DNA of 64,000 nt from Branchinecta lynchi (lineage: Eukaryota; Arthropoda; Branchiopoda; Anostraca; Branchinectidae). The stretch lies in contig JAKZAP010000007.1 in assembly GCA_023053575.1 (NCBI GenBank), positions 15,901,508 through 15,965,507 on the forward strand. Direction: 5' to 3'. Shown one piece after another: positions 1 through 64,000 of this stretch (positions are counted from its first letter, which is position 1; each line of letters opens with the position of its first letter). Below the pieces are notes generated by a model. It had not been told where the DNA came from, made no database searches, and saw only the letters and a program-made list of their open reading frames with translations. Made by a program: the position numbers and the translations under genes.

Positions 1-1039
1 ACAACAGCCCACCCGCTTTCACACTTAAGATTTCGCCCCAAATTGACTTCAAAGCCCAATTTGCCGACAAGGTATGAGGCAAGCTGGCAAGATTCATGCC
101 ACATCTAAGAAAACATCGTGCTTCTAAACAAACAAAATTGGCTTGTCGCTGCTATATCTTCGTGCATAGAACGCTGATAAATCTATCCCCCGATATTGAA
201 CTAGAAAAGAAGACTCTAGTCCCTCCCCCCACCCCAATATGCAGTTCCATGTCTCCTTTTTATATACAAACTTTAAAGTTAAACTGAAAAGCCAGCTTAC
301 TTTTCTGTCTTCGATCTGAATTCACTGGATTTTGGGGTTTTTTTGTTTTTTTTTTTTTATTTCACTGAGGCTCTAGTGCTGACGTTCAGAATATCCACTG
401 CTGACCATAGCCTCGTTTTTATTGCATGCTGCAGGTCCACTTCTCGGCCGATTCCGGATTGATTCTTTCTACATCCGTTTCTGCACTGCAGTGCTTCCAA
501 GGAAGACGGCAGCGCTTCTCGAGTATCACGGACTTTCTCACCGACCAAGTCCGTGCTTCCCTGCAAGGTGCTGCAGCGCTGCCGCATCAATCAAGAAGGA
601 AGTGAATCCAAAAACGCATATTGTTCAAAAGCAAAGAAGTGCTGCAGCAGCAATGTGGCAGCGCTATCGCAACAAAAACGAGGTTCCTACCCTAACGTGG
701 AGAATTTGAATCCCAACAAAGCATGTATTTCAACCAACGAAGTGAAGCTCAAGATCGCTGAAATCCAGATTGTAGTTTCACTTCTGAAGAAAGAACATTA
801 TCGCCTGTGACCCCAAAAGATTTATTTCGGCAACCGTTCACCGTGGTCGTTCCTGAAAAATCAAACCACTAGGAAAAATTCAAAAGAAAAAGTGCATTCT
901 TAAAACATATTAGATGAATAGAGGAGCAACAAAGTAAAAAAAAAATTAAGACTAGAAGACCAGACTGTCGTATCTCAGCCCAATTCGGTTGAACTTTCAA
1001 CAAAGTAAGCTCTTTCTGTACAACTTTATGGGAATTTAC
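1..1039. repeat. Left-edge intronic/repeat DNA, no confident exon
   Basis: This stretch lies 3' of the last visible Tudor exon, so it should be intron if that gene continues leftward. I see no further Tudor exon. Positions about 420-560 (primer-like CTGCAGGTCCACTTCTCGG, then a TTCTTTCTACATCCGTTT block) recur in reverse complement at 37774-37945, so this is a dispersed repeat. Positions about 280-400 (AAAGCCAGCTTACTTTT, TGACGTTCAGAATATC) recur near 8640-8755. Around 955-1000 a motif with GACTGTCGTATCTCAGCCC recurs near 51665-51700. Confidence 0.5.
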
Positions 1040-2238
1040 CTCGAAGGACTTGATGGACTCCGCTTCGCTCTCCCTGACAGCAAAGAATGATGCTGGAGAC
1101 TCGGGGCTAGTGACAAAAACTTCTCCAACAAAACCAGGATTCATATCAATCTTCTCATATGAATCAGATGTCACACTGCTAGAACTTGGAGTACTGGCAG
1201 CAGACCTTCCATTGTGCTGTGGCTGAAGCAGCAAGTCCAATATGCTTCTACCTTCTAAAGAGAGCGCCACTTCGAGTGGGTATGACTGCTTGACACGGCA
1301 TTCAAGCGTCTTGTTATCTGTGATCTCATCAAACCTTCTTGTCATGTCTTCATCAACACGCAGCGACTCGATTCCATGCAACGATGCTCGTACAGAAAAT
1401 AGCTTGTAAGCAAAAAACTCTGCTGGAAGCTCGAAAACTTTGTCTGCAGTGAGCTGCTCTTTATTCCCATAATCAACATAGTAAACTGTAGCTGGACCAT
1501 GCGGTTCACTTTTAATAACAAGCGCTCTATAGACAAGCCCGTCAGTTGCAGATCGAGCTGCACATGGATGGCCTGAATCATGGCATCTTAGAGGTTGAAA
1601 GCCGCGGTATTTTGAAAGTCTATCAACAAGGCTATTAAGGGTTTCATATGCTTGCTTTTCCTGAATCGTAAACTTCAGTGGGCCCTGTTCAATGAAGGAG
1701 ACAACGACATTGTAAACTCGAGAAGCATCTAGTTCCATGCTTGTGTATGAGTGCTGCGTCCTTGAGACAGCTACTGTGGCGGCCATAGCCTTTGGGGTTC
1801 TGGGAAGCTGCGGCCGCGCAGTAGGAGGTGGGACATCCATCGGTGGTGTGCCAATACCATAGCGTACTAGGATATCAGCCACCAGCCCTTGGTCACACAC
1901 TAGGGCTACTACAGTTGCATCAGCAGCCTGGGAAATGATCTGAGCTCGCAGGGTTTGCTTCAACAAGAGCTGTGTTGCAATTGAGTAGGCATTTTCTCCA
2001 AGGGTGTCGGAACCTAGGACCAAACCTTGTAAAACGTATTTCTGTGCCAGTGGGGGACAGCTCTCTATGGTTTTCCGTAATTGTGGGTCGACCACTACTG
2101 CCTGCCGGATGTTTGGGAGGGGGACGACCTCTTCAGTTCCAAAATCAATGAGCCGTACATTACATTCATAGGCTGAGGAGCAGACGAGCATTACAGCTCG
2201 ATACCAAGCATTCCCGATTGAGGCAAGAACCAGTTCAC
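1040..2238 (-). CDS. Tudor gene, second coding exon (large)
   Basis: The acceptor has a strong pyrimidine tract (CTTTCTTTCTTTCATTAG) ending at 2239, and the donor is TTCGAG|GTAAAT after 1040. The 1199-nt exon has 2 + 399 codons with no stop. It carries the rest of Tudor domain 1, a linker rich in proline (residues ~185-210), Tudor domain 2 and the first strands of Tudor domain 3. Reading past the donor gives a hydrophobic tail to 869 that is intronic read-through, not protein. Confidence 0.85.
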
Positions 2239-3534
2239 CTAATGAAAGAAAGAAAGAGGATCAGTGAAGTTTGTGACAGACTTTACCTATACTTTGACCC
2301 ATACGATCCTCACACCAAGTTTGAAAAAAAGTATATCTCAACCCCTTCGAGAGTTACCCTAGGTTCGCATAGAGCAAATCGCGGCGATGACCAAGATTTT
2401 TCAATAACAGCGACAGAAGATTTTTTTGGCCTGGATGTTCACACTGAATTTTCGGCGGCAACAGAATTTAACGCGAAAAATAATTAAAATAATTAAAAGT
2501 ACCCATAAATAATTAAAAAAATAATTAATTTTTCTAAAAGTGAATTATCAAAAACGTCGTCTATGTTGTTGTTGCGTGCATAAAATCGTACTATTGACTG
2601 ATTAAAGTTGAATTTTCCCAACATTGAAAATCGCCTGACGAATGCTCTACAGATATCGCCGATTTTGGCGACGAAAATCTCGGCAATGGCCGATATCGCC
2701 TCAGTGTGAACGTCTGTGTGACCTAGGGTTATTGTGCTACAAGATAGACGGACAGACCAATGGACAACTTTACAATGTCATAGGTATCCCGTCACTTACA
2801 TTTTGGGATGCCAAAAAAGCAACGCACAACAGATTGGTGGATCTACTCAGAGAGTGGGGTTGAGTTCTTAGGTGAGTTTTGTACCTTAACGAATATGTGA
2901 GGGTCTCAGAAATTTAAGGGAAAGATGAATCTCCCCAATCAAAATGGTTGGAAAGTTGGTGAATCAGCAATTATTGTTAGTTCTGGTGTCTTGAATACAG
3001 CAAAACCGGAGATTTACAAATAAAAGATGATTCTTTTTTTTAAATCTCCAACAAATAGCTTTTGGAGATTTACAAATGACTGTCCGATAACCTTTTTGGT
3101 AGAAAAAAAAATGGTTTAAAGCTCTGGTTTACAAGAATCAAATATTATGGTTGTGGGATCTCACAAATGGAAATCTACAAGAGCACAAATTTTCCCATTT
3201 GAAATTCCACCAGAACCTTTGGTGCAACATGTCTGAACCTATGAAATTCTATTCATTTCTAACCCATCAAGCAAGAGCAATCTCTCGTTTAAAAAAAAAA
3301 AAAAAAACTCAGGATGAGAAAAACTGCCTGAAATAATTTAAAATTTGTAAAGGTTATGCTACCTGTTGTTGGAACTCCTACTATCTTTGAAGTAGAAATG
3401 GACACAGCATAGTTTGTCAAGAAGTTCTGTAGGGTGGCACAATTGTTTCTAGATTCTTGTGTCTGTCCATAGAAAGTAAAAGCTCCGCCTGTATGCCCAT
3501 ATTTGGGTATTACAGTTATGTATATCTCCTCCAT
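1040..3534 (-). CDS. Tudor-domain protein gene, 5' part (at least two coding exons)
   Basis: Coding parts are 3534-3363 and 2238-1040 on the minus strand, giving 457 residues so far. The ATG at 3534 has A at -3 and G at +4, and an in-frame stop lies just upstream in the same exon, after an acceptor at 3548; I therefore take it as the start, with a spliced 5' leader. The exons join G|GT (phase 1), giving the Tudor core ELVLASIGNAWYRAV followed by VRLIDFGTEEVVPL. A second Tudor core is visible at about residues 280-340 (DGLVYRALV, VYYVDYGNKEQL), preceded by the helix and linker typical of extended Tudor domains. A third domain begins at about residue 424 (GEVFVTSPESPASFFAV) and is cut by the donor at 1040. 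Multi-Tudor proteins of this kind (TDRD family) bind symmetrically dimethylated arginine, often on Piwi proteins, in germ granules. The exact orthologue is not resolvable here. Confidence 0.85.
2288..2816 (+). mobile_element. R1 family, 3'-end fragment, split by a MITE
   Basis: The last ~160 bp of an R1 element (ACCAAGTTT..., CCTTCGAGAGTTA, then GACGGACAGACCAATGGACAAC, TCATAGGTATCCC and a decayed terminal palindrome) lie in the first Tudor intron. The copy is interrupted at 2357-2728 by another element, so the two R1 halves give the empty-site sequence. Confidence 0.75.
2357..2728. mobile_element. 372-bp MITE, TTA target duplication (Harbinger-like)
   Basis: The element starts CCCTAGGTTCGCATAGA and ends with the inverted TCTGTGTGACCTAGGG. 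It is flanked by TTA at 2354-2356 and TTA at 2729-2731. The host repeat R1 reads GAGAGTTAT without the insertion, which confirms the boundaries. A TTA/TAA 3-bp target duplication is typical of PIF/Harbinger elements. No transposase is encoded. Confidence 0.7.
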
Positions 3535-3547
3535 CTTCAATGTTTAC
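3363..3547 (-). CDS. Tudor gene, first coding exon
   Basis: Acceptor TTCATTTCCAG ends at 3548. A short leader precedes the ATG at 3534-3532, and donor CAACAACAG|GTAGCA gives the exon end 3363. It encodes 57 complete codons (starts MEEIYITVIPKYG) and one leftover base. The content fits the N-terminal strand/helix segment of an extended Tudor domain. Confidence 0.7.
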
Positions 3548-4770
3548 CTGGAAATGAATATTTTAATCAGCTAAAATGAAGATATTCTCATACACTGAAA
3601 GGTTCACAATTTTAGATACTTTGGTCAGCATATGCTAAACTGAATGTTAAACAACAAGCTGAACTACTTTTTGGGTACAAAGTTGTTCTGCATAGCACAC
3701 TTAACAAAGCTGACAATAAAAGCTTGAATAACAACTAGATTACTGTTCAGAGGCATGTTGTGACTGCCATCAGCTATGTAACAATGAACAACAAATAGTG
3801 GCGTTGTTCATCCCCTTTTCACTTGAACAACGAAGGCCTTTAACTTTAAAAGCTGTTTTCATATGCCTTGGAATTGCACTGATCATAGTAAGGTTTCTTG
3901 GCACAACGCGTCAGTGATTCACTGTCTTTTCTATGAAAGCATAACCATAATCGAGAAGGACCAACTAAGCAACTGCTACGAATTGGGAATGGTTTGCTGA
4001 TGCTAAAACAAACATCCGGGTGTATCAGGGAAAGGCCTAAGATGTGCAAGGTATACGGTGCCTGGCTGACCAAGATAGTAGCTGCGTTCTTTGTCATGGG
4101 AGTTCTCACCGGTGGTCTCCAGTTTTTTCTTATAAGCCGTTATTGCATCCACCAGTGATGCAATCACTGGTTTCATCAACTCACATCCACCAGCTCATCA
4201 ACTCACCAGTGTGTTTTAAAAGAAGAACCGGACACTGGTGACAGAACACCAGAGACAGCCTGTACTGCAACGAACACAGCTAGTATTACCCTACTGATGG
4301 GGGTAACTAGGGAGAAAGTATATGTTAGTATTGTGTAGGGTATATCAGAATGGATGCAATAAATAAATTACGATTAGTTTGGGATGAACATATGATCCAA
4401 TAGTTATTACCCTGCTGGCCAGGCTAAGGAAGAGTAACAACTTGGTAGAGTAGCTACAGGGTAAATCAGCAAAGATACAATATTTTTAACATTTTCGAGT
4501 GAATAGGCTTTTAAAAGTCACCCTTCAATTTCATAATTCAGAAAACGACATACACTCTTAGGCCACGTCAGTCTTACCGGCCAGAGCAAACACAGTTGGA
4601 CCCAGTCTACAACGATGGTTCTGTCACACCAAAAAAGGCAACCCCTCCCCCCTGAACAAAATTGGTACCCCCCCCCCCCTTTGCAGTGATATTAAATAGC
4701 AGTACAATTTAATGAAGATTATATATAAAGGTGAGCGACCAGGAAGCCGCAGTCATGGATTAACATCAGT
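3548..4770. other. Upstream/intergenic DNA of the Tudor gene, nothing recognised
   Basis: No exon with paired splice signals was found. At 4140-4240 short imperfect repeats of CACCAG/ATCACTGG occur. A poly-C run sits at about 4669-4679. The Tudor promoter and leader exon are expected here or further right, but I see no distinctive core promoter. Confidence 0.4.
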
Positions 4771-4776
4771 TTTCTT

Positions 4777-4870
4777 TTTGCAGATACCATGGTATCTGAT
4801 ACCACAGTCAAAACAAGTACTTTTTGCAGTTACCGTGGTATCTGATAACTTTCACAGTTACCATGGTATG
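4777..4870. mobile_element. R5 family fragment (GATACCATGGTATC palindrome repeats)
   Basis: Repeated palindromic blocks of the type CAGATACCATGGTATCTG alternate with ACCACGGTC and TTTTTGCAGTTACCGTGG. They match the R5 elements at 10063, 29648 and 33744. Only one end is recognisable here. Confidence 0.6.
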
Positions 4871-4889
4871 TGTATTCAAATAATGTATA

Positions 4890-5910
4890 TAGTGGATACG
4901 TCCAGTCATACACAAATCTTCAATTTTTTTGGCATGGTGCCCAACGTCTGGGCATGCACCTATGTATGAGCATTGTGCCCATACATTGGGGCACCATACC
5001 CAAGAGCATGGGCATGGCACCCCTGTGAAATTTGGTTAAACTGACAATGGCTACATACCTAAATAGGATCTTCTTCCTGTCCTAGACCAAAAGATACCTG
5101 ATTTCACTTTCTATCCAACCTCATTTTCAAATTTTCAAAATGTTAGAGCACTTGCAAGATGCATTCTCAGATAGGGTACACTTTATTTTATCATCGACAT
5201 ATTTTATTATAATTATCCTACGGCATTAATACTCCTCAAGCCCAAGGGTTTTTGAATGAGAGAGTGAGTTTTGATGAGAATATTTAATATAAAAATTAAA
5301 ATTTTGAAAGGAGAAGTTAAATTTAGAGTTGATAAATTACAAAGATAATAGGTTTAAGATGAAAGTGTAGGTGACATTAGAGTAGGGCAAACTTTTACGT
5401 AAATTTTGTAGTAACGTCACTGAATTGGAGGTGGAAGTTTTGTGGAGGCCACTTCTTCCCCAATGGGTTTACTCTATCCTTTTCCATGTAGTTGCCACTA
5501 GGTTACTCAATCCTTTTCCATGTTGTCAAAAAGTCAAAAGTCAGAGTAAAAAAAAGTAAAATAAATCACTCCAAATAAATACAATAAATGGCAAACAATC
5601 TAAAGTAAATATTTGCTCCAGCGAACAGATTGAAAAGCTTGCCTCATCCATGCTACCTAGCAGCAATTTTCTAAAAAAGGATAGGATAAACCCACTAGAA
5701 GAGAAGTGGCCTCCAAGAAACTTGTGTATCTTGGAAGTGCTCTTAACATTTCGTAAATTGCAAAATGAGGTTGGAAAATCAGGTATCTTTTGATCTGGGA
5801 CAGGAAGAAGACCCTATTTAGGTATGTAAACAGTCTCAGTTAAACCAAATTTCACAGGGGTACCATGCCAAAATTTGAGGATTTGTGTAGCCTATGACTG
5901 GATACGTCAG
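4890..5910. repeat. About 1-kb foldback element
   Basis: The ends are inverted copies: GTCCAGTCATACACAAATC near 4904 and its reverse near 5885-5905. The arms continue inward, with the block at 5020-5160 (CACCCCTGTGAAATTTGG, TTCTTCCTGTCCTAGACC) mirrored at 5740-5870, and 5440-5490 mirrored loosely at 5690-5730. The left arm also has an expanded run of GGGCATGGCACC-type units at 4930-5020. Confidence 0.7.
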
Positions 5911-5929
5911 CTATGATACTTCAACAACA

Positions 5930-6420
5930 GCAATCAATAGTTGCGTTTTTTGTCTCTGTTCTGTTTGCTGTTTTCTCTCTGTTTTATATTTTTCCTGTTT
6001 TTGTCAAAACACGGAACACGCCGTTTCTCATTTCCCGTTTTTTGTACGCTCTTCTGTGTTCCTTGTTCTGCTGTTTGTTTTGCAAAACACCGAACTCGCT
6101 GTCCTAGCATGTTTTATCACTGTTCAGATAGAAAATTGCAGAGAGATTCACAGATGGAAAAGAAAGAATTGCAGAAGTTTGGAGAATAAAGAAAGTATGG
6201 TTGTTTTGGAATGTAATTTGCAATTCAACAGATTTTCCGCTAAAGACATGCTGAGGATCCTAAATTTGCTTTTTCGTCAGAACAGCGACCAAACACGAAA
6301 CACAGAACAGCATAAGCAAAACAACATTTTTTACCCAAACCAGACAACTGTGAACACAGAACACGGAACACGAACCAGAGACAAGAAAACACAACTAATA
6401 TTTCAGCCTTTCTTGGCACG
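5930..6420. repeat. Foldback of TGTTCTGTGTT-rich sequence
   Basis: The left part is rich in TTCTGTTTGCTGTTTT and ACACGGAACACGCCG. The right part (6290-6390) is rich in complementary AACACAGAACAGC and AACACGGAACACG. Open frames here are cysteine/phenylalanine-rich by composition and not credible proteins. The flank at 6403-6435 (CTTTCTTGGCACGGGTCCTTGTCAGGCTG) resembles the foldback at 29250-29420. Confidence 0.5.
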
Positions 6421-7093
6421 GGTCCTTGTCAGGCTGCAATCTTCAGGGTCAACATCGGGGAAATAATTATATGCAGCATTAGCCTTCTGGCCTGCTTCTG
6501 ACAAAGGGCTAAGACTACCTAGGCACTACCAGGCTTTGCACCAATTTGCACCCCCAAACTAACTGAAACCACTTTTAATACTTTGGAAGAAACAAAGCCA
6601 AGCCCCAAGGCGTAACAACTGAGAGGTTCTCAAATACGGCAATAAGCAAACCTCTTCTGAAAAATATATGTTCACTTACTGCTAAGTATCAGTACCCAGT
6701 CAATTCAGCACTTGATATTATTTTTTAAACATATTCAAAATACCGGATCTCCAATCTCCATATTTCAATCCCATGTGGTTGTTTGTTCATCGCCATCATT
6801 GAAACATACACACTTTGGCAAGCACTTCGTTCTCTATCCACAGATGGCGTACTTGACCGCTCGGTCAACGATGTCAGAAGTAGTTCGCTTCCGGCAGGCT
6901 TACGGTCATTATTACTTATTGAAGAGACTTCAGAGTTCAGTCAGCCCAGGTTTAGCGGTCTCCTATGAATTACAGCCGATTATCTGAGGGAAGTTGCGTC
7001 ACATGAGATGAGAATTTTAAATGTTCAGTATTTCCCAACCAAACGATGATGATGATAACCGAATAAGAGTCCTTTGACTACTAAGTGACTGAA

Positions 7094-7450
7094 AGGACCC
7101 CTCGCACTATTTACTCTTCAACTTACAGTATTTTAAAATAATTAAATACCTTTAAACTAGGCTGTGCTTTCAAAAATTAACCCACGGTTTTATTTCCGAG
7201 ACCCGTTGACTTATAGCGAAAAGAGTGAAACAATATACATAACCGGTTTTTCTGATGGGAAAACTTCTCGTAGAAAACCGTTGACAGCGTGATACGCATC
7301 AAATGTAAGAAACAGGGCAAGTGAGAAAATCAACGCGGTTCTATTAGAGGGGTTAGAATGTACCGTACGAAATTGGTGTCTCCGGGCTTAGAAATATATG
7401 GAGGGATTATGGAAGTAGGTTGCGTTATTAGTATATGCAAGATAGTTCCT
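7094..7450 (+). mobile_element. R4 family MITE (AGGACC ends, TTAA site)
   Basis: The element starts AGGACCCCTCGCACTATTTA and ends ATAGTTCCT, followed by TTAA at 7451-7454; the left flank is TGAA, a decayed TTAA. It aligns along its length with 58862-59210 and with the interrupted copy 26618-29030. No coding capacity is seen. Confidence 0.65.
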
Positions 7451-7542
7451 TTAAGGTATTGCTTCCTCAAATTCATTTTACTATTTACGTTCATCATAGT
7501 TCAAAGAAGCAGCTTGTGTCGCTTCATTTCTAATCACTTTAC

Positions 7543-7832
7543 CTAATAGTTGTTACGTGATACAATATCTTGCAATCGGTTTATAAAACTGTCCACCAAC
7601 TTCAAGATCTTTGTCACTGTCAAATCCTCAGCAACCTGCTCAAGTCGAGTGACTGCAACTCCTCTCTCCCGGAAATATTTATTCATTCCAATTTCCTTAT
7701 CTTTTTGACGAGCCTCGGATACTCGTCTGCAATTTAGTCTCGACCGTTTTTGCTTATACAATACAATCCGTAGCTCAAGTTGCGGTATATCAGGTTCTTC
7801 TGAGTACCGCCAATTCTTCCAGGAATCTCGCA
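7543..7832 (-). CDS. Probable terminal coding exon of an unidentified gene
   Basis: A good acceptor (CCCCTCCTCATATTCTGCAG) ends at 7833 and is followed by 95 codons and a TAG at 7543-7545. The protein is charged and mostly helical in appearance, starting RDSWKNWRYSEEPDIP and ending NRLQDIVSRNNY, with many Arg/Lys and no low complexity. I do not recognise the family. The TAG is directly followed by GTAAAG, itself a good donor, so this could instead be an internal exon of a pseudogene or an exon read in a wrong frame. An R3 MITE ends 31 bp upstream, within the preceding intron. No partner exon was found. Confidence 0.4.
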
Positions 7833-7862
7833 CTGCAGAATATGAGGAGGGGCGAACATAAT

Positions 7863-8167
7863 GAGCGTGTTCCATCCTACTTACCGTAGTTACTACGCAT
7901 GACGTCACGAATTCTGACTTTTTGCCGTCAAGGCTGGAACGATTTTTCTATTTTCCAGCAGGATCTCACGCCAGGGGTGAATCCGACCAATCACGTTCCA
8001 GAGATGCGTAGTTACTACGCTTACCACGCTCCCGAGCATGGTAAGCAAATAGTAACTATTAGTTACTATTCCGACAAGGTTGGAACGGTCAGCGTAGTAA
8101 CTTTTCGTGAGGATGGAACGGAAATAGTAACTAATAGTAACTATTGTTACAAGGGTGGAACACGCTC
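7863..8167. mobile_element. R3 family MITE, 305 bp, AAT target duplication
   Basis: Terminal inverted repeats GAGCGTGTTCCA and TGGAACACGCTC are flanked by AAT at 7860-7862 and 8168-8170. The interior contains TAGTTACTACG and GTAACTATTAGTTACT blocks in both orientations. Related complete copies lie at 10563, 35155 and 51755. Confidence 0.85.
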
Positions 8168-8239
8168 AATGTGTGGTACGAGAGCACTTTGTTCCTTCCT
8201 CTATGAGTTATTTCAACGCGAATTTGACCGAAGTTGCTC

Positions 8240-9200
8240 TAGTTAGTCGTCACTTTTTCACTTACAGAGGGTTGAAGACCCGAGGAAAATGCATTACTTC
8301 GTTGCCCCGATATTCACCAATAATCGATTTTAATACAGTGGAATTTTCCTGTCGGATTTGCGATACCTCTTTGTGCGTGTACCTCTGTTGAATGCTTGAC
8401 AAAAACGATTTACGAAAAATAAGTGGACGCACAGTGAGCTACCTTCCGCTAGCTGATCACTAAAAAAAACGCGTTTGTGCTGAGATTCATTTCGGCGCCA
8501 TAGTAGAATTTTGCGTTGTGAGGACGACCGTAGATATTTTGCACGTCATGCTACAGCAAATAGTTAAAAATAAAGCAATCCCTTAGCACAACCTAACTAA
8601 TGCGGTGTATTCAGTTACATGATACTAAAATAAGTTGGCTTTTCAGTTAAACTTTAACTTAAAAGCCAACTTACTTTTGTAGCATCTAACAGAATTTTGG
8701 GATTCTATGGAATTTTTTTTATTTTCCACGCTCTAGTAGTGACGTTCAGAATATCTTGACCGTCTCTACACAGCAAGTTCTGACACAAATGTGAGGATAA
8801 AAGATCCTCAAAAGATACGCGCCGCGCTCAGGATAAAATACCTCCAGCGATACGTATCCTTTGTGACGTCACAGGAGATTCTGCGCCCTAGGTCTTTAGG
8901 GCTTATGCTCAGATCCAGAACACAAATTCTAAGACGACAAAAATTTGAATCTCAAGACAAACGCGGCTTTTAAGTAGCCAGTGATCAGCTTAGGGAAAGC
9001 AAATCACTACGTGAATATTTATTTTTCGCAAATCGTTCTTGTCAAGTAGACAACACAGGTACAACCGCATAGAGGTACCACAAGTCCGACATGGAAATTC
9101 TACTATGTGAAGACTGATTATTCATGATTAGCGGAGCAACGAAGTAACGCATTTTCGTCGCGTCTTCAAACCTCTTTAAGTGAATATGTGATAGGACACT
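8240..9200. repeat. About 0.95-kb foldback with ~230-bp arms
   Basis: The left arm (8240-8480: TCACTTTTTCACTTA, CATTACTTCGTTGC, GTCGGATTTG, TTGACAAAAACGATTT, TAGCTGATCAC) is mirrored in order by the right arm (8975-9200: GTGATCAGCTTA, AAATCGTTCTTGTCAAG, CAAGTCCGAC, GCAACGAAGTAACGC, CTTTAAGTGAATATG). The spacer has sequence shared with 280-400 (AAAGCCAACTTACTTTTG). No open frame is credible. Confidence 0.7.
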
Positions 9201-9364
9201 GGATTGTCCTATCTCGGCCCTTTTCGGTTAAAGGGTTAAAGTTTAATGTTGTTTCTGTTTACCCCATCAAAGCTGATTTTTAGGTGAAGAAGAGGGGACG
9301 TGGTTTTTGCCCATAAGATGCCTACCGCAAACAACACAAGAACCCTTCAGTAGGACGCGAGGGC

Positions 9365-10005
9365 CAGGGGCGGATCCAGCCTTTCGTTCTAGGGGGGGCG
9401 GTTCTTACCGAAAAGAGTGGGGGTAGTGGCCTTTTTTGTCGGCCACAAGGCCGATTTTTTTCGTGTTTTAAGTGTCCCTGTCGGTCTCTTATTTAACGAA
9501 AATGTGGTTTTATATATTACAATAATGCTTACAAAAACTGTACTTAATTAACTTACAACTGTTTACAAGAAAAATTCAAGCTTTCTGGCTCCACTGTTCG
9601 CAAACCTGTCTGTCAAGCGTCTTTTGTCCAAGTTTTCCTACATTAATATCGCTTAAACGACGAAAGTCCTTGTGACGGATGTTCAAATTTCACTATACAC
9701 TGGAACGAAATGTTTGTTTTTACCAGGTCCGGTTGCATTGCGTCTCGAATCTAGTTAAAATTTACCGGGTGAACTGTTGCTATGCTATGAGCGAGGTATG
9801 AGGTGAGAAATAGTCGAGGCTAGCTTGACAGAGGAAAAGCTGTGGGTTGAACGTAGTGTAAAAGGTTCTAGAGTCTAGTTACAGTAGTTAGAACATGCAT
9901 TAATGCAGACTTCCGTAAGTGCAGTAAACAAAACAAAACAATCACAGCCCGTCTAGGGGGGGCGATCGCCCGCTCGCCCCCCCCCCCCCCCTGGATCCGC
10001 CCCTG
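9365..10005. mobile_element. hAT-like non-autonomous element, 641 bp
   Basis: Perfect 15-bp terminal inverted repeats CAGGGGCGGATCCAG / CTGGATCCGCCCCTG are flanked by identical 8-bp direct repeats GCGAGGGC (9357-9364 and 10006-10013). An 8-bp duplication with CAGRG termini is the hAT signature. No transposase frame is present. The interior has G-runs near the left end and C-runs near the right end. Confidence 0.9.
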
Positions 10006-10062
10006 GCGAGGGCACTCACAGAAGTTAAAGCAATCTCTCAGCAAGAAACGGGAGCGATACAA

Positions 10063-10482
10063 TAGATGCGTTTTTGCAGATACCATGGTATCTGATACCA
10101 CGGTATAAAGAGGTTTTCGCAGTTATCGTGGTATCTGATACCACGGTCAAAGGCGTTTTTGCAGTTATCGTGGTATCAGGCCAGTCGTCGTGAGATCTGA
10201 TATCCAGATACCACGGTCCGACCGTGGTAACCGATCGTGGTATCTCAAAAGTGATCTCACTTTCATCAAATTTTGTCAAATTGGTGAGAAAGTAGTTTAG
10301 CACTTAGTGATGTAACTGGATATCAGTTTTTCTTTTGTGATGAGTTAAAAAAGTGAAATTTCGGCAATAGTCGTTTTTGCAGAGCAACCGTATCTCAGAT
10401 ACCACGATCACTGCAACAAGGACTAATTGCAGATCCAGTTACCGTGGTAACAGATACCATGGTATCTGCAAAAACGCAACTA
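10063..10482. mobile_element. R5 family MITE, near-complete copy
   Basis: The ends are inverted: TAGATGCGTTTTTGCAG and CTGCAAAAACGCAACTA. Both are followed inward by the palindrome GATACCATGGTATC. The interior has many GGTATCTGATACCACGG units, each a short hairpin, and an R5-specific block (AGTTTAGCACTTAGTGATGT) also present at 34190-34230. The target duplication could not be fixed. Confidence 0.75.
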
Positions 10483-10562
10483 ATGTATTCGCAAACCGAG
10501 TTGCCCCTACGGAAATCCCTTAGAGAGGAGACGTGATATCCGAAGAGATGCGTTCAGATTTT

Positions 10563-11252
10563 GAGCGTGTTCCACCCTACTTACCGTAGTTACTACTAGA
10601 GGCGTCACGACTGGGGGGGGGGGGGGCACCCCCCCCCAAAGCCGTCGGCCAGTCGGTAAAAAATACCTATCGGCGCGAAGCACCGTGATTTTTTGTCAAA
10701 ACCTTTGATTTTTTTTCACGAAAACAGTCGGTTTTCTGAAAATTGGCCGATTTTTCGTCAAAATAGTCGGTTTTTCTGAAAATCAGTGGAGTTTTCGGAA
10801 AATCCGTCGATTTTTTTCCAAAATATCATTTTTATTGTTGAAAACAGTCGTTTTTTCTGCAGAAAAAGTCGGTAAAAAATTACCAGCCAGTCGGTAAATG
10901 CCTCGTCCCCCCCCCCAAACATTTTGGCTAGTAACGCCTCTACTTACTACGCACGACGTCACGAATTCTGGCCTTTTGCCGTCAAGGCTGGAACGATTTT
11001 TCTATTTTCTAGCAGAAAATCATGTCACAGGCGAATCCGACCAATCAAGTTACTTAGATGCGTAGTTACCGTGCTTACTACGCTCTCGAGCATGGTAAGC
11101 AATCTCGTTATTTGTGCTTGCTATTATTTACTATTTTGAGAAGGTTGGAACGGTCAGTGTAGTAACATTTTACGAGGTTGGAACGAAAATAGTAACTAAT
11201 AGTTACTAGGACGTTACTAGATACTGAAGTTACTAGATACTGGAACACGCTC
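10563..11252. mobile_element. R3 family MITE, TTT duplication, split by hAT-like element
   Basis: GAGCGTGTTCCA at the left and TGGAACACGCTC at the right are flanked by TTT at 10560-10562 and 11253-11255. Without the 10597-10942 insertion this copy aligns with the other R3 elements. Confidence 0.85.
10597..10942. mobile_element. hAT-like element with G/C-rich ends, nested in R3
   Basis: Ends TAGAGGCGTCACGACTGG and, inverted, TAGAGGCGTTACTAGCC. Flanks are GTTACTAC (10589-10596) and CTTACTAC (10943-10950), an 8-bp duplication with one mismatch. The surrounding R3 consensus shows one copy of this 8-mer when empty. The inside has long G and C runs next to the ends and degenerate AGTCGGTTTTTCTGAAAA units. 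Relatives (some with CAGAGGCG ends) are at 37604, 41096, 42417 and 63877. Confidence 0.8.
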
Positions 11253-11595
11253 TTTGACTGTGACCTGGACAACTAGCCTACAATGATCCAATTTCAAATT
11301 CCGGACCGTCAGCGCCGGCGACGTCAACAGGCTACACATGCTAGTCGCTAGTAAGTGGATTTAATGTAATTTAAGGTAATAAATCACTGAACTGTTTGAC
11401 TATGTAGAAACGCGATTGTATATAATATTTGTGACAAAAAGACAAGTATCAATTTTTGATTGATACGGAATGAAATATTTTTGATGAATAAGGATTGAGT
11501 GATTGACTGATTGACTCCAGCAACTCGTTAAACAAGGCAAACTCGATTTTCTGAAAATATATTTGCAAACACAATAACTAACTCGGCATATTTCC
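11253..11595. other. MRPL15 downstream region, retrotransposon-like tail
   Basis: About 11290-11520 resembles the 3' tail of the non-LTR fragment at 58030-58655: a TTTAAGGTAATAAATC-type block, then GATTGAGTGATTGACTGATTGACTC. No canonical AATAAA was found for MRPL15 on the minus strand here. Confidence 0.4.
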
Positions 11596-11897
11596 CTATT
11601 GCTGATAGTACTGCCTTAGTTCTTCCTCGACAGGCATGAACACTTTTCTATCCCTCAGACTGACTAGACTACCGGGCATAAGGCCATAGAAAACCTGCCT
11701 CGGGTCTTTCCGCCTCAGTAGCATTTCCTTTAGGGGATCGGTCGACAAGTCTGGGAGTTTATAACCGTATTTCTGAGACAGCATGAAGCGTTCTTCGGCA
11801 ATTTTGTCCGGGTCTGCTAAGTAGCCTCGAAACTTCGGGTCACTATAGCGAATGAGTTGATCCTGTGGTGGCAGCATTCGTCGGGGAATGGGAACAC
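11596..11897 (-). CDS. MRPL15: MRPL15 exon 5 (terminal)
   Basis: Acceptor ATATTTCCCAG at 11898. It completes the split glycine codon and encodes [10 protein letters not shown] through RQYYQQ and TAG. It lies 12.4 kb from exon 4. An upstream in-frame methionine in the intron is not used. Confidence 0.95.
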
Positions 11898-14800
11898 CTG
11901 GGAAATATAAGACAATCAAAACCAAAGGTAAAAGCATCAAAGCTTGGATATTCACTCGAAGCACAAGGAGCAGTAGATCCAGTCACTGTCTAATTAAACT
12001 AAATTAAATTAAACAGGAGCTAAGAGCTCATATGGCACTTGTTACGGGTAGGTGGTAGAAGGAAGTAGATGAGAACATAAAAAAATACACCTGTCATCCA
12101 AAAATGCGGTTCGGACATAGAAATATGATATGTGGTCTGGGCATTTCCGGCATCGCCTTGGATCATCTGGGGCAAATGACTGTTCTAACTTTCAAATTCA
12201 GCCCAATAAATGCACTCGTTTCATCCCTATAGACGTGCCACACACCTTCCGGTACCTCCCTCCGACTCCCCTACCGCGGCCGAATCTGGTTCGGACTCAA
12301 TAGTGGATCATCTAAAGCATCTTCTCTTACCACCTATCAAGTTTCACTCGAATCTGAGCACTTTTTTGAAAAATAGCGGTGTGGGGCTAGGGCTTGATGT
12401 GGGGCTAGGGCTTGACCAGGAAACTATTGTTCCTTTTCTTGCAAGGCCGCTATTTATTGGCGGATTTACATCGTTCTTGTTGTCAAACCTGTAGAATGTC
12501 TAGGATGTCTGAATACCTGGTAATTTATTCGGATTTTTTTTTACATTAGGCTTTTAAGTAAAAAAAATTTCTGTTCTTCAAATTGTCCGAACCAACCCCG
12601 TACCCACGGGATTGATTCGGACAGGCCCCGGCTTGATTCGGACATTATTTGTAATGTATTATCTTTTACTTAAAGTTGAAATGATGATACTGCAGCTCAA
12701 AAGTAAACACAAAACTGAAGAAAATAAATTTTTTCAAGAGCCGAGGTTGCATTAAAATAACAAGAGCTACGAGCTCATATGGCACTTGTACGAGTAGGCT
12801 GTACAAAAAGTAGATGAGAACGTCACAAAATACACCCGCCATCCAAAAATGTGGTTCGGAAATAGAAATAGGATATTTAGTTTCACTCATTTCTGAGCAG
12901 TTCCGGCATCGTCTCGATTGTCTGTAGCAAATGCACACGACTGTTCAAACTTTCATCCCAATAAATCCATTTGTTTGATCCCTAGACGTGCTACACGATT
13001 TCCGGTACTCACTCTATCTCCACCTACCGTGGCCGAATCTGGTTCGGAATAAAAAAAATCGACCAACTAAAGCATCTTCTTTTATACCATCTATCAAGTT
13101 TCACTCGAATCTGAGAATTTGTGGAAAGTTCCAGTACCCCCCCCCCCTCCCACCAATGTTGTCGGAGCCGGTTCGGGCCCAATCTCTTAATTCCCTGTTC
13201 CTGTCCATCAGGTTTTACTGAAATTGGAGCATAGCCTATCTGCAAGTTTCCAGTACCCCCCCCCCCCCTACTTTGGCCGAATCCGGCCCGGACGGCAAAT
13301 AACAAATCTAGGCCGCATAAACTCTGCACTGTCGAATTTGCATCTCATTCGGTCCATCCGTTTTGTTTTTGTGCATGTCAAAAGCCCCCCACCCCCAATT
13401 TCCCCTAGTCGTGGTCGCATATGGTTCGAACGCATGTTTTACATGTCGAGAACATCGATTCATATCACCCATGAAGTTTCACTCGAATCAGACAATTCGT
13501 TCGCAATTTATAGAAGTCAATTTCCATATTTCTCTTTTCTTGCTCCCCAAAAAATGCTCGGATCTAGGAACGGAAGTTTCCGGGGGTATGTTGTGTCAGG
13601 TTCTTAAGTCAAGATAATTTGGGTCGCTAATATGCCTGCAAAGTTTCGTTGTCGTTTTACATCTGGAACTATTCTAACTCACGACTACCGGAATTCCAGG
13701 AAACCCCCTCCAACTCCCCCCACAGAGCCCCGAAACCATCTGGCTCCGTCAATTTCATCTAGGCTTAATGCTTGTTCCATCCATTAAGTTTCGTCCCAAT
13801 CCCTCTGCTTTTAGAGTTTCTTGAGTTTTCCACCCCCCCCCCCCCATCCCCACAGGTATCGGACCCGACCCGGACGTGACACTGAACGTCCGAGGCGATA
13901 GCTCACCAGACAAGTTTCATTCAAAACCGACCACCCGTTCAAAAGTTATGCACGCCACTAGATTCCGGACTCCCCATCCATCTACTCCCCCCACGATGGT
14001 CGGGTCGGGGAAACGGCTGTTCTCAAGTCAATCTGTTCGGATCCCTGGCATACCTGCCAAGTTTCATCGCCCTAGGACATCAGGAAGTATGCCGAACTCG
14101 CGGGATCGCTAGAAATCCGGACCCCCTCCCCAACTCCCCCACAGTGCCCTTATCCGGTCCGGTTATGTCAATGACGTGTCTAGGACTTGTGCTTGTTTTT
14201 CCCACCAAGTTTCATCCCGATCCCTCCACTCTAAGCGTTTGTCATAATTTCCGGTTCCCTCCTCCAACTCCCCCCAGTGTCATCGGATCCGGCCCAGATT
14301 TAAAGTGAGATGTCTGAGACACGAGGTCATCCTAAATATCAACTTTCATCAAGATCCGATCACCCGTTCGCAAGCTAAAAATACCTCAAATTTGGGTTTC
14401 ACCCTCCCTCCACTCCCCCCCCCCCCCAGATGGTCGAATCGGGGAATTGACGATTTCTTATTTAATCTGCTCGGGTCCCAGACATGCCTGTCAATTTCCA
14501 TCGTCCCAGCACATCAGGAAGCACGGAACTCGCGGGATCACTACAAATTCGGACTTCTCCCCCCCCCCAACTCCCCCAAAGTGAGCGGATCTGTTCCGGT
14601 TATATCAGTCACGTATCTAGGACTTTTGCTTGTACTTTCCACCAAGTTTCATCCGGATCCCTCCACTCTAAGTGTTTTCCAAGATTTCCGGTTTCCCCCT
14701 CCAACTCCCCCCAATGTCACCGGATCTGGTTTGGATTTAAAATGGAGGGTCTGAGACACGAAGTCCTTCCATATATCAAGTTTCATTAAGATCCGATCAC

Positions 14801-17800
14801 CCGTTCGTAAGCTAAAAATATCTCATTTTTCCTATTTTTTCCGGATTCCCCCTCCCTCCACTCCCCTCCAGATTGTCGGATCGGGGAAGCGACCATTTCT
14901 AATTTAATCTGGTCCAGTCCCTGATATGCCTGCCAAGTTTCATCGTCCTAGCTTATCTGGAAGTGCCCGAACTAGCAAAACCGGGACCGACAGACCGACT
15001 GACGGACAGAAATTACAATCGCTATATGGCACTTGAGTAAGCTCAAGTGCCATAAAAATCCTTCATTTGTGCTTTCAGTTAACCTGGCAACGACTTCATA
15101 CTTATGTCAGCAAAGGTACATCTTTAGATGGAGCGACTACTCGACTCTGTAGAAAGATGATTTTAGTACCACTCTTGCGCAGATTTTCTGTTCCTTTTTT
15201 GTCCGACTTTCCCCAAAAGAAACACTTTTGGTTCGGCCTTATCCCTTGAACTTCACAACGACGAATTCATGTTTTTTCCCTCCTTGAAAATCGTTAGCAG
15301 ATTTAATTACACTAAATTCATTAAATAAACTAAAAGTCTAATTTTTTACTTTATTGTGGCCGACTGATTTTAGCGTTCATTTTTTCGATTTTTGATAACG
15401 AATTATGTTAACAAATGATACGATAAGGATTCTGATAAATGTCTTTTTGTATTTTTCTAACTGAGTTTAGGGTTTTTCTGGGGTATCATTAGGTAGAAAC
15501 TGTCCGAACCATCCCCTGCAAAACTGACCGGACCAACCCCACCCGGACTAAAATAACAAAACGGCGTACCACAGGAAATGAAGTGATATATCTCGGAAAG
15601 ACTTAGCAGGCTATAAACCTCAATTATTAAGCTGTATATTACCATTTAATCGCCTCCAGGTTCCCACTAATCTTCGGGGTACAGCTTTCTACCCTACCAT
15701 GAGCCAAAAACTTTAACCCCAAGAAAACCAATTTTTTTAACTTTTTGTCGAAGCCAGAAAAGCAAGTACCATGAAACTTTGGTACAAAGTTACTACACAA
15801 TAATAGTAGTAAAAACTACTATTATTGTGTCGAACCTTCCCTCTACCCTCTCGGACCCAATAAAACGAAAAGTTGTGATAGACCAGATTGATGGACACGA
15901 ATCAGTCACTAGCATTCGCCCTGTACGTGACAAACTGATTATCAATATAGATAAGTCAGTTGCTGAGGATTTCCGCTTGTCGATAACTGGTGCGATTACA
16001 GGCTCTTCTGCGAAAGTTCTAACCAAGAAGTTTTACGGACTCCTCAAGGGAATTACGCCTGATTTTGAATTGTCCCACCTGATGTCTTGCCCTGGTGTTT
16101 CTGCCGCTTCTAGGCTAGGGAAATCCCTGGCAGTAGAACTCGAATTCTCCGATGCAGCATCAAGATCCGAAGCATTCAGATATGGTCTCAAAGTAGGATA
16201 CGAAATCCTAAGTGTTTATGAGTTCAAGGCGATTCCCCGGTGCTGTAACAATTGCCGATCCCCTGACCATCTCCAGTCGTCTTGTTCCAGTGTTACACCA
16301 AAATGTGCGCGCTGTGCCGGTCCTCATGTCTCAGATAGAGACTCGCCTTGCAATTTGTCTCCTCAGTGTGCAAACTGTGGAGGCGATCATGTTTCGTTTA
16401 GCCTCACTTGCCCAAAATTGAAAGCAATTGTCAGTCGTAAGCTACCGAAAACAAATTAATGTCTGAATCAGTATCTGTCGTGTCCTTCAATATTAATGGG
16501 ACGAAAAACAAGGACCTGACCATTGACGAACTGTGCAGTAAGTTTGACATTGTATGTTTTCAGGAACATCTTTTGACCGCAACGAGTGTTAATTTCCTGC
16601 GTCGCAGTCCTGCCCATTTGGTTTTCACAACTAATGCTAGGTCTACTTTTGGAAGGCCTTCCGGGGGTTTAGCCTGTATTATAAAACAAAAGCTCAGTTT
16701 TCTGTCCCCGTCATGCTATTTTTCTGATGAACATTTCTTGGCCATAAGGCTCGGAAAAACCGTATTGATAAACACTTACCTGCCTCATGATGGGAAAAAA
16801 GTGACTTCGCTTAACAAATTCTCCAAAGCATGCTCTAGTTTGAAAACTCTCCTTCAAAGCATATGCAAAAATGGGTATGAATTCATGATTATCGGAGATA
16901 TGAACACTGATGTAAAACGTGATTCTGTTCGTACTGTGAACCTACTTGATTGTCTCCCCGATTATAGAATAGTTGCGAAGGATCTATCTTTTTCGTATGT
17001 GCATAATTCCGGCAGCCTATCGGATATTGACCACGTAATTTGTTCCCCGTACATTATATCTTCAACAGTGCATGTCCACGAAGATGAGCAAGATACTGAT
17101 CACCTTCCATTATCGCTTTGCTTTTCGATTAGAAAAGATAGTACAGACCAGGCTTTTGCTCCTGCTTCTAAGTGGTTTGTTCGGAGAAACTGGAAAAAAG
17201 TTGATATGCCATTATATATTTCAACCCTGGCCATGCTCCTTGGTTCCTTACGTGTACCCTTTCATCTACTCCAGCGGAGTGTTAGTCCTACCAAAAGTAA
17301 TTATGATCTGAACCATTATTACAACCAAATTGTGTGGTGTTTGAAACGCGCCGAGGAGGTTGCTGTCCCTCAGGAGCGAGTGAGGAGAAAAACGAGGAAA
17401 CCAATTTGGTCGTGTGATCCTGAGCTGAAAATTGTTAAAAATAAAGCCAAATTGTGGCTGAGTATATGGATAGCGAACGGTCGACCACTATCTGGGAATG
17501 TGTTTGATATAAAGCAAAATACTAAGCGCAAGTTTAAGAAATGTCTGCGATCAAGCCGATATAAAGGGTCAGATTGTCCTACCAGTAAGAGTGAATTGGA
17601 CAAAGTGATTAATTCAGCTAAATTAGATAATTCGATAAATCCTAATTGCCCAATTACACCAGCCGCATGGTCTGACCACTATTCTACTATATTTTCCAAA
17701 GTGAATTATGCAGTGCACGCGATTTACTCGAAATTGCTTGATTCGGTTCTCCCGTCTTGCCTGACTCAGGCACAAGTTCTTCCCGTTTCAGTTGATGCTG

Positions 17801-20800
17801 TAATTGCTTCTGTTAAGAAACTGAAATCAAGCTCTTTTGATGTTGACGGTATCAGTGCATGTCATCTAAAAATAAATTGCCCGTCTTTGTTTTTCCATTT
17901 ACAGTTGTTTTTGGGATCCCAAAACGTAAGTGGAGGGATACCTATGACATCGCAAAAGTTGTCCGTCTGTCCGTCCGTCTGTCCGTCCGTCCGTCCGTCC
18001 GTCCGTCTGTCCGTCCGTCTGTAAGCACGATAACTCTCGAAGGGAATGAGATATTTTGATGAAACTTGGTGTGAGGATTCGTTGGGTCGTCGGACCAGTC
18101 GAGTTCGTAGATGGGCTTTGTAGCCCTACATTTAGGGGTGGGGGAGGGGGTTTAAATTAAGGGGCAAACAAAATATTTTTAAACATCTAATTTGATAGTC
18201 GATTATTGGGTAAGAAGACATGCTGAGCACGATGGTGAAAACCATTTTGTCATTGGTCGAGCAGTTCGTCCGGAATCCGGCCAAAACCGGAAAGTTTGTT
18301 AAAAGTAAAAGTTTTATTTGAAGTTGATTAGATGTTCGATTTAGGGGTAGGAAGACATGCTGAAGGCGATGGTGAAAACCATTTAGTCATCGGACGAGTA
18401 GTTCGTCCGGAATCCGGCCAAAACCGGAAAGTTTGTTGAAAGTAAAAGTTTTATTTGAAGTTGATTAGATGTTCGATTTAGGGGTAGGAAGACATGCTGA
18501 AGACGATGGTGAAAATCATTTTCTCGACGGACAAGTAGTTCGCCCGAAATCCGGCCGAAACCGGAAAGTTTGTTAAAATTATAAGTTTTATTTCGAGTTG
18601 ATTAGATGTTCGGTTTAGGGCAAGAAGACATGCTGAACACTTATGTGAAAACAATTTTCTACCCGGACATGTAGTTCGCCCGGAATCCGGCGAAAACCGG
18701 AAAGTTGGTTAAAAGTAAAAGTTTAATTTGAAGTTGGTTAAATGTTTGATTTATGGGTAAAAAGACATGCCGAATACGATGGTTAAAATCATTTTCTCGC
18801 TGGAGAACTAGTTCGCCCGGAATCCGGCCAAAACCGGAAAATTTGTTAAAAGCATAAGTTCGATTAGATGACAGATTAAGGGGTAAGAAGAGGGGCTGAG
18901 TCGGTATATGACAATGATTTCTTACCCGGACATATAATTATTCCGGAATCCGGTTGTAACCGGATTTTTTTTTTCAGTCAACCTTTTATTCAAAGTTGAT
19001 TAGATGTTCTTTATAGGGATAAGGAGATACGCTGGTTTTGTTTCTGTATTTTTTTGTTTTGCTGGACTAGTAGTTCGCTCGGAAATCGGCAGGAAGTCTC
19101 GGTCAGTATCGTCAAAATAGATATGGCTTATAGAGGTATATCTGAACTTGGTTTTCTCTGATGATTAGCCTGTCCAAGACTGGATCTGGCGAAGACAAGA
19201 CTCGATTGTCTGAATCAGATATTAGATTTTTGGGATCCCATCGACACCTTTGGTCTTGTTCCAAATGTGCCTGTGCTGCTCCCTTGTTCCTGATAGCTTT
19301 TTGTGTGGAACTGTCACCTCTGTACTTAAGCGAGGTAAGACTCCGATGGATTGTTCTTCTTACAGGCCTATTACGGTTGCTTGTAATTTTAGTAAAATCC
19401 TTGAGTATATTTTACTACCTTTCATAAGCATTAATGCTAATTTTGGGGAGAATCAGTTTGGTTTTCAGGCTGGCATTGGTTGCCAGCACGCTCACCGTGC
19501 TCTTGCTTCCCTTCTTAAAGATGCTTCGGCTAAAGGTTATGGTCTTCATATTTGTGCTCTTGATCTTTCCAAGGCATACGATAGTGTTGTACATAGTCAA
19601 GCTCTTTACTCTCTTTATAATCATGGTATTAACCTTTCTGTTATTTTTCTTCTAAAGTTTTGGTATGGTAACTCCTATCTTCGGATTAAAACTAATGGTG
19701 CCTTTTCATCTTCTAATGTTTTTGTTCGTCGGGGCGTACGGCAGGGTGGAGTGTTATCTCCTAGTATTTTTAAATTTTGTATTTCTGATATTCTTGAGAA
19801 TATTTCTTCTATGTGTTTTGTTGGTTTGAGTGATATCTCCTACCTTGCTTATGCTGATGACATTCTTCTAATTAGCCGGTCTAAACTCAGTCTTTCGCAG
19901 ATGGTTCATAAAGTTTCTTCTTCTTTTACTAATATCGGTCTTTCGCTTAATGCTGATAAATGCGAGTATCTTTCTTTCAACGTTCCTTCTTCTACTAGAC
20001 CTCTAAGTTCTCAAAATTTCTCTATCCCTCATGTAGACTCGATCCGGTGGTTGGGTATTACACTTACAAAAAATCTTAAAACTCTGCGTGAGCGCGCTGT
20101 CCGGGATGCCAGAGTGAAAATCCAGATTGGTTACTCTAAAATTGTAGCCAATCGAGGGAAATACAATCGTGTCGCCCTTGGTAAACTTTACTCTACTTTC
20201 TCCGATCATTCTGTTCTTTACCTTTCTGGGCTTTACCCTATATTTAAGAAAAAAGACATTAGCGATATTCGATCTTCTTACTTCCGATTCTGTAAATTTC
20301 TTCTCTATCTTCCTCTGTGGTACAAGAATCGAAAGATAGTTAAAAAGTTTTATCTTCCGAATATTACTGAGAAGCTGACTGATCTACACAAAAAGCTCTC
20401 AGAAACAGCGTATCGGCGTTTGTCGCCTCACCACGGTTTGATCCGTTTGTTTTATTAATGTTTTGTTGACTCTAGTTGTTGTTTTACGTCTTTTTCCGTT
20501 TTTTCTTTTTCCTTCTTCAAGTTTATACTCCACTATTAATCTTTTTGATGTAAGTGGGTAATAAATAAATATTATTATTATTATGTTATAAAGTAAGATT
20601 ACTTGAAGGCAGATGTTATTTACTTTTTTCCGATTTTAGTGACAGGTTTTAATATTTGTTTCGCGGGTGTCCAGACCAACCCCGTGTCTGATCCAACCTC
20701 GAGCTCCCCCTACCCAACCGTGGTTGGATCCGGTTCGGACCCTAAAATATGTCATCGAAACTGATCTAGAGCACATGCTCTCTCCGCACTCCAAGTTTCA

Positions 20801-23800
20801 TTTAAATCGCTGCACTCGTTTGAGCCCTATGCGAGCCACAAAGTTTTCGGAACTTCCCGTACTGTGGCCGAATACTTCTTGCCCCCTCCCTACCGTGGCC
20901 GCATCCGGTCCGGACACCAAATAACAAATCTAGGTCGCCGAAACTCGGTACTGTCCAAACTGCATCTCATTCGGTCCTTCCCTTTGTTTTTTGTGCATGT
21001 CAAAAGTTTCCCCTCCCCCTTTAACTCCCCCAACAGTGACCCCATGTCGTTCAAACGCATGTTTTTCATGTCTAGGTCATCAATTCTTAACATCCAGTAA
21101 GTTTCACTCGAATCAGACCACCCGTTCCCAATTTACGGAAGTCAATTTCCGTGTTCCCTTTCCCTCACTCCCCCAAAAATGGTCAAATCCAGGAAGTGAA
21201 GTTTTTCTAGGGCATTGTGTGAGGTTATCAAGACAATTAGATCGGGACACTAAAGTGATGGCAAAGTTTCATCGTCTTGGTACATCTGGAACTATTCAAA
21301 CTCGCGATGACCGGAATTCCGGGCAACCACCTCTAATTCTCCGACATAGCTCCGATAGGATCTGGCTCTGTCAATTACGTATGTAGGCCTAATGCTCGTT
21401 CTCCCCACCAAGTCCCCCCCCCCCACAAGTAGGCTATCGGATCTGATTCGGACTTGACATGGAACATCTGAGACAATAGCTCTTTCCACTTGCCAAGTTT
21501 CATTCAAATCTGACCACCAGTTCAAAACTCGCCCATGCCACGAGATTTCGGATTTGCCATCCTCCCACGACGATCGGATCCGGGAAACGACTATTTTCAA
21601 GTCAATCTGTTCAGATCCTTGACACGCCTGCCAAGTTTCATCGTCTTAGCACATCAGGAAGTATCGAACTCGCGGGGACAGTAGAAATCCCCCCCCCCCC
21701 CAACTTCGCCACAGTGCTCAGATCTGGTCAGGCTATGCCAATGACGTATCTAGGACTTGTGCTTGTTCTTCCCACCAACTTTCATCCCGATTCCTCCTCT
21801 CTAAGCGTTTCCGAAGATTTCTGACCCCCCCTTCAAACTCCCCCCAAATGTTACCAGATCCAGGCCGGATTTAAAATAGGACGTCTGAAACCCGAGGTCT
21901 TTCTAAATATTAAGTTTCGTTCAAATCCGGTCACCCGTTCTAAAGTTATGCATGCCAACAGGTTCCGGATTCCTATTCCTCCACTCCCCCCACGAATGTC
22001 AGATCGGGAAAAAGAATATGCTCAAGTCAGTCTGCTCCGGTCCCTGACGCGCCTGCCAAGTTTCATCGTCCTTGCATATCAGGAAGAACGAACTCACGGG
22101 ATCACTAGAAATTCAACTGCATCCAACTCCAACAGAATTCCGGGATTCGGTCCGGTTACGTCAATGACGTATCTAGTACTTGCGCTTGATCTTCCTACTA
22201 AGTTTCACCCCGATCCCTTCACTCTAAGAGTTTTCCAAGATTTCTGGTCCCCCCTCCAAGTCCCCCAATGTCCCGAGATCCGTTCCGGATTTAAAATGGG
22301 ATGTCTGAGACACGAGGTCCTTCCAAATACCAAGTTTAATTAAAATCAGATTACCCGCTCGTAAGTTTAAAATACCTCAAGTTTCCCCCCCCCCCCCTCC
22401 AACTCCCCCCGATGCCACCGGACCATCCGAAGTTTCATCCCGATCCCTCCACTCTCAGCATTTTACAATATTTCCGGTTCCCCCCTCCAACTCCCCCCAA
22501 TGTCACCGGATCCGGTCCGGATCTGAAATGGGACGTCTGAGACACGAGGTCTTTCTAAATATCAAGCTTCATTTAAGTCCGATCACCCGTTCAATAGCTG
22601 AGCTTGCCACTAGATCCCAGAATCGCTATCCCTTTACTTCCTCCACGATGGTCGGATCGGGGAAACTATACTCTCACGGAATCTGTTTGGGCCCCAGACA
22701 AGCCTGCCAGGTTTTATCGTCCTAGCACATCAGGAACCCCCCCCCCCCCCCACTCCCCCACAGTGCCGGGACGGTAAGGTTACGTCATTCACGTATCTAG
22801 GACTTGTGCTTGTTCTTCCCACCAAGTTTCATCCCGAGCCCTCCACTCTAAGCGTTTCCGAAGATTTCCAGTTCCCCCCTCCAACTCCCCCTCCCCCTAA
22901 ATCTCACCGGATCCAGTCCAGATTCAAAATGGGCGTCTGAGACACGAGGTCATTCTACATATCAAGTTTCATTAAGATCCGATCACCCTTTAGTAAGTGA
23001 AAAATACCACACTTTTCCAGATTCCCCCCTCCCTCCACTCCCCCCAGATATTTGAATCGTGGAAACGATTACTCTCAAATCAATCTGTTCGGGTCTCTGA
23101 CACGCCTGCCAAGTTTCATCGTCCTAGCACACCAGGAAGTACCGAACTGGCGGAATCACTAGAAATTCGGACCCCCCCCCCACCCCAACTCACCCACAGT
23201 GAGCGGATCCAGTCCGGTTATTTCAATCACGTATCTAGAACTTGTATACTTGTTCTTTCCACCAAGTTTCATCCCGATCTCTCCACTCTAAGCGTTTCCC
23301 AAGATTTCCTGTTCCCCTTCCCAATGTCCAATCTCCTCCCCCCCCCCCCCGATTTAAAATGGGACATATGAGACACGAGATCTTTCTATACATCAGGTTT
23401 GATTAAGATCCAATCACTCGGTCCTCAGTTAAAAATACCGAACTTTTCCGGATTCCCCCTCCCTCCACTCCCCGAACGGCAAGTGCCATAAAAACCTGTC
23501 AGGTGTATAGACAGAGTTGATTAAAAATGAAAAAAGAAAGAAACGACACCACAACATGAACCGAAATAATTACAATTCACTAAACCGAAACATCATGAAA
23601 TGGGTGAACACAATTTAGCTTCATTATGTCGATGGATTTCAAGACGGCAGCAGAAGGATCAGCTATACCGAACTTTTATACGAGGTCGTCTGCGGGATGC
23701 CGCAGCCACGTGCCTCTGTCCCAGGTCTATGCTTACAGAGTGTGTAAAACAGAGTTCCAGAACTGAAAATTCAAGAAATGGCTGGTGTCCGATACTTCGC

Positions 23801-26800
23801 ACGAATCAGCGCTAGTAGACAAAACGGCCTCTAGCTACACACGCATGCTAACGGGGCTTTTTCCATTCACTGTGGCAACTGAGAAAAAGTATATTAGGGC
23901 TTAGAAGTAGAAGTAGACAGCATACCATATTGTTTATTTTTAATATTGTAAGATGTTTTCCTCCTAACTTCCAGCTGTCATAAAAATAAACAAAAAATAA
24001 CACATCCCTTATCTTTTATCAATTCTCTTTTAATTGTGTTTTTCCACGTTCAATCCAAATAGGATTCGCTTCAACGCGAAAGGCAAGGCACATTGTAAAA
24101 TAGATCTTTATGAAGCATCTTTATGGAGGAAACAGGCAACTGTCCTTAGCAGACTCAGTATATCGTACTAAATTCAAATTATCTAGTCTAAGAGTGGGTC
24201 GAGCGATTACGGAAGGAGTGGCACAGTACAAATACTTCACTTCCTTCAAATAATACATACCTCTTTGAAAGAATCGCTCGGGGTTGATTAGAGCGCTGAG
24301 GCTGATCATGTCATAGAAGGCTGTAGTAATGACGCCGCCATTTTTTTCTACAGCTGCAATCACATGTTCAGGAGCATACTGAACTTCCAGATTCAGTTTC
24401 GCAGAAAAACAGTCGAGACACTGAAGAAAGAAAACTTATCAGCCTACTAAAATGGGGAAGTGATGCAAATAAAATATGGCTTACAAGCGAGTGGCCCTCT
24501 CTCCGGTTTCCGACGGTCGTTCCTCGATCCTTGCCCGGTCCCGTGAGAATACACCTACTGTCCTGATTAATCAACCCCTGGATTACAACAACAACAAGTT
24601 TTGGCTACAAATGTCTAAATTCCGAACTTCACAGATCAATTTTGGTAGTACGTTGAGCAAAATAAAAACAGGTCCAACACGCGTCCTCAAACCCACTCAA
24701 ACAAAGCTAAATTAACAAATTATCCAGCGGATGCAACTGAAAGATATGTTAACTGGTTTGTGCCGTACTTTGTTCGTTCGTTTAATAGTTCTTAGTCGTG
24801 TTTTATCTGGTATTATTTGTCATTGGCCATTTTATATCCCGTTGAAAGTGTTGACTTACCTTTGCTAGCTATCTTTGCTATTTTGGTCAATAAACGATAT
24901 ATATGCATGTATTTAAGCTAGACCTATAGCCTATCAAATGGTAAAACAAAAAAAAATCTCTTAGATTGCGTGAAGGAAGGTCAACTCCGGACCGACCTTG
25001 ACAAAAACATACAGCGTAGTAGCCTAAAGTTGAGAAATAAGAAATGAACAGCGTAAAGGTCCATAGGTGCAATCAAAAGGATGTCCCTCTTTGCGCCGAT
25101 TCAGTCGTGGCTCCATCCCTAAACCACAGACGAGGATAATTCATTCTGGGCACTGATCCCAGTCAAGGTGCTATTAAGAGCCACAGGAAGAGGAAGAGGC
25201 AGTGATACCAGTTGTGGTGTCAAGTTCACAGACCCGCTCGACGACGTTCAAGAACAAAACCAATCGGAAGGCGAAAAGGTCGGAGCTACCGAGCTGTCCC
25301 GAAACAATAACCCAACAAAAGAATTAGCCAAACAAGCGTCGGTTTTGTCGTGAATTCCGCTAAAGCTGTTTCAGTTCCTCCGTCCTATTGCACGTTCAAC
25401 CAATTGGAAATCGTACATTCCTTTCTCCCTGCCTAAAACTCTTGCTGAAATTGTGTCTGTGAACGCTGAACTCCTATTGCGTTACAGGCAAAGTCTCGGA
25501 TACAACCACAGCGGAAGATCAAAATGACCAGATCAAGGATGTGGAAAACCTCCATGTCCGATTTTTTAATTCCAGCAGTCATCCCGGATCGACGTTCTTT
25601 GGGTTGTGCTTAAAAACGTTGATGTTTAACTATTTTTCTTTTTGGTACTATCCACCTTTGTCACTAGACAATGCGATTTCAGGTGATTTAAGGTAATCTC
25701 TTTCTAATGTTCAGCTATAGTCCTCATCCAAATTATCATCATCGTTACTTACGCAGGCAAAAGCTGTATCTGCTTAGAATTTCTGGAATTTCGACGGATG
25801 TCGAGGTCAGGTGCTAGAATTTTTACGAATATCGCGAAAACTTATTCGTTCGCTAAACTGAGAAAAGATGACTCTGCTGGACGCTGATTCTGAGAATCAG
25901 CGAACGACAGCTGCAATGAACGACAGCTGCACCTGAGTTAAGTGCTTCCAATCTAGAACGGGAGGGGGGGGGGGGGGGGGGGGGGGGGGTACTGTTTGTC
26001 TTATGAGAAGTTTTTTCTTTTTAAATGCCAAGGCAGCAACTTCTGCAAAAAAAATTCTTCCTTATTTGTAGAAAGTTGGACGAGGTCATTATTGACATTA
26101 GTCGCGATGGATCAAACCCGAGCTAAGAACTTGGAAGAATCATAAAGTTTTCGGAAGTACACGCTTCAAATTTTGCCAAGAGCTTCCTATCTGGAATGCA
26201 TCTCCCACACACTATACACCCCCAGTTCTGGACTGGTGTCTAATACGCAGTTAGTTTTTGGACAGATAGCATACCTCATCAACAATCTGAAATCCATATT
26301 GTTTCCTCAGAGGATCTAGCTTGAACAATTTTGTGTTGCAGATCTGAGTCAAGTCAATTGGTTCCTCAGCATTTAGCCTTCCTGTGTCGATCAGCATTTG
26401 AATCTGATGAAGGGATATCGGCAGATGTTCGTGCTTTAGGCTGAAAGGGAGATAGGAATATTAAAGCGCAAATTGCAGTACAGACAGTCCATATTCCAAC
26501 ATTCTAATATATGTGACTCCTTTGAAACTCTGCTTGGTTTCTTTTCTTTTCTTTTTTTTCCATCAAAATGACTACAGACCCATCCAAGCTGTTATCAGAG
26601 TCGCGTCTTTTCCTTAAAGGACCTGTCTTACCTTAGTACTAATGCAATCTACTTCCATAATTACTCCATATATTTTGGAACGCGGAGACCCCAATTTCGT
26701 ACGGTACATTCTAACCCCTCAAACAATACCACGCTGATTTTCACACTTGCCGTGTTTTGCTACCTTCGATGTGTCTCACGCTGTCGACGTTTGTCTGCGA

Positions 26801-29800
26801 GCAGTTTTTGGGATCCCAAAAAGTAAGTGGAGGGATTCCTATGACATCGCAAAAGTTGTCCGTCCGTCTGTAAGCACGATAACTCTCGACGGGAATGAGA
26901 TATTTTGATGAAACTTGATGTGCGGATTCTTTGGGGCAAGAGTAAGGTCGAGTTCGTAAATGGGCTTTGTAACCCTACATTTGGGGGTGGGGGAGGGGTT
27001 TAAATCAAGGGGCAAGCAAAATATTTGTAAACAGCTAATGTGATAGTCGATTCCGGGGTATGAAGGCATGCTGATCACGATGGTGAAAACCATTTTTTCG
27101 CCGGGCAAGTAGTTCGCCCGGAATCCTGCCAAAATCGGAAAGTTTGTAAAAGTAAAAGATTTACTTGAAGTTGATTAGATGTTTGCTTCAGAGGCAAAAC
27201 GACATACTGAACACGATTCTGAAAACCATTTTCTCACCGGACAAGTAGTTCGCCCGGAATTCGGCCAAAACCGGGAAATTTGTTAAAAGCAAAAGTTTTA
27301 TTGGAAGTTGATTAGATGTTCGATCTAGGGGTAGAAAGACATGCTGAACACGACTATTAAAACTGTTTTCTCGCCGGACAAGTAGTTCACCCGGAATCCG
27401 GCCAAATCCGGAAAATTTGTTACAAGCAAAAGTCTTACTTGTAGTTGATTAGATTCCGATTTAGGGGTATGAGGAGATGCTGAATCCGTACATGACAATC
27501 GTTTTTTTACCCGGACACATAGTTAGCCCGGAATCCAGCTGACACCGGAAATTTAGTCATGAGTGAAAGCTTTATCTGAAGTTGATTAGATGTTCGATAT
27601 AGGGCCGGTAAGGAGATACACTGAATTCGTTTTTGAGCTTTGTTATTTTGTCGGATAAGTAGTTCCCGAAAGTTTTGATCAGTTTCGTCAAAACAAATAT
27701 GTCTTATAGAGGTAAACACACATGCTAAATCCATATTTGAACTTGGTTTTCTCAGATGATTGGCTATTTGGCCTTAATCTGTTTCTAAATTTTTGTAGTA
27801 AAAGTGCTTAAGGAGTCTGGAGAAGACAGGACCAAATTGTCTGGATGGGATATCAAAATTTTTGGGATCCCATCGTAACCTTTGGTCTTGTTCCATCAGA
27901 ACAAGACCTCGATGGGATCCCAAAAATTCAATATTTAATCCAGACAATTGGGTCTTGTCTTCGCCAGACTCCTTGAACATTTTTACTATTAAAATTGAGA
28001 AACAGACTAAGGCCAAATAGTTAATCATCTGAGAAAACCAAGTTCAGATATGGATTCAGCATATTTGTGTTTACCCCTATAAGTCATATTTGTTTTGACA
28101 AAAAGTTCCTGCCTTACTTCTTCCAATTTCCCGGTTTCGGCCATATTCCGGAACTACCTGTCCGGCAAAAAAAATAAAGCTAAAAAACGAACTCAGCGTA
28201 CCTTCTTTCCCCTATATCGAACATCTAATCAACTTCAAATTAAAATTTAAAAAATTTCCGGTTCCAACCAGATTCGGGCGAACTATGTCCGGGTAAAAAA
28301 TGATTGTCATACACGGATTCAGCATCTCGTCTTATCCCTAAATCGGATGTCTAATCAACTACAAATACTTCTAACAATTTTCCGGTTTTGGCCGGATTCC
28401 AGGCGAACTATTTGCCCGACGAGAAAAATGTTTTCACCGTCGTGTTCAGCATGTCTTCCTACCACTAAAGCGAACATCTAATCAACTTCAAAATTAAAAT
28501 TTAACTTGTAACAAATTTTCCGGTTCCAGCCGGATTCCGGGCGAACTATAGTCCGGGTAAAAAATGATTGTCATATACGGATTGAGCATCTCTTCTTACC
28601 CCTAAATCGGACATCTAATCAATAACGATTTTCCGGTTTTGTCCGGATTCCGGGCGAACTACTTGTCCGGCGAGAAACGGTTTTCACCATCGTTTTTGGC
28701 ATGCCTTCTTACCCCATCATCGTCTGTTTCATTAGCTGTTTAAAAATATTTTGCTTGCTCTTTAATTTAAACCCCCTCGAGAGTTATCGTGCTTACAGAC
28801 GGACGGGCGAACAACTTTTGCAATGTCATAGGTATCCCTCCACTTACGTTTTGGGATCCCAAAAACCGGTTATGTAAATTGTTTGTCTGTTTTCGCTACA
28901 AGTCAACGGATCTCGAAAAGGCTTAAAACAGCCAAAATCGTGGGTTATTTGTTGAAAGCACAGCATAGTTTTAAAGTATTCAAATATTTAAAATATTATA
29001 AGTTGAAGAATAAATAGTGCGAGGGGTCCTTTAACGAGTACACTTCAGCAAATATTTGTATGTCTCTTTTGTTGTATCCCATAGGCGGGTCTGCGGGATT
29101 GACTGGTCTTAGAATAGCCCAGCGAGTTGACAATGTTGCTTTATGGAAGGGCTGTATGTGAGTCAGTACTCAGACGAAAACAAAAAAATAATAATCAATG
29201 GTAAAATAATACCATAGCCGTACATTAAAAACATGGCTGAAAACGGAAAGTCAGCTACGATGTTTTGACAGCAACATTTCGGTCCTTCCAAGCAAGGGTC
29301 CTCATCAGGCTGTTGCAATTGCAGGTTCGTTTCTTCTAGTTCAGCAACAGCCTGACGAGGACCATTGCCAAGAAAGGCTAAAATATCGCTGGCAAAAATA
29401 CCGTAGCTGACTTTCTGCTTTAAGCGACTGTTTTAATATACGTGTCCCAGTCAACTTCGGGTCAAAGAGTATACTCTAGTAATAAACACGACAATGAACC
29501 TCGGGAAGAACGAGATAGGTCACCTAAAGGAATCCTCAAAACTGATTCAAATCGTATGTAAACTAATCAACAACGATTGTTGTGGTGACATTTCTGGCTC
29601 CTCGTTAGGACGCGAAGATTCTTTATCGTCACGAAGAGTTAGTTGTCTTTTGCAGATACCATGGTATCTGATAACACGGTCAAAAGTCATTTTTGCCATC
29701 AGATACCACGGTAACTGGAACAATACCAAAGTTTTCGATGGGATCCCAAAAATTTAATATTCGATACAGACAATTGGGTTCTGTCTTCGCCAGATCCAGT

Positions 29801-32565
29801 GTTCGCCAGACTCCTTGAATATTTATACTATTAAAATTAGAAAATGACATCTGAGAAAACCAAGTTCAGATATGGATTCGGCATGTGTGTTTACGCCTAT
29901 AAGACATACTTACTTTGACGAAACTGATCGAAACTTCCGGACCAACTACTTATCCGTCAAAAAAAAGAAAGCTCAAAGAAATTTCAGCGTATCTCCTTAC
30001 CCCTATTTCAAACATCTGATCAACTTAAAATAAAACTTAAACTTATAACATATTTCCGGTTTCAGCCGGATTCCGGGCGAACTACTTGTCTGGGCAGAAA
30101 ATGATTTTCATAATTGTACAGCCTGTCTTCTTACCCCTAAATCGAACATCTAATCAACAAAACATTTATTTTTAACAAACTTTCCGGTTTTGGCCGGATT
30201 CCGGTCGAATTACTTGTCTGGCGAGAAAATGGTTTTCATAGTCGTGTTCAGCATGTTTTCTTACCCTGAATCGAACATCTAATCAACTTTAAATAAAATT
30301 TTTACTTTTAACAAACTTTCCGGTTTTGGCCGGATTCCGGGCGAAATACTTGTCCGGCGAGAAAATGATTTTCATATTCGTGTTCAGCTCGTCTTCTTAG
30401 CCATAAATCGACCATCTTATTAGCTGTTTAAAAATCTTTTGTTTGCCCCTTAATTTGACCCCCCCTCCCAAACACACATACACCCCTAAACATAGCCCAT
30501 CTACAAATTTGACCTTTCTCTTGACCCAAAGAATCCTCACACCAAGTTTCATCAAAATATCTCGTACCCTTCGAGAGTTATTGTGCTTACAGACGGACGG
30601 ACGGACAACTTTTGCGATGTCTTAGGTATCCCTCGACTAACGTTTTTGGATCCCAAAAAGGACCAATTGCACATCGAATTACCGTGGTAACAGATACCAT
30701 GGTATCTGCAAAACCGCAACTATTAAGAGTATTTAGGGCTGTGGACCAAACGGAAACACTAGATGGCTTGGAAATTGTTATGCCAATTTTACTTACTGAT
30801 GCCCCTTGTAGTACGGCTCTTTTGAGAATTTTAGATAGAACGGAGTCTGCCCGCCTTCATGTCCCAGCCTCATGTAAGCTTGCCGCTGTCCACTTCCTTT
30901 TTGACCAGCACCATGAGTTTTGCCGCCATAACGGCCACGCTTTCGCTCTTTGGGCTGAAAGTAAGAGGTTATATGCTAATCGGCCTAATTTGTTGCGAGT
31001 GCAAATTTGCGGTGACGCCACTGATGTAAATGACGTCACTCTGGCAACCAAGCTCCTGAAAACCAACGGGCCTAGCTGACTACTAAGACCGCAAATTAAA
31101 CCGAGACCGAAACACTGACCCCTATATAAGTCTTAAAACTAGTTTTTTGCCAACCAAGTGGAAAGCATTCTTAGCAGCTGACAGTACTGAAACCTTTTCC
31201 ACCACTGGATGACGAATATTGATCGGCTAGCAGCAAAACTAGTTCATTCATCAAACCAGAAACTAAACTAACTTTGTAGAACGCTAAAACAGTCTCAAAT
31301 ATAACACAATCAAAGATTAGACCATCCACTTTTTATGGCAGTGACGTTAAGAGTGTCTGCGAAACGTCACCGAGTCCGAATGACGAAACGGTCTCATACA
31401 AAACATCCCCGGCAAAAAAATAATAAACAAAATATGAGAATTGCTCTTAGGAATTCAGGATTTTCTTCATACCAAGCGTTCATTCAACACCGATTAACGG
31501 AAGACCGCGGCAGGGGAATTAATAAGAGATCCCATTTCTGGAAGTAATCCCAAGCATTTTGTGGCATTTGATTATAAAACGACGGTCTTGCCTATACTAC
31601 TGCCTCTCTCTATAACCCTAATAGTCTTTTGTCAATTCCCAGATCCAAACTTCCTATGTCATCTACCTAAAAGACACTACGGTAATTTTTACATTCTCTC
31701 TTTATGACTCTATTTGAGCCAGATCAGGCTCACGCTTGTTCCTGTCGAAGAGCTTATTTATTTATCAGCTTATTTGTCTTCTATTTAGTTTTTTCTTTTT
31801 CTTGAACACAGTTTGCCGTGTTGCTCTCAATACCAAGGGGACAGCACGGGTCGTCTTTTAAATCTTTAAGACACCCTGGAGATTCAGGAAAGGTTTCAAT
31901 GGAAACTGTATCTGGTGCGACTTCAACTTGCGCTTTAAGCGACCTAGAACTGTCAGTCATAATCGATGAGGAGACATGTGGCAATGTGGAACTGCATTTG
32001 GGGGAAACGGTACATATCTTGTACATATCTTAAGCAACTGGTCCCGCATTCGCTCTTTTCTCCAACAAGGCTGTCCGTACATCTGCGCAATGAAAAACTG
32101 TTGTTTCTAGGATTCTTAGCCTGAAGATCAAGGCGGACTACTAAATTTACGCGTGGGGAGTTCGGGACGTTTTGCGATGGGGACATTCTGTCATGGAGAC
32201 GTTTTTTCGCGGGTACATTTCACAGCTAAGCACAAATTAGATATTTTGCTGCTTGCCTAGGCGAAACTGCAAAGCTGGTTGAATGATAAAGAGTAAAACT
32301 ATGGTAGGGTATTCCAACCTTTTATTGTTAGACAAGACAATACAAAGGAATGCTAGTTCCTGGAGGAGCTCGAAGATGCAACTGTGGTGTTACGGGATAG
32401 CAAATAAGTCAAAACCCTGAAAAAAAGGGATCATAAGTTTGGATACTGCAATGCAGGCTTTATACTCACTTTTTTAGAACCAACACTGTCTCTCAGTGCA
32501 TTGAATGTGATCCTAGGCAAGGTCCTCATTATCTCAAGAGCTTTATCCACTCCACTGGATGCCAT
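11596..32565 (-). CDS. MRPL15: Mitochondrial ribosomal protein uL15m (MRPL15), complete, five exons
   Basis: The coding parts 32565-32470, 30954-30797, 26440-26275, 24420-24261 and 11897-11596 join in frame (phases 0, 2, 0, 1) to 293 codons plus TAG; human MRPL15 is 296 residues. Family blocks appear in order: an N-terminal pre-sequence ([15 protein letters not shown]), the basic glycine-rich segment ([15 protein letters not shown]), [88 protein letters not shown] and [11 protein letters not shown]. It is a structural protein of the mitochondrial large ribosomal subunit. The ATG has G at -3 and +4. Introns of about 1.5, 4.4, 1.9 and 12.4 kb hold most of the repeats between 12 and 31 kb. Recognition rests on family sequence knowledge and is very secure. 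Confidence 0.96.
12012..12660 (+). mobile_element. R2 family 5' fragment
   Basis: The start ACAGGAGCTAAGAGCTCATA, then TGGCACTTGT, matches the 5' end of the R2 copy 756 bp downstream (12768), and so does the following ~350 bp. It lacks the R2 3' end. An 18-bp unit GTGGGGCTAGGGCTTGA is duplicated at about 12381-12415. Confidence 0.7.
12768..15056 (+). mobile_element. R2 family element, full length with both ends
   Basis: The 5' end is AACAAGAGCTACGAGCTC followed by ATATGGCACTTG. The interior is an array of irregular ~120-140-bp units, each with a CAAGTTTCAT anchor, a C-rich tract and CGGATCCGG-type pieces. The 3' end has GACTGACGGACAG, then ATATGGCACTTG, a short loop and the complementary CAAGTGCCATAA, i.e. 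a terminal hairpin. Long open frames here are proline/serine-rich artefacts of the repeats. Inserted in MRPL15 intron 4. Confidence 0.8.
15057..15778. other. Intron DNA between R2 and the first retrotransposon
   Basis: AT-rich, with no recognisable exon. About 15480-15560 contains CCGAACCATCCCC and CGGACCAACCCCA, similar to 12590-12640, a minor shared repeat. Confidence 0.4.
15779..16459 (+). CDS. LINE ORF1, gag-like protein with CCHC knuckles
   Basis: A 226-residue frame. The C-terminal third has three cysteine/histidine knuckles: [14 protein letters not shown] (CX2CX4HX4C), then [16 protein letters not shown] and [15 protein letters not shown], spaced as in ORF1 of Jockey/I-type elements. 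The middle part is consistent with an RNA-recognition-like fold, but this is a guess. The N terminus may be cut, since the first codons fall in a hairpin that looks like an integration junction. The stop overlaps the ORF2 start (TAATG), which suggests reinitiation. Nucleic-acid chaperone role is by family. Confidence 0.85.
   Translation: MVQSYYTIIVVKTTIIVSNLPSTLSDPIKRKVVIDQIDGHESVTSIRPVRDKLIINIDKSVAEDFRLSITGAITGSSAKVLTKKFYGLLKGITPDFELSHLMSCPGVSAASRLGKSLAVELEFSDAASRSEAFRYGLKVGYEILSVYEFKAIPRCCNNCRSPDHLQSSCSSVTPKCARCAGPHVSDRDSPCNLSPQCANCGGDHVSFSLTCPKLKAIVSRKLPKTN
15795..15830. repeat. Perfect 16-bp hairpin at the LINE 5' end
   Basis: ACACAATAATAGTAGT, loop AAAA, then ACTACTATTATTGTGT. It sits at the start of the readable ORF1, where the LINE is probably 5' truncated. 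Confidence 0.85.
16459..17909 (+). pseudogene. LINE ORF2 part 1: AP-type endonuclease and start of RT
   Basis: Endonuclease motifs occur in order: [28 protein letters not shown] and TDHLP, so the catalytic Asn, Glu, Asp and His positions are all present. A linker and the beginning of the RT region (VDGISACHL) follow. The frame runs into the R1 insertion after HLQL and would stop about 40 codons into it. The two halves are otherwise open, so this copy was probably coding-competent when it was interrupted. Confidence 0.88.
17910..19255 (-). mobile_element. R1 element inserted in LINE ORF2
   Basis: At the left is the 3'-terminal palindrome TTTTGGGATCCCAAAA, then CCTCCACTTAC and the GACGGACGGACA run (complement strand), and AAGTTTCATC. 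The middle has about seven tandem units of roughly 120-137 bp built on TTTCCGGTTTTGGCCGGATT and CGAACTACTTGTCC. At the right is the 5' subterminal GGGATCCC and the 5' end (reads GGTCTTGTT on the plus strand). Joining the LINE at CAGTTGTT/CCAAATG restores an uninterrupted frame. Confidence 0.88.
19256..20458 (+). pseudogene. LINE ORF2 part 2: reverse transcriptase
   Basis: RT blocks are clear: [53 protein letters not shown] and the catalytic [10 protein letters not shown], followed by the thumb-like LNADKCEYL and a short cysteine-poor C terminus. The frame resumes in phase with part 1 across the R1 insertion (Gln-Leu-Phe-Gln-Met). TAA ends the frame at 20458, and an AT-rich tail follows. Confidence 0.88.
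20680..23494 (+). mobile_element. R2 family element, 5' end missing
   Basis: Internal CAAGTTTCAT-anchored units with C-rich tracts run from about 20690 and end in GGCAAGTGCCATAAAA at about 23480. The 5' AACAAGAGC end is not visible. The unit order broadly follows the 12768 copy (GGTTATGTCAATGACGTATC, CTAGGACTTGTGCTTG). Confidence 0.75.
23495..24260. other. MRPL15 intron 4, no feature recognised
   Basis: No exon or repeat could be assigned. An open stretch at 23600-23815 lacks splice signals or recognisable motifs. Confidence 0.4.
24261..24420 (-). CDS. MRPL15: MRPL15 exon 4
   Basis: Acceptor TTTCTTCAG, donor AAAGAG|GTATGT, 160 nt, phase 0 to 1. It encodes [18 protein letters not shown] and [15 protein letters not shown]. 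Confidence 0.95.
24421..26274. other. MRPL15 intron 3
   Basis: About 1.85 kb with no recognised gene. A block at 25630-25710 (CAATGCGATTTCAGGTGATTTA) resembles retrotransposon 3' sequence at 58450-58480. A run of about 22 G lies at 25967-25989. Open stretches at 24476 and 25168 (plus strand) show no known motifs. Confidence 0.4.
26275..26440 (-). CDS. MRPL15: MRPL15 exon 3
   Basis: Acceptor CTCCCTTTCAG, donor GATGAG|GTATGC, 166 nt, phase 2 to 0. It encodes [23 protein letters not shown] and QYGFQIVDE. Confidence 0.95.
26807..27893 (-). mobile_element. R1 element, left half of inverted dimer
   Basis: It begins at the plus-strand left with the terminal palindrome TTTTTGGGATCCCAAAA, then CCTATGACATCGC and the GACGGACA complement. 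It ends with the 5' subterminal GGGATCCC and GGTCTTGTTC at 27884-27893. Confidence 0.85.
27899..28865 (+). mobile_element. R1 element, right half of inverted dimer
   Basis: It starts GAACAAGACCTCGATGGGAT and ends TTTTGGGATCCCAAAAA. It is separated by only CATCA from the oppositely oriented copy, so the two are joined 5' to 5' with 3' hairpins outermost. Confidence 0.85.
29250..29420. repeat. Short foldback (~170 bp)
   Basis: AAAGTCAGCTACGATGTTTT ... AAGGGTCCTCATCAGGCTGTTGC is mirrored by CAGCAACAGCCTGACGAGGA ... ACCGTAGCTGACTTTC. A related flank occurs at 6403-6440. Confidence 0.7.
29648..30722. mobile_element. R5 family element split by R1
   Basis: Left part 29648-29715 (TTTTGCAGATACCATGGTAT, then CTGATAACACGGTC) and right part 30659-30722 (ATTACCGTGGTAACAGATACC, then ATGGTATCTGCAAAACCGCA). 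The right end is 75 bp from the MRPL15 exon 2 donor, on the intronic side. Confidence 0.7.
29716..30658 (+). mobile_element. R1 element, both ends present
   Basis: 5' GAACAATACCAAAGTTTTCG then ATGGGATCCCAAAAA; several 137-bp-type units; C-rich tract; CACCAAGTTTCATC; CTTCGAGAGTTATTGTGC; GACGGACGGACGGACAAC; 3' palindrome TTTTTGGATCCCAAAAA (one base lost). Confidence 0.82.
30797..30954 (-). CDS. MRPL15: MRPL15 exon 2
   Basis: Acceptor TTACTTTCAG, donor GGCATCA|GTAAGT, 158 nt, phase 0 to 2. It encodes the basic RNA-binding segment and GGQTPFY. R5/R1 repeats end about 75 bp from the donor. Confidence 0.95.
31080..32469. other. MRPL15 intron 1
   Basis: No second gene is secure. A minus-strand open stretch at 31991-31781 has a weak acceptor and an AATAAA downstream on the minus strand (near 31760), but no homology that I recognise and an equally open plus strand. 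Confidence 0.4.
32470..32565 (-). CDS. MRPL15: MRPL15 exon 1
   Basis: ATG at 32565-32563 and 32 codons ending SVGSKK. Donor AAAAAA|GTGAGT, phase 0. It matches the mitochondrial targeting region of the family. Confidence 0.92.
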
Positions 32566-32881
32566 GACAAACAGAATTCAGAACTGAAACAAAGAACACT
32601 AAAAGATACAATTCAATCCAATTTTGCTCGATTAAGAAAAACCTACAATAAACAAAGTCAACTTTTTGTTCGGGCATCAATAAATACGGAGCATTGAATA
32701 TAATTTGACATTTTTGTCTCAACTTCTGCCAGTCTATCACAAATATGTGATCTTTGCCAAATTAAATGGAGCTATATGAGCTCGTTCTCTACTTCATTTT
32801 TTCTTCAGAGGAACAGACCAGCACAGACAGCATTTGTTTTGGGCTGTTTTGGTCTTAATATTTGATTTCTGAAAACTAGCA

Positions 32882-33213
32882 TTAAAGGACAACTGAATGA
32901 AGAGTACCAATTATCATCCCTATCTGTATGACTTCCGTTAACATTGCCTGCAGAAAACCAAATACGAAATATGTTTCCAAGCTATGATTTTTGCTCCATT
33001 TTGCATCTGTCCTTATTTCAGTGCCGAACAATTTTAGAAATGAACATATGTCTCCAACCAACCCTTCTTCTGGAATATTGTTTAACCAGTTAAGCCCAAA
33101 CATATATCTAGAAGAAATTCCAATACGATCCGGCGAGCGCTGTACAAGATTTGGATGAATTTCGCTTTTTGTCTTGGAGTCTGCATGTGCAAACCTCCGG
33201 AAACGAACATCCC
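32882..33213 (-). CDS. Possible terminal exon, unidentified protein
   Basis: About 110 open codons end at TAA/TAG near 32882, upstream of MRPL15 on the same strand. Composition is protein-like, with both charged and aromatic residues (SRYMFGLNWLNNIPEEGLVG, LETYFVFGFLQAML). A possible acceptor (TATTCAAAATAG) lies at its 5' edge, but the pyrimidine tract is poor. I recognise no family and found no partner exon. It could be the end of the gene upstream of MRPL15 or chance. Confidence 0.25.
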
Positions 33214-33743
33214 TATTTTGAATACATCACGCTCAGGAGAAGAATACTCTCCGTGGCCATGTCTGTAAATGCATTCTCCATGGTGTGTTCAAGTATGGTT
33301 TCATTGTTCAGGTGTCCTTTAAAGAAAAAACTGATGCTAATACTAACAATAATTTATTTGTAACCCACAAATCGTACAAGATGAAAACAGTGGAGTACAA
33401 AAGAAAATATGAAGACATAATTAGAGAAAACACAACACATACAAACAAAATCTCAAGACACACTAGCCTAACAAGCTATTCCTTGGTTATTCAACTACGG
33501 ATGGCAGCTGAAATTCCAAAAAGCACAGTGCTCCAGCGCAAGAGATATTAGCATTTGTCCAAGTGTAGTGCGTTTTCCATTGTGTGGAGCACACCCTGTA
33601 TCAGGGGAATGAACGAGCCCCAGTCAAGCTACAGTGTGAACCAAAATCAGGGATTTATGGTTGGCTGCTGAGGGTTTCTTCTATCACTAGCGCAGCCACA
33701 GTACAGTACACAAACAAAAAATATTACCTATTTGTGCTAACCA

Positions 33744-34230
33744 TAGTTGCGTTTTCGCAGTTACTGTGGTATCTGATACCACGGTCAAAAGGCGTGTCTG
33801 CGGTTATCATGGTATCTGGGCAGTTATCGCGGTTTCAGGTTCAGGTTCTTTTTAATAACAAAGTAAATAACAAAATGTCCAGAGCCCGGCTGAGAAGACA
33901 AATTCGTAATGCACGGGATGGAAAGACTTCTTTAAATAAATACAACATTTATACTTCACTACATGCCATTCATACAAATGGAAATATGCGTATTCCCCCG
34001 TCAGTACCCGGTCCCCAACACCACCAGTTGACACGTCCAGCGAAACAAACAATACAAAAATAAATTTTTTCTGATATTTAGATCGTTTCTGATATTTAGA
34101 TCGACTGATCGTGGTATCTGAAAAAAGTCATCTTACTTTCATCATTACCAACAACAGAGACTAGGGTTTTGTACAAATTGGTGAGAAACAAGTTTGGAAC
34201 TTAGTGATGTAACTGGATATCAGTTTTATT
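33744..34230. mobile_element. R5 family element with internal insertion
   Basis: TAGTTGCGTTTTCGCAG with GGTATCTGATACCACGGTC blocks at 33744-33840, and the R5 tail block (GATCGTGGTATCTGAAAAAAG ... AACTTAGTGATGTAACTGG) at 34100-34215. The intervening 33850-34070 looks like a reversed retrotransposon 3' end (AATAACAAAGTAAATAACAA). Confidence 0.6.
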
Positions 34231-35151
34231 CCCACTTTCTTCCCTTCACTTGTGCATTTCAAGCCCTGCTGCCCTTACCACACAACGCCCCTGTCACCCC
34301 AGTGTTTTGGTGTTGGGAATTTTTTGCCGTCTGGACGGTGGTCGGTGGGCGAAAACTTCAAGCTGGTGTTCACTGCAGGTAACTATTTTTAAAATCAGCC
34401 TCTTTCCTACTAAAAACAAAGTTTGAAATTAACCAAAGTTTTGTTCCATCTTTTGTCAATGCTTATAAAGCAGATTTATGTGCAGTCAGAAGCTTGCCTC
34501 AGGCTTGCCCTAGGATACCCAATAGAAATAACAAGAGCTGGAAGCTCATATGGCACTTGCAAGGCTGTGTCAGAGGATGAAAGTAGGAATTCGTCAATTC
34601 GTTGGTTCGTTGTGATCATTTGTAAGCAAAACCCTTGAGATAAGAATGATCATGGGTCACTAGAAATCACGAGAATGTATTATTCGTAAAAATAATTTAT
34701 TTGTGCAATTGGCTGTGATGATGCGCACTTTCGGAGTGCTAGAGATTCATCTATAATGAACACTCTTCAGGCAAAAATTTATGATAAGCTCATGGAATTC
34801 ATGAAAATATATTTTGCTCAAAATTATTGTTTGGAATTTAAAGTCCTAATCCAAACATTCCGTTTACCTTTTCTTAGTTATCGCATGCCACAGGTTTATT
34901 TTGAATTGAACGCGATTGTCGGGTTGCTGTTTCGGCTCGAGAAAAAACCCACGCCGAAAGTCTTCTTTTCTAGATGACGAGATTTTCCAGGATTGATTAG
35001 CAATGAATTAAAAGACCTAATTGATAATTTTTGTATGTCTTCAGAGGTACCACACTGGTCTTGTTTTTTTAATTTATTTGTATTTGTAATAAACGCATGG
35101 AGCATTAGATGGAAATTATTATTTTGAGCCTTGGCTCCCTACGTGCCATAC
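34231..35151. other. Intergenic DNA, R2 5' end at 34527
   Basis: An R2-like start AACAAGAGCTGGAAGCTC then ATATGGCACTTG occurs at 34527-34560. Its continuation is not recognisable until about 35820. Otherwise nothing supported. Confidence 0.4.
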
Positions 35152-35154
35152 CAG

Positions 35155-35437
35155 GAGGGTGTTCCCCCCTTCTAACAATAGTTACTATTTCACGAAAACT
35201 TACTACGCTGACCGTTCCAACCTTGTTGGAATAGTAACTAATAGTTACTATTTGCTTACCATGCTCGGGAGCGTAGTAAGCGTAGTAACTACGCATCTCT
35301 GTAACGTGATTGGTCGGACTCGCCCCTGGCGTGAGATCCTGCTGGAAAATAGAAAAATCGTTCCAGCCTTGACGGCAAAAAAACAGAATTTGTGACGTCA
35401 TGCGTAGTAACTACGGTAGGTAGGATGGAACACGCTC
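35155..35437. mobile_element. R3 family MITE, 283 bp, CAG target duplication
   Basis: GAGGGTGTTCC and TGGAACACGCTC ends flanked by CAG at 35152-35154 and 35438-35440. The interior aligns in reverse with the copy at 7863 (GAATTTGTGACGTCATGCG, AGCCTTGACGGCAAAA). Confidence 0.85.
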
Positions 35438-35819
35438 CAGCTGTCCGGGACAATCGGCTGAGGTTTAGTCCAGACAGAGTTATTTCAAACCTAGGAAATT
35501 TGGTGGGTTTTTTTTTATTTGCTCATTGTTTTACGGTGTTTTTAGTGGTTTTAAACATTCATAGTAACAGTCGAGATGGTTAGCATTGTGTATGTGGTAG
35601 AAATACCATTTTTTGTGGCCCGCTTTAAGAATTTCACTTGTAAGCAAAACCCTTGGGTCACAAATAATCATGGGCCCTTGGGAATCATGAATACATTGGG
35701 TTAAAGTATTTTTTTTTTACTTTTCGGTTAAGAAACGCACTTTAAGGGTGATAAAAGTTAATTTTTGAGCTGAACACTTGAGTTAACATGTAAAAATATT
35801 TCTTTGTACTTTGTGGTTA

Positions 35820-37312
35820 GGATTAGTACTTTAAGGGATGGTCGGATCTGGGAAGTGACAATTTCTAAGCCAATCTTGTCAAGTTTCAAATGTTCAAGCC
35901 AAGCTTCACGCCCTAGCACATCTGGAAGTACCTTAATTCGCGACCACCGGAATTCCGGACCCCCCCCCCCCCCTACTACCAACTATCCTCGCAGTTCCCG
36001 AACCCGGTCCGGTTTTGTGACTCATGTATCTAGTTCTTGTCCTTGTTCTTCGCACCAAGTTTCATCCCAATCGCTCCACTCTAGGCGTATCACAAGATTT
36101 CCCCCCCCCCCACATTCATCGGATCCGGTCTGGATTTAAAATGGGACATCCGAGACACGAGGTTTTTTCCAAAGATCAAGTTTTGTTAAGATCCGACCAC
36201 TCATTCAAGAGTTATACATGACTCAAGATTTCAGATTCCCCCCCCCTCCACTCCCCCACGATGGTTGGGTCGGGGAACTGACTATTTAGCTAAGCCAATT
36301 CTGTAAAGTCTCTAATATTCAAGCCAAGTTTCATTTTCCTAGCACACCTGGAAATACCCTAAACTCACGATAACCGAAACCCCGAACTTCCCCCTTTAAA
36401 TCCCCCCACAGTGCCCAAACCCGATCCGGTTCTGTCACTGACGTATCTAGTTCTTTTGCTAGTCCTTCCCACCAAGTTTCATCTAAATCGCTCCACTCCA
36501 AGCGTATCACAAGATTTCCGGCCCCCCCTCGGACTCCTCCTCCCCACATTCATCGGATCCAGTCTTGACTTTAAATAGGTCATCCGAGACAGGAGGTTTT
36601 TCCAAATACCAAGTTTCGTTAAGATCCGATCACCCGTTCCAAAGTTATACATTCATCAAGATTCGGGATTCCCCCTCCCTCCACTCCTCCCATGGTGGTC
36701 AGATCGGGAAGTTGACTATTTACAGGTTAATCTTGTTGGATCCCTGACTTGCCTGCCAAGTTTCATTGTCCTAGCCCACCTGGAAGTAACTTAACTCCTA
36801 GGGCTCGTGCTTGTTCCTCCCACCAAGTTTCATCCCGATCGCTGCACTCTAAGCGTGTCACATGATTTAGGGTTCCCCCCCCCCTCCGACTCCTCCCCCC
36901 CAATTCATCGGATCCGGTCCTGACTTGAAATGATACAACTGAGACATGACGTCTTTCCAAATATCAAGTTTCATTAAGATCCGATCACCCGTTCGAAAGT
37001 TATGCATGTCACGAAATTCCGGATTCCGGCTCTCTTCCCTCCCCCCACGATGGTCGGATCGGGGAAGTGACTATTTCCAAGTTAGTTTGTTCAGGTCCCT
37101 AATACGCCTGCCAAGTTTCATCGTCCTGGCACATCTGGAAGTACCCTTCATCGTCCCAGCACATCTGGAAGTACCCTTCATCGTCCTAGCACATCTGGAA
37201 GTACCCTAACTCGAAAACACCGGACTGTCTGACTAACCGATCGACTGACCGACAGACCAAAGGAAAAGTGATTTGGTATATGGCACTTGGCCAGAAGGCA
37301 AGTGCCATAAAA
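35820..37312 (+). mobile_element. R2 family element, 3' part
   Basis: CAAGTTTCAT-anchored units with C-tracts, a local triplication of CATCGTCCTAGCACATCTGG at 37120-37200, then GACTGACCGACAGACC and the terminal hairpin ATATGGCACTTG ... CAAGTGCCATAA ending about 37310. Confidence 0.8.
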
Positions 37313-37603
37313 ACAAAGAAATACAGAGATTTATTCAGAAAACCCAAACTCTATTGTAACCAGTCAACCACAAACCCCTGATTTTTGTATAGGCGTATCC
37401 TATACCAAAGGCTGGGCATATCTAGCATTTGGCTTACCTTATCCTGGATACACTAGACCAAATGCTGGATAATCCAAGCAATAAAATATTAGTGATTTGA
37501 GTGAAACTCAGATGTCAACCAATCAGGACTCATCTGGAGTAGAGCAGGTCATGGTTGAGTTGCTAGATATACAGTGGAGGTATGTTTATTTGAACAGTTA
37601 CTC

Positions 37604-37945
37604 AAGTTCAGAGGCGTTACTAGCCGAAATGTTTGGGGGGGGGGACGAGGCATTTATCGACTGGCTGGTAATTTTTACCGAAAAAATGACTATTTTCAAA
37701 ACAAAAAATTACAGTTTTGAAAAAAGTCGACTGATTTTCATTTTTCGACGAAAAATCGACCAATATCCAGAAGCGCTGCAGTCTTCCTTGGAAACAGTGC
37801 GGTGCAAAAACGGATGTAGAAAGAATCAGTCTGGCTTCAGGGGGTCTTGTTTCTTGCTTCATATTTGTTTTATGTAGTCTTACTAGTACGAATAAATGAA
37901 TGAATGAAGCAGCCGAGAAGTGGACCTGCAGTGTGCAACAAAAAC
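37604..37945. repeat. hAT-like fragment followed by split dispersed repeat
   Basis: 37604-37770 begins CAGAGGCGTTACTAGCCG with a G-run, matching the element at 10597. 37774-37945 is the reverse complement of about 420-560 and is split by a short insertion ending AATAAATGAATGAATG. Confidence 0.65.
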
Positions 37946-38395
37946 GAGGCTCTGGCGTATTTACAGTTAAAACAAACTTTGAAACAAAACCAAAAGGTTT
38001 TCAAACTAGAGCTGAAGTTGAAGACAAAACCTTTTCTGTAATCAATAGTTTTTTTATATCCAAATTCTCACTTCTGAATTCTCGAACAAATTACCTATTT
38101 TGCTCCTCTGACTTCTCCATTCTCACTTTTGACAAAAACACTAATTTTGCAACTCGTCCGCAACCCTGTATACCTGTTCACCATATTGAACTGTATTGAA
38201 CACCCACACTCTGTTAACCAATCAGGAAGGAGAATGCAGAGAGAGAATCGACAATTCATCATCAGAATAACTTCTCAATTCTGCAGAATCGCAAGGCTTT
38301 CCCCATTCTTGATTGTGACAAAAATGCAAGAAAAGGAGAATTGACTTCATCCAGTCATCTGAATAGTCCGAAAACGCAAAATAGGAGAATTTGGA

Positions 38396-39477
38396 GGCTA
38401 GTTGCATTTTTGATCCGATTTCTCCTCGCGATTCAGCAGTGCTTATCGTTCCCCTCTCTGGGAATCGATACTCCACACGCTATTGTTCCCCGTTTGTCTG
38501 GGAATCGATGTGTCAGGAGCTAACATTCCCCGACAGTTCGGGGAATCCACTTGCCCGGGCTAATCTTCGGTGCCAAGTCTGGGAATCGATGTGCCCTGGG
38601 CTAACATTCCCAGAGTCTTTGGGGAATTGAAGTGTCCAGAGCTAATCTTCCCTCACAATGAAATAATATCGATTAGGAGATTGGGGAATCGAGGTGTGAG
38701 GGGCTAATGTTCCCCGACATGCAAATATTGATTTTGTTGAGTTGAGGTCGGGGAATCCAAATGCCAGGGGCTAATGTTCCCCGACATGAAAATAATTGAT
38801 TTTTAGATGGGGGAACCCAAGTCCGAGAGGCTAATGTTCCCCGACATGCAAATATTGATTTTTTTTTTAGTTCTGGTCGGGGAATCCAAGTTCCAGGGGC
38901 TAATGTTCCCTGATAAGCAATAATTGCTTTTGAGGTCGGGAAAGTGTCCAGAGCTAATTTACCCTCATAATTAAATGGCCTGGCACTTGGATTCCTCTAC
39001 CAGAACTCAACAAAATCAATATTTGTATGTCGGGGAACATTAGCCCCTCGTACTTCGGTTCCCTGATCTAAAAATCAATTATTTGTATGTCAGGGGACAT
39101 TAGCCCTTGGCGTTTGGATCCCCGACCTCAACTCAACAAAATCAATATTTGCATGTCGGGGAACATTAGCCCCTCGGACCTCGATCTCTAGATCGATTAT
39201 TTGATTATGAGGGAACATTAGTTCAGGACACTGCGATTCTCCAAGTACTGGGGAAATGTTAGACTAGGGCACATCGATTCCGGGACTTGGCATAGAAGAT
39301 TAGCCCTGGGCAAGTGGATTCAGTGGATTCCCCGATCTGTTGGGGAACATTAGCTCCCGATACATCGTTTCCCTGACAAACGGCGAACAATAGCGTGTGG
39401 AGTATCGATTCCCAGATAGGGGAACGATAAGCACTGCCAAATCGCGAGGAGAAATCGGATCAAAAATGCAACTAGCC
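38396..39477. repeat. 1.08-kb long palindrome with internal ~65-bp repeats
   Basis: The ends are exact inverse copies: GGCTAGTTGCATTTTTGATC at the left and its complement ending at 39477. The inversion continues to a centre near 38937. Each arm (~530 bp) contains tandem units of about 60-70 bp built from GGGGAATCCAAG, GGGGCTAATGTTCCCCGACA and TGCAAATATTGATTTT, so each unit is also self-complementary. Arm divergence is low near the outer ends. No coding capacity. Confidence 0.9.
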
Positions 39478-39875
39478 TAATCCTTTGGCTGTTTAGTTTT
39501 TCTGCTAAACTAAAAAACTGTGACGTCTGAGATATAGATACAGAGATAGGCTACAGACAAGGATAGGCTAGTATCAAAAAAGAAAAATTACCTTGATATC
39601 TAATAACCTTAGCAACTGACGACGGAACTGGCAGGAACAATATGGTCCAGAATTATTTAGCTAACTTATTTTTTTCTATATTTTCTTCTTCTTCTTGCTC
39701 ACTTTCGATCTGTCATCTAACGAGAGTAACGAGCATCAGAATCCGGACTGAAAGGTACCATTACACAGATAGATGACATTAGCAGCGGTTTTTGTAAAAC
39801 TCCATTTTCCTAACGCCGTTTTCCCTTCTGTCTATAAGCCCGTTTTGTTTACCGAGAATGTCGACTGTTTCCGAG

Positions 39876-40206
39876 AAAACAAGACCAAAGGTTTCGATGA
39901 GATCCCAAAAAACTAAATATCTGATCCAGTCAATTGGGTTTCGTCTTCGCCAGATCCAGTCTTCGCCAGACTCCTTGAACATTTTACTATTAAAATTCAG
40001 AAACAGATTAAGGCCAAACAGCTAATCTTCTCAGAAAACCAAGTTCAGATAAGGATTCAGCATGCACGTTTACCCTTGTAAGTCATATCTATTTTGACGA
40101 AAACTTCCTGTCTTACTTCTGCCAATTTTCCGGTCTCCGCCGAATTCCAGAACTACTTGTTCGGCGAAAAAAGAAAGCTAAAAAACGAATTCGGCGTATC
40201 TTCTTT
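39876..40206 (+). mobile_element. R1 element, 5' fragment
   Basis: AACAAGACCAAAGGTTTCGA then GAGATCCCAAAAA, CAATTGGGTTTCGTCTTCGC and the first internal units. It is truncated at about 40206 where the CTCGCCACA tandem begins. Confidence 0.8.
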
Positions 40207-40209
40207 CCC

Positions 40210-40375
40210 CCGATTCCACGACAACTCGCCACAAGACAACTCGCCACACCGACAACTGGGAACGGACAAGTCGCCACACCGATGGGCGACGACTCGCCAC
40301 ACGGACAACTCGCCACACCGATAACTCGCCATAGCGTCATTTCGCAACAGGAAAAGGACAGAGACGACTTGCCAC
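40210..40375. repeat. Tandem CTCGCCACA-based minisatellite
   Basis: About nine imperfect copies of a 16-18-bp unit ACAACTCGCCACACCG abut the broken R1 element. Confidence 0.75.
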
Positions 40376-40499
40376 ACAAACTGGTACATGACGGTTTTTC
40401 AACTCGACGCTTTGCAAATAAATAACCGTCTGAAACAAAACTAAACGGAGTAGCCTTTGCAGTAATGCTTTTAAATAAACAGGCTCGTGTTAAGAGCAC

Positions 40500-40985
40500 A
40501 TGGCAGTGTTTATCGACCCTCTCCCCTTCTTACTCTTATATTTTGAACTCCTTCGGAGCGGTGCCCTCACTTGAGTTTCCAAGGGGGCCCTCAACTATCC
40601 AGGAAAAAGTCATAAAGTGATACTCGACGCCATGTTACGAAGATAAGCTCTTCACATTTAGAGTTCAGACACAGAAATGAACTGTCCACTCTAACTACTT
40701 CCCGAACAAATTTTACGTTTTGAAAGGGCACATCCCCAAAACTGTAAGAACAGAGTAACAGAACGTACTACAAAAGGCGCCGCAGGCGAAAGTTTTGGAA
40801 TTCTTTGTGACGCCTTTTTGAATCACAAATAAACAAGCTGGGGTCAAGTGGGAAAAGGCACTGAGTGTTTGCTGACCCTCTCCCCTTCCTACTCCATTAG
40901 ATTTGAGCTCCTTCGGGGCCGTGCCCCCACTTGAATTCCAAGAGGGCCCTTCTAGAGGAAAAAATCATAAAGTGATAGTTACAAA
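40500..40985 (+). repeat. Direct duplication of a ~130-bp segment
   Basis: 40500-40625 and 40855-40975 share GACCCTCTCCCCTTC, CTCCTTCGG, GTGCCC.CACTTGA, AGGGCCCT and CATAAAGTGATA in the same order, about 350 bp apart. Confidence 0.6.
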
Positions 40986-41095
40986 GATAATGTAATACAA
41001 GGAAAAGGGTTGAATTTTCATGAGTGGTCAGCTGATATGACACAACCAGATGTCACAATTCTGATGAGAAACTGACAAGAGTGACTCTCGGTCTC

Positions 41096-42695
41096 ATTGG
41101 AAGGCAAGGGGGGGTGCAGTCGCCCCCCTCCTCCCCCCCCCCAAATGACGCCTCTGCTGTTTTACGAAAAACCGCGGCGCTTCGCGCAGACTCGGCTATT
41201 TTCTACCGACTAGCCGACAACATTCGGGGGGGGGGGGGGGGCGTCCCCCCCCCCCCCCATACGTGACATCCCTGGTCGTAAGTACAGTTATGATCAGTAT
41301 TTTGGTCTTGACTGACTGACGAGGACTCGAGGAGGCGAGGGGGGGGGGGGGGGTGAAATAGAATGGTGACATTAAAGCGTAATCCAGCCTTCTTATTATA
41401 CTAAATATTAGTTACTGTTATCGTTCAAAGTTGTAACTCCAACCTCGTGAAAAGTTACTACGCTGACCGTTCCAACCAACTCGAAAGATTACCTATTTTA
41501 CAACAAATTATATTTACTAGCAAACGTGGTACAGAGCGAAATAACACTAGGGATTGGCACCAAGACCCATGCATCGTACACTGACCTTACTCCCAGCGTC
41601 GCCCACTTATACGCTCGGGACATTCAGAGAGAGACAAAGTTGCAGGTACAAAAATTCTAATAGGCTACAGTCTACAGCTATAAAATGCGTCTGCGCTCAT
41701 CGAGGAAAGAAGGGAGTTTATAAATTTCTTTTGCTGTGTTCGGAACATGTAGTTGCCGTACCCAGCGGCAGCGATGGTGCACGACTGATTGAGTTCAGTT
41801 AGGACGTTCTCTATCGCTACCAGAGCTAGTGTCACTGCTATTCGACTGTTTGTCACTTCTTTCAAGGCTTGGCGCTGCTTCCTGGTGTTATTTTGTTCTG
41901 GTTACTGCGGTATCTGTGGCGCGATAAGCGCTAAGTGCGATTTCTTATAGAAAGTAAAATAATGCGTGGCCGAAATGTATTTAGTTAGTTTCGTTTTAAT
42001 TTCGTTGAAGAACGTCGCTCACCACATTTTGGAAAAAAAACGTCGAGATTGTGGCAGATTTCCGATTAATCGAAGAAGGATCTACATGGACATTGTGAGT
42101 TACATATGAAAAATATTTACTCTCTTCATAAAAATAAAAATGACGTTATACTATAAAACTCTTTCGAAACCAAGTGCTAACATTGCACTCTACTGTTCAA
42201 TACACATAAAAGCTTCGTAGTTTCGATAGCAGATGGTCGCATAAGCGGTGATGTTTCAACACACTGGCTGTAAATCAAGGAATATTCATCATGCATTTCT
42301 CGTGAAACATGACTGCAGTCGTGGGGCCTCTTTCCTTGAGCTACGACCTGAAAGAGTGCACTAGTTAGGTATGTTGAAGGACAACTGGGGACAAACTATT
42401 TTCAACTGACGAACGTCAGAGACGTTACTAGCTGAAATGTTGTTGTTGTTTTTTTTTTGGGGGGGGGAAAGGGGCAAGGTTTTTACCAACTGGTTGGTAA
42501 TTTTTTTCGACCGTTTCTACAGAAAACGAAAAAAAACGACAGTTCTGACGAAAAATCGACTGATTTTAAGAAAAAGCGTATTATTTTAGAAAACCAACTG
42601 TTTTCGAAAAACCGGGGCGCTTCGCGCCGACTCGGTTATTTTTTACCGACTAGCTGACAACATTGGGACCCCCCCCTCCATATGTGACGCCCCTG
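41096..42695. repeat. Fragments of the G-rich hAT-like family, and intervening DNA
   Basis: 41096-41275 (GACGCCTCTG, ACCGACTAGCCGACAAC, G- and C-runs) and 42417-42695 (CAGAGACGTTACTAGCTG ... TATGTGACGCCCCTG) match the 10597 element. A partial R3 copy lies at about 41395-41500 (GTTACTACGCTGACCGTTCC). In 41530-42410 I see no supported gene; a minus-strand open stretch at 41665-41865 has no recognised motif. Confidence 0.55.
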
Positions 42696-42771
42696 ATGAC
42701 AGTTTAGATTCTTCCTAAGAAACTTCATGCTTATATAAGCATAATACTATTGTGTCAGCGTACTAATGGTG

Positions 42772-42986
42772 GGTTTACACACTGCGTAAACTGCGAGAAA
42801 ATTTTGAAATCCGAGCGTATTTTACGCACGAATTTGGGCTTGAAAAGATCTCTAGAAATATGGACGTAGTTATATACAAGACGGACTGATTTCTCAAGTA
42901 TACCCGTCTTGCTAGAGATCTTTTCAAGCCCAAATACGTGCGTAAAATACGCTCGGATTGACGCAGTGTGTAAACGTACCATAAGC
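42772..42986. mobile_element. MITE with ~85-bp inverted arms
   Basis: GGTGGGTTTACACACTGCG at the left and CGCAGTGTGTAAACGTACC at the right. The arms also include GAGCGTATTTTACGCACG and TTGAAAAGATCTCTAG with their complements. The target duplication is not clear. Found once in the window. Confidence 0.75.
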
Positions 42987-43105
42987 CGTGTCGTCACAGA
43001 ACGAGGGGAAGCTGCCACCGACGACGTTTCCGGTTTCGATTTTTTCTCACGCCACGTGGTCAATTGTTCCTTTTTTTGTGCAGATAACCGAGATTTCCGT
43101 TGGAG

Positions 43106-44413
43106 GGAGAGATTTCCCAAAAATTCAATATCTGATCCAGACAACTGGGTCTTGTCTTAGCCAGATCCAGTCATCGCCAGACTCTTTGAACATTTTTATA
43201 ATTAAAATTCAGAAACAGATTAAAGCCAAATAGCTAATCATCCATTTCGGCCAAACTCCAGAACTAATTGTCCGGCAAAAAAAAAAGAAAGCTAAGAAAT
43301 GAACTCAGGGTATCTTCTTTCCCCAATAATGAACATCTAATCAACTTCAAAGAAAAATTTAACTTATAACAAATTTCCGACTCCAGCCGGATTCCAGTCG
43401 AACTATATGTTCGGGTAAAATATGAGTGTCACACACGGATTCAGCATCTCTTCTTACCCCTGAATCGGTTATCTAATCAACTAGAAAAAAAACTTTAACT
43501 CTACCAATTTTCCGGTTTTGGCCGGATTCCGGGCGAACTACTTGTCCGTCGAGAAAATGGTTTTCACCACCGTGTTCAGGGTGTGTTCCTACCCCTAAAT
43601 CGAACATCTAATCAACTTCAACTAAAACTTTTAGTATTAACAAACTTTCCGGTTTGGGCCGGATTCCGGGCCAACTACTTGTCCGTCGAGAAAATGGATT
43701 TCACCATCGTCTTCAGCATGTCTTCCCACCCCTTAATCGAACATCTAATCAACTTAAAATATAACTTTTACTTTTAACAAACTTTCCGGTTTGGGCCGGA
43801 TTCCGAGCGAACTACTTGTCCGTCGAGAAAATGGTTTTCACCACCGTGTTCAGCGTGTCTTTCTACCTCTTAATCGAACATCTAATCAACTTAAAATAAA
43901 ACTTTTACTTTTAACAAACTTTCCGGTTTGGGCCGGATTCCGGGCGAACTACTTGTCTGTCGAGAAAATGGTTTTCACCATCGTCTTCAGCATGTCTTCC
44001 TACCCCTAAATCGAACATCTAATCAACTTAAAATAAAACTTTTACTTTTAACAAACTTTCCAGTTTTGGCCGGATTCCGGGCGAACTACTTGTTCGATGA
44101 AAAAATGATTTTCGCCATCGTGTTCAGCATGTCTTTTTACCCCATAATCAACTATCACATTAGCTATTTCAAAATATTTTGTTTGCCCTTTAATTTGAAA
44201 CCCCTCCCCCACCCCTAAACGTAGGGCTACAGAGCCCACCTACGAACTCGACTGGTCCAACGACCCAACGAATCCTCACACCAAGTTTCATCAAAATATC
44301 ACATTCCCTTCGGCGCGACCCTTCGAGAGTTATCGTGCTTACAGACGGACGGACAGACGGACAACTTTTGCGATGTCATAGGTATCCCTCCACTTACGTT
44401 TTGGGATCCCAAA
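43106..44413 (+). mobile_element. R1 element, nearly complete
   Basis: It lacks the first ~30 bp of the 5' end but has CCCAAAAATTCAATATCTG. At least three consecutive 137-bp units follow (starts at 43781, 43918 and 44055), then the C-rich block, CACCAAGTTTCATC, TTCGAGAGTTATCGTGC, GACGGACGGACAGACGGACA and TTTTGGGATCCCAAAA. Confidence 0.85.
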
Positions 44414-45573
44414 AATCCGGTTACAACCGGATTCCGGAATAACTATATGTCCGGGTAAAAAACCATTGTCATATACCGACTTAGCCTCTCTTCTTACCAC
44501 TTAATCTGTCATCTAATCGAACTTATGCTTTTAACAAATTTTCCGGTTTGGGCCGGATTCCGGGCGAACTAGTTCTCCAGCGAGAAAATGATTTTAACCA
44601 TCGTGTTCGGCATGTCTTTTTACCCATAAATCAAACATTTAATCAACTTCAAATTAAACTTTTACTTTTAACCAACTTTCCGGTTTTCGCCGGATTCCGG
44701 GCGAACTACATGTCCGGGTAGAAAATTGTTTTCACATAAGTGTTCAGCATGTCTTCTTGCCCTAAACCGAACATCTAATCAACTCGAAATAAAACTTATA
44801 ATTTTAACAAACTTTCCGGTTTCGGCCGGATTTCGGGCGAACTACTTGTCCGTCGAGAAAATGGTTTTCACCATCGTCTTCAGCATGCCTTCCTACCCCT
44901 AAATCGAACATCTAATCAACTTCAAATAAAACTTTTACTTTAAACAAACTTTCCGGTTTTTGCCGGATTCCGGACGAACTACTCGTTCGATGACAAAATG
45001 GTTTTCACCATCGTCTTCAGCATGTCTTCCTACCCCTAAATCGAACATCTAATCAACTTCAAATAAAACTTTTACTTTTAACAAGCTTTCCGGTTTTGGC
45101 CGGATTCCGGGCGAACTACTTCTCCGATGACAAAATGGTTTTCACCATCGTCTTCAGCATGTCTTCCTACCCCTGAATCGAACATCTAATCAACTTCAAA
45201 TAAAACTTTTACTTTTAACAAACTTCCGGTTTTGGCCGGATTCCGGACGAACTACTCGTCCGATGACAAAATAGTTTTCACCATCGTGCTCAGCATGTCT
45301 TCTTACCCTATAATCGACTATCACATTAGCTGTTTCAAAATATTTTGTTTGCCCCTTAATTTAAACCCCCTCCCCCACCCCTAAATGTAGGGCTACAAAG
45401 CCCATCTACGAACTCGACTGGTCCGACGACCCAACGAATCCTCACACCAAGTTTCATCAAAATATCTCATTCCCTTCGAGAGTTATCGTGCTTACAGACG
45501 GACGGACGGACAGACGGACAACTTTTGCGATGTCATAGGTATCCCTCCACTTACGTTTTGGGATCCCAAAAAC
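44414..45573 (+). mobile_element. R1 element, 5'-truncated, directly after another R1
   Basis: It starts inside a repeat unit (CCGGTTACAACCGGATTCC) straight after the previous palindrome, has about six units, and ends with the full R1 3' series and TTTTGGGATCCCAAAAA. Its end is 24 bp from the mos exon at 45597. Confidence 0.85.
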
Positions 45574-45596
45574 AAAACAAATTAGGTCCTACTCAC

Positions 45597-45752
45597 CATA
45601 TAAATAATTCGGTCCTTTGCGACCCCTCTGTAGGGCATTTCTCTGGTCCAGAGTTGCCAAAGAAGGACACCGAACGAGTAGATGTCACTTCGGTCGCTCG
45701 GTATTTGTCCTCGAAACACTTCAGGGGCGCAGTATGCGATAGTACCACGTGG
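45597..45752 (-). CDS. mos: mos exon with APE motif
   Basis: Acceptor TTATTTTTCAG, donor TATATG|GTGAGT, 156 nt, phase 0 on both sides. It encodes GTIAYCAPEVF, SDIYSFGVLLWQ and REMPYRG. The downstream exon is not found; two R1 elements begin 24 bp past the donor. Confidence 0.94.
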
Positions 45753-48700
45753 CTGAAAAATAAGACGAATCAAACATTGCACGCGTACATGTAAGGTTCC
45801 GCTTCAGCACGCTTCTGAAAGTTTAACAACGTATTCTGAAAATGTCATTCATGAGGAGATCAGACCTGGTAAGCAGCAGCGAGTCGACGGCTGTTCCCAG
45901 TCGATTTCTACAGCTGTCGGCTGAGAACCACGACTTCGATCGTTTCTAAAGCTTTCTCTATAAATCATTTATGCCTTATACTATGGTGACTAGCTCTTCG
46001 TGCCGACGACGAATCGCCGTGTGCCTAGCAAAGAACCAGAAACTCTCGCAGTGACGTCAGCACAACAGAGGTGGTTTAAATAGGATTTGAGTCAGTTTTA
46101 TTACAAAAGAATAGTAATGGTACGTGAGTGTTTTTTGTAAGCAGAATGTTTGCTGTATACGTATGAACCGAACCGAACCCTATGAACCCTACAACGAGGG
46201 GTGGCACTTCTCTAGATGTGATTTCGACTAACATGTTTGATTTTTATGATGATCCGATCCCAGGTTCTCCACTTGGCGGTAGCTACCATTTTACGCTAGA
46301 ATTAAACCCGCGCAATAGAGTCACTATTGAGTACACAACGACAGAAACTACAAGTCGACCAATGACCGATGAGGGTATCCTAAAATTTGGCGAATGGATT
46401 TGTGAAGAAAAGTGGGAATCAGTTTCATCTGCAAAGGATACCAATAGTAAAGCTAGTTTTCTACAGGAAATCCTACTAGCAAAGTACCATGAGTGCTTTC
46501 CCGAGAAGAAGGTGAAGCGACATGCCTCTGACCGGCCTTATATTGTGAAGGCAGTAAAAGACCTTATTAAGGAAAAACTGCGTTTATTTAAAGCTGGTAA
46601 GACTGACCAAGCAAAACGACTGAAAAATAAGATTCGCAAAATGACGAGGAATGCCGCAAAAAACCACTACGCAAATCAGACTGAAAAACTATTAAAGTCT
46701 GACCCTAGAAAATGGTATAATGGAGTGAAGAAAATGATGGGGAAGGTTCAGAAGGGACTTGATTTTAACCTTGATGAAAGTGAACAGGAAACGGCAAATA
46801 AATTAAATGCTCACCTTGCTGCTATAGTTCAAACTCTCCCTCCCCTCCCCCACGAAGAAATTCCCCAAATCCCACCTGATTTTGATTTCCCTAAAATTAG
46901 CCAAGATGAAGTAACTAAAAAATTAAGGAGGCTTAAAAGAACGAGTGTAACACCCGTAGATATTCCCGTTGAGTTGATTAAAGCTTTCCCTGAGAAAATT
47001 AGTAGTCCCCTTTCACATATTTTTAATAAAATAACAGAATCAGGTGAGTACCCGTCAGTTTGGAAAAATGGTTATGTGACACCTATTCCGAAAAAAGATT
47101 CCCCTAATGATTGTACTGGTGTGCGCCCAATTACTATGACCCCTATTTTTAGTAAAGTTTACGAACAGTTCCTTTCATCATGGTTAAAAGAAACAATTTT
47201 GAGACTTGTTGACCCGAAGCAGTTTGGTAACCTGCCAAAAACATCAACAGCACATTACTTAGTTAGCTTGCTAGATAGAATACTTAAGAATTTGGATAAT
47301 CCAAATATATGGATTAATTTAATAGCTATAGACCTAAAAAAAGCGTTTGATTTAATTAACCACAGCAAGCTCATTGCCAAACTCCTAAATAAATTTAAAA
47401 TTGAGCCGTTTCTGGTACGAATTGTTGCACAATTTCTGTCAAACCGAACACAACAAACTAAGTACAAAACGATATTTTCAGATATTTTACCTATTTTTTG
47501 CGGTGTACCCCAGGGTACTCTGTTGGGACCGCTTCTTTTTTTGGTTATGGTCAATGAGCTCGCACTTTCTTTCGCAGATAGGTGGAAATTCGTGGATGAC
47601 CTGTCGCTGCTTGAAGTGTGCAGAAGAAATATTAAAAGCAGTGCTAAGGTTATCATCGATGATATCTGTGATGAGGCAGCTATGGATGACATGGTCGTCA
47701 ACATGGATAAATCGTTGGTGCTAACTATATCATTTTTAAAAAGCATGCCGGACTTTTACCCTCCCCTCCCCACTGCCCAGTGTGTGAAACACATAAAGTT
47801 ACTGGGAATCCATATTACCCATGACTTAAAATGGATCAAACAAGTGGACAGCATGCTTAAAAAGGGTAATATGGCAATCCGATCCCTAAAATTATTATCC
47901 CGTTACGGTGTCCCTACCGAGCACCTTTTAAAAATTTTCTTGTCTTTTATCCGCCCCACTTTAGAATATTGCTGTCAGGTATGGCACTTCGGTTTGACAC
48001 GGGATCAGTCGAATTCGTTGGAGAGATTGCAATTCCGAGCCCTCCTTGTTACTTCCAAATCGCCAAAGGTGCCATACATTGAGCTTCTTCGGAGTTTCAA
48101 GCTGGAATCTTTGGCCCAACGTCGGGAAAAAATGTGCCTCAAATTTGGAGTTAAGACGCTTGAGAATCCTCGTCTGCGAGACATTTTCCCGCCTGAGTTT
48201 GAACCTGTTAGGCCTAGACCTGCGCGAATGGTTTCGCAGCCGATTCCTAAGTTACATCCCCTTTCTGCATCTCATGACCGATACAGAAAAAGCTTCGTAC
48301 CGTCATTCGTCGAAATGTATAACTCATCGTGATTCTCGTATAATTCATCGTAATTCGTGCTTATTTTATAATTGTTTGAATCCTAGTTCTTACATACGTT
48401 TAACGTGACGTCATTCGTCGAAATGCATAATTCGTTGTAACTCTTGTTTATGTTATAGTGATTTGAATTTCAGTTCTAATATAAGTGTAATTGTAAATGA
48501 TCACTTACAGTTTAACGTGACGTCATTCGTCGAAATGCATAATTCGTTGTAACTCTTGTTTATGTTATAGTGATTTGAATTTCAGTTCTAATATAAGTGT
48601 AATTGTAAATGATCACTTACAGTGATTCGAATTGTATATAAGTTTATTATTTATGACAAAATTATGACAAAGGTGTTGATGTTATTATGTTTATGACGAA

Positions 48701-51700
48701 AAATCCAATGTTCGGCTTGCCCGTGAAGGAATTTTAAAAATAAATTGAAATTGAATTGAAATTGAACCGTTTATGAATGGCATGTAGAATAATGTAAAAA
48801 CAGTATTACCACAATATGTAGAATAGAGAAGATTGCCATCTGCGGCCAACAAGACCTTTGGGGCTTTCTTAGCAAGTGTTGCAAAATGTTTTGTATACAT
48901 ATGTAAAATAAAATTTAATCTAATCTAATCTTTTGAGGGTTTGTTTGGGTGACGTTTCTTTTTCTTCCCTAGAATCAACGGCTGGTTTCGAACTTTCGGT
49001 TTCGAATCATTAATAAACCGATTTAGGCGAGAATATGTAAGTAATTCATTCATTTCCAGTAACAAGTTTTGTACCAGACGTCCACGAAAATAGAAAATAG
49101 CATCATTGCAATAGGTGTAATAAAGAAGTATTACGGCGTTTGCAGTTGCGGCTTATACGCTATAGAAGGAGTGAAAGATATTGATCCTATTTCTTATGCA
49201 GAGCCAATCAAAGTTTGGGTTCTGCCACCATGACGAAAGAAAGGAACATCGCCAGGTTTGCTAAAGGTAGCACCGAGCTTTGTTTTGTGAAATCTGACCT
49301 AATAATTTTTTTTCAAAAGAACTTGTTTTACTCTGTACCGACTGCGTCAAAGAACAGTACTCTCCGTGCATTAATTTTAGTAGTTTTGAATTTAATGATC
49401 ATCAAAATGTTTCAATGCTCATTTTGATTAAAATGGTACTTTATTCTAGAAAGAACACTTTTTTCCGATCTTTATCAGCACGAAAATTTTACCGTTGTGG
49501 CAGCCTTGAAAATCGAGAATGAGAAACGTCACGCGAACGATGATTTAAATCCTGTCTCAACCAATCAACAACCTTTACTGGAAACAGCGACGTTTCCTGC
49601 TCTTCGCTATTGGCACATGGCGATTCTCATCGGCACGAAGAGTTACTCATCAAGAGTATTTCACCAATGCTTACGTATCGTATCTCTGCGCCACATATTT
49701 AATTCGCAACACCGCCTCGCGGAAAGTTGTCAAAATGACTCGGGAAAAGGTACCAGAAAGCAACCTAAAATGTACCACTGACCAACCCTGAAACTTCAAT
49801 CTGAACAAGGACACGTGTAAGGCGTAAACACCACGTATAGGGCCACTCAGCTTATTACACCTATTTCACCAATGCTTACGCATCGTATGTCTGCGCCACA
49901 TCTACAGTCGCGGCAGCTCCTCGCGGAAAGTTGTGGACCTGACTCGGGAAAACGAGTTTACGAGTATCATATGACTAACCGTGTAGCGGCCTACCAAGTG
50001 ACATTACTGATAGGTTTCTTTTCCATTTTCAACCAATCAATGTCGAGGTTTTAAACATTCGGGAGCTATGACATCCTAAGAATGGAGAAACTACCTCAAT
50101 GATCAAAATGGTGCGAGATTCGGGCCAAGAGCTGAAAAATCAAAGTCTCTCTCACCTTTAATCGCTGCATGCTTTCGAGACGTTCCAGTGACACAGACGC
50201 CCCGAAGTCAGTAATTTTGCATACGAGGTCCTTGTTGACTAGAATGTTTGCAGGTTTGATGTCAAGATGTAAAATCTCCATGGAATGCATGTATGACATA
50301 CCACTCGCAATCTGATGAGCGAAGCTGCAAAACAAAAAAATTGTTTCTTTACTCTGATAACAAGCTTTTAGAGGGAAATGTATCTCCAAAGGATGAGCCT
50401 GGTGGGCTGTGAGGGTTACGATGCTTAAAGTTTAACCGAAAAGGGCTAAGACCCGACAGTCTAGTTACAAATCAGGTGTTCACTTAAACAGGATTGACAA
50501 CCCGACAACATTGCGTTACTCCGTTTCTCCGCTGTCCGCAAATAACGGATTTCAGCGAATGAGCTTAATCTTTCGGATTCTTAGTACCTCTATGCGCCTG
50601 TCTAAGTCTCCAGCTAAAAAGGTACGCATTGCTGAACAGTAAGTGCCAACTTATCGTCTTTAATCCTGCAAATGCAGACTTGTTTTCAAATTCAAAATGT
50701 CCGCGTCTGGATGGATTGTGGGCTGTCGTGCAAGCATCGCACATTCGGAACGTTATTACTAGAGCCTCTGATGAAAAATATGCAAAATCCCATAGATGGG
50801 TCAAAATGTTTCAGCGTGCTGCCTTTTCAGTTAAACTTTAAAGTACGTATTGACACCTGACAGGTTGCATATCTAACGCTTGAACCTAAAATTTAGAATA
50901 GCATAACGAAGGGAAATATCAAAAGTTTGACTTCGTATAGTTATGACTTTTACTGTGTAGAGTCTAGCGTGTCATCCGACAAGGCTGCGCTTCATTCAAG
51001 GCAGACTTGAGGCGGTCAAATCATTATTCAAGCGTGCATGACAAAGTGATGAATGTATTTTCCTCCTCGAATCCGGGAGCGTAGACTTATCGCATGACGC
51101 GCTCGACTACACGCAGTGAAAAGTCATACTATACTATACCCCTTTATTTTCGTTAAGTTATTTTAATTTCCAGATTAAGGGATCACATATGCAACCTATC
51201 AGGTGCCAATACATACTTTAAAGTTTAACTGAACAGGCAACTTATTTTTACATATTAGATTCAAATACATTGAATTATTACAACACCTATTGGGGATTTT
51301 CATTCTGTCCACAGTAGTCTTCAGTAGGGACGTCGGGAATGTGGACGCTTTCCCATGGTGAATCCGTCCACAATTCGCCCGCGAAAATCACTGCACTAAC
51401 ACTACACAAGACACATCACTAGCTAGCACTAGTTTTTGGTACTGCAGACTGCAGACACTTCTTTGTTTATTTGATACACAATGTATTTACTCGTTTGCTG
51501 CTGGTATTGTTGCCAAATGTTCCAGGCACCATAGAGATATCACAAAAACGGGAAGAGCGGCAAGCACAATGGGATAATCGATTATTTGGAAATATCAGAA
51601 AAACAAACTAACGCTTTTTCATCGGGTTTTCAAGATTATTTAAGCGAACAAGTGATGGGTAACTAGACTGTCGTATCCTAGCCCTTTTCGGTTAAACTTT

Positions 51701-54700
51701 AATGGGGTCTTCGGTACCATCCTTTATGCCGAGGCAACGCTGGTCTGAGATAACGAGCGTGTTCCATCCTACTTACCGTAGTTACTATGCATGACGTCAC
51801 GAATTAGGGCTTCATGGATTCAAGGCTGGAACACATTTGTCTATTTTCGTCAAAATCACTCCACGGGGTAAACAACTATTTACTATTAATTACTGTTTCG
51901 AGAAGGTTGAAACGGTTAGCGTAGTAACTTTTCGTGAGGTTGGAACGGAAATAGTAACTAATAGTTACTACTGTTAGAAGGGTAGAACACGCTCAACATA
52001 CCGGGGTTGTAAGGGGCTGATAAGAGCAAAACAGCTTCTTCCACATAAATCCCAATTTTCTTTTCATTAGGAATGTATTGGATGGACTCGCTGTAGAAGC
52101 GTCAATTCACGACGCTTCTACAGCGAGCCTCCCCACCTGCCAACAAAAGAGTTTAGCAGTCGGAGACAACCACATCTGTTAGTCTTAAATAGACTGAAAA
52201 ATGAGCGTTTTTTCGGGACCTTCGGCTAGACCCTAGCTCTCAAAGGGCTCTCTCCCTTTTGCAGGGTTGTAAAGCTTGGTGCCCACAGGTCGCGAATCCT
52301 CCTAGTGACGCCGCAATCGCCCGGGCGAATGCAAATCCCCGTTCGGTGGGTTCTAGGGTTCCCATCACTCTCACTCTCTACCAGGAGCAGAGGGCAGCCA
52401 AAGGGGTTAATAATAATAATAATAATATAACTGCAGTAAAAAAGGCTTTCGCCTCTGTTAATTTCTCGAGACACTGTGGACACTAAATTCAATTTCAGCC
52501 AGGTGTCGATCCACGCCTGCTTTAAACTGATTGATATTTTCGGCATTTACGACATTTCGGGGAGATTATTCCAGTATTCCACTATCCGGTTTTCGAAGCT
52601 CCATTTTCCGATGTCTTTTCGGAATTTCTCACCACGAATTTTCAAGCTGTGTACTCTGAGACCGTTGTGATTGAAAGTGAGGAAATCATCAGGCCTTATT
52701 TTATCATAGTAAGGCTTATGTTATCATAGTAGGCCTTATGTTATCATAGATCAGTAAGACATTGGCCGGTAGAAAAAATAGTAAAGGAATACTGTACCCC
52801 GCCACTGCTCTTCTGAGCTACAAAGTGGGATTGCTCCCAAAGTCTCTCTACCGCTTATTCCTCAAAAGAGACTGATGAGGGAGTCTTAAACTGTTCCCGA
52901 AATTTGCTCTCCTAAGTGTCTCGACCGCTTATTCCTCGAAAGAGACTGATGAGGGGGTCGTAAAATGTCCCCGAAATTTGCGCATGCCCGTCACTGAGTG
53001 AGAGGCATTCGTCACAAAAAAATATTTCACGAATAGATAAGGCACGGACTATACTTACTCGACACACATCAGCAAACCCAATGTGTCTGAGGGATCTTCT
53101 ATAATTTTTTGGAGGGTTCTTCCGGCATGCTCCATAATAATGAGCGACAGACCGCGGTCCACTTTCTGATCTATCCGCAATATCTTAACGACGTTCCGGT
53201 GACTCAGATATAAGGCGTTTAGCTCTCCATCGAGGCTTGTTGTTGGAGACTTGGGCTCCGTGTCTGGGCGGACGATGACCTTCACGGCTACTTCTTTTCC
53301 TGTAAGAAAAAAAAAATATATTTCTTACTCCAAACTTGCGGGACGCTTTCTCTGGAGAACCCCAACGGACGAGCTGTGGAAACCTCACAGCCAGAGAGAT
53401 TTACCCGACGAAAATTGATATTCCCCCAACGTGATCAAAGAAAGTACAAACAAAACAAGAGCTACGAGCTCATATGGCACTTGTTAGGAGTAGGCAGTAC
53501 AAGAAAGTAGATGAGAACGTCACAAAATACACCCGCCATCCGAAAATGCGGTTCGGAAATAGAAATAGGATATTTAGTTTCACTCACTTCTGAGCAGTTC
53601 CGGCATCGTCTCGATTATCTGTAGCAAATGCACATGACTGACTCGTTTGATCACTAGACGTGCTCACGATTTCTGGTACTCCCTCCATCTCCCCCTACCG
53701 TGGCTGAATCTGGTTCGGACTAAAAAAGGGATCATCTAAAGCATCTTCTTTTATACCATACCTATCTATCAAGTTTCACTCGAATCTGAGCATTTTTGGA
53801 AAATTCGGGTACCCCCCCCCCCCTCACCAACGTTGTCGGATCCGGTTCTGGCCCAAAATGTGTCATCTAGGTTGTATGCTCTCTCTATGTTCCATGTTTC
53901 ATTTAAACTGATGCACTCGTTTGACCCCTATGCGAGCCTCAAAATTTCCGTCGATCAGGACAGGCCGAACAGGACTTGAAAACATAAACGTCGTATCTCT
54001 TAATTCCCTCTTCCTGTCCATCAAGTAATACTGAAACTGGAGCATAGCGTATCTGCAAGTTTCCAGTCCCCCCCCCCCCCACCTTGGCCGAATCCGGACC
54101 AGACGCTAAATAACAAATCTAGGCCACATAAACTCGAGACTGTCGAATTTGCATCTCATTCGGTCCATACATTTGGTTTTGTGCATGTCAAAAGCCCCCC
54201 CCCCCCACACCAAAAAAAAAAATCCCCCAACCGTGGTCGCATATAGTTCGAACGCACATGTCGACACCATCGATTCTTATCACCCATTACGTTTCACTCG
54301 AATCAGACCACTCGTTTGCACTTTACGGAAGTAAATTTCCATATTTCTCTTCCCTTGCTCCCCAAAAATACTCGGATCTAGGAACTTAAGTTTCCGGGGA
54401 TATGAATGAATGAATGAATCACATCGGGCAAAAGTAAGGAGTATTCTTTAACCTATTTTTTCCAATAAACCTTCTTTTCTCCCCAATAGCTAATCCTCCC
54501 CCCCCCCTTAAACTCCCCATCCACTTTAAATCTACTCCCGACAACCCAGCTTTAAAATAAATTTCCTCCCCCAAGCATCTTTTGCCTTTGCATAGAACCG
54601 TAGAGACACCGACTCAGCCTTCCGACACTGCCAATCCTAAATTTCCTGATCACGAAGGATTTACTCCACCTTCCGCGACACTTCACCATACTGTAAAGAA

Positions 54701-57493
54701 GTTCCAACGCCACCATTCCATGATTCAGACAGGCCACATCTGTTAAGAATGTTCTTAATTTGATGAGGCCAAGATCGCTTGTGTTCATAGCACAGCGCCT
54801 CCAGGTAGGCTGCTTAACGCAACCTCACTCGCGGTAATGAAATAATTTTCTCCCAGAAACTTAGGATAGTAACCAATCTATTATACCTAAGCGAAAACAA
54901 ACCTAGATCGCCTTTCAATACAATACTACTAAGAGACTCACTAACCCTTCATATCCTTCTAAGTGTCAGGTTCTTAAGTCGGTTTGCTAATATGTCTACT
55001 TTTCGTTGTCTTAGTAAATCTGAAATTATTCTAACTCGCGACCACCGGAATTCCAGGAAACCCCTCCTACTCCCCCCTCAGAGCCCCGAAACCACCTGGC
55101 TCCGTCATTTTCTTATCTAGGCCTAATGATTGTTCTCTCCATTAAGTTCCGTCCCAATCCCTCTGCTTTAAGCGTTTCTTGAGTTTTCCGGTCCGATCAC
55201 AGGTATCAGGCCCGATCCGGACTTGACAATGAACATCCGATGCGATAGCTCTTTCCACCAGACAAGTTTCATTCAAATCCGATCACCCGTTCAAAAGTTA
55301 TGCACGCCACTAGATTCCGGACTCCCCATCCATCCACTCCCCACGATGGTCGGATCGAGGAAACGGCTGTTCTCAAGTCAATCTGTTCGGATCCCTGACA
55401 TACCTGCCAAGTTTCATCGCCCTAGCACATCAGGGAGTATGCCAAACTCGTGGGATCGCCCCCAACTCCCCACAGTGCCCGGATCCGATCCGGTTATGTC
55501 AATGACGTATCTAGGACCTGTGCTTGTTCTTCCCACCAAGTTTCATCCCGATCCCTCCATTCTAAGCGTTTCTCAAGAATTCCGGTTCCCTCCTCCAACT
55601 CCCCCCAGTGTCATCGGATCCGGTCCGGATTTATAGTGGGACGTCTGATGGTCGGATCGGGGAAGTGACTATTTCCTATTTAGCACCGAACTCGTGGGAT
55701 CACTAGAAGTTCGGATTTCTCACCCCCCCCCCCCCCCAAACTCCCCCAAAGTGCGCGGATCCGTTCCGAATATATCAGTCACGTATCTAGGACTTGTGCT
55801 TGTTCGTTCCACCAAGTTTCATCCGGATCTCTCCACTCTAAGTATTTTCCAAGATTTTTGGTTTCACCCTCCAACTCCCCCTGATGTCACCGGATCCGGT
55901 CTGGATTTAAAATGGAGCGTCTGAGACACGAGGTCCTTCCATATATCAAGTTTCATTAAGATCCGATCACCCGTTCGAAACTAAAAATATCTCATTTTTT
56001 ATAATTTTTCCGGATTCCCCCTCCCTCCACTCCCCTCCAGATGGTCGGATCAGGGAAGCGACTATTTCTATTTAATCTGATCCAGTCCCTGATATGTCTG
56101 CCAAGTTTCATCGTCCTAACCTATCTGAAATTGCCCGAGCTAGCAAAACCGGGACCGACTGACGGACAGAAATTACAATCGCTATATGGCACTTGGCCGA
56201 AGGGCAAGTGCCATAATAATTTAAAACTGTGCTACTCTGAGACCGCATTATATGCGTTAGCTTCCGAACCTTTAAGTTGCTGGAAAAGTATTTCCAACAG
56301 TTTCTTGATCATTGACCAATCCCAGTTTAGAAACAAAGTTTTGTGATAAATGAATTCTTGAAGGTTACAAAGTTTTACCACAAAAATAAGTCTCACATCC
56401 TATTTGTCGGTTTTTGCACCTTCGAGTCAAAGCCTGGCTTCCTAGTGGTCAGTACTGCAGTTTATTGACTCAGATCTCTCTCTCTCTCTCAGATCCCCTT
56501 TCGTTGGGTAGGGTGCAGTCCTTTTACTGCAGTTTGGTGGTCGTCATGTGGTCCCTGCCATAAGCGTGATGATGTGAGTGTAGCAGTAAAGCTTCGGTAG
56601 CTCATGCATGCTCAGCACAAAGGTGCTCAGCACCCAAATGATTACGCAGAACGGGAAATCTCCGCTTCGTGGATTGAAATTGGAGATCCTGGGTCCCACG
56701 GAAACTGATCAGACCCCGATCGACGTACAAAGTTACTTTTTACTAAGGGTCCATACAGGGCCGTATCCAGGAATTTATTTCGGGGAGGGGGGGGGGGGGG
56801 GCGTTGCCTGCGGGTCGGACAAAAAAGTACGAAAATGCATAGATCAGAGGGAAAAGCCTATTAAAACGATTATTTTTGTATGTTTCGGGGGGGGGGGGTT
56901 AGGGGGTTGAATGATTTGCCTTGGGTCCATGATTTGATGTCCACTGATTTGCCGATGTATCTTGAAGGGCGAACACCTCAACAGAACGAGAGCCTAGGCG
57001 GAGGGGGGTGGGTGACGAAAACTTGAAGAGGTGAGAAGCTTAACCCGGAGGACAGTCAAGAATCATTCTCTGAGCTAACGTTCTAAGCTCATCTGCAATA
57101 ACCCGGTATGGTAGGTTGAGAGCAAGAAAAGCAAACTTGCCGTGATACTTCCCGGAAAACACAGTCCCAAAAGCTCCTGTCCCTAGAACTGAGGCGGCGT
57201 CAGTCGGCACTCTCCCATTGGCTAAAATCGCAGCTCTGTCCGGCGTGTCGACCTTTAACGACTTGACGCGACAAAGTCTCGGAGACTTTAAAGCTTCATT
57301 ACCGAAACTGTCAGAAAGAAGACGTAGTTCTGTTGGGGTCGTTGGGTAGCGGTCCGGGTTGCAATCGGGTATATTCAAACGGTTTCGGTCGGATCTGGTC
57401 CTGTTCGCTTGTCCGGGGGTGAAATAATTGTTCACTGGGCTCAGAGGACTTCGACAACCATCTCGGGGTGATAAACTTCGAAGTTTGCGACGT
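45597..57493 (-). CDS. mos: Mos-type serine/threonine kinase, multi-exon, partial
   Basis: The coding parts 57493-57141, 53299-53059, 50324-50156 and 45752-45597 join in frame and give most of a kinase domain. Visible: glycine loop GTGAFGTVFSG, lysine motif EVAVKVIV, helix-C region GELNALYLSHRNVV, catalytic loop HLDIKPANILVN, DFGAS, GTIAYCAPE and SDIYSFGVLLWQLWTREMPY. HLD in place of HRD and the PANIL context are diagnostic of the Mos family. Mos is a MEK-activating kinase that controls meiotic arrest in animal oocytes. The start codon exon and the C-lobe end (helices G-I) were not found. Vertebrate mos is intronless; this gene has at least three introns, the first with a GC donor. Repeats fill all three introns. 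Confidence 0.92.
46182..48332 (+). CDS. LINE ORF2 remnant: reverse transcriptase
   Basis: It starts in the last endonuclease motifs (SLDVISTNMFD, GSYHFTLE, where SDH is expected, so the Asp is replaced by Tyr). RT blocks: GVRPITMTPIFSKVYEQF, DPKQFGNL, AIDLKKAFDLINHSKL, GVPQGTLLGPLLFLV and the catalytic FVDDLSLLE; then LLGIHI, a conserved thumb, and FIRPTLEYCCQVWH plus LERLQFRAL near the C terminus. FVDD replaces YADD, as in several CR1/L2/RTE-like groups. No frameshift or stop interrupts 716 codons, so the insertion is probably recent. The first methionine is not necessarily an original start. Confidence 0.88.
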   Translation: MNPTTRGGTSLDVISTNMFDFYDDPIPGSPLGGSYHFTLELNPRNRVTIEYTTTETTSRPMTDEGILKFGEWICEEKWESVSSAKDTNSKASFLQEILLAKYHECFPEKKVKRHASDRPYIVKAVKDLIKEKLRLFKAGKTDQAKRLKNKIRKMTRNAAKNHYANQTEKLLKSDPRKWYNGVKKMMGKVQKGLDFNLDESEQETANKLNAHLAAIVQTLPPLPHEEIPQIPPDFDFPKISQDEVTKKLRRLKRTSVTPVDIPVELIKAFPEKISSPLSHIFNKITESGEYPSVWKNGYVTPIPKKDSPNDCTGVRPITMTPIFSKVYEQFLSSWLKETILRLVDPKQFGNLPKTSTAHYLVSLLDRILKNLDNPNIWINLIAIDLKKAFDLINHSKLIAKLLNKFKIEPFLVRIVAQFLSNRTQQTKYKTIFSDILPIFCGVPQGTLLGPLLFLVMVNELALSFADRWKFVDDLSLLEVCRRNIKSSAKVIIDDICDEAAMDDMVVNMDKSLVLTISFLKSMPDFYPPLPTAQCVKHIKLLGIHITHDLKWIKQVDSMLKKGNMAIRSLKLLSRYGVPTEHLLKIFLSFIRPTLEYCCQVWHFGLTRDQSNSLERLQFRALLVTSKSPKVPYIELLRSFKLESLAQRREKMCLKFGVKTLENPRLRDIFPPEFEPVRPRPARMVSQPIPKLHPLSASHDRYRKSFVPSFVEMYNSS
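48299..48622 (+). repeat. Tandem ~112-bp units at LINE 3' end
   Basis: Two near-identical units start at 48401 and 48513 (TAACGTGACGTCATTCGTCG ... AAATGATCACTTACAG). A diverged first unit starts at 48299 inside the last codons of the RT frame (CGTCATTCGTCGAAATGTAT). Confidence 0.85.
48767..50155. other. mos intron DNA with a small direct duplication
   Basis: No gene recognised. A ~90-bp segment is duplicated at about 49660-49750 and 49867-49955 (TCACCAATGCTTACG, TCTGCGCCACAT, CTCGCGGAAAGTTGT, GACTCGGGAAAA). Confidence 0.45.
50156..50324 (-). CDS. mos: mos exon with catalytic loop and DFG
   Basis: Acceptor TTGTTTTGCAG, donor TTAAAG|GTGAGA, 169 nt. It encodes FAHQIASGMSYMHS, HLDIKPANIL and ITDFGAS. 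Confidence 0.95.
50325..51754. repeat. mos intron, old foldback-like repeats
   Basis: 50430-50530 and 51600-51720 carry inverse copies of sequence seen at 9110-9240 (AACCGAAAAGGGCTAAGAC / AGCCCTTTTCGGTTAAA), with AAACTTTAAAGTACGTATTG near 50835 mirrored near 51220. This suggests a decayed foldback of about 1.25 kb. Confidence 0.5.
51755..51994. mobile_element. R3 family MITE, 240 bp, AAC target duplication
   Basis: GAGCGTGTTCCA at the left, TAGAACACGCTC at the right, flanked by AAC at 51752-51754 and 51995-51997. Confidence 0.85.
52240..52740 (-). mobile_element. Non-LTR retrotransposon 3' fragment
   Basis: On the minus strand a decayed C terminus of a CR1/L2-type ORF2 is readable (HSLKIRGEKFRKDIGKWSF, NRIVEYWNNLPEM) with stops, followed by an ATTATTATTATTATT tail at about 52410-52430. 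Sequence beyond the tail (to 52240) is a different, unassigned repeat. Confidence 0.7.
53059..53299 (-). CDS. mos: mos exon with the VAVK lysine and hinge
   Basis: Acceptor TTTTCTTACAG, donor GTCGA|GTAAGT, 241 nt (2 + 79 codons + 2). It encodes EVAVKVI, the helix C segment and the hinge-like LIIMEHAGRTLQ. Confidence 0.93.
53453..56214 (+). mobile_element. R2 family element, both ends, with internal insertion
   Basis: 5' AACAAGAGCTACGAGCTC then ATATGGCACTTG; 3' GACTGACGGACAG, then ATATGGCACTTG, loop GCCGAAGG, and CAAGTGCCATAA. Internal CAAGTTTCAT units are interrupted at about 54400-54965 by unrelated sequence that starts with an ATGAATGAATGAATGAA run. It lies in the mos intron with the GC donor. 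Confidence 0.85.
56215..57140. repeat. mos intron with poly-G dispersed modules
   Basis: 56755-56905 has GGGCCGTATCCAGGAATTTA, a G-run, then AAACGATTATTTTTGTATGT before another G-run. The same module recurs at 57625-57735 and 57855-57930. A CT-run (TCTCTCTCTCTCTC) is at 56478. No gene otherwise. Confidence 0.5.
57141..57493 (-). CDS. mos: mos exon with glycine loop; GC donor
   Basis: A possible acceptor TTTCTTTCAG ends at 57494, and the frame is open from there without a methionine, so a start exon should lie further right. Basic and Ser/Pro-rich N-terminal residues (RSLSPRDGCRSPLSP) precede the kinase domain. The exon ends TATCACG|GCAAGT at 57141: GC rather than GT, and only this junction continues Gly-Lys-Glu-Val-Ala-Val-Lys in frame. 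Confidence 0.82.
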
Positions 57494-58029
57494 CTGAAAG
57501 AAATCCGGATCGGTATTGAAAGGCTTGACGTAAAATATTGTATTTATGTTTGCTGCGTTATAATATAAGTAAATAGCCTGCGACTAATCACTGCTTTCCA
57601 CTTGTAAACTAGAGACTCAGCCAGGTCCGGTACCAAGAATTTCGGGGGGGGGGGGGGGGGTCTACCCGCGGGTTGAACCTTATCCAGGACATAAACATGG
57701 ATCAGCGGGGGCCTATAAGAAACGGTTATTTGACAGTGGAACACGGATACGCCATTTTCCAGCTTGGGTGGCTTGAACCTAAAGAGAATCTAATAAAATG
57801 TAGCTGACGTATCCGTTTTGCACTGTCAAATATGATTCGCAGTCCGCTTGGGCTGAAGGAATATCTAAAAGGTTATTTTTGTATATTTCGGGGGGGGGGG
57901 GGTCGAACCATCGGGGTACGATCCTGGGTTCTGCCAATACACGAAAATCGAATTCACCGTATGAAAGTGGGAATAAGAAGAGATGAAAAGGCTATGGAAG
58001 TAGACTGATTTTCATTATCTGATCTGTAT
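57494..58029. repeat. Upstream of mos exon, poly-G modules
   Basis: Repeats as at 56755, plus a short inverted pair (57715-57755 and 57803-57835, GACAGTGGAACACGGATACG against CGTATCCGTTTTGCACTGTC). No in-frame start exon for mos was found. Confidence 0.45.
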
Positions 58030-58655
58030 TTATCACAAAATGGATGCCATAGCCTTGGAGGGATTACAAAGAAGGGCCACTAAGATCTCCCCGAAATTAG
58101 AAAATCGGGCGATCGGGTGAGGGTACTGAAGCTTTCCAGACTCTCATATCGACGTAAACATGGCGACGTCCTGGTGGTAAAAAAGTTCTTAGACTCCAAC
58201 ATTATCCCAGGGTTATTCGAGAGCTCCCAATCGAAGTCGACGAGAGGCCATTCCAAAAAGCTCCAACTGACCAGCTGTAAACGACGAGAGCGACACAGTT
58301 TTTTCTCTGTACGGAGTGTCGACAACATCTGCCAACCAAGGAATACCGGCTACACTAGTGCCAGTGAGCCGATGTAACAACAACAATCTAACAATCAAGC
58401 CGCCAAGCAGCGAGAGACTCTACGAGAGGATCACCATCTTATCTCGCTGGAAGTGCGATTAAGGTAATTTCAGGTAATCTGTACGACGCGTCTATTGTGG
58501 GACTTTTTTTCGTTACGTAAAATTATTATATTAAAGTTACCCCTGTCATTCCGGGTAGCGACTCGCAACCTTAAATTATTTGACTTGCTAATGCCTGACT
58601 TTTATTCCTTTTCTAGCTTTTAGCTATTCGGATTAAACTTGATTGATTGATTAAC
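58030..58655 (+). mobile_element. Non-LTR retrotransposon C-terminal fragment
   Basis: LEGLQRRATKISPKLEN, then after a frameshift LSRLSYRRKHGDVLVVKKFL and RRERHSFFSVRSVDN, the usual end of CR1/L2-like ORF2. It ends in GATTGATTGATTAAC. Truncated at the 5' side and frameshifted, so inactive. Confidence 0.8.
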
Positions 58656-58861
58656 AAGGCTCAAGCTAAGCAAGAAAATAACAACGCACGCCAGCTTTTG
58701 CCGGAGGGGGCGAAGCCAGGACAGCACTTACTAACCAGTGTGCCCAAGATAAAAATGCTCTGAGCTCTGCATCCGATTTTTTTTTTCTTGCTTCTCACAA
58801 AAATTCAACTACTTCCCATAGAAGTTTTGAAAAATCCAAAAATCCAAAACTATAGCCCATT

Positions 58862-59210
58862 ACTATTCAACTGGCAGTATTTTAAAATATTTGCATACTT
58901 TAAAAAGAGGCTAGGCTTTCAACAAATAACGCACGGTTTTGGCTGTTTAAGCCTTTTCTGAGACCCGTTGACTTAAGGCGAAAACAGGGGAAAAGTTTAC
59001 ATAACCGGTTTTTCTGTGGAAAAACTTCTCGCAGACAACCGTCGACAGCATGATACACATCGGAGGTAGCAAAACACGGCAAGTGCGAAAATCAGCGTGG
59101 TTTTGTTAGAGGGGTTAGAATGTACCGTACGATTGGGGTCTCCGGGTTTAGAAATATATGGAGTGATCATGGAAGTAGGTTGCGTTAGTATTACAGGTAA
59201 GACAGGTCCT
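58862..59210 (+). mobile_element. R4 family MITE
   Basis: It aligns with 7094-7450 (CACGGTTTTGGCTGTTTAAG, CTTCTCGCAGACAACCG, TTAGAGGGGTTAGAATGTAC). The right end AGACAGGTCCT is followed by TTAA at 59211-59214; the left end is decayed. A further R4 right end occurs at about 62986-62999. Confidence 0.65.
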
Positions 59211-59214
59211 TTAA

Positions 59215-60540
59215 ATCAAACAGAGAATAGGCTTCTAGGAAAAGCGCTGCGAAAACAATTTTGAAAACATTTATGATCAGAGCCTCCTTTTGGGATCCCT
59301 CATGAAAGTTAGGGCAAGCATTGGTGTCACACATACGACTGTGTCCACGATCTGTTACGGAGTGAGATGTTTTAATGCAAATTCGTACATTTGGCAAACT
59401 GGAGTTCTCAGATAGACTTGTACCTCAAAGTTAGAGTTGTAGAGAGGGTTGTTGACGGGAAAGTATTCCTTGGCTTTCATTGGCGCTTCTTGTTTTTTTT
59501 TTTTTTTTAGCAAACTTGTGGCGATGGATTTTTTCATATCAGCTTGTTTAGGAAGTTGAAACTGAAACTTTACGCATAGTGCGTGCGATAATAATAACTG
59601 TATTTAAAAGCCCAGGGGCCATATCATTACTTCTATTTCAAAGCTTATGCCTTAAACCCACGATCATGCTCTCGGTATGGAATTCCTGCCCGGATTTTTC
59701 CAATGAAAGTTGAGATTTTTTCAACTTGATGAAATTTGCTGGAAATCCGGCCTGAAAATCCTGATCGTGTGTTCGCACTGCTCTTTGACTTAAAAGATTT
59801 TACCAGGAGATAATTTTTGTGCACAAATTTACCGACAAAAAATGTCGGTACACTTTGCGCCGCCATAGGCCATAGGCCGCATATTGGTAGAACGGTGCTG
59901 ACCAGAGCAAAATAACTCTAGGTGCTGACAGATTCCGTCTCAGATCATATTGTAGGAAACTTATAACGGGAAACAGAATCACCGGTTCAAGCGCAATTAG
60001 GAATTCCTACATGGAAACAGAATGAAAAATAACCACAGCAATACACAAAATTCTTACCTCGCATGATTTGCAATCATAATATCTTCCATCCTTTTATATC
60101 ACTATATTATTATTCTCACTATCACTCTATTACTATCTCCCTCCAATTCTTGTGACACACTGACCCACTTACGTTACTCCCAACTACATTTCAACTGGGT
60201 CAGTAAACTCAGATACGACCTCAAATCATTATATGACCTCACAGTTCATTTGACGGATCTCAAAAGGGTTGATTCACGGAGGTCGCGAACTGAACGCGTC
60301 AGCGGCGTCAGGTCAGATAACTGGAGTAACCTCGCGTAACGCGTTCGGAGGTCTTTCACACTGCCGAGTGAGAAAGAAGCGTGTGAATTTCTTGGCTCGT
60401 AAGTTTTCGTGGCAATGGGAGGGGGGAGCTCAAAATTTAAGGGAACAAAATATGCACTTATAAAAAGAGAGTTTCGGAGACAGATTCTAGTAGGATACAT
60501 TATCATCTTTAACCATCCCATTATCAAGAAACAATATTCG
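59215..60540. other. No supported gene
   Basis: Minus-strand open stretches at 59191-59397 and 59355-59537 contain a 16-nt T-run (lysine run if translated) and no recognised motif. 60246-60480 contains a block with ACGCGTTACGCGAGG-like palindromic pieces, possibly a MITE. Confidence 0.35.
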
Positions 60541-62300
60541 TAAGTAGTGATTACAGGGGCTGTTCGAAGGGTGGGCTCCCCCTCCCCCCACCCTATGCTC
60601 CAAAGAATCTACTCTCAGTGGTCTGTATGACAGTCGTATGTTTTGAGCTTTTCAGAATGACATACAGGCAGTTATCGAATGTGAATTTCACCCACAAATC
60701 GCATTTTTTAGTCCTATGGCTACTAAGAAATTTGTATTCGTATGTTTTCAGATTCACAGTTGCGTGAGTTTTGAAGAGACAGTCGTAAGTTTTGACCTTG
60801 CCAGAAAGGCAGACAAAGCAGTTAGCTAATCGTGAACTTCGCCTTCAAATGACCTGTTTCTGGTCGTACCATACTCCATAGAGATTTTAGTAGTATGTTT
60901 TAAGATTGTCAGATTCACAGTTTTGTATTCTCAGTTTGTCAGAATCACAGTCATATGGAACTTGCCAGAATGACATCAACCGCGAATTTTCCCTGAAAAA
61001 GACCCGTTTGTTGTCGTCGTATTTTACAAAGAGATTTTCTAGTCGTATATTAGAGACAGCGTAAATTTTTAGCTAGCCATATGAGACAGTTAGGTGAATT
61101 CCGACATCAATTGACCTATGTAATGGTCGTACAGAGATTTTCTATAAGTAATTACGTTACGAAATATCGTCTTTTGAGCTTGTTAGAATGACAGTCGAAC
61201 TTGTCAGAGTGACACAAATGCCATTACCAAAGCGTGGTTTTCACTCTGTGGCGCTGAAAACAAGGCTGATTTTCAAAAATTTTCGCATGCGGTGCTACGT
61301 TTCAACATTATCCTATCTGGTTTTGTGCAAAAATCTCTTTATCCTTAAAAGAAACAGTTTTTTTTTAAATGGCTTGCGGAGTAAGGTTTGCACATAAACA
61401 GGGCTTATAACAACTGTATGGCGGGCCTGATGACTGCACTATTTTTTTGTAGTCTAAATTCGAAGTGGATGCACTACCACGTACCAACTTCCGGGAAAAT
61501 ATCCCGCTCCGTTAGCGAGTTATCGAGGAAAGGACAGATATGTGATATAGTAGGCAGCCTTTAAAATGTTTCGCAGAACTTTACCTGCGTCATCTTTCAT
61601 GGTCGCCTACTCGCTATCTGGTTGAACGGCCCGTAATTTAGGTGAGGTCTTACTTCCTAAGATTTCAGCCACCTTAAAAGCTAGAAATGTCAGAAAAAGC
61701 TTGGATTACAAACTAATCGCCTGCGGTGCTGAGTTTATATCTGTCTTGGGTACATTCGGTAAAAGCTGCTCCTTGGGAACTGAGCCACGTTAAAGCAAGA
61801 GTTTATGAGGGAAGTAGTATAATAAAGGCCGATTTAACAAATTTTGCCTGCGCCTCTTTCGTAAGTCCTACCCTATTTCTATTTAGTTGGAGTGTGCATC
61901 TTTATGTGCGGTTTTAAGCTTTAGATTTGGGGTCGAAGCAAAATAAAAGGTAGAAGTTGTAAAGCAGTAGTTAAATTTTGCTCGGACTGAAAAAATTTCG
62001 CCTGCGGTGCTCACTTCAGTTTGTCTTGAACAGATATGTCAGAAGCTCGTGCCGAGGCTTGTCTTTTCTCCAGCGATATTTAACATGAACGAAATCGTCT
62101 AATTCCTGTTACTTATTTGTTCATTATTTATTGCTACAATGACATTTTCCGCAACGTTTTAGAGCTTACATAACGTTTATAATTCTTGAGCCTGCTGGTG
62201 CTGTGTTTTTAGCCAGTCTTTTATTTTGAAGTCCTCACCCTCCATGCCCAAGCTCTTCGAACCGCCCCTGAGTGAAAGACAGAAGTGCTCCTCTGTCGGG
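60541..62300. repeat. Degenerate tandem repeats
   Basis: 60620-61200 contains about three diverged units with CAGTCGTATG, TTTTGA.CTT..CAGAATGACA, CAGTTA..GAAT...GAATTTC and AGAGATTTT..AGT. 61720-62230 contains repeated GCCTGCGGTGCT with gTATxTGTCTTGgGTAC-like surroundings. No coding signal. Confidence 0.45.
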
Positions 62301-63099
62301 ATTTGAACCCAGGATCTTTAGCTTTCAAATTTCATTTCTTACGGATATTTCGATTGTCTCCTTTCATTTTATTTCTATTCTTGCTCGAAGCGGGTTGCTA
62401 TGCAAGAGAAGAAGGTTTCATGCCTTAAATCTTGGCTAGTATTAATGGTGACCCACAAGAGAGCATAGGTTTGTATCAAGCAGAATCTGCATATTGGATC
62501 AGGATTTGTGCAGTGCAAATCCTTATAGCTCAACTCTTATTAGAAATGATCTTTTCCCTATGAAAGGGATCCGAAAAAACGCTTTTCAAAAATACCATTA
62601 CTTTTCACCTGAAACTAGCGATTTTCTTGTTAGCGCTTGTCAACACTATCCAGCCTTCCTGGTCTCCGACGCGGCGGCTGGGAGCAAAAGCTTTGAAAAC
62701 TGAACATGCTGTGGTTAAAAAGTTGGAAGACTAAGCAAATAAAAGAATGAAAAAACAGAAGATTATCATATCCTTATGTGTGAATGAGTTGTTAGGGGAC
62801 ATTGAATATTTCGACAAGCTTTCCGTTGTATGACGGGCAAAACTCGGCAAGGCCGAAAAAGTGCTAAAAATTCGTAGGCAGAAAACGAAACAATGGAAAA
62901 AGGTGGGGATTTTAGAAGCTTACAATTCCACAAGGGAGCTAGGTATAGAATAAAAGGCAGAATAAGCAAGACAGGTCCAAGAATAAGCAAGACAGGTCCT
63001 TTAAGAATGTCTTATTGCTGCACAGTTCGACTACTTTTCTTCATTATCGTCTAATTAAAATAAAAATAACCTACCTAAAAAAACTACTACTTATACCAG

Positions 63100-63187
63100 G
63101 TTTTGACACAGGTCCAGGTTTCAATACGGACTTTCAGTCCGATCAGGAACGCTACTCTAAATTGACACCTGAAACTCTTCGACAAAG
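63100..63187 (+). CDS. Possible internal exon of unidentified plus-strand gene
   Basis: An 88-nt open segment lies between TTATACCAG and a CAAAG|GTAGGG donor. It encodes FDTGPGFNTDFQSDQER followed by YSKLTPETLRQR, with good codon-like composition; the opposite strand is closed. The pyrimidine tract at the acceptor is poor. No partner exon or family is recognised. Confidence 0.3.
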
Positions 63188-63689
63188 GTAGGGTTTGTGA
63201 TGTAAATGTTATCAGTATCTGTTAATAATTAACAGTATTAGCTTGACATACCTTTTGTTTATATACAGTCTTATCAATTATCTAGGCTGAACTTTCCTTA
63301 CTCTTCAGTTTCCAATTTTGTTTGGTGGTTTTCGAGTTTTGTCGTCAACTTGGAGTAGCATTTCCAGTCGTAATTAATCCATTATAGGAGCGCTAAATTG
63401 TTAACGAGCGAATTACGCAAATTATCCGAGTTATGAAAACAGACAAGTAGATCAAAAATTGGTAGTGCACACAGAAGACGTGTTATATTAAAAAGAAACT
63501 CAGATGATTTTGAAGGACTCAAGGATCTTACACATTAGCTGGAAAGAAATATTCGAGAATTTTCAACACTAATTGTTATTTTAATTACAAAATCGAAACA
63601 AAACTAATACTTGAAAAATCACATAGTTAACCACAGAAAACGAATTCTACGCAATGCGCAAAAGGTACGAAAATAAATCTGGTGGCCTT

Positions 63690-63790
63690 TTAAATCCAGT
63701 TAAGGAGCCTGGCGGCAAACGCGCTAGTTGTACCCAAAAGAGTGATCAAGCCAGCATAGCCAAAAGCTCCACGCATGCGGTTTTTGGGAT
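63690..63790 (-). CDS. Probable terminal exon, small membrane-protein C terminus
   Basis: A strong acceptor (AATTTTTTCTTTCTTCTAG) at 63791 is followed by 33 codons (starts DPKNRMRGAFGYAGLITLLG, ends ARLLNWI) and TAA. The last ~22 residues are a hydrophobic segment flanked by arginines, as in a C-terminal membrane anchor. The family is not identified; upstream exons lie beyond the window. Confidence 0.45.
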
Positions 63791-63876
63791 CTAGAAGAAA
63801 GAAAAAATTACTGAATAACCATCCAACGGATCCAGACAAGGTCCCGTCATATTTATTATACTGATCTTCTCTACTC

Positions 63877-64000
63877 AGGAGCGTCACTAGCCTTTTACCT
63901 GGGGGGGGGGGGGGGGGGGCGTCCGGTTTGTGCCGACGGTCTTTTTCCTACCAGCACAGAATAGAACCGGTGTAGGCATCAGTTGACATTATTCCTCTAA
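63877..64000. mobile_element. G-rich hAT-like element, cut by window end
   Basis: CAGGAGCGTCACTAGCC followed by a ~20-nt G-run, matching the 5' side of the 10597 element. The right end is outside the window. Confidence 0.55.

Follow-up and report, generated by a model that had tools for sequence, protein, structure and literature searches.

The 64 000-nucleotide stretch of Branchinecta lynchi DNA analysed here (the window) contains two abundant repeat families, R1 and R2, which were recovered by self-comparison of the window (Table 1). R1 is represented by six sizeable copies or partial copies (a–d, f and g), a 3′-end fragment (e) and an old remnant (h), and R2 by four sizeable copies (A–D) and one 3′-end fragment (A0). 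The array period is 136–137 bp in R1. In R2 the array unit is about 430 bp, with many repeat spacings of 417–442 bp and others of 232 to 400 bp. A preliminary description of this DNA had recognized both families and the single plan on which they are built, and the self-comparison bears this out. The copies that it listed were recovered; R2C, R2D and the R1 pair at 43115–45572 had been left out. Of the ORFs that lie in or overlap R1 and R2 copies, the ten longer ones put to Pfam have no match above the cut-off (one was sub-threshold, E 0.075), and Rfam and tRNA scans gave no match.

The window also encodes two LINEs. The first, which is interrupted by R1a, has a CCHC gag-like ORF recognized by eye (no Pfam match), together with endonuclease and reverse transcriptase (RT) domains. 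It is open across the parts read except at R1a, and over the part searched it shares 93% identity with a relative, P0121. The second is an RT ORF of 721 aa, for which the best listed relatives are about 50% identical. A further ORF of 463 aa contains a Tudor domain (Pfam E 3.3e-31); none of the candidates scored for it in a large protein search reached E 0.001.

Table 1. Positions of the repeat copies, their targets and other features in the window. For R1 and R2 copies, the strand is that of the direction of HINEs (non-autonomous Helentron-type elements), i.e. opposite to the reading of the preliminary description
Feature	Position	Strand	Remarks
R1a	17908–19260	+	Complete; in LINE ORF; T5 17908–17912, palindromic subTIR, GTCC tract 17961–18019, 137-bp array, 3′ subTIR about 19227–19240, CTTGTT 19255–19260
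R1b	26805–27892	+	Complete; CCATCAG separates its 3′ end from facing R1c
R1c	27900–28865	-	Complete; part of 3′ palindrome lost by a 7-nt deletion
R1d	29719–30659	-	Complete; 3′ end ATTGTT; host is a small palindromic repeat
R1e	39878–40210	-	3′-end fragment, CTTGTT intact
R1f	43115–44415	-	5′ end intact; 3′ end missing from within 3′ subTIR on
R1g	44411–45572	-	5′ end intact; stops inside array at the T-tract that starts the R1f 5′ end
R1h	2276–2817	-	Old remnant, 5′ end with T6
R2A	12759–15058	-	Complete; T5 and ATGGCACTTG hairpin, microsatellite, array of ~437-bp units, 3′ subTIR, GAGCT-CGT-AGCTC palindrome, CTTGTT
R2B	53454–56219	-	Complete; TTATT as T-tract
R2C	about 20706–23490	-	Damaged; 5′ subTIR present, complementary arm and microsatellite gone, 3′ end unrecognizable
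R2D	34530–37313	-	Complete
R2 A0	12003–12372	-	3′-end fragment, CCTGTT
R1b/R1c pair	26805–28865		Two R1 copies in one target
R1b/R1c target repeat	26612–29032		~360-bp dispersed repeat
Paralogue of this repeat	58860–59214	-	Uninterrupted; empty site for R1b and R1c; 83% identity to joined flanks
Second paralogue	7092–7456	-	Uninterrupted; 78% identity to joined flanks
R1d target repeat	around 29640–30735		Small palindromic repeat, TACCACGGTAACTG...
Other copies of this repeat	4763–4847, 10057–10185, 10395–10488, 33740–33824
First LINE	15671–20458	+
Second LINE RT ORF	46167–48332	+
Tudor-domain ORF	869–2260	-
Palindromic-unit array	38395–39478
Tandem duplication	48398–48623

Anatomy of the elements and reading direction

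When read on the strand opposite to that of the preliminary description, R1 and R2 match the published HINE anatomy part by part. Both families comprise T5, a 5′ subTIR, a complementary arm or self-palindrome, a GTCC microsatellite, the box GATGAAACTTG, a G-rich tract, a tandem array, an inverted 3′ subTIR, a short palindrome and CTTG-TT. In R1 (copy a) the order is TTTTT-GGGATCCC-AAAACG, the GTCC tract, the array and TTTTTGGGATCCCATCG-ACACC-TTT-GGT-CTTG-TT. In R2 it is TTTTT-ATGGCACTTG-loop-CAAGTGCCAT, the GTCC tract, the array and CAAGTGCCATAT-GAGCT-CGT-AGCTC-TTG-TT. The R1 subTIR sits within a 16-nt self-palindrome and has no separate complementary arm, whereas the R2 subTIR is followed by an adjacent arm. 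Oyster HINEs are described as having a left part with 5′ subTIR, complementary IR and microsatellite, then tandem repeats, then a right part with 3′ subTIR and palindrome, and their microsatellites include GTCY, GTCC and GTCK (PMC7492417). The likeness to HINE/DINE elements proposed in the preliminary description therefore fits better than it knew, with the ends exchanged. The feature that it had taken for a 3′ hairpin is the HINE 5′ subTIR with its complementary arm (or the palindromic subTIR), and the AACAAGA from which it read the elements corresponds to the 3′ end of a HINE, a palindrome followed by CTTG-TT.

The outermost bases are largely constant. T5 begins six of the seven R1 copies that keep the 5′ end (T6 in h) and three of four in R2 (TTATT in B), and CTTGTT ends four of five in R1 (ATTGTT in d) and three of four in R2 (CCTGTT in A0). 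On the other strand, the AACAAG end previously given for both families holds in seven of nine recognizable ends, R1d having AACAAT and A0 AACAGG. The earlier observation that the terminal sequence recurs within the other end was sound. A complement of 11–13 nt to the 5′ subTIR lies in the last 48 nt of six of the seven complete copies (0/2000 shuffles as good in each), and in R1d the longest end-to-end complement is just 7 nt (124/2000). With that copy excepted, these lengths lie in the HINE range of about 11–15 bp. HINE subTIRs lie 2–4 nt from the 5′ end, and such a position is found here, the 5′ subTIR beginning 0–5 nt in, a range set by how many T5 bases are counted as element. The 3′ subTIR lies about 19–21 nt and the palindrome about 3–6 nt from the 3′ end. 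The parts follow one another as in the mite elements, at shorter distances (38–60 and 8–35 nt, respectively, in the mite); in the oyster HINE, both parts are described within a 60-bp right flank (PMC7492417).

Folding differs between the families. Pairing of the 5′ arm with the neighbouring IR is clear in R2B (0/2000 shuffles as good); it is weaker in R2A and R2D (22/2000 and 26/2000), where the segments compared began at a flank base and covered 7 nt of the arm. R1 gave no signal (337 to 1026 of 2000 shuffles as good), as expected of a subTIR that is itself a palindrome. As single-stranded DNA, the 5′ ends of R2A and R2D fold strongly (z −7.77 and −6.58; 0/200 shuffles as good), and the folding energy of the R1a 5′ end is unremarkable (z −0.83; 37/200). 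At the 3′ end, a 5-bp stem is predicted in R2A (z −1.75; 7/200) and R2D (z −0.37; 66/200), and no stem is predicted for the R1a palindrome, ACC-TTT-GGT, of 3–4 bp (z 1.42). The term 'hairpin-ended', which had been applied to both families, is thus fair for the R2 5′ end and weak elsewhere.

Relatedness of R1 and R2

The bodies of R1 and R2 had been described as unrelated. They are less so than was claimed, as their left modules are colinear and share spacing and some sequence. With the first T as origin, the start of the GTCC tract lies at 52–58 in all nine R1 and R2 copies measured. The box GATGAAACTTG starts at 103–124 in six of the eight copies that have it (R1b, d, f and g, R2A and B); the outliers are R1a, with a longer tract (151), and R2D, with a local triplication (192), and R1c has no box. 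Where its pattern matched, the G-rich tract starts at 177–199 in five of six copies (R1b, f and g, R2A and B) and at 226 in R1a; the stricter G-rich pattern gave no match in R1c, R1d and R2D. In the left modules of these six copies, the G-rich tract begins about 74–83 nt past the start of the box. The 11-mer box occurs 22 times in the window, every time inside R1 or R2 copies. It is also present inside the R2 array units, which suggests that the R2 array may have grown from the left module.

Alignments of the stretch following the microsatellite were made for three pairs of copies, and the proportion of shuffles as good was 2/1000 for R1g–R2A, 12/1000 for R1d–R2A and 60/1000 for R1b–R2B. The indications of homology in this stretch are therefore mixed. 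The subTIR sequences of the two families are wholly different. Both families do contain the internal arrays, GAC tract and C-rich tract noted for them earlier, although the patterns used did not match the C-rich tract in every copy. The R2 tract is GACCGAC..., not quite the GAC(G/T)GAC reported. The block (GAAAGTTAT or GAGAGTTAT) previously placed in both families after AAGTTTCATC and before the GAC tract is present in five of six R1 copies checked (R1c is without AAGTTTCATC) and absent from all three R2 copies checked. Motifs with four G runs number 18 in the 18771 bases of R1 and R2 copies and 13 in the 45229 bases outside them.

Insertion sites

Uninterrupted counterparts are available for four R1 insertions, as paralogues within the window (b, c and d) or as a protein relative of the LINE (a). 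The 3′ ends of R1b and R1c face each other, separated by 7 bp, within one copy of a dispersed repeat. In the paralogue ending at 59214, the empty site is AAG-TTTTT-CCACAG-AAAAA-CCGG; that ending at 7456 has T4, as AAG-TTTT-CCCATCAG-AAAAA-CCGG. The filled site is CAG-TTTTT-[b]-TT-CCATCAG-AA-[c]-AAAAA-CCGG, where each element, in its own direction, is preceded by T5 and followed by TT. The A-rich end, formerly counted as part of the element, is thus a T5/A5 tract that pre-exists in the target at R1b (T5 or T4, depending on the paralogue) and at R1c. With one copy in its T tract and another in its A tract, this repeat is a hot or doubly used target.

R1a breaks the LINE ORF that carries the endonuclease and RT domains. 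The nearest uninterrupted relative, P0121, reads HLQL-F-FQM at this position, one residue more than the frame alone would give. Of 120 matches listed, 19 were compared at the site; P0124 and P0136 were dropped, and the other 17 carry the extra residue, namely P0121 (F) and 16 further readable relatives (mostly L). Because uninterrupted relatives have this additional residue, the R1a target was probably CAGTTG-TT(T/C)TT-CCAAATG, a codon deduced from protein on the supposition that the window LINE had the residue of P0121. With TTT as the codon, the target would be T5 followed by CC, as at R1b. The empty site obtained from the frame alone, CAGTTGTTCC, was rejected, being one codon off by the same comparison. 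The host of R1d is a small palindromic repeat with three paralogues, whose identity to the joined flanks is 78–86%. At the position of the insertion they show TTGTT, TTTTC and TTTTT, a difference that makes the exact R1d target uncertain.

At R1a, R1b and R1c, a T-tract has become T5-[GGG...CTTG]-TT, with a duplication of at most TT. HINEs likewise enter TT or T-rich sites and leave the target unmodified. The preliminary description held that target duplications are lacking, and none longer than TT is present at the four R1 insertions; this is clear at a, b and c and less so at d. The outcome is explained either by extra Ts carried by the element or by a 2-bp TT duplication. The same ambiguity is reported for Helentrons by Thomas (2014; PMC4067079), where the division of the terminal Ts between element and target is called unclear. 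R1 bears on this division with unusually clean empty sites, where T5 marks one end of the element and TT the opposite one. No spanning paralogue was found in the window for R2 A, B, D or A0, for R1e or for the f–g pair, so that empty sites were available for none of the three complete R2 copies.

Classification, transposition and alternative explanations

R1 and R2 are, very probably, two families of HINEs of the kind that carries tandem repeats, like Pearl and Cg_HINE. They add two families, one with an unusually clean insertion site, to a well-described group. Comparison with published families (PMC7492417, PMC4067079, PMC5139131, PMC7992393) was made by their descriptions, and identity with one of them is possible. 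Frequent but non-obligatory HINE features, a microsatellite and central tandem repeats, are both present. A canonical Helitron, with 5′ TC, 3′ CTRR and insertion between A and T, was rejected, as the ends are T5 and CTTG-TT and the target is a T-tract. The 3′ palindrome of R1 argues against the HINE assignment, being of 3–4 bp, without a predicted fold and cut in R1c.

The closest likeness in descriptions is to Cg_HINE_1 to _13 of the Pacific oyster (Vojvoda Zeljko 2020; PMC7492417), in part order, GTCC-type microsatellite, TT target and lack of a TSD. Their monomers are given as 138–181 bp, against 137 bp in R1, and a plan shared among families of unrelated sequence, described for their group 3, is a further likeness. 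They differ, by description, in that the R1 subTIR is self-palindromic without a separate arm and the R2 unit is about 430 bp. In that account, no link from the HINEs to any autonomous element is drawn. Pearl (CvA, CvE), DTC84 and MgE of bivalves are also alike by description, with short arrays of ~160-bp repeats between modular flanks (PMC7492417, PMC5139131). HINE-Mo of the mite Metaseiulus is described as having, like R1, palindromic subTIRs 2–4 nt from the 5′ end and no IR; it shares the 3′ palindrome, T-rich targets and empty sites without target modification, whereas the 3′ subTIR and palindrome are nearer the 3′ end in R1 and R2 (Thomas 2014; PMC4067079). The layout of R2, a subTIR followed by a complementary IR, is that given for Drosophila DINE-1 and oyster HINEs, and DINE-1 is also described with a microsatellite, a 3′ stem-loop and a preference for TT (PMC4067079, PMC7492417).

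The published Helentron hypothesis, in outline, is of a Rep/helicase/endonuclease acting via a single-stranded intermediate; by the account of Thomas (2014; PMC4067079), the mechanism still needs biochemical work. Applied here, it joins the observed ends and target behaviour to a presumed enzyme and intermediate. A Rep/helicase (with endonuclease) encoded by an autonomous Helentron at another genomic locus would nick at the T-tract, and rolling-circle replication would peel off one strand. The 3′ palindrome beside CTTG would act as the stop, and a T-tract in the target would receive the displaced strand. Pairing of the 5′ subTIR with either the adjacent arm or the 3′ subTIR may allow the ends to be recognized or brought together, and the central arrays would be passengers that grow and shrink.

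The 18 window ORFs put to Pfam revealed neither a Helentron protein nor an autonomous relative. When the window was scanned for other families that combine T4 or more, a subTIR and CTTGTT, 11 pairs resulted; those with both ends recognizable are R1 and R2 copies, and the rest are chance or cross-copy pairs. In the control, which used 30 orderings of the six letters, the other permutations gave 2 to 14 pairs, so that the scan shows no enrichment. Exact-pattern scans of viral contigs and GTDB genomes gave no match, as expected of an animal repeat. In literature text, none of the matches listed for AACAAGAG looked related, and those for GACGGACGGAC were unrelated by title.

The preliminary description had one enzyme moving both families by reading structure more than sequence. 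This is not favoured by the weak R1 hairpin, by left modules that share spacing and some sequence, or by the lack of a partner in the part scanned. A single Helentron machinery that moves both families despite their unrelated subTIR sequences is a doubtful, if conceivable, reading. Such a machinery would recognize T5 as the start, palindrome-CTTG-TT as the stop and, in addition, the mutual complementarity of 5′ subTIR, partner arm and 3′ subTIR, and the subTIR sequence would be free to change if all three arms changed together. Two enzymes are at least as likely as one, because Helentron families are grouped by identical subTIRs in Thomas (2014). There is about an even chance that R1 and R2 are HINEs each moved by its own Helentron family through its own subTIR, with a shared plan that reflects common Helentron descent. 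The threshold for a family, at least 11 identical subTIR bases as described by Thomas (2014; PMC4067079), separates R1 from R2, and the colinear left modules fit divergence from a common plan; the identity of the T5 start and the CTTG-TT end in the two families speaks against it. With similar ends and two different subTIR designs, R1 and R2 form a natural test pair within a single genome.

Cut-and-paste (DDE) MITEs with internal repeats, and retroposons that end in a 3′ stem-loop and a short A tail and depend on a LINE RT for copying, were rejected on the lack of duplication beyond TT and on the unlike ends. The former, although non-coding, with inverted repeats near both ends and AT-rich targets, is most improbable: the repeats are subterminal, T5 at one end faces palindrome-CTTG-TT at the other, and the four R1 insertions, R1d least clearly, have no duplication beyond TT. 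Pearl elements were at first classed as such MITEs. They have since been reclassed, by the published account, as non-autonomous Helentrons (PMC7492417). A retroposon is slightly less probable still. In the direction of the preliminary description, the end is indeed a stem-loop (R2) or palindrome (R1) followed by A5, and two LINEs are present in the window. However, the A tract is of five bases in nine of 11 ends and is explained at R1b and R1c by the target T-tract, the duplications typical of target-primed reverse transcription are absent, and inverted subterminal repeats would be unexpected.

The abutting pairs, R1g–R1f and R1b–R1c, could each represent a single rolling-circle event (tandem or paired transfer) rather than separate insertions. 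The R1g array is cut exactly at the start of the R1f T5, and 3′-truncated inner copies are among the features reported for tandem Helitrons (PMC7492417). Against this, R1g is 96% identical to R1a (780 nt) and R1f 79% (1358 aligned positions); the R1g break falls at a normal target, a T-tract that is T10 in R1a; and R1b and R1c are 84% alike and occupy two separate T/A tracts of one target. Single events are, on balance, improbable. The R1g–R1f junction suits either a nested T-tract insertion with later loss of the right part of R1g, the remainder of which was not found past R1f, or a 3′-truncated tandem copy.

Two further repeats lie in the window (Table 1). One is an imperfectly periodic array whose palindromic units are of the CCCCGACAAGTCGGGG type, and the other is a perfect 112-bp tandem duplication in two copies.
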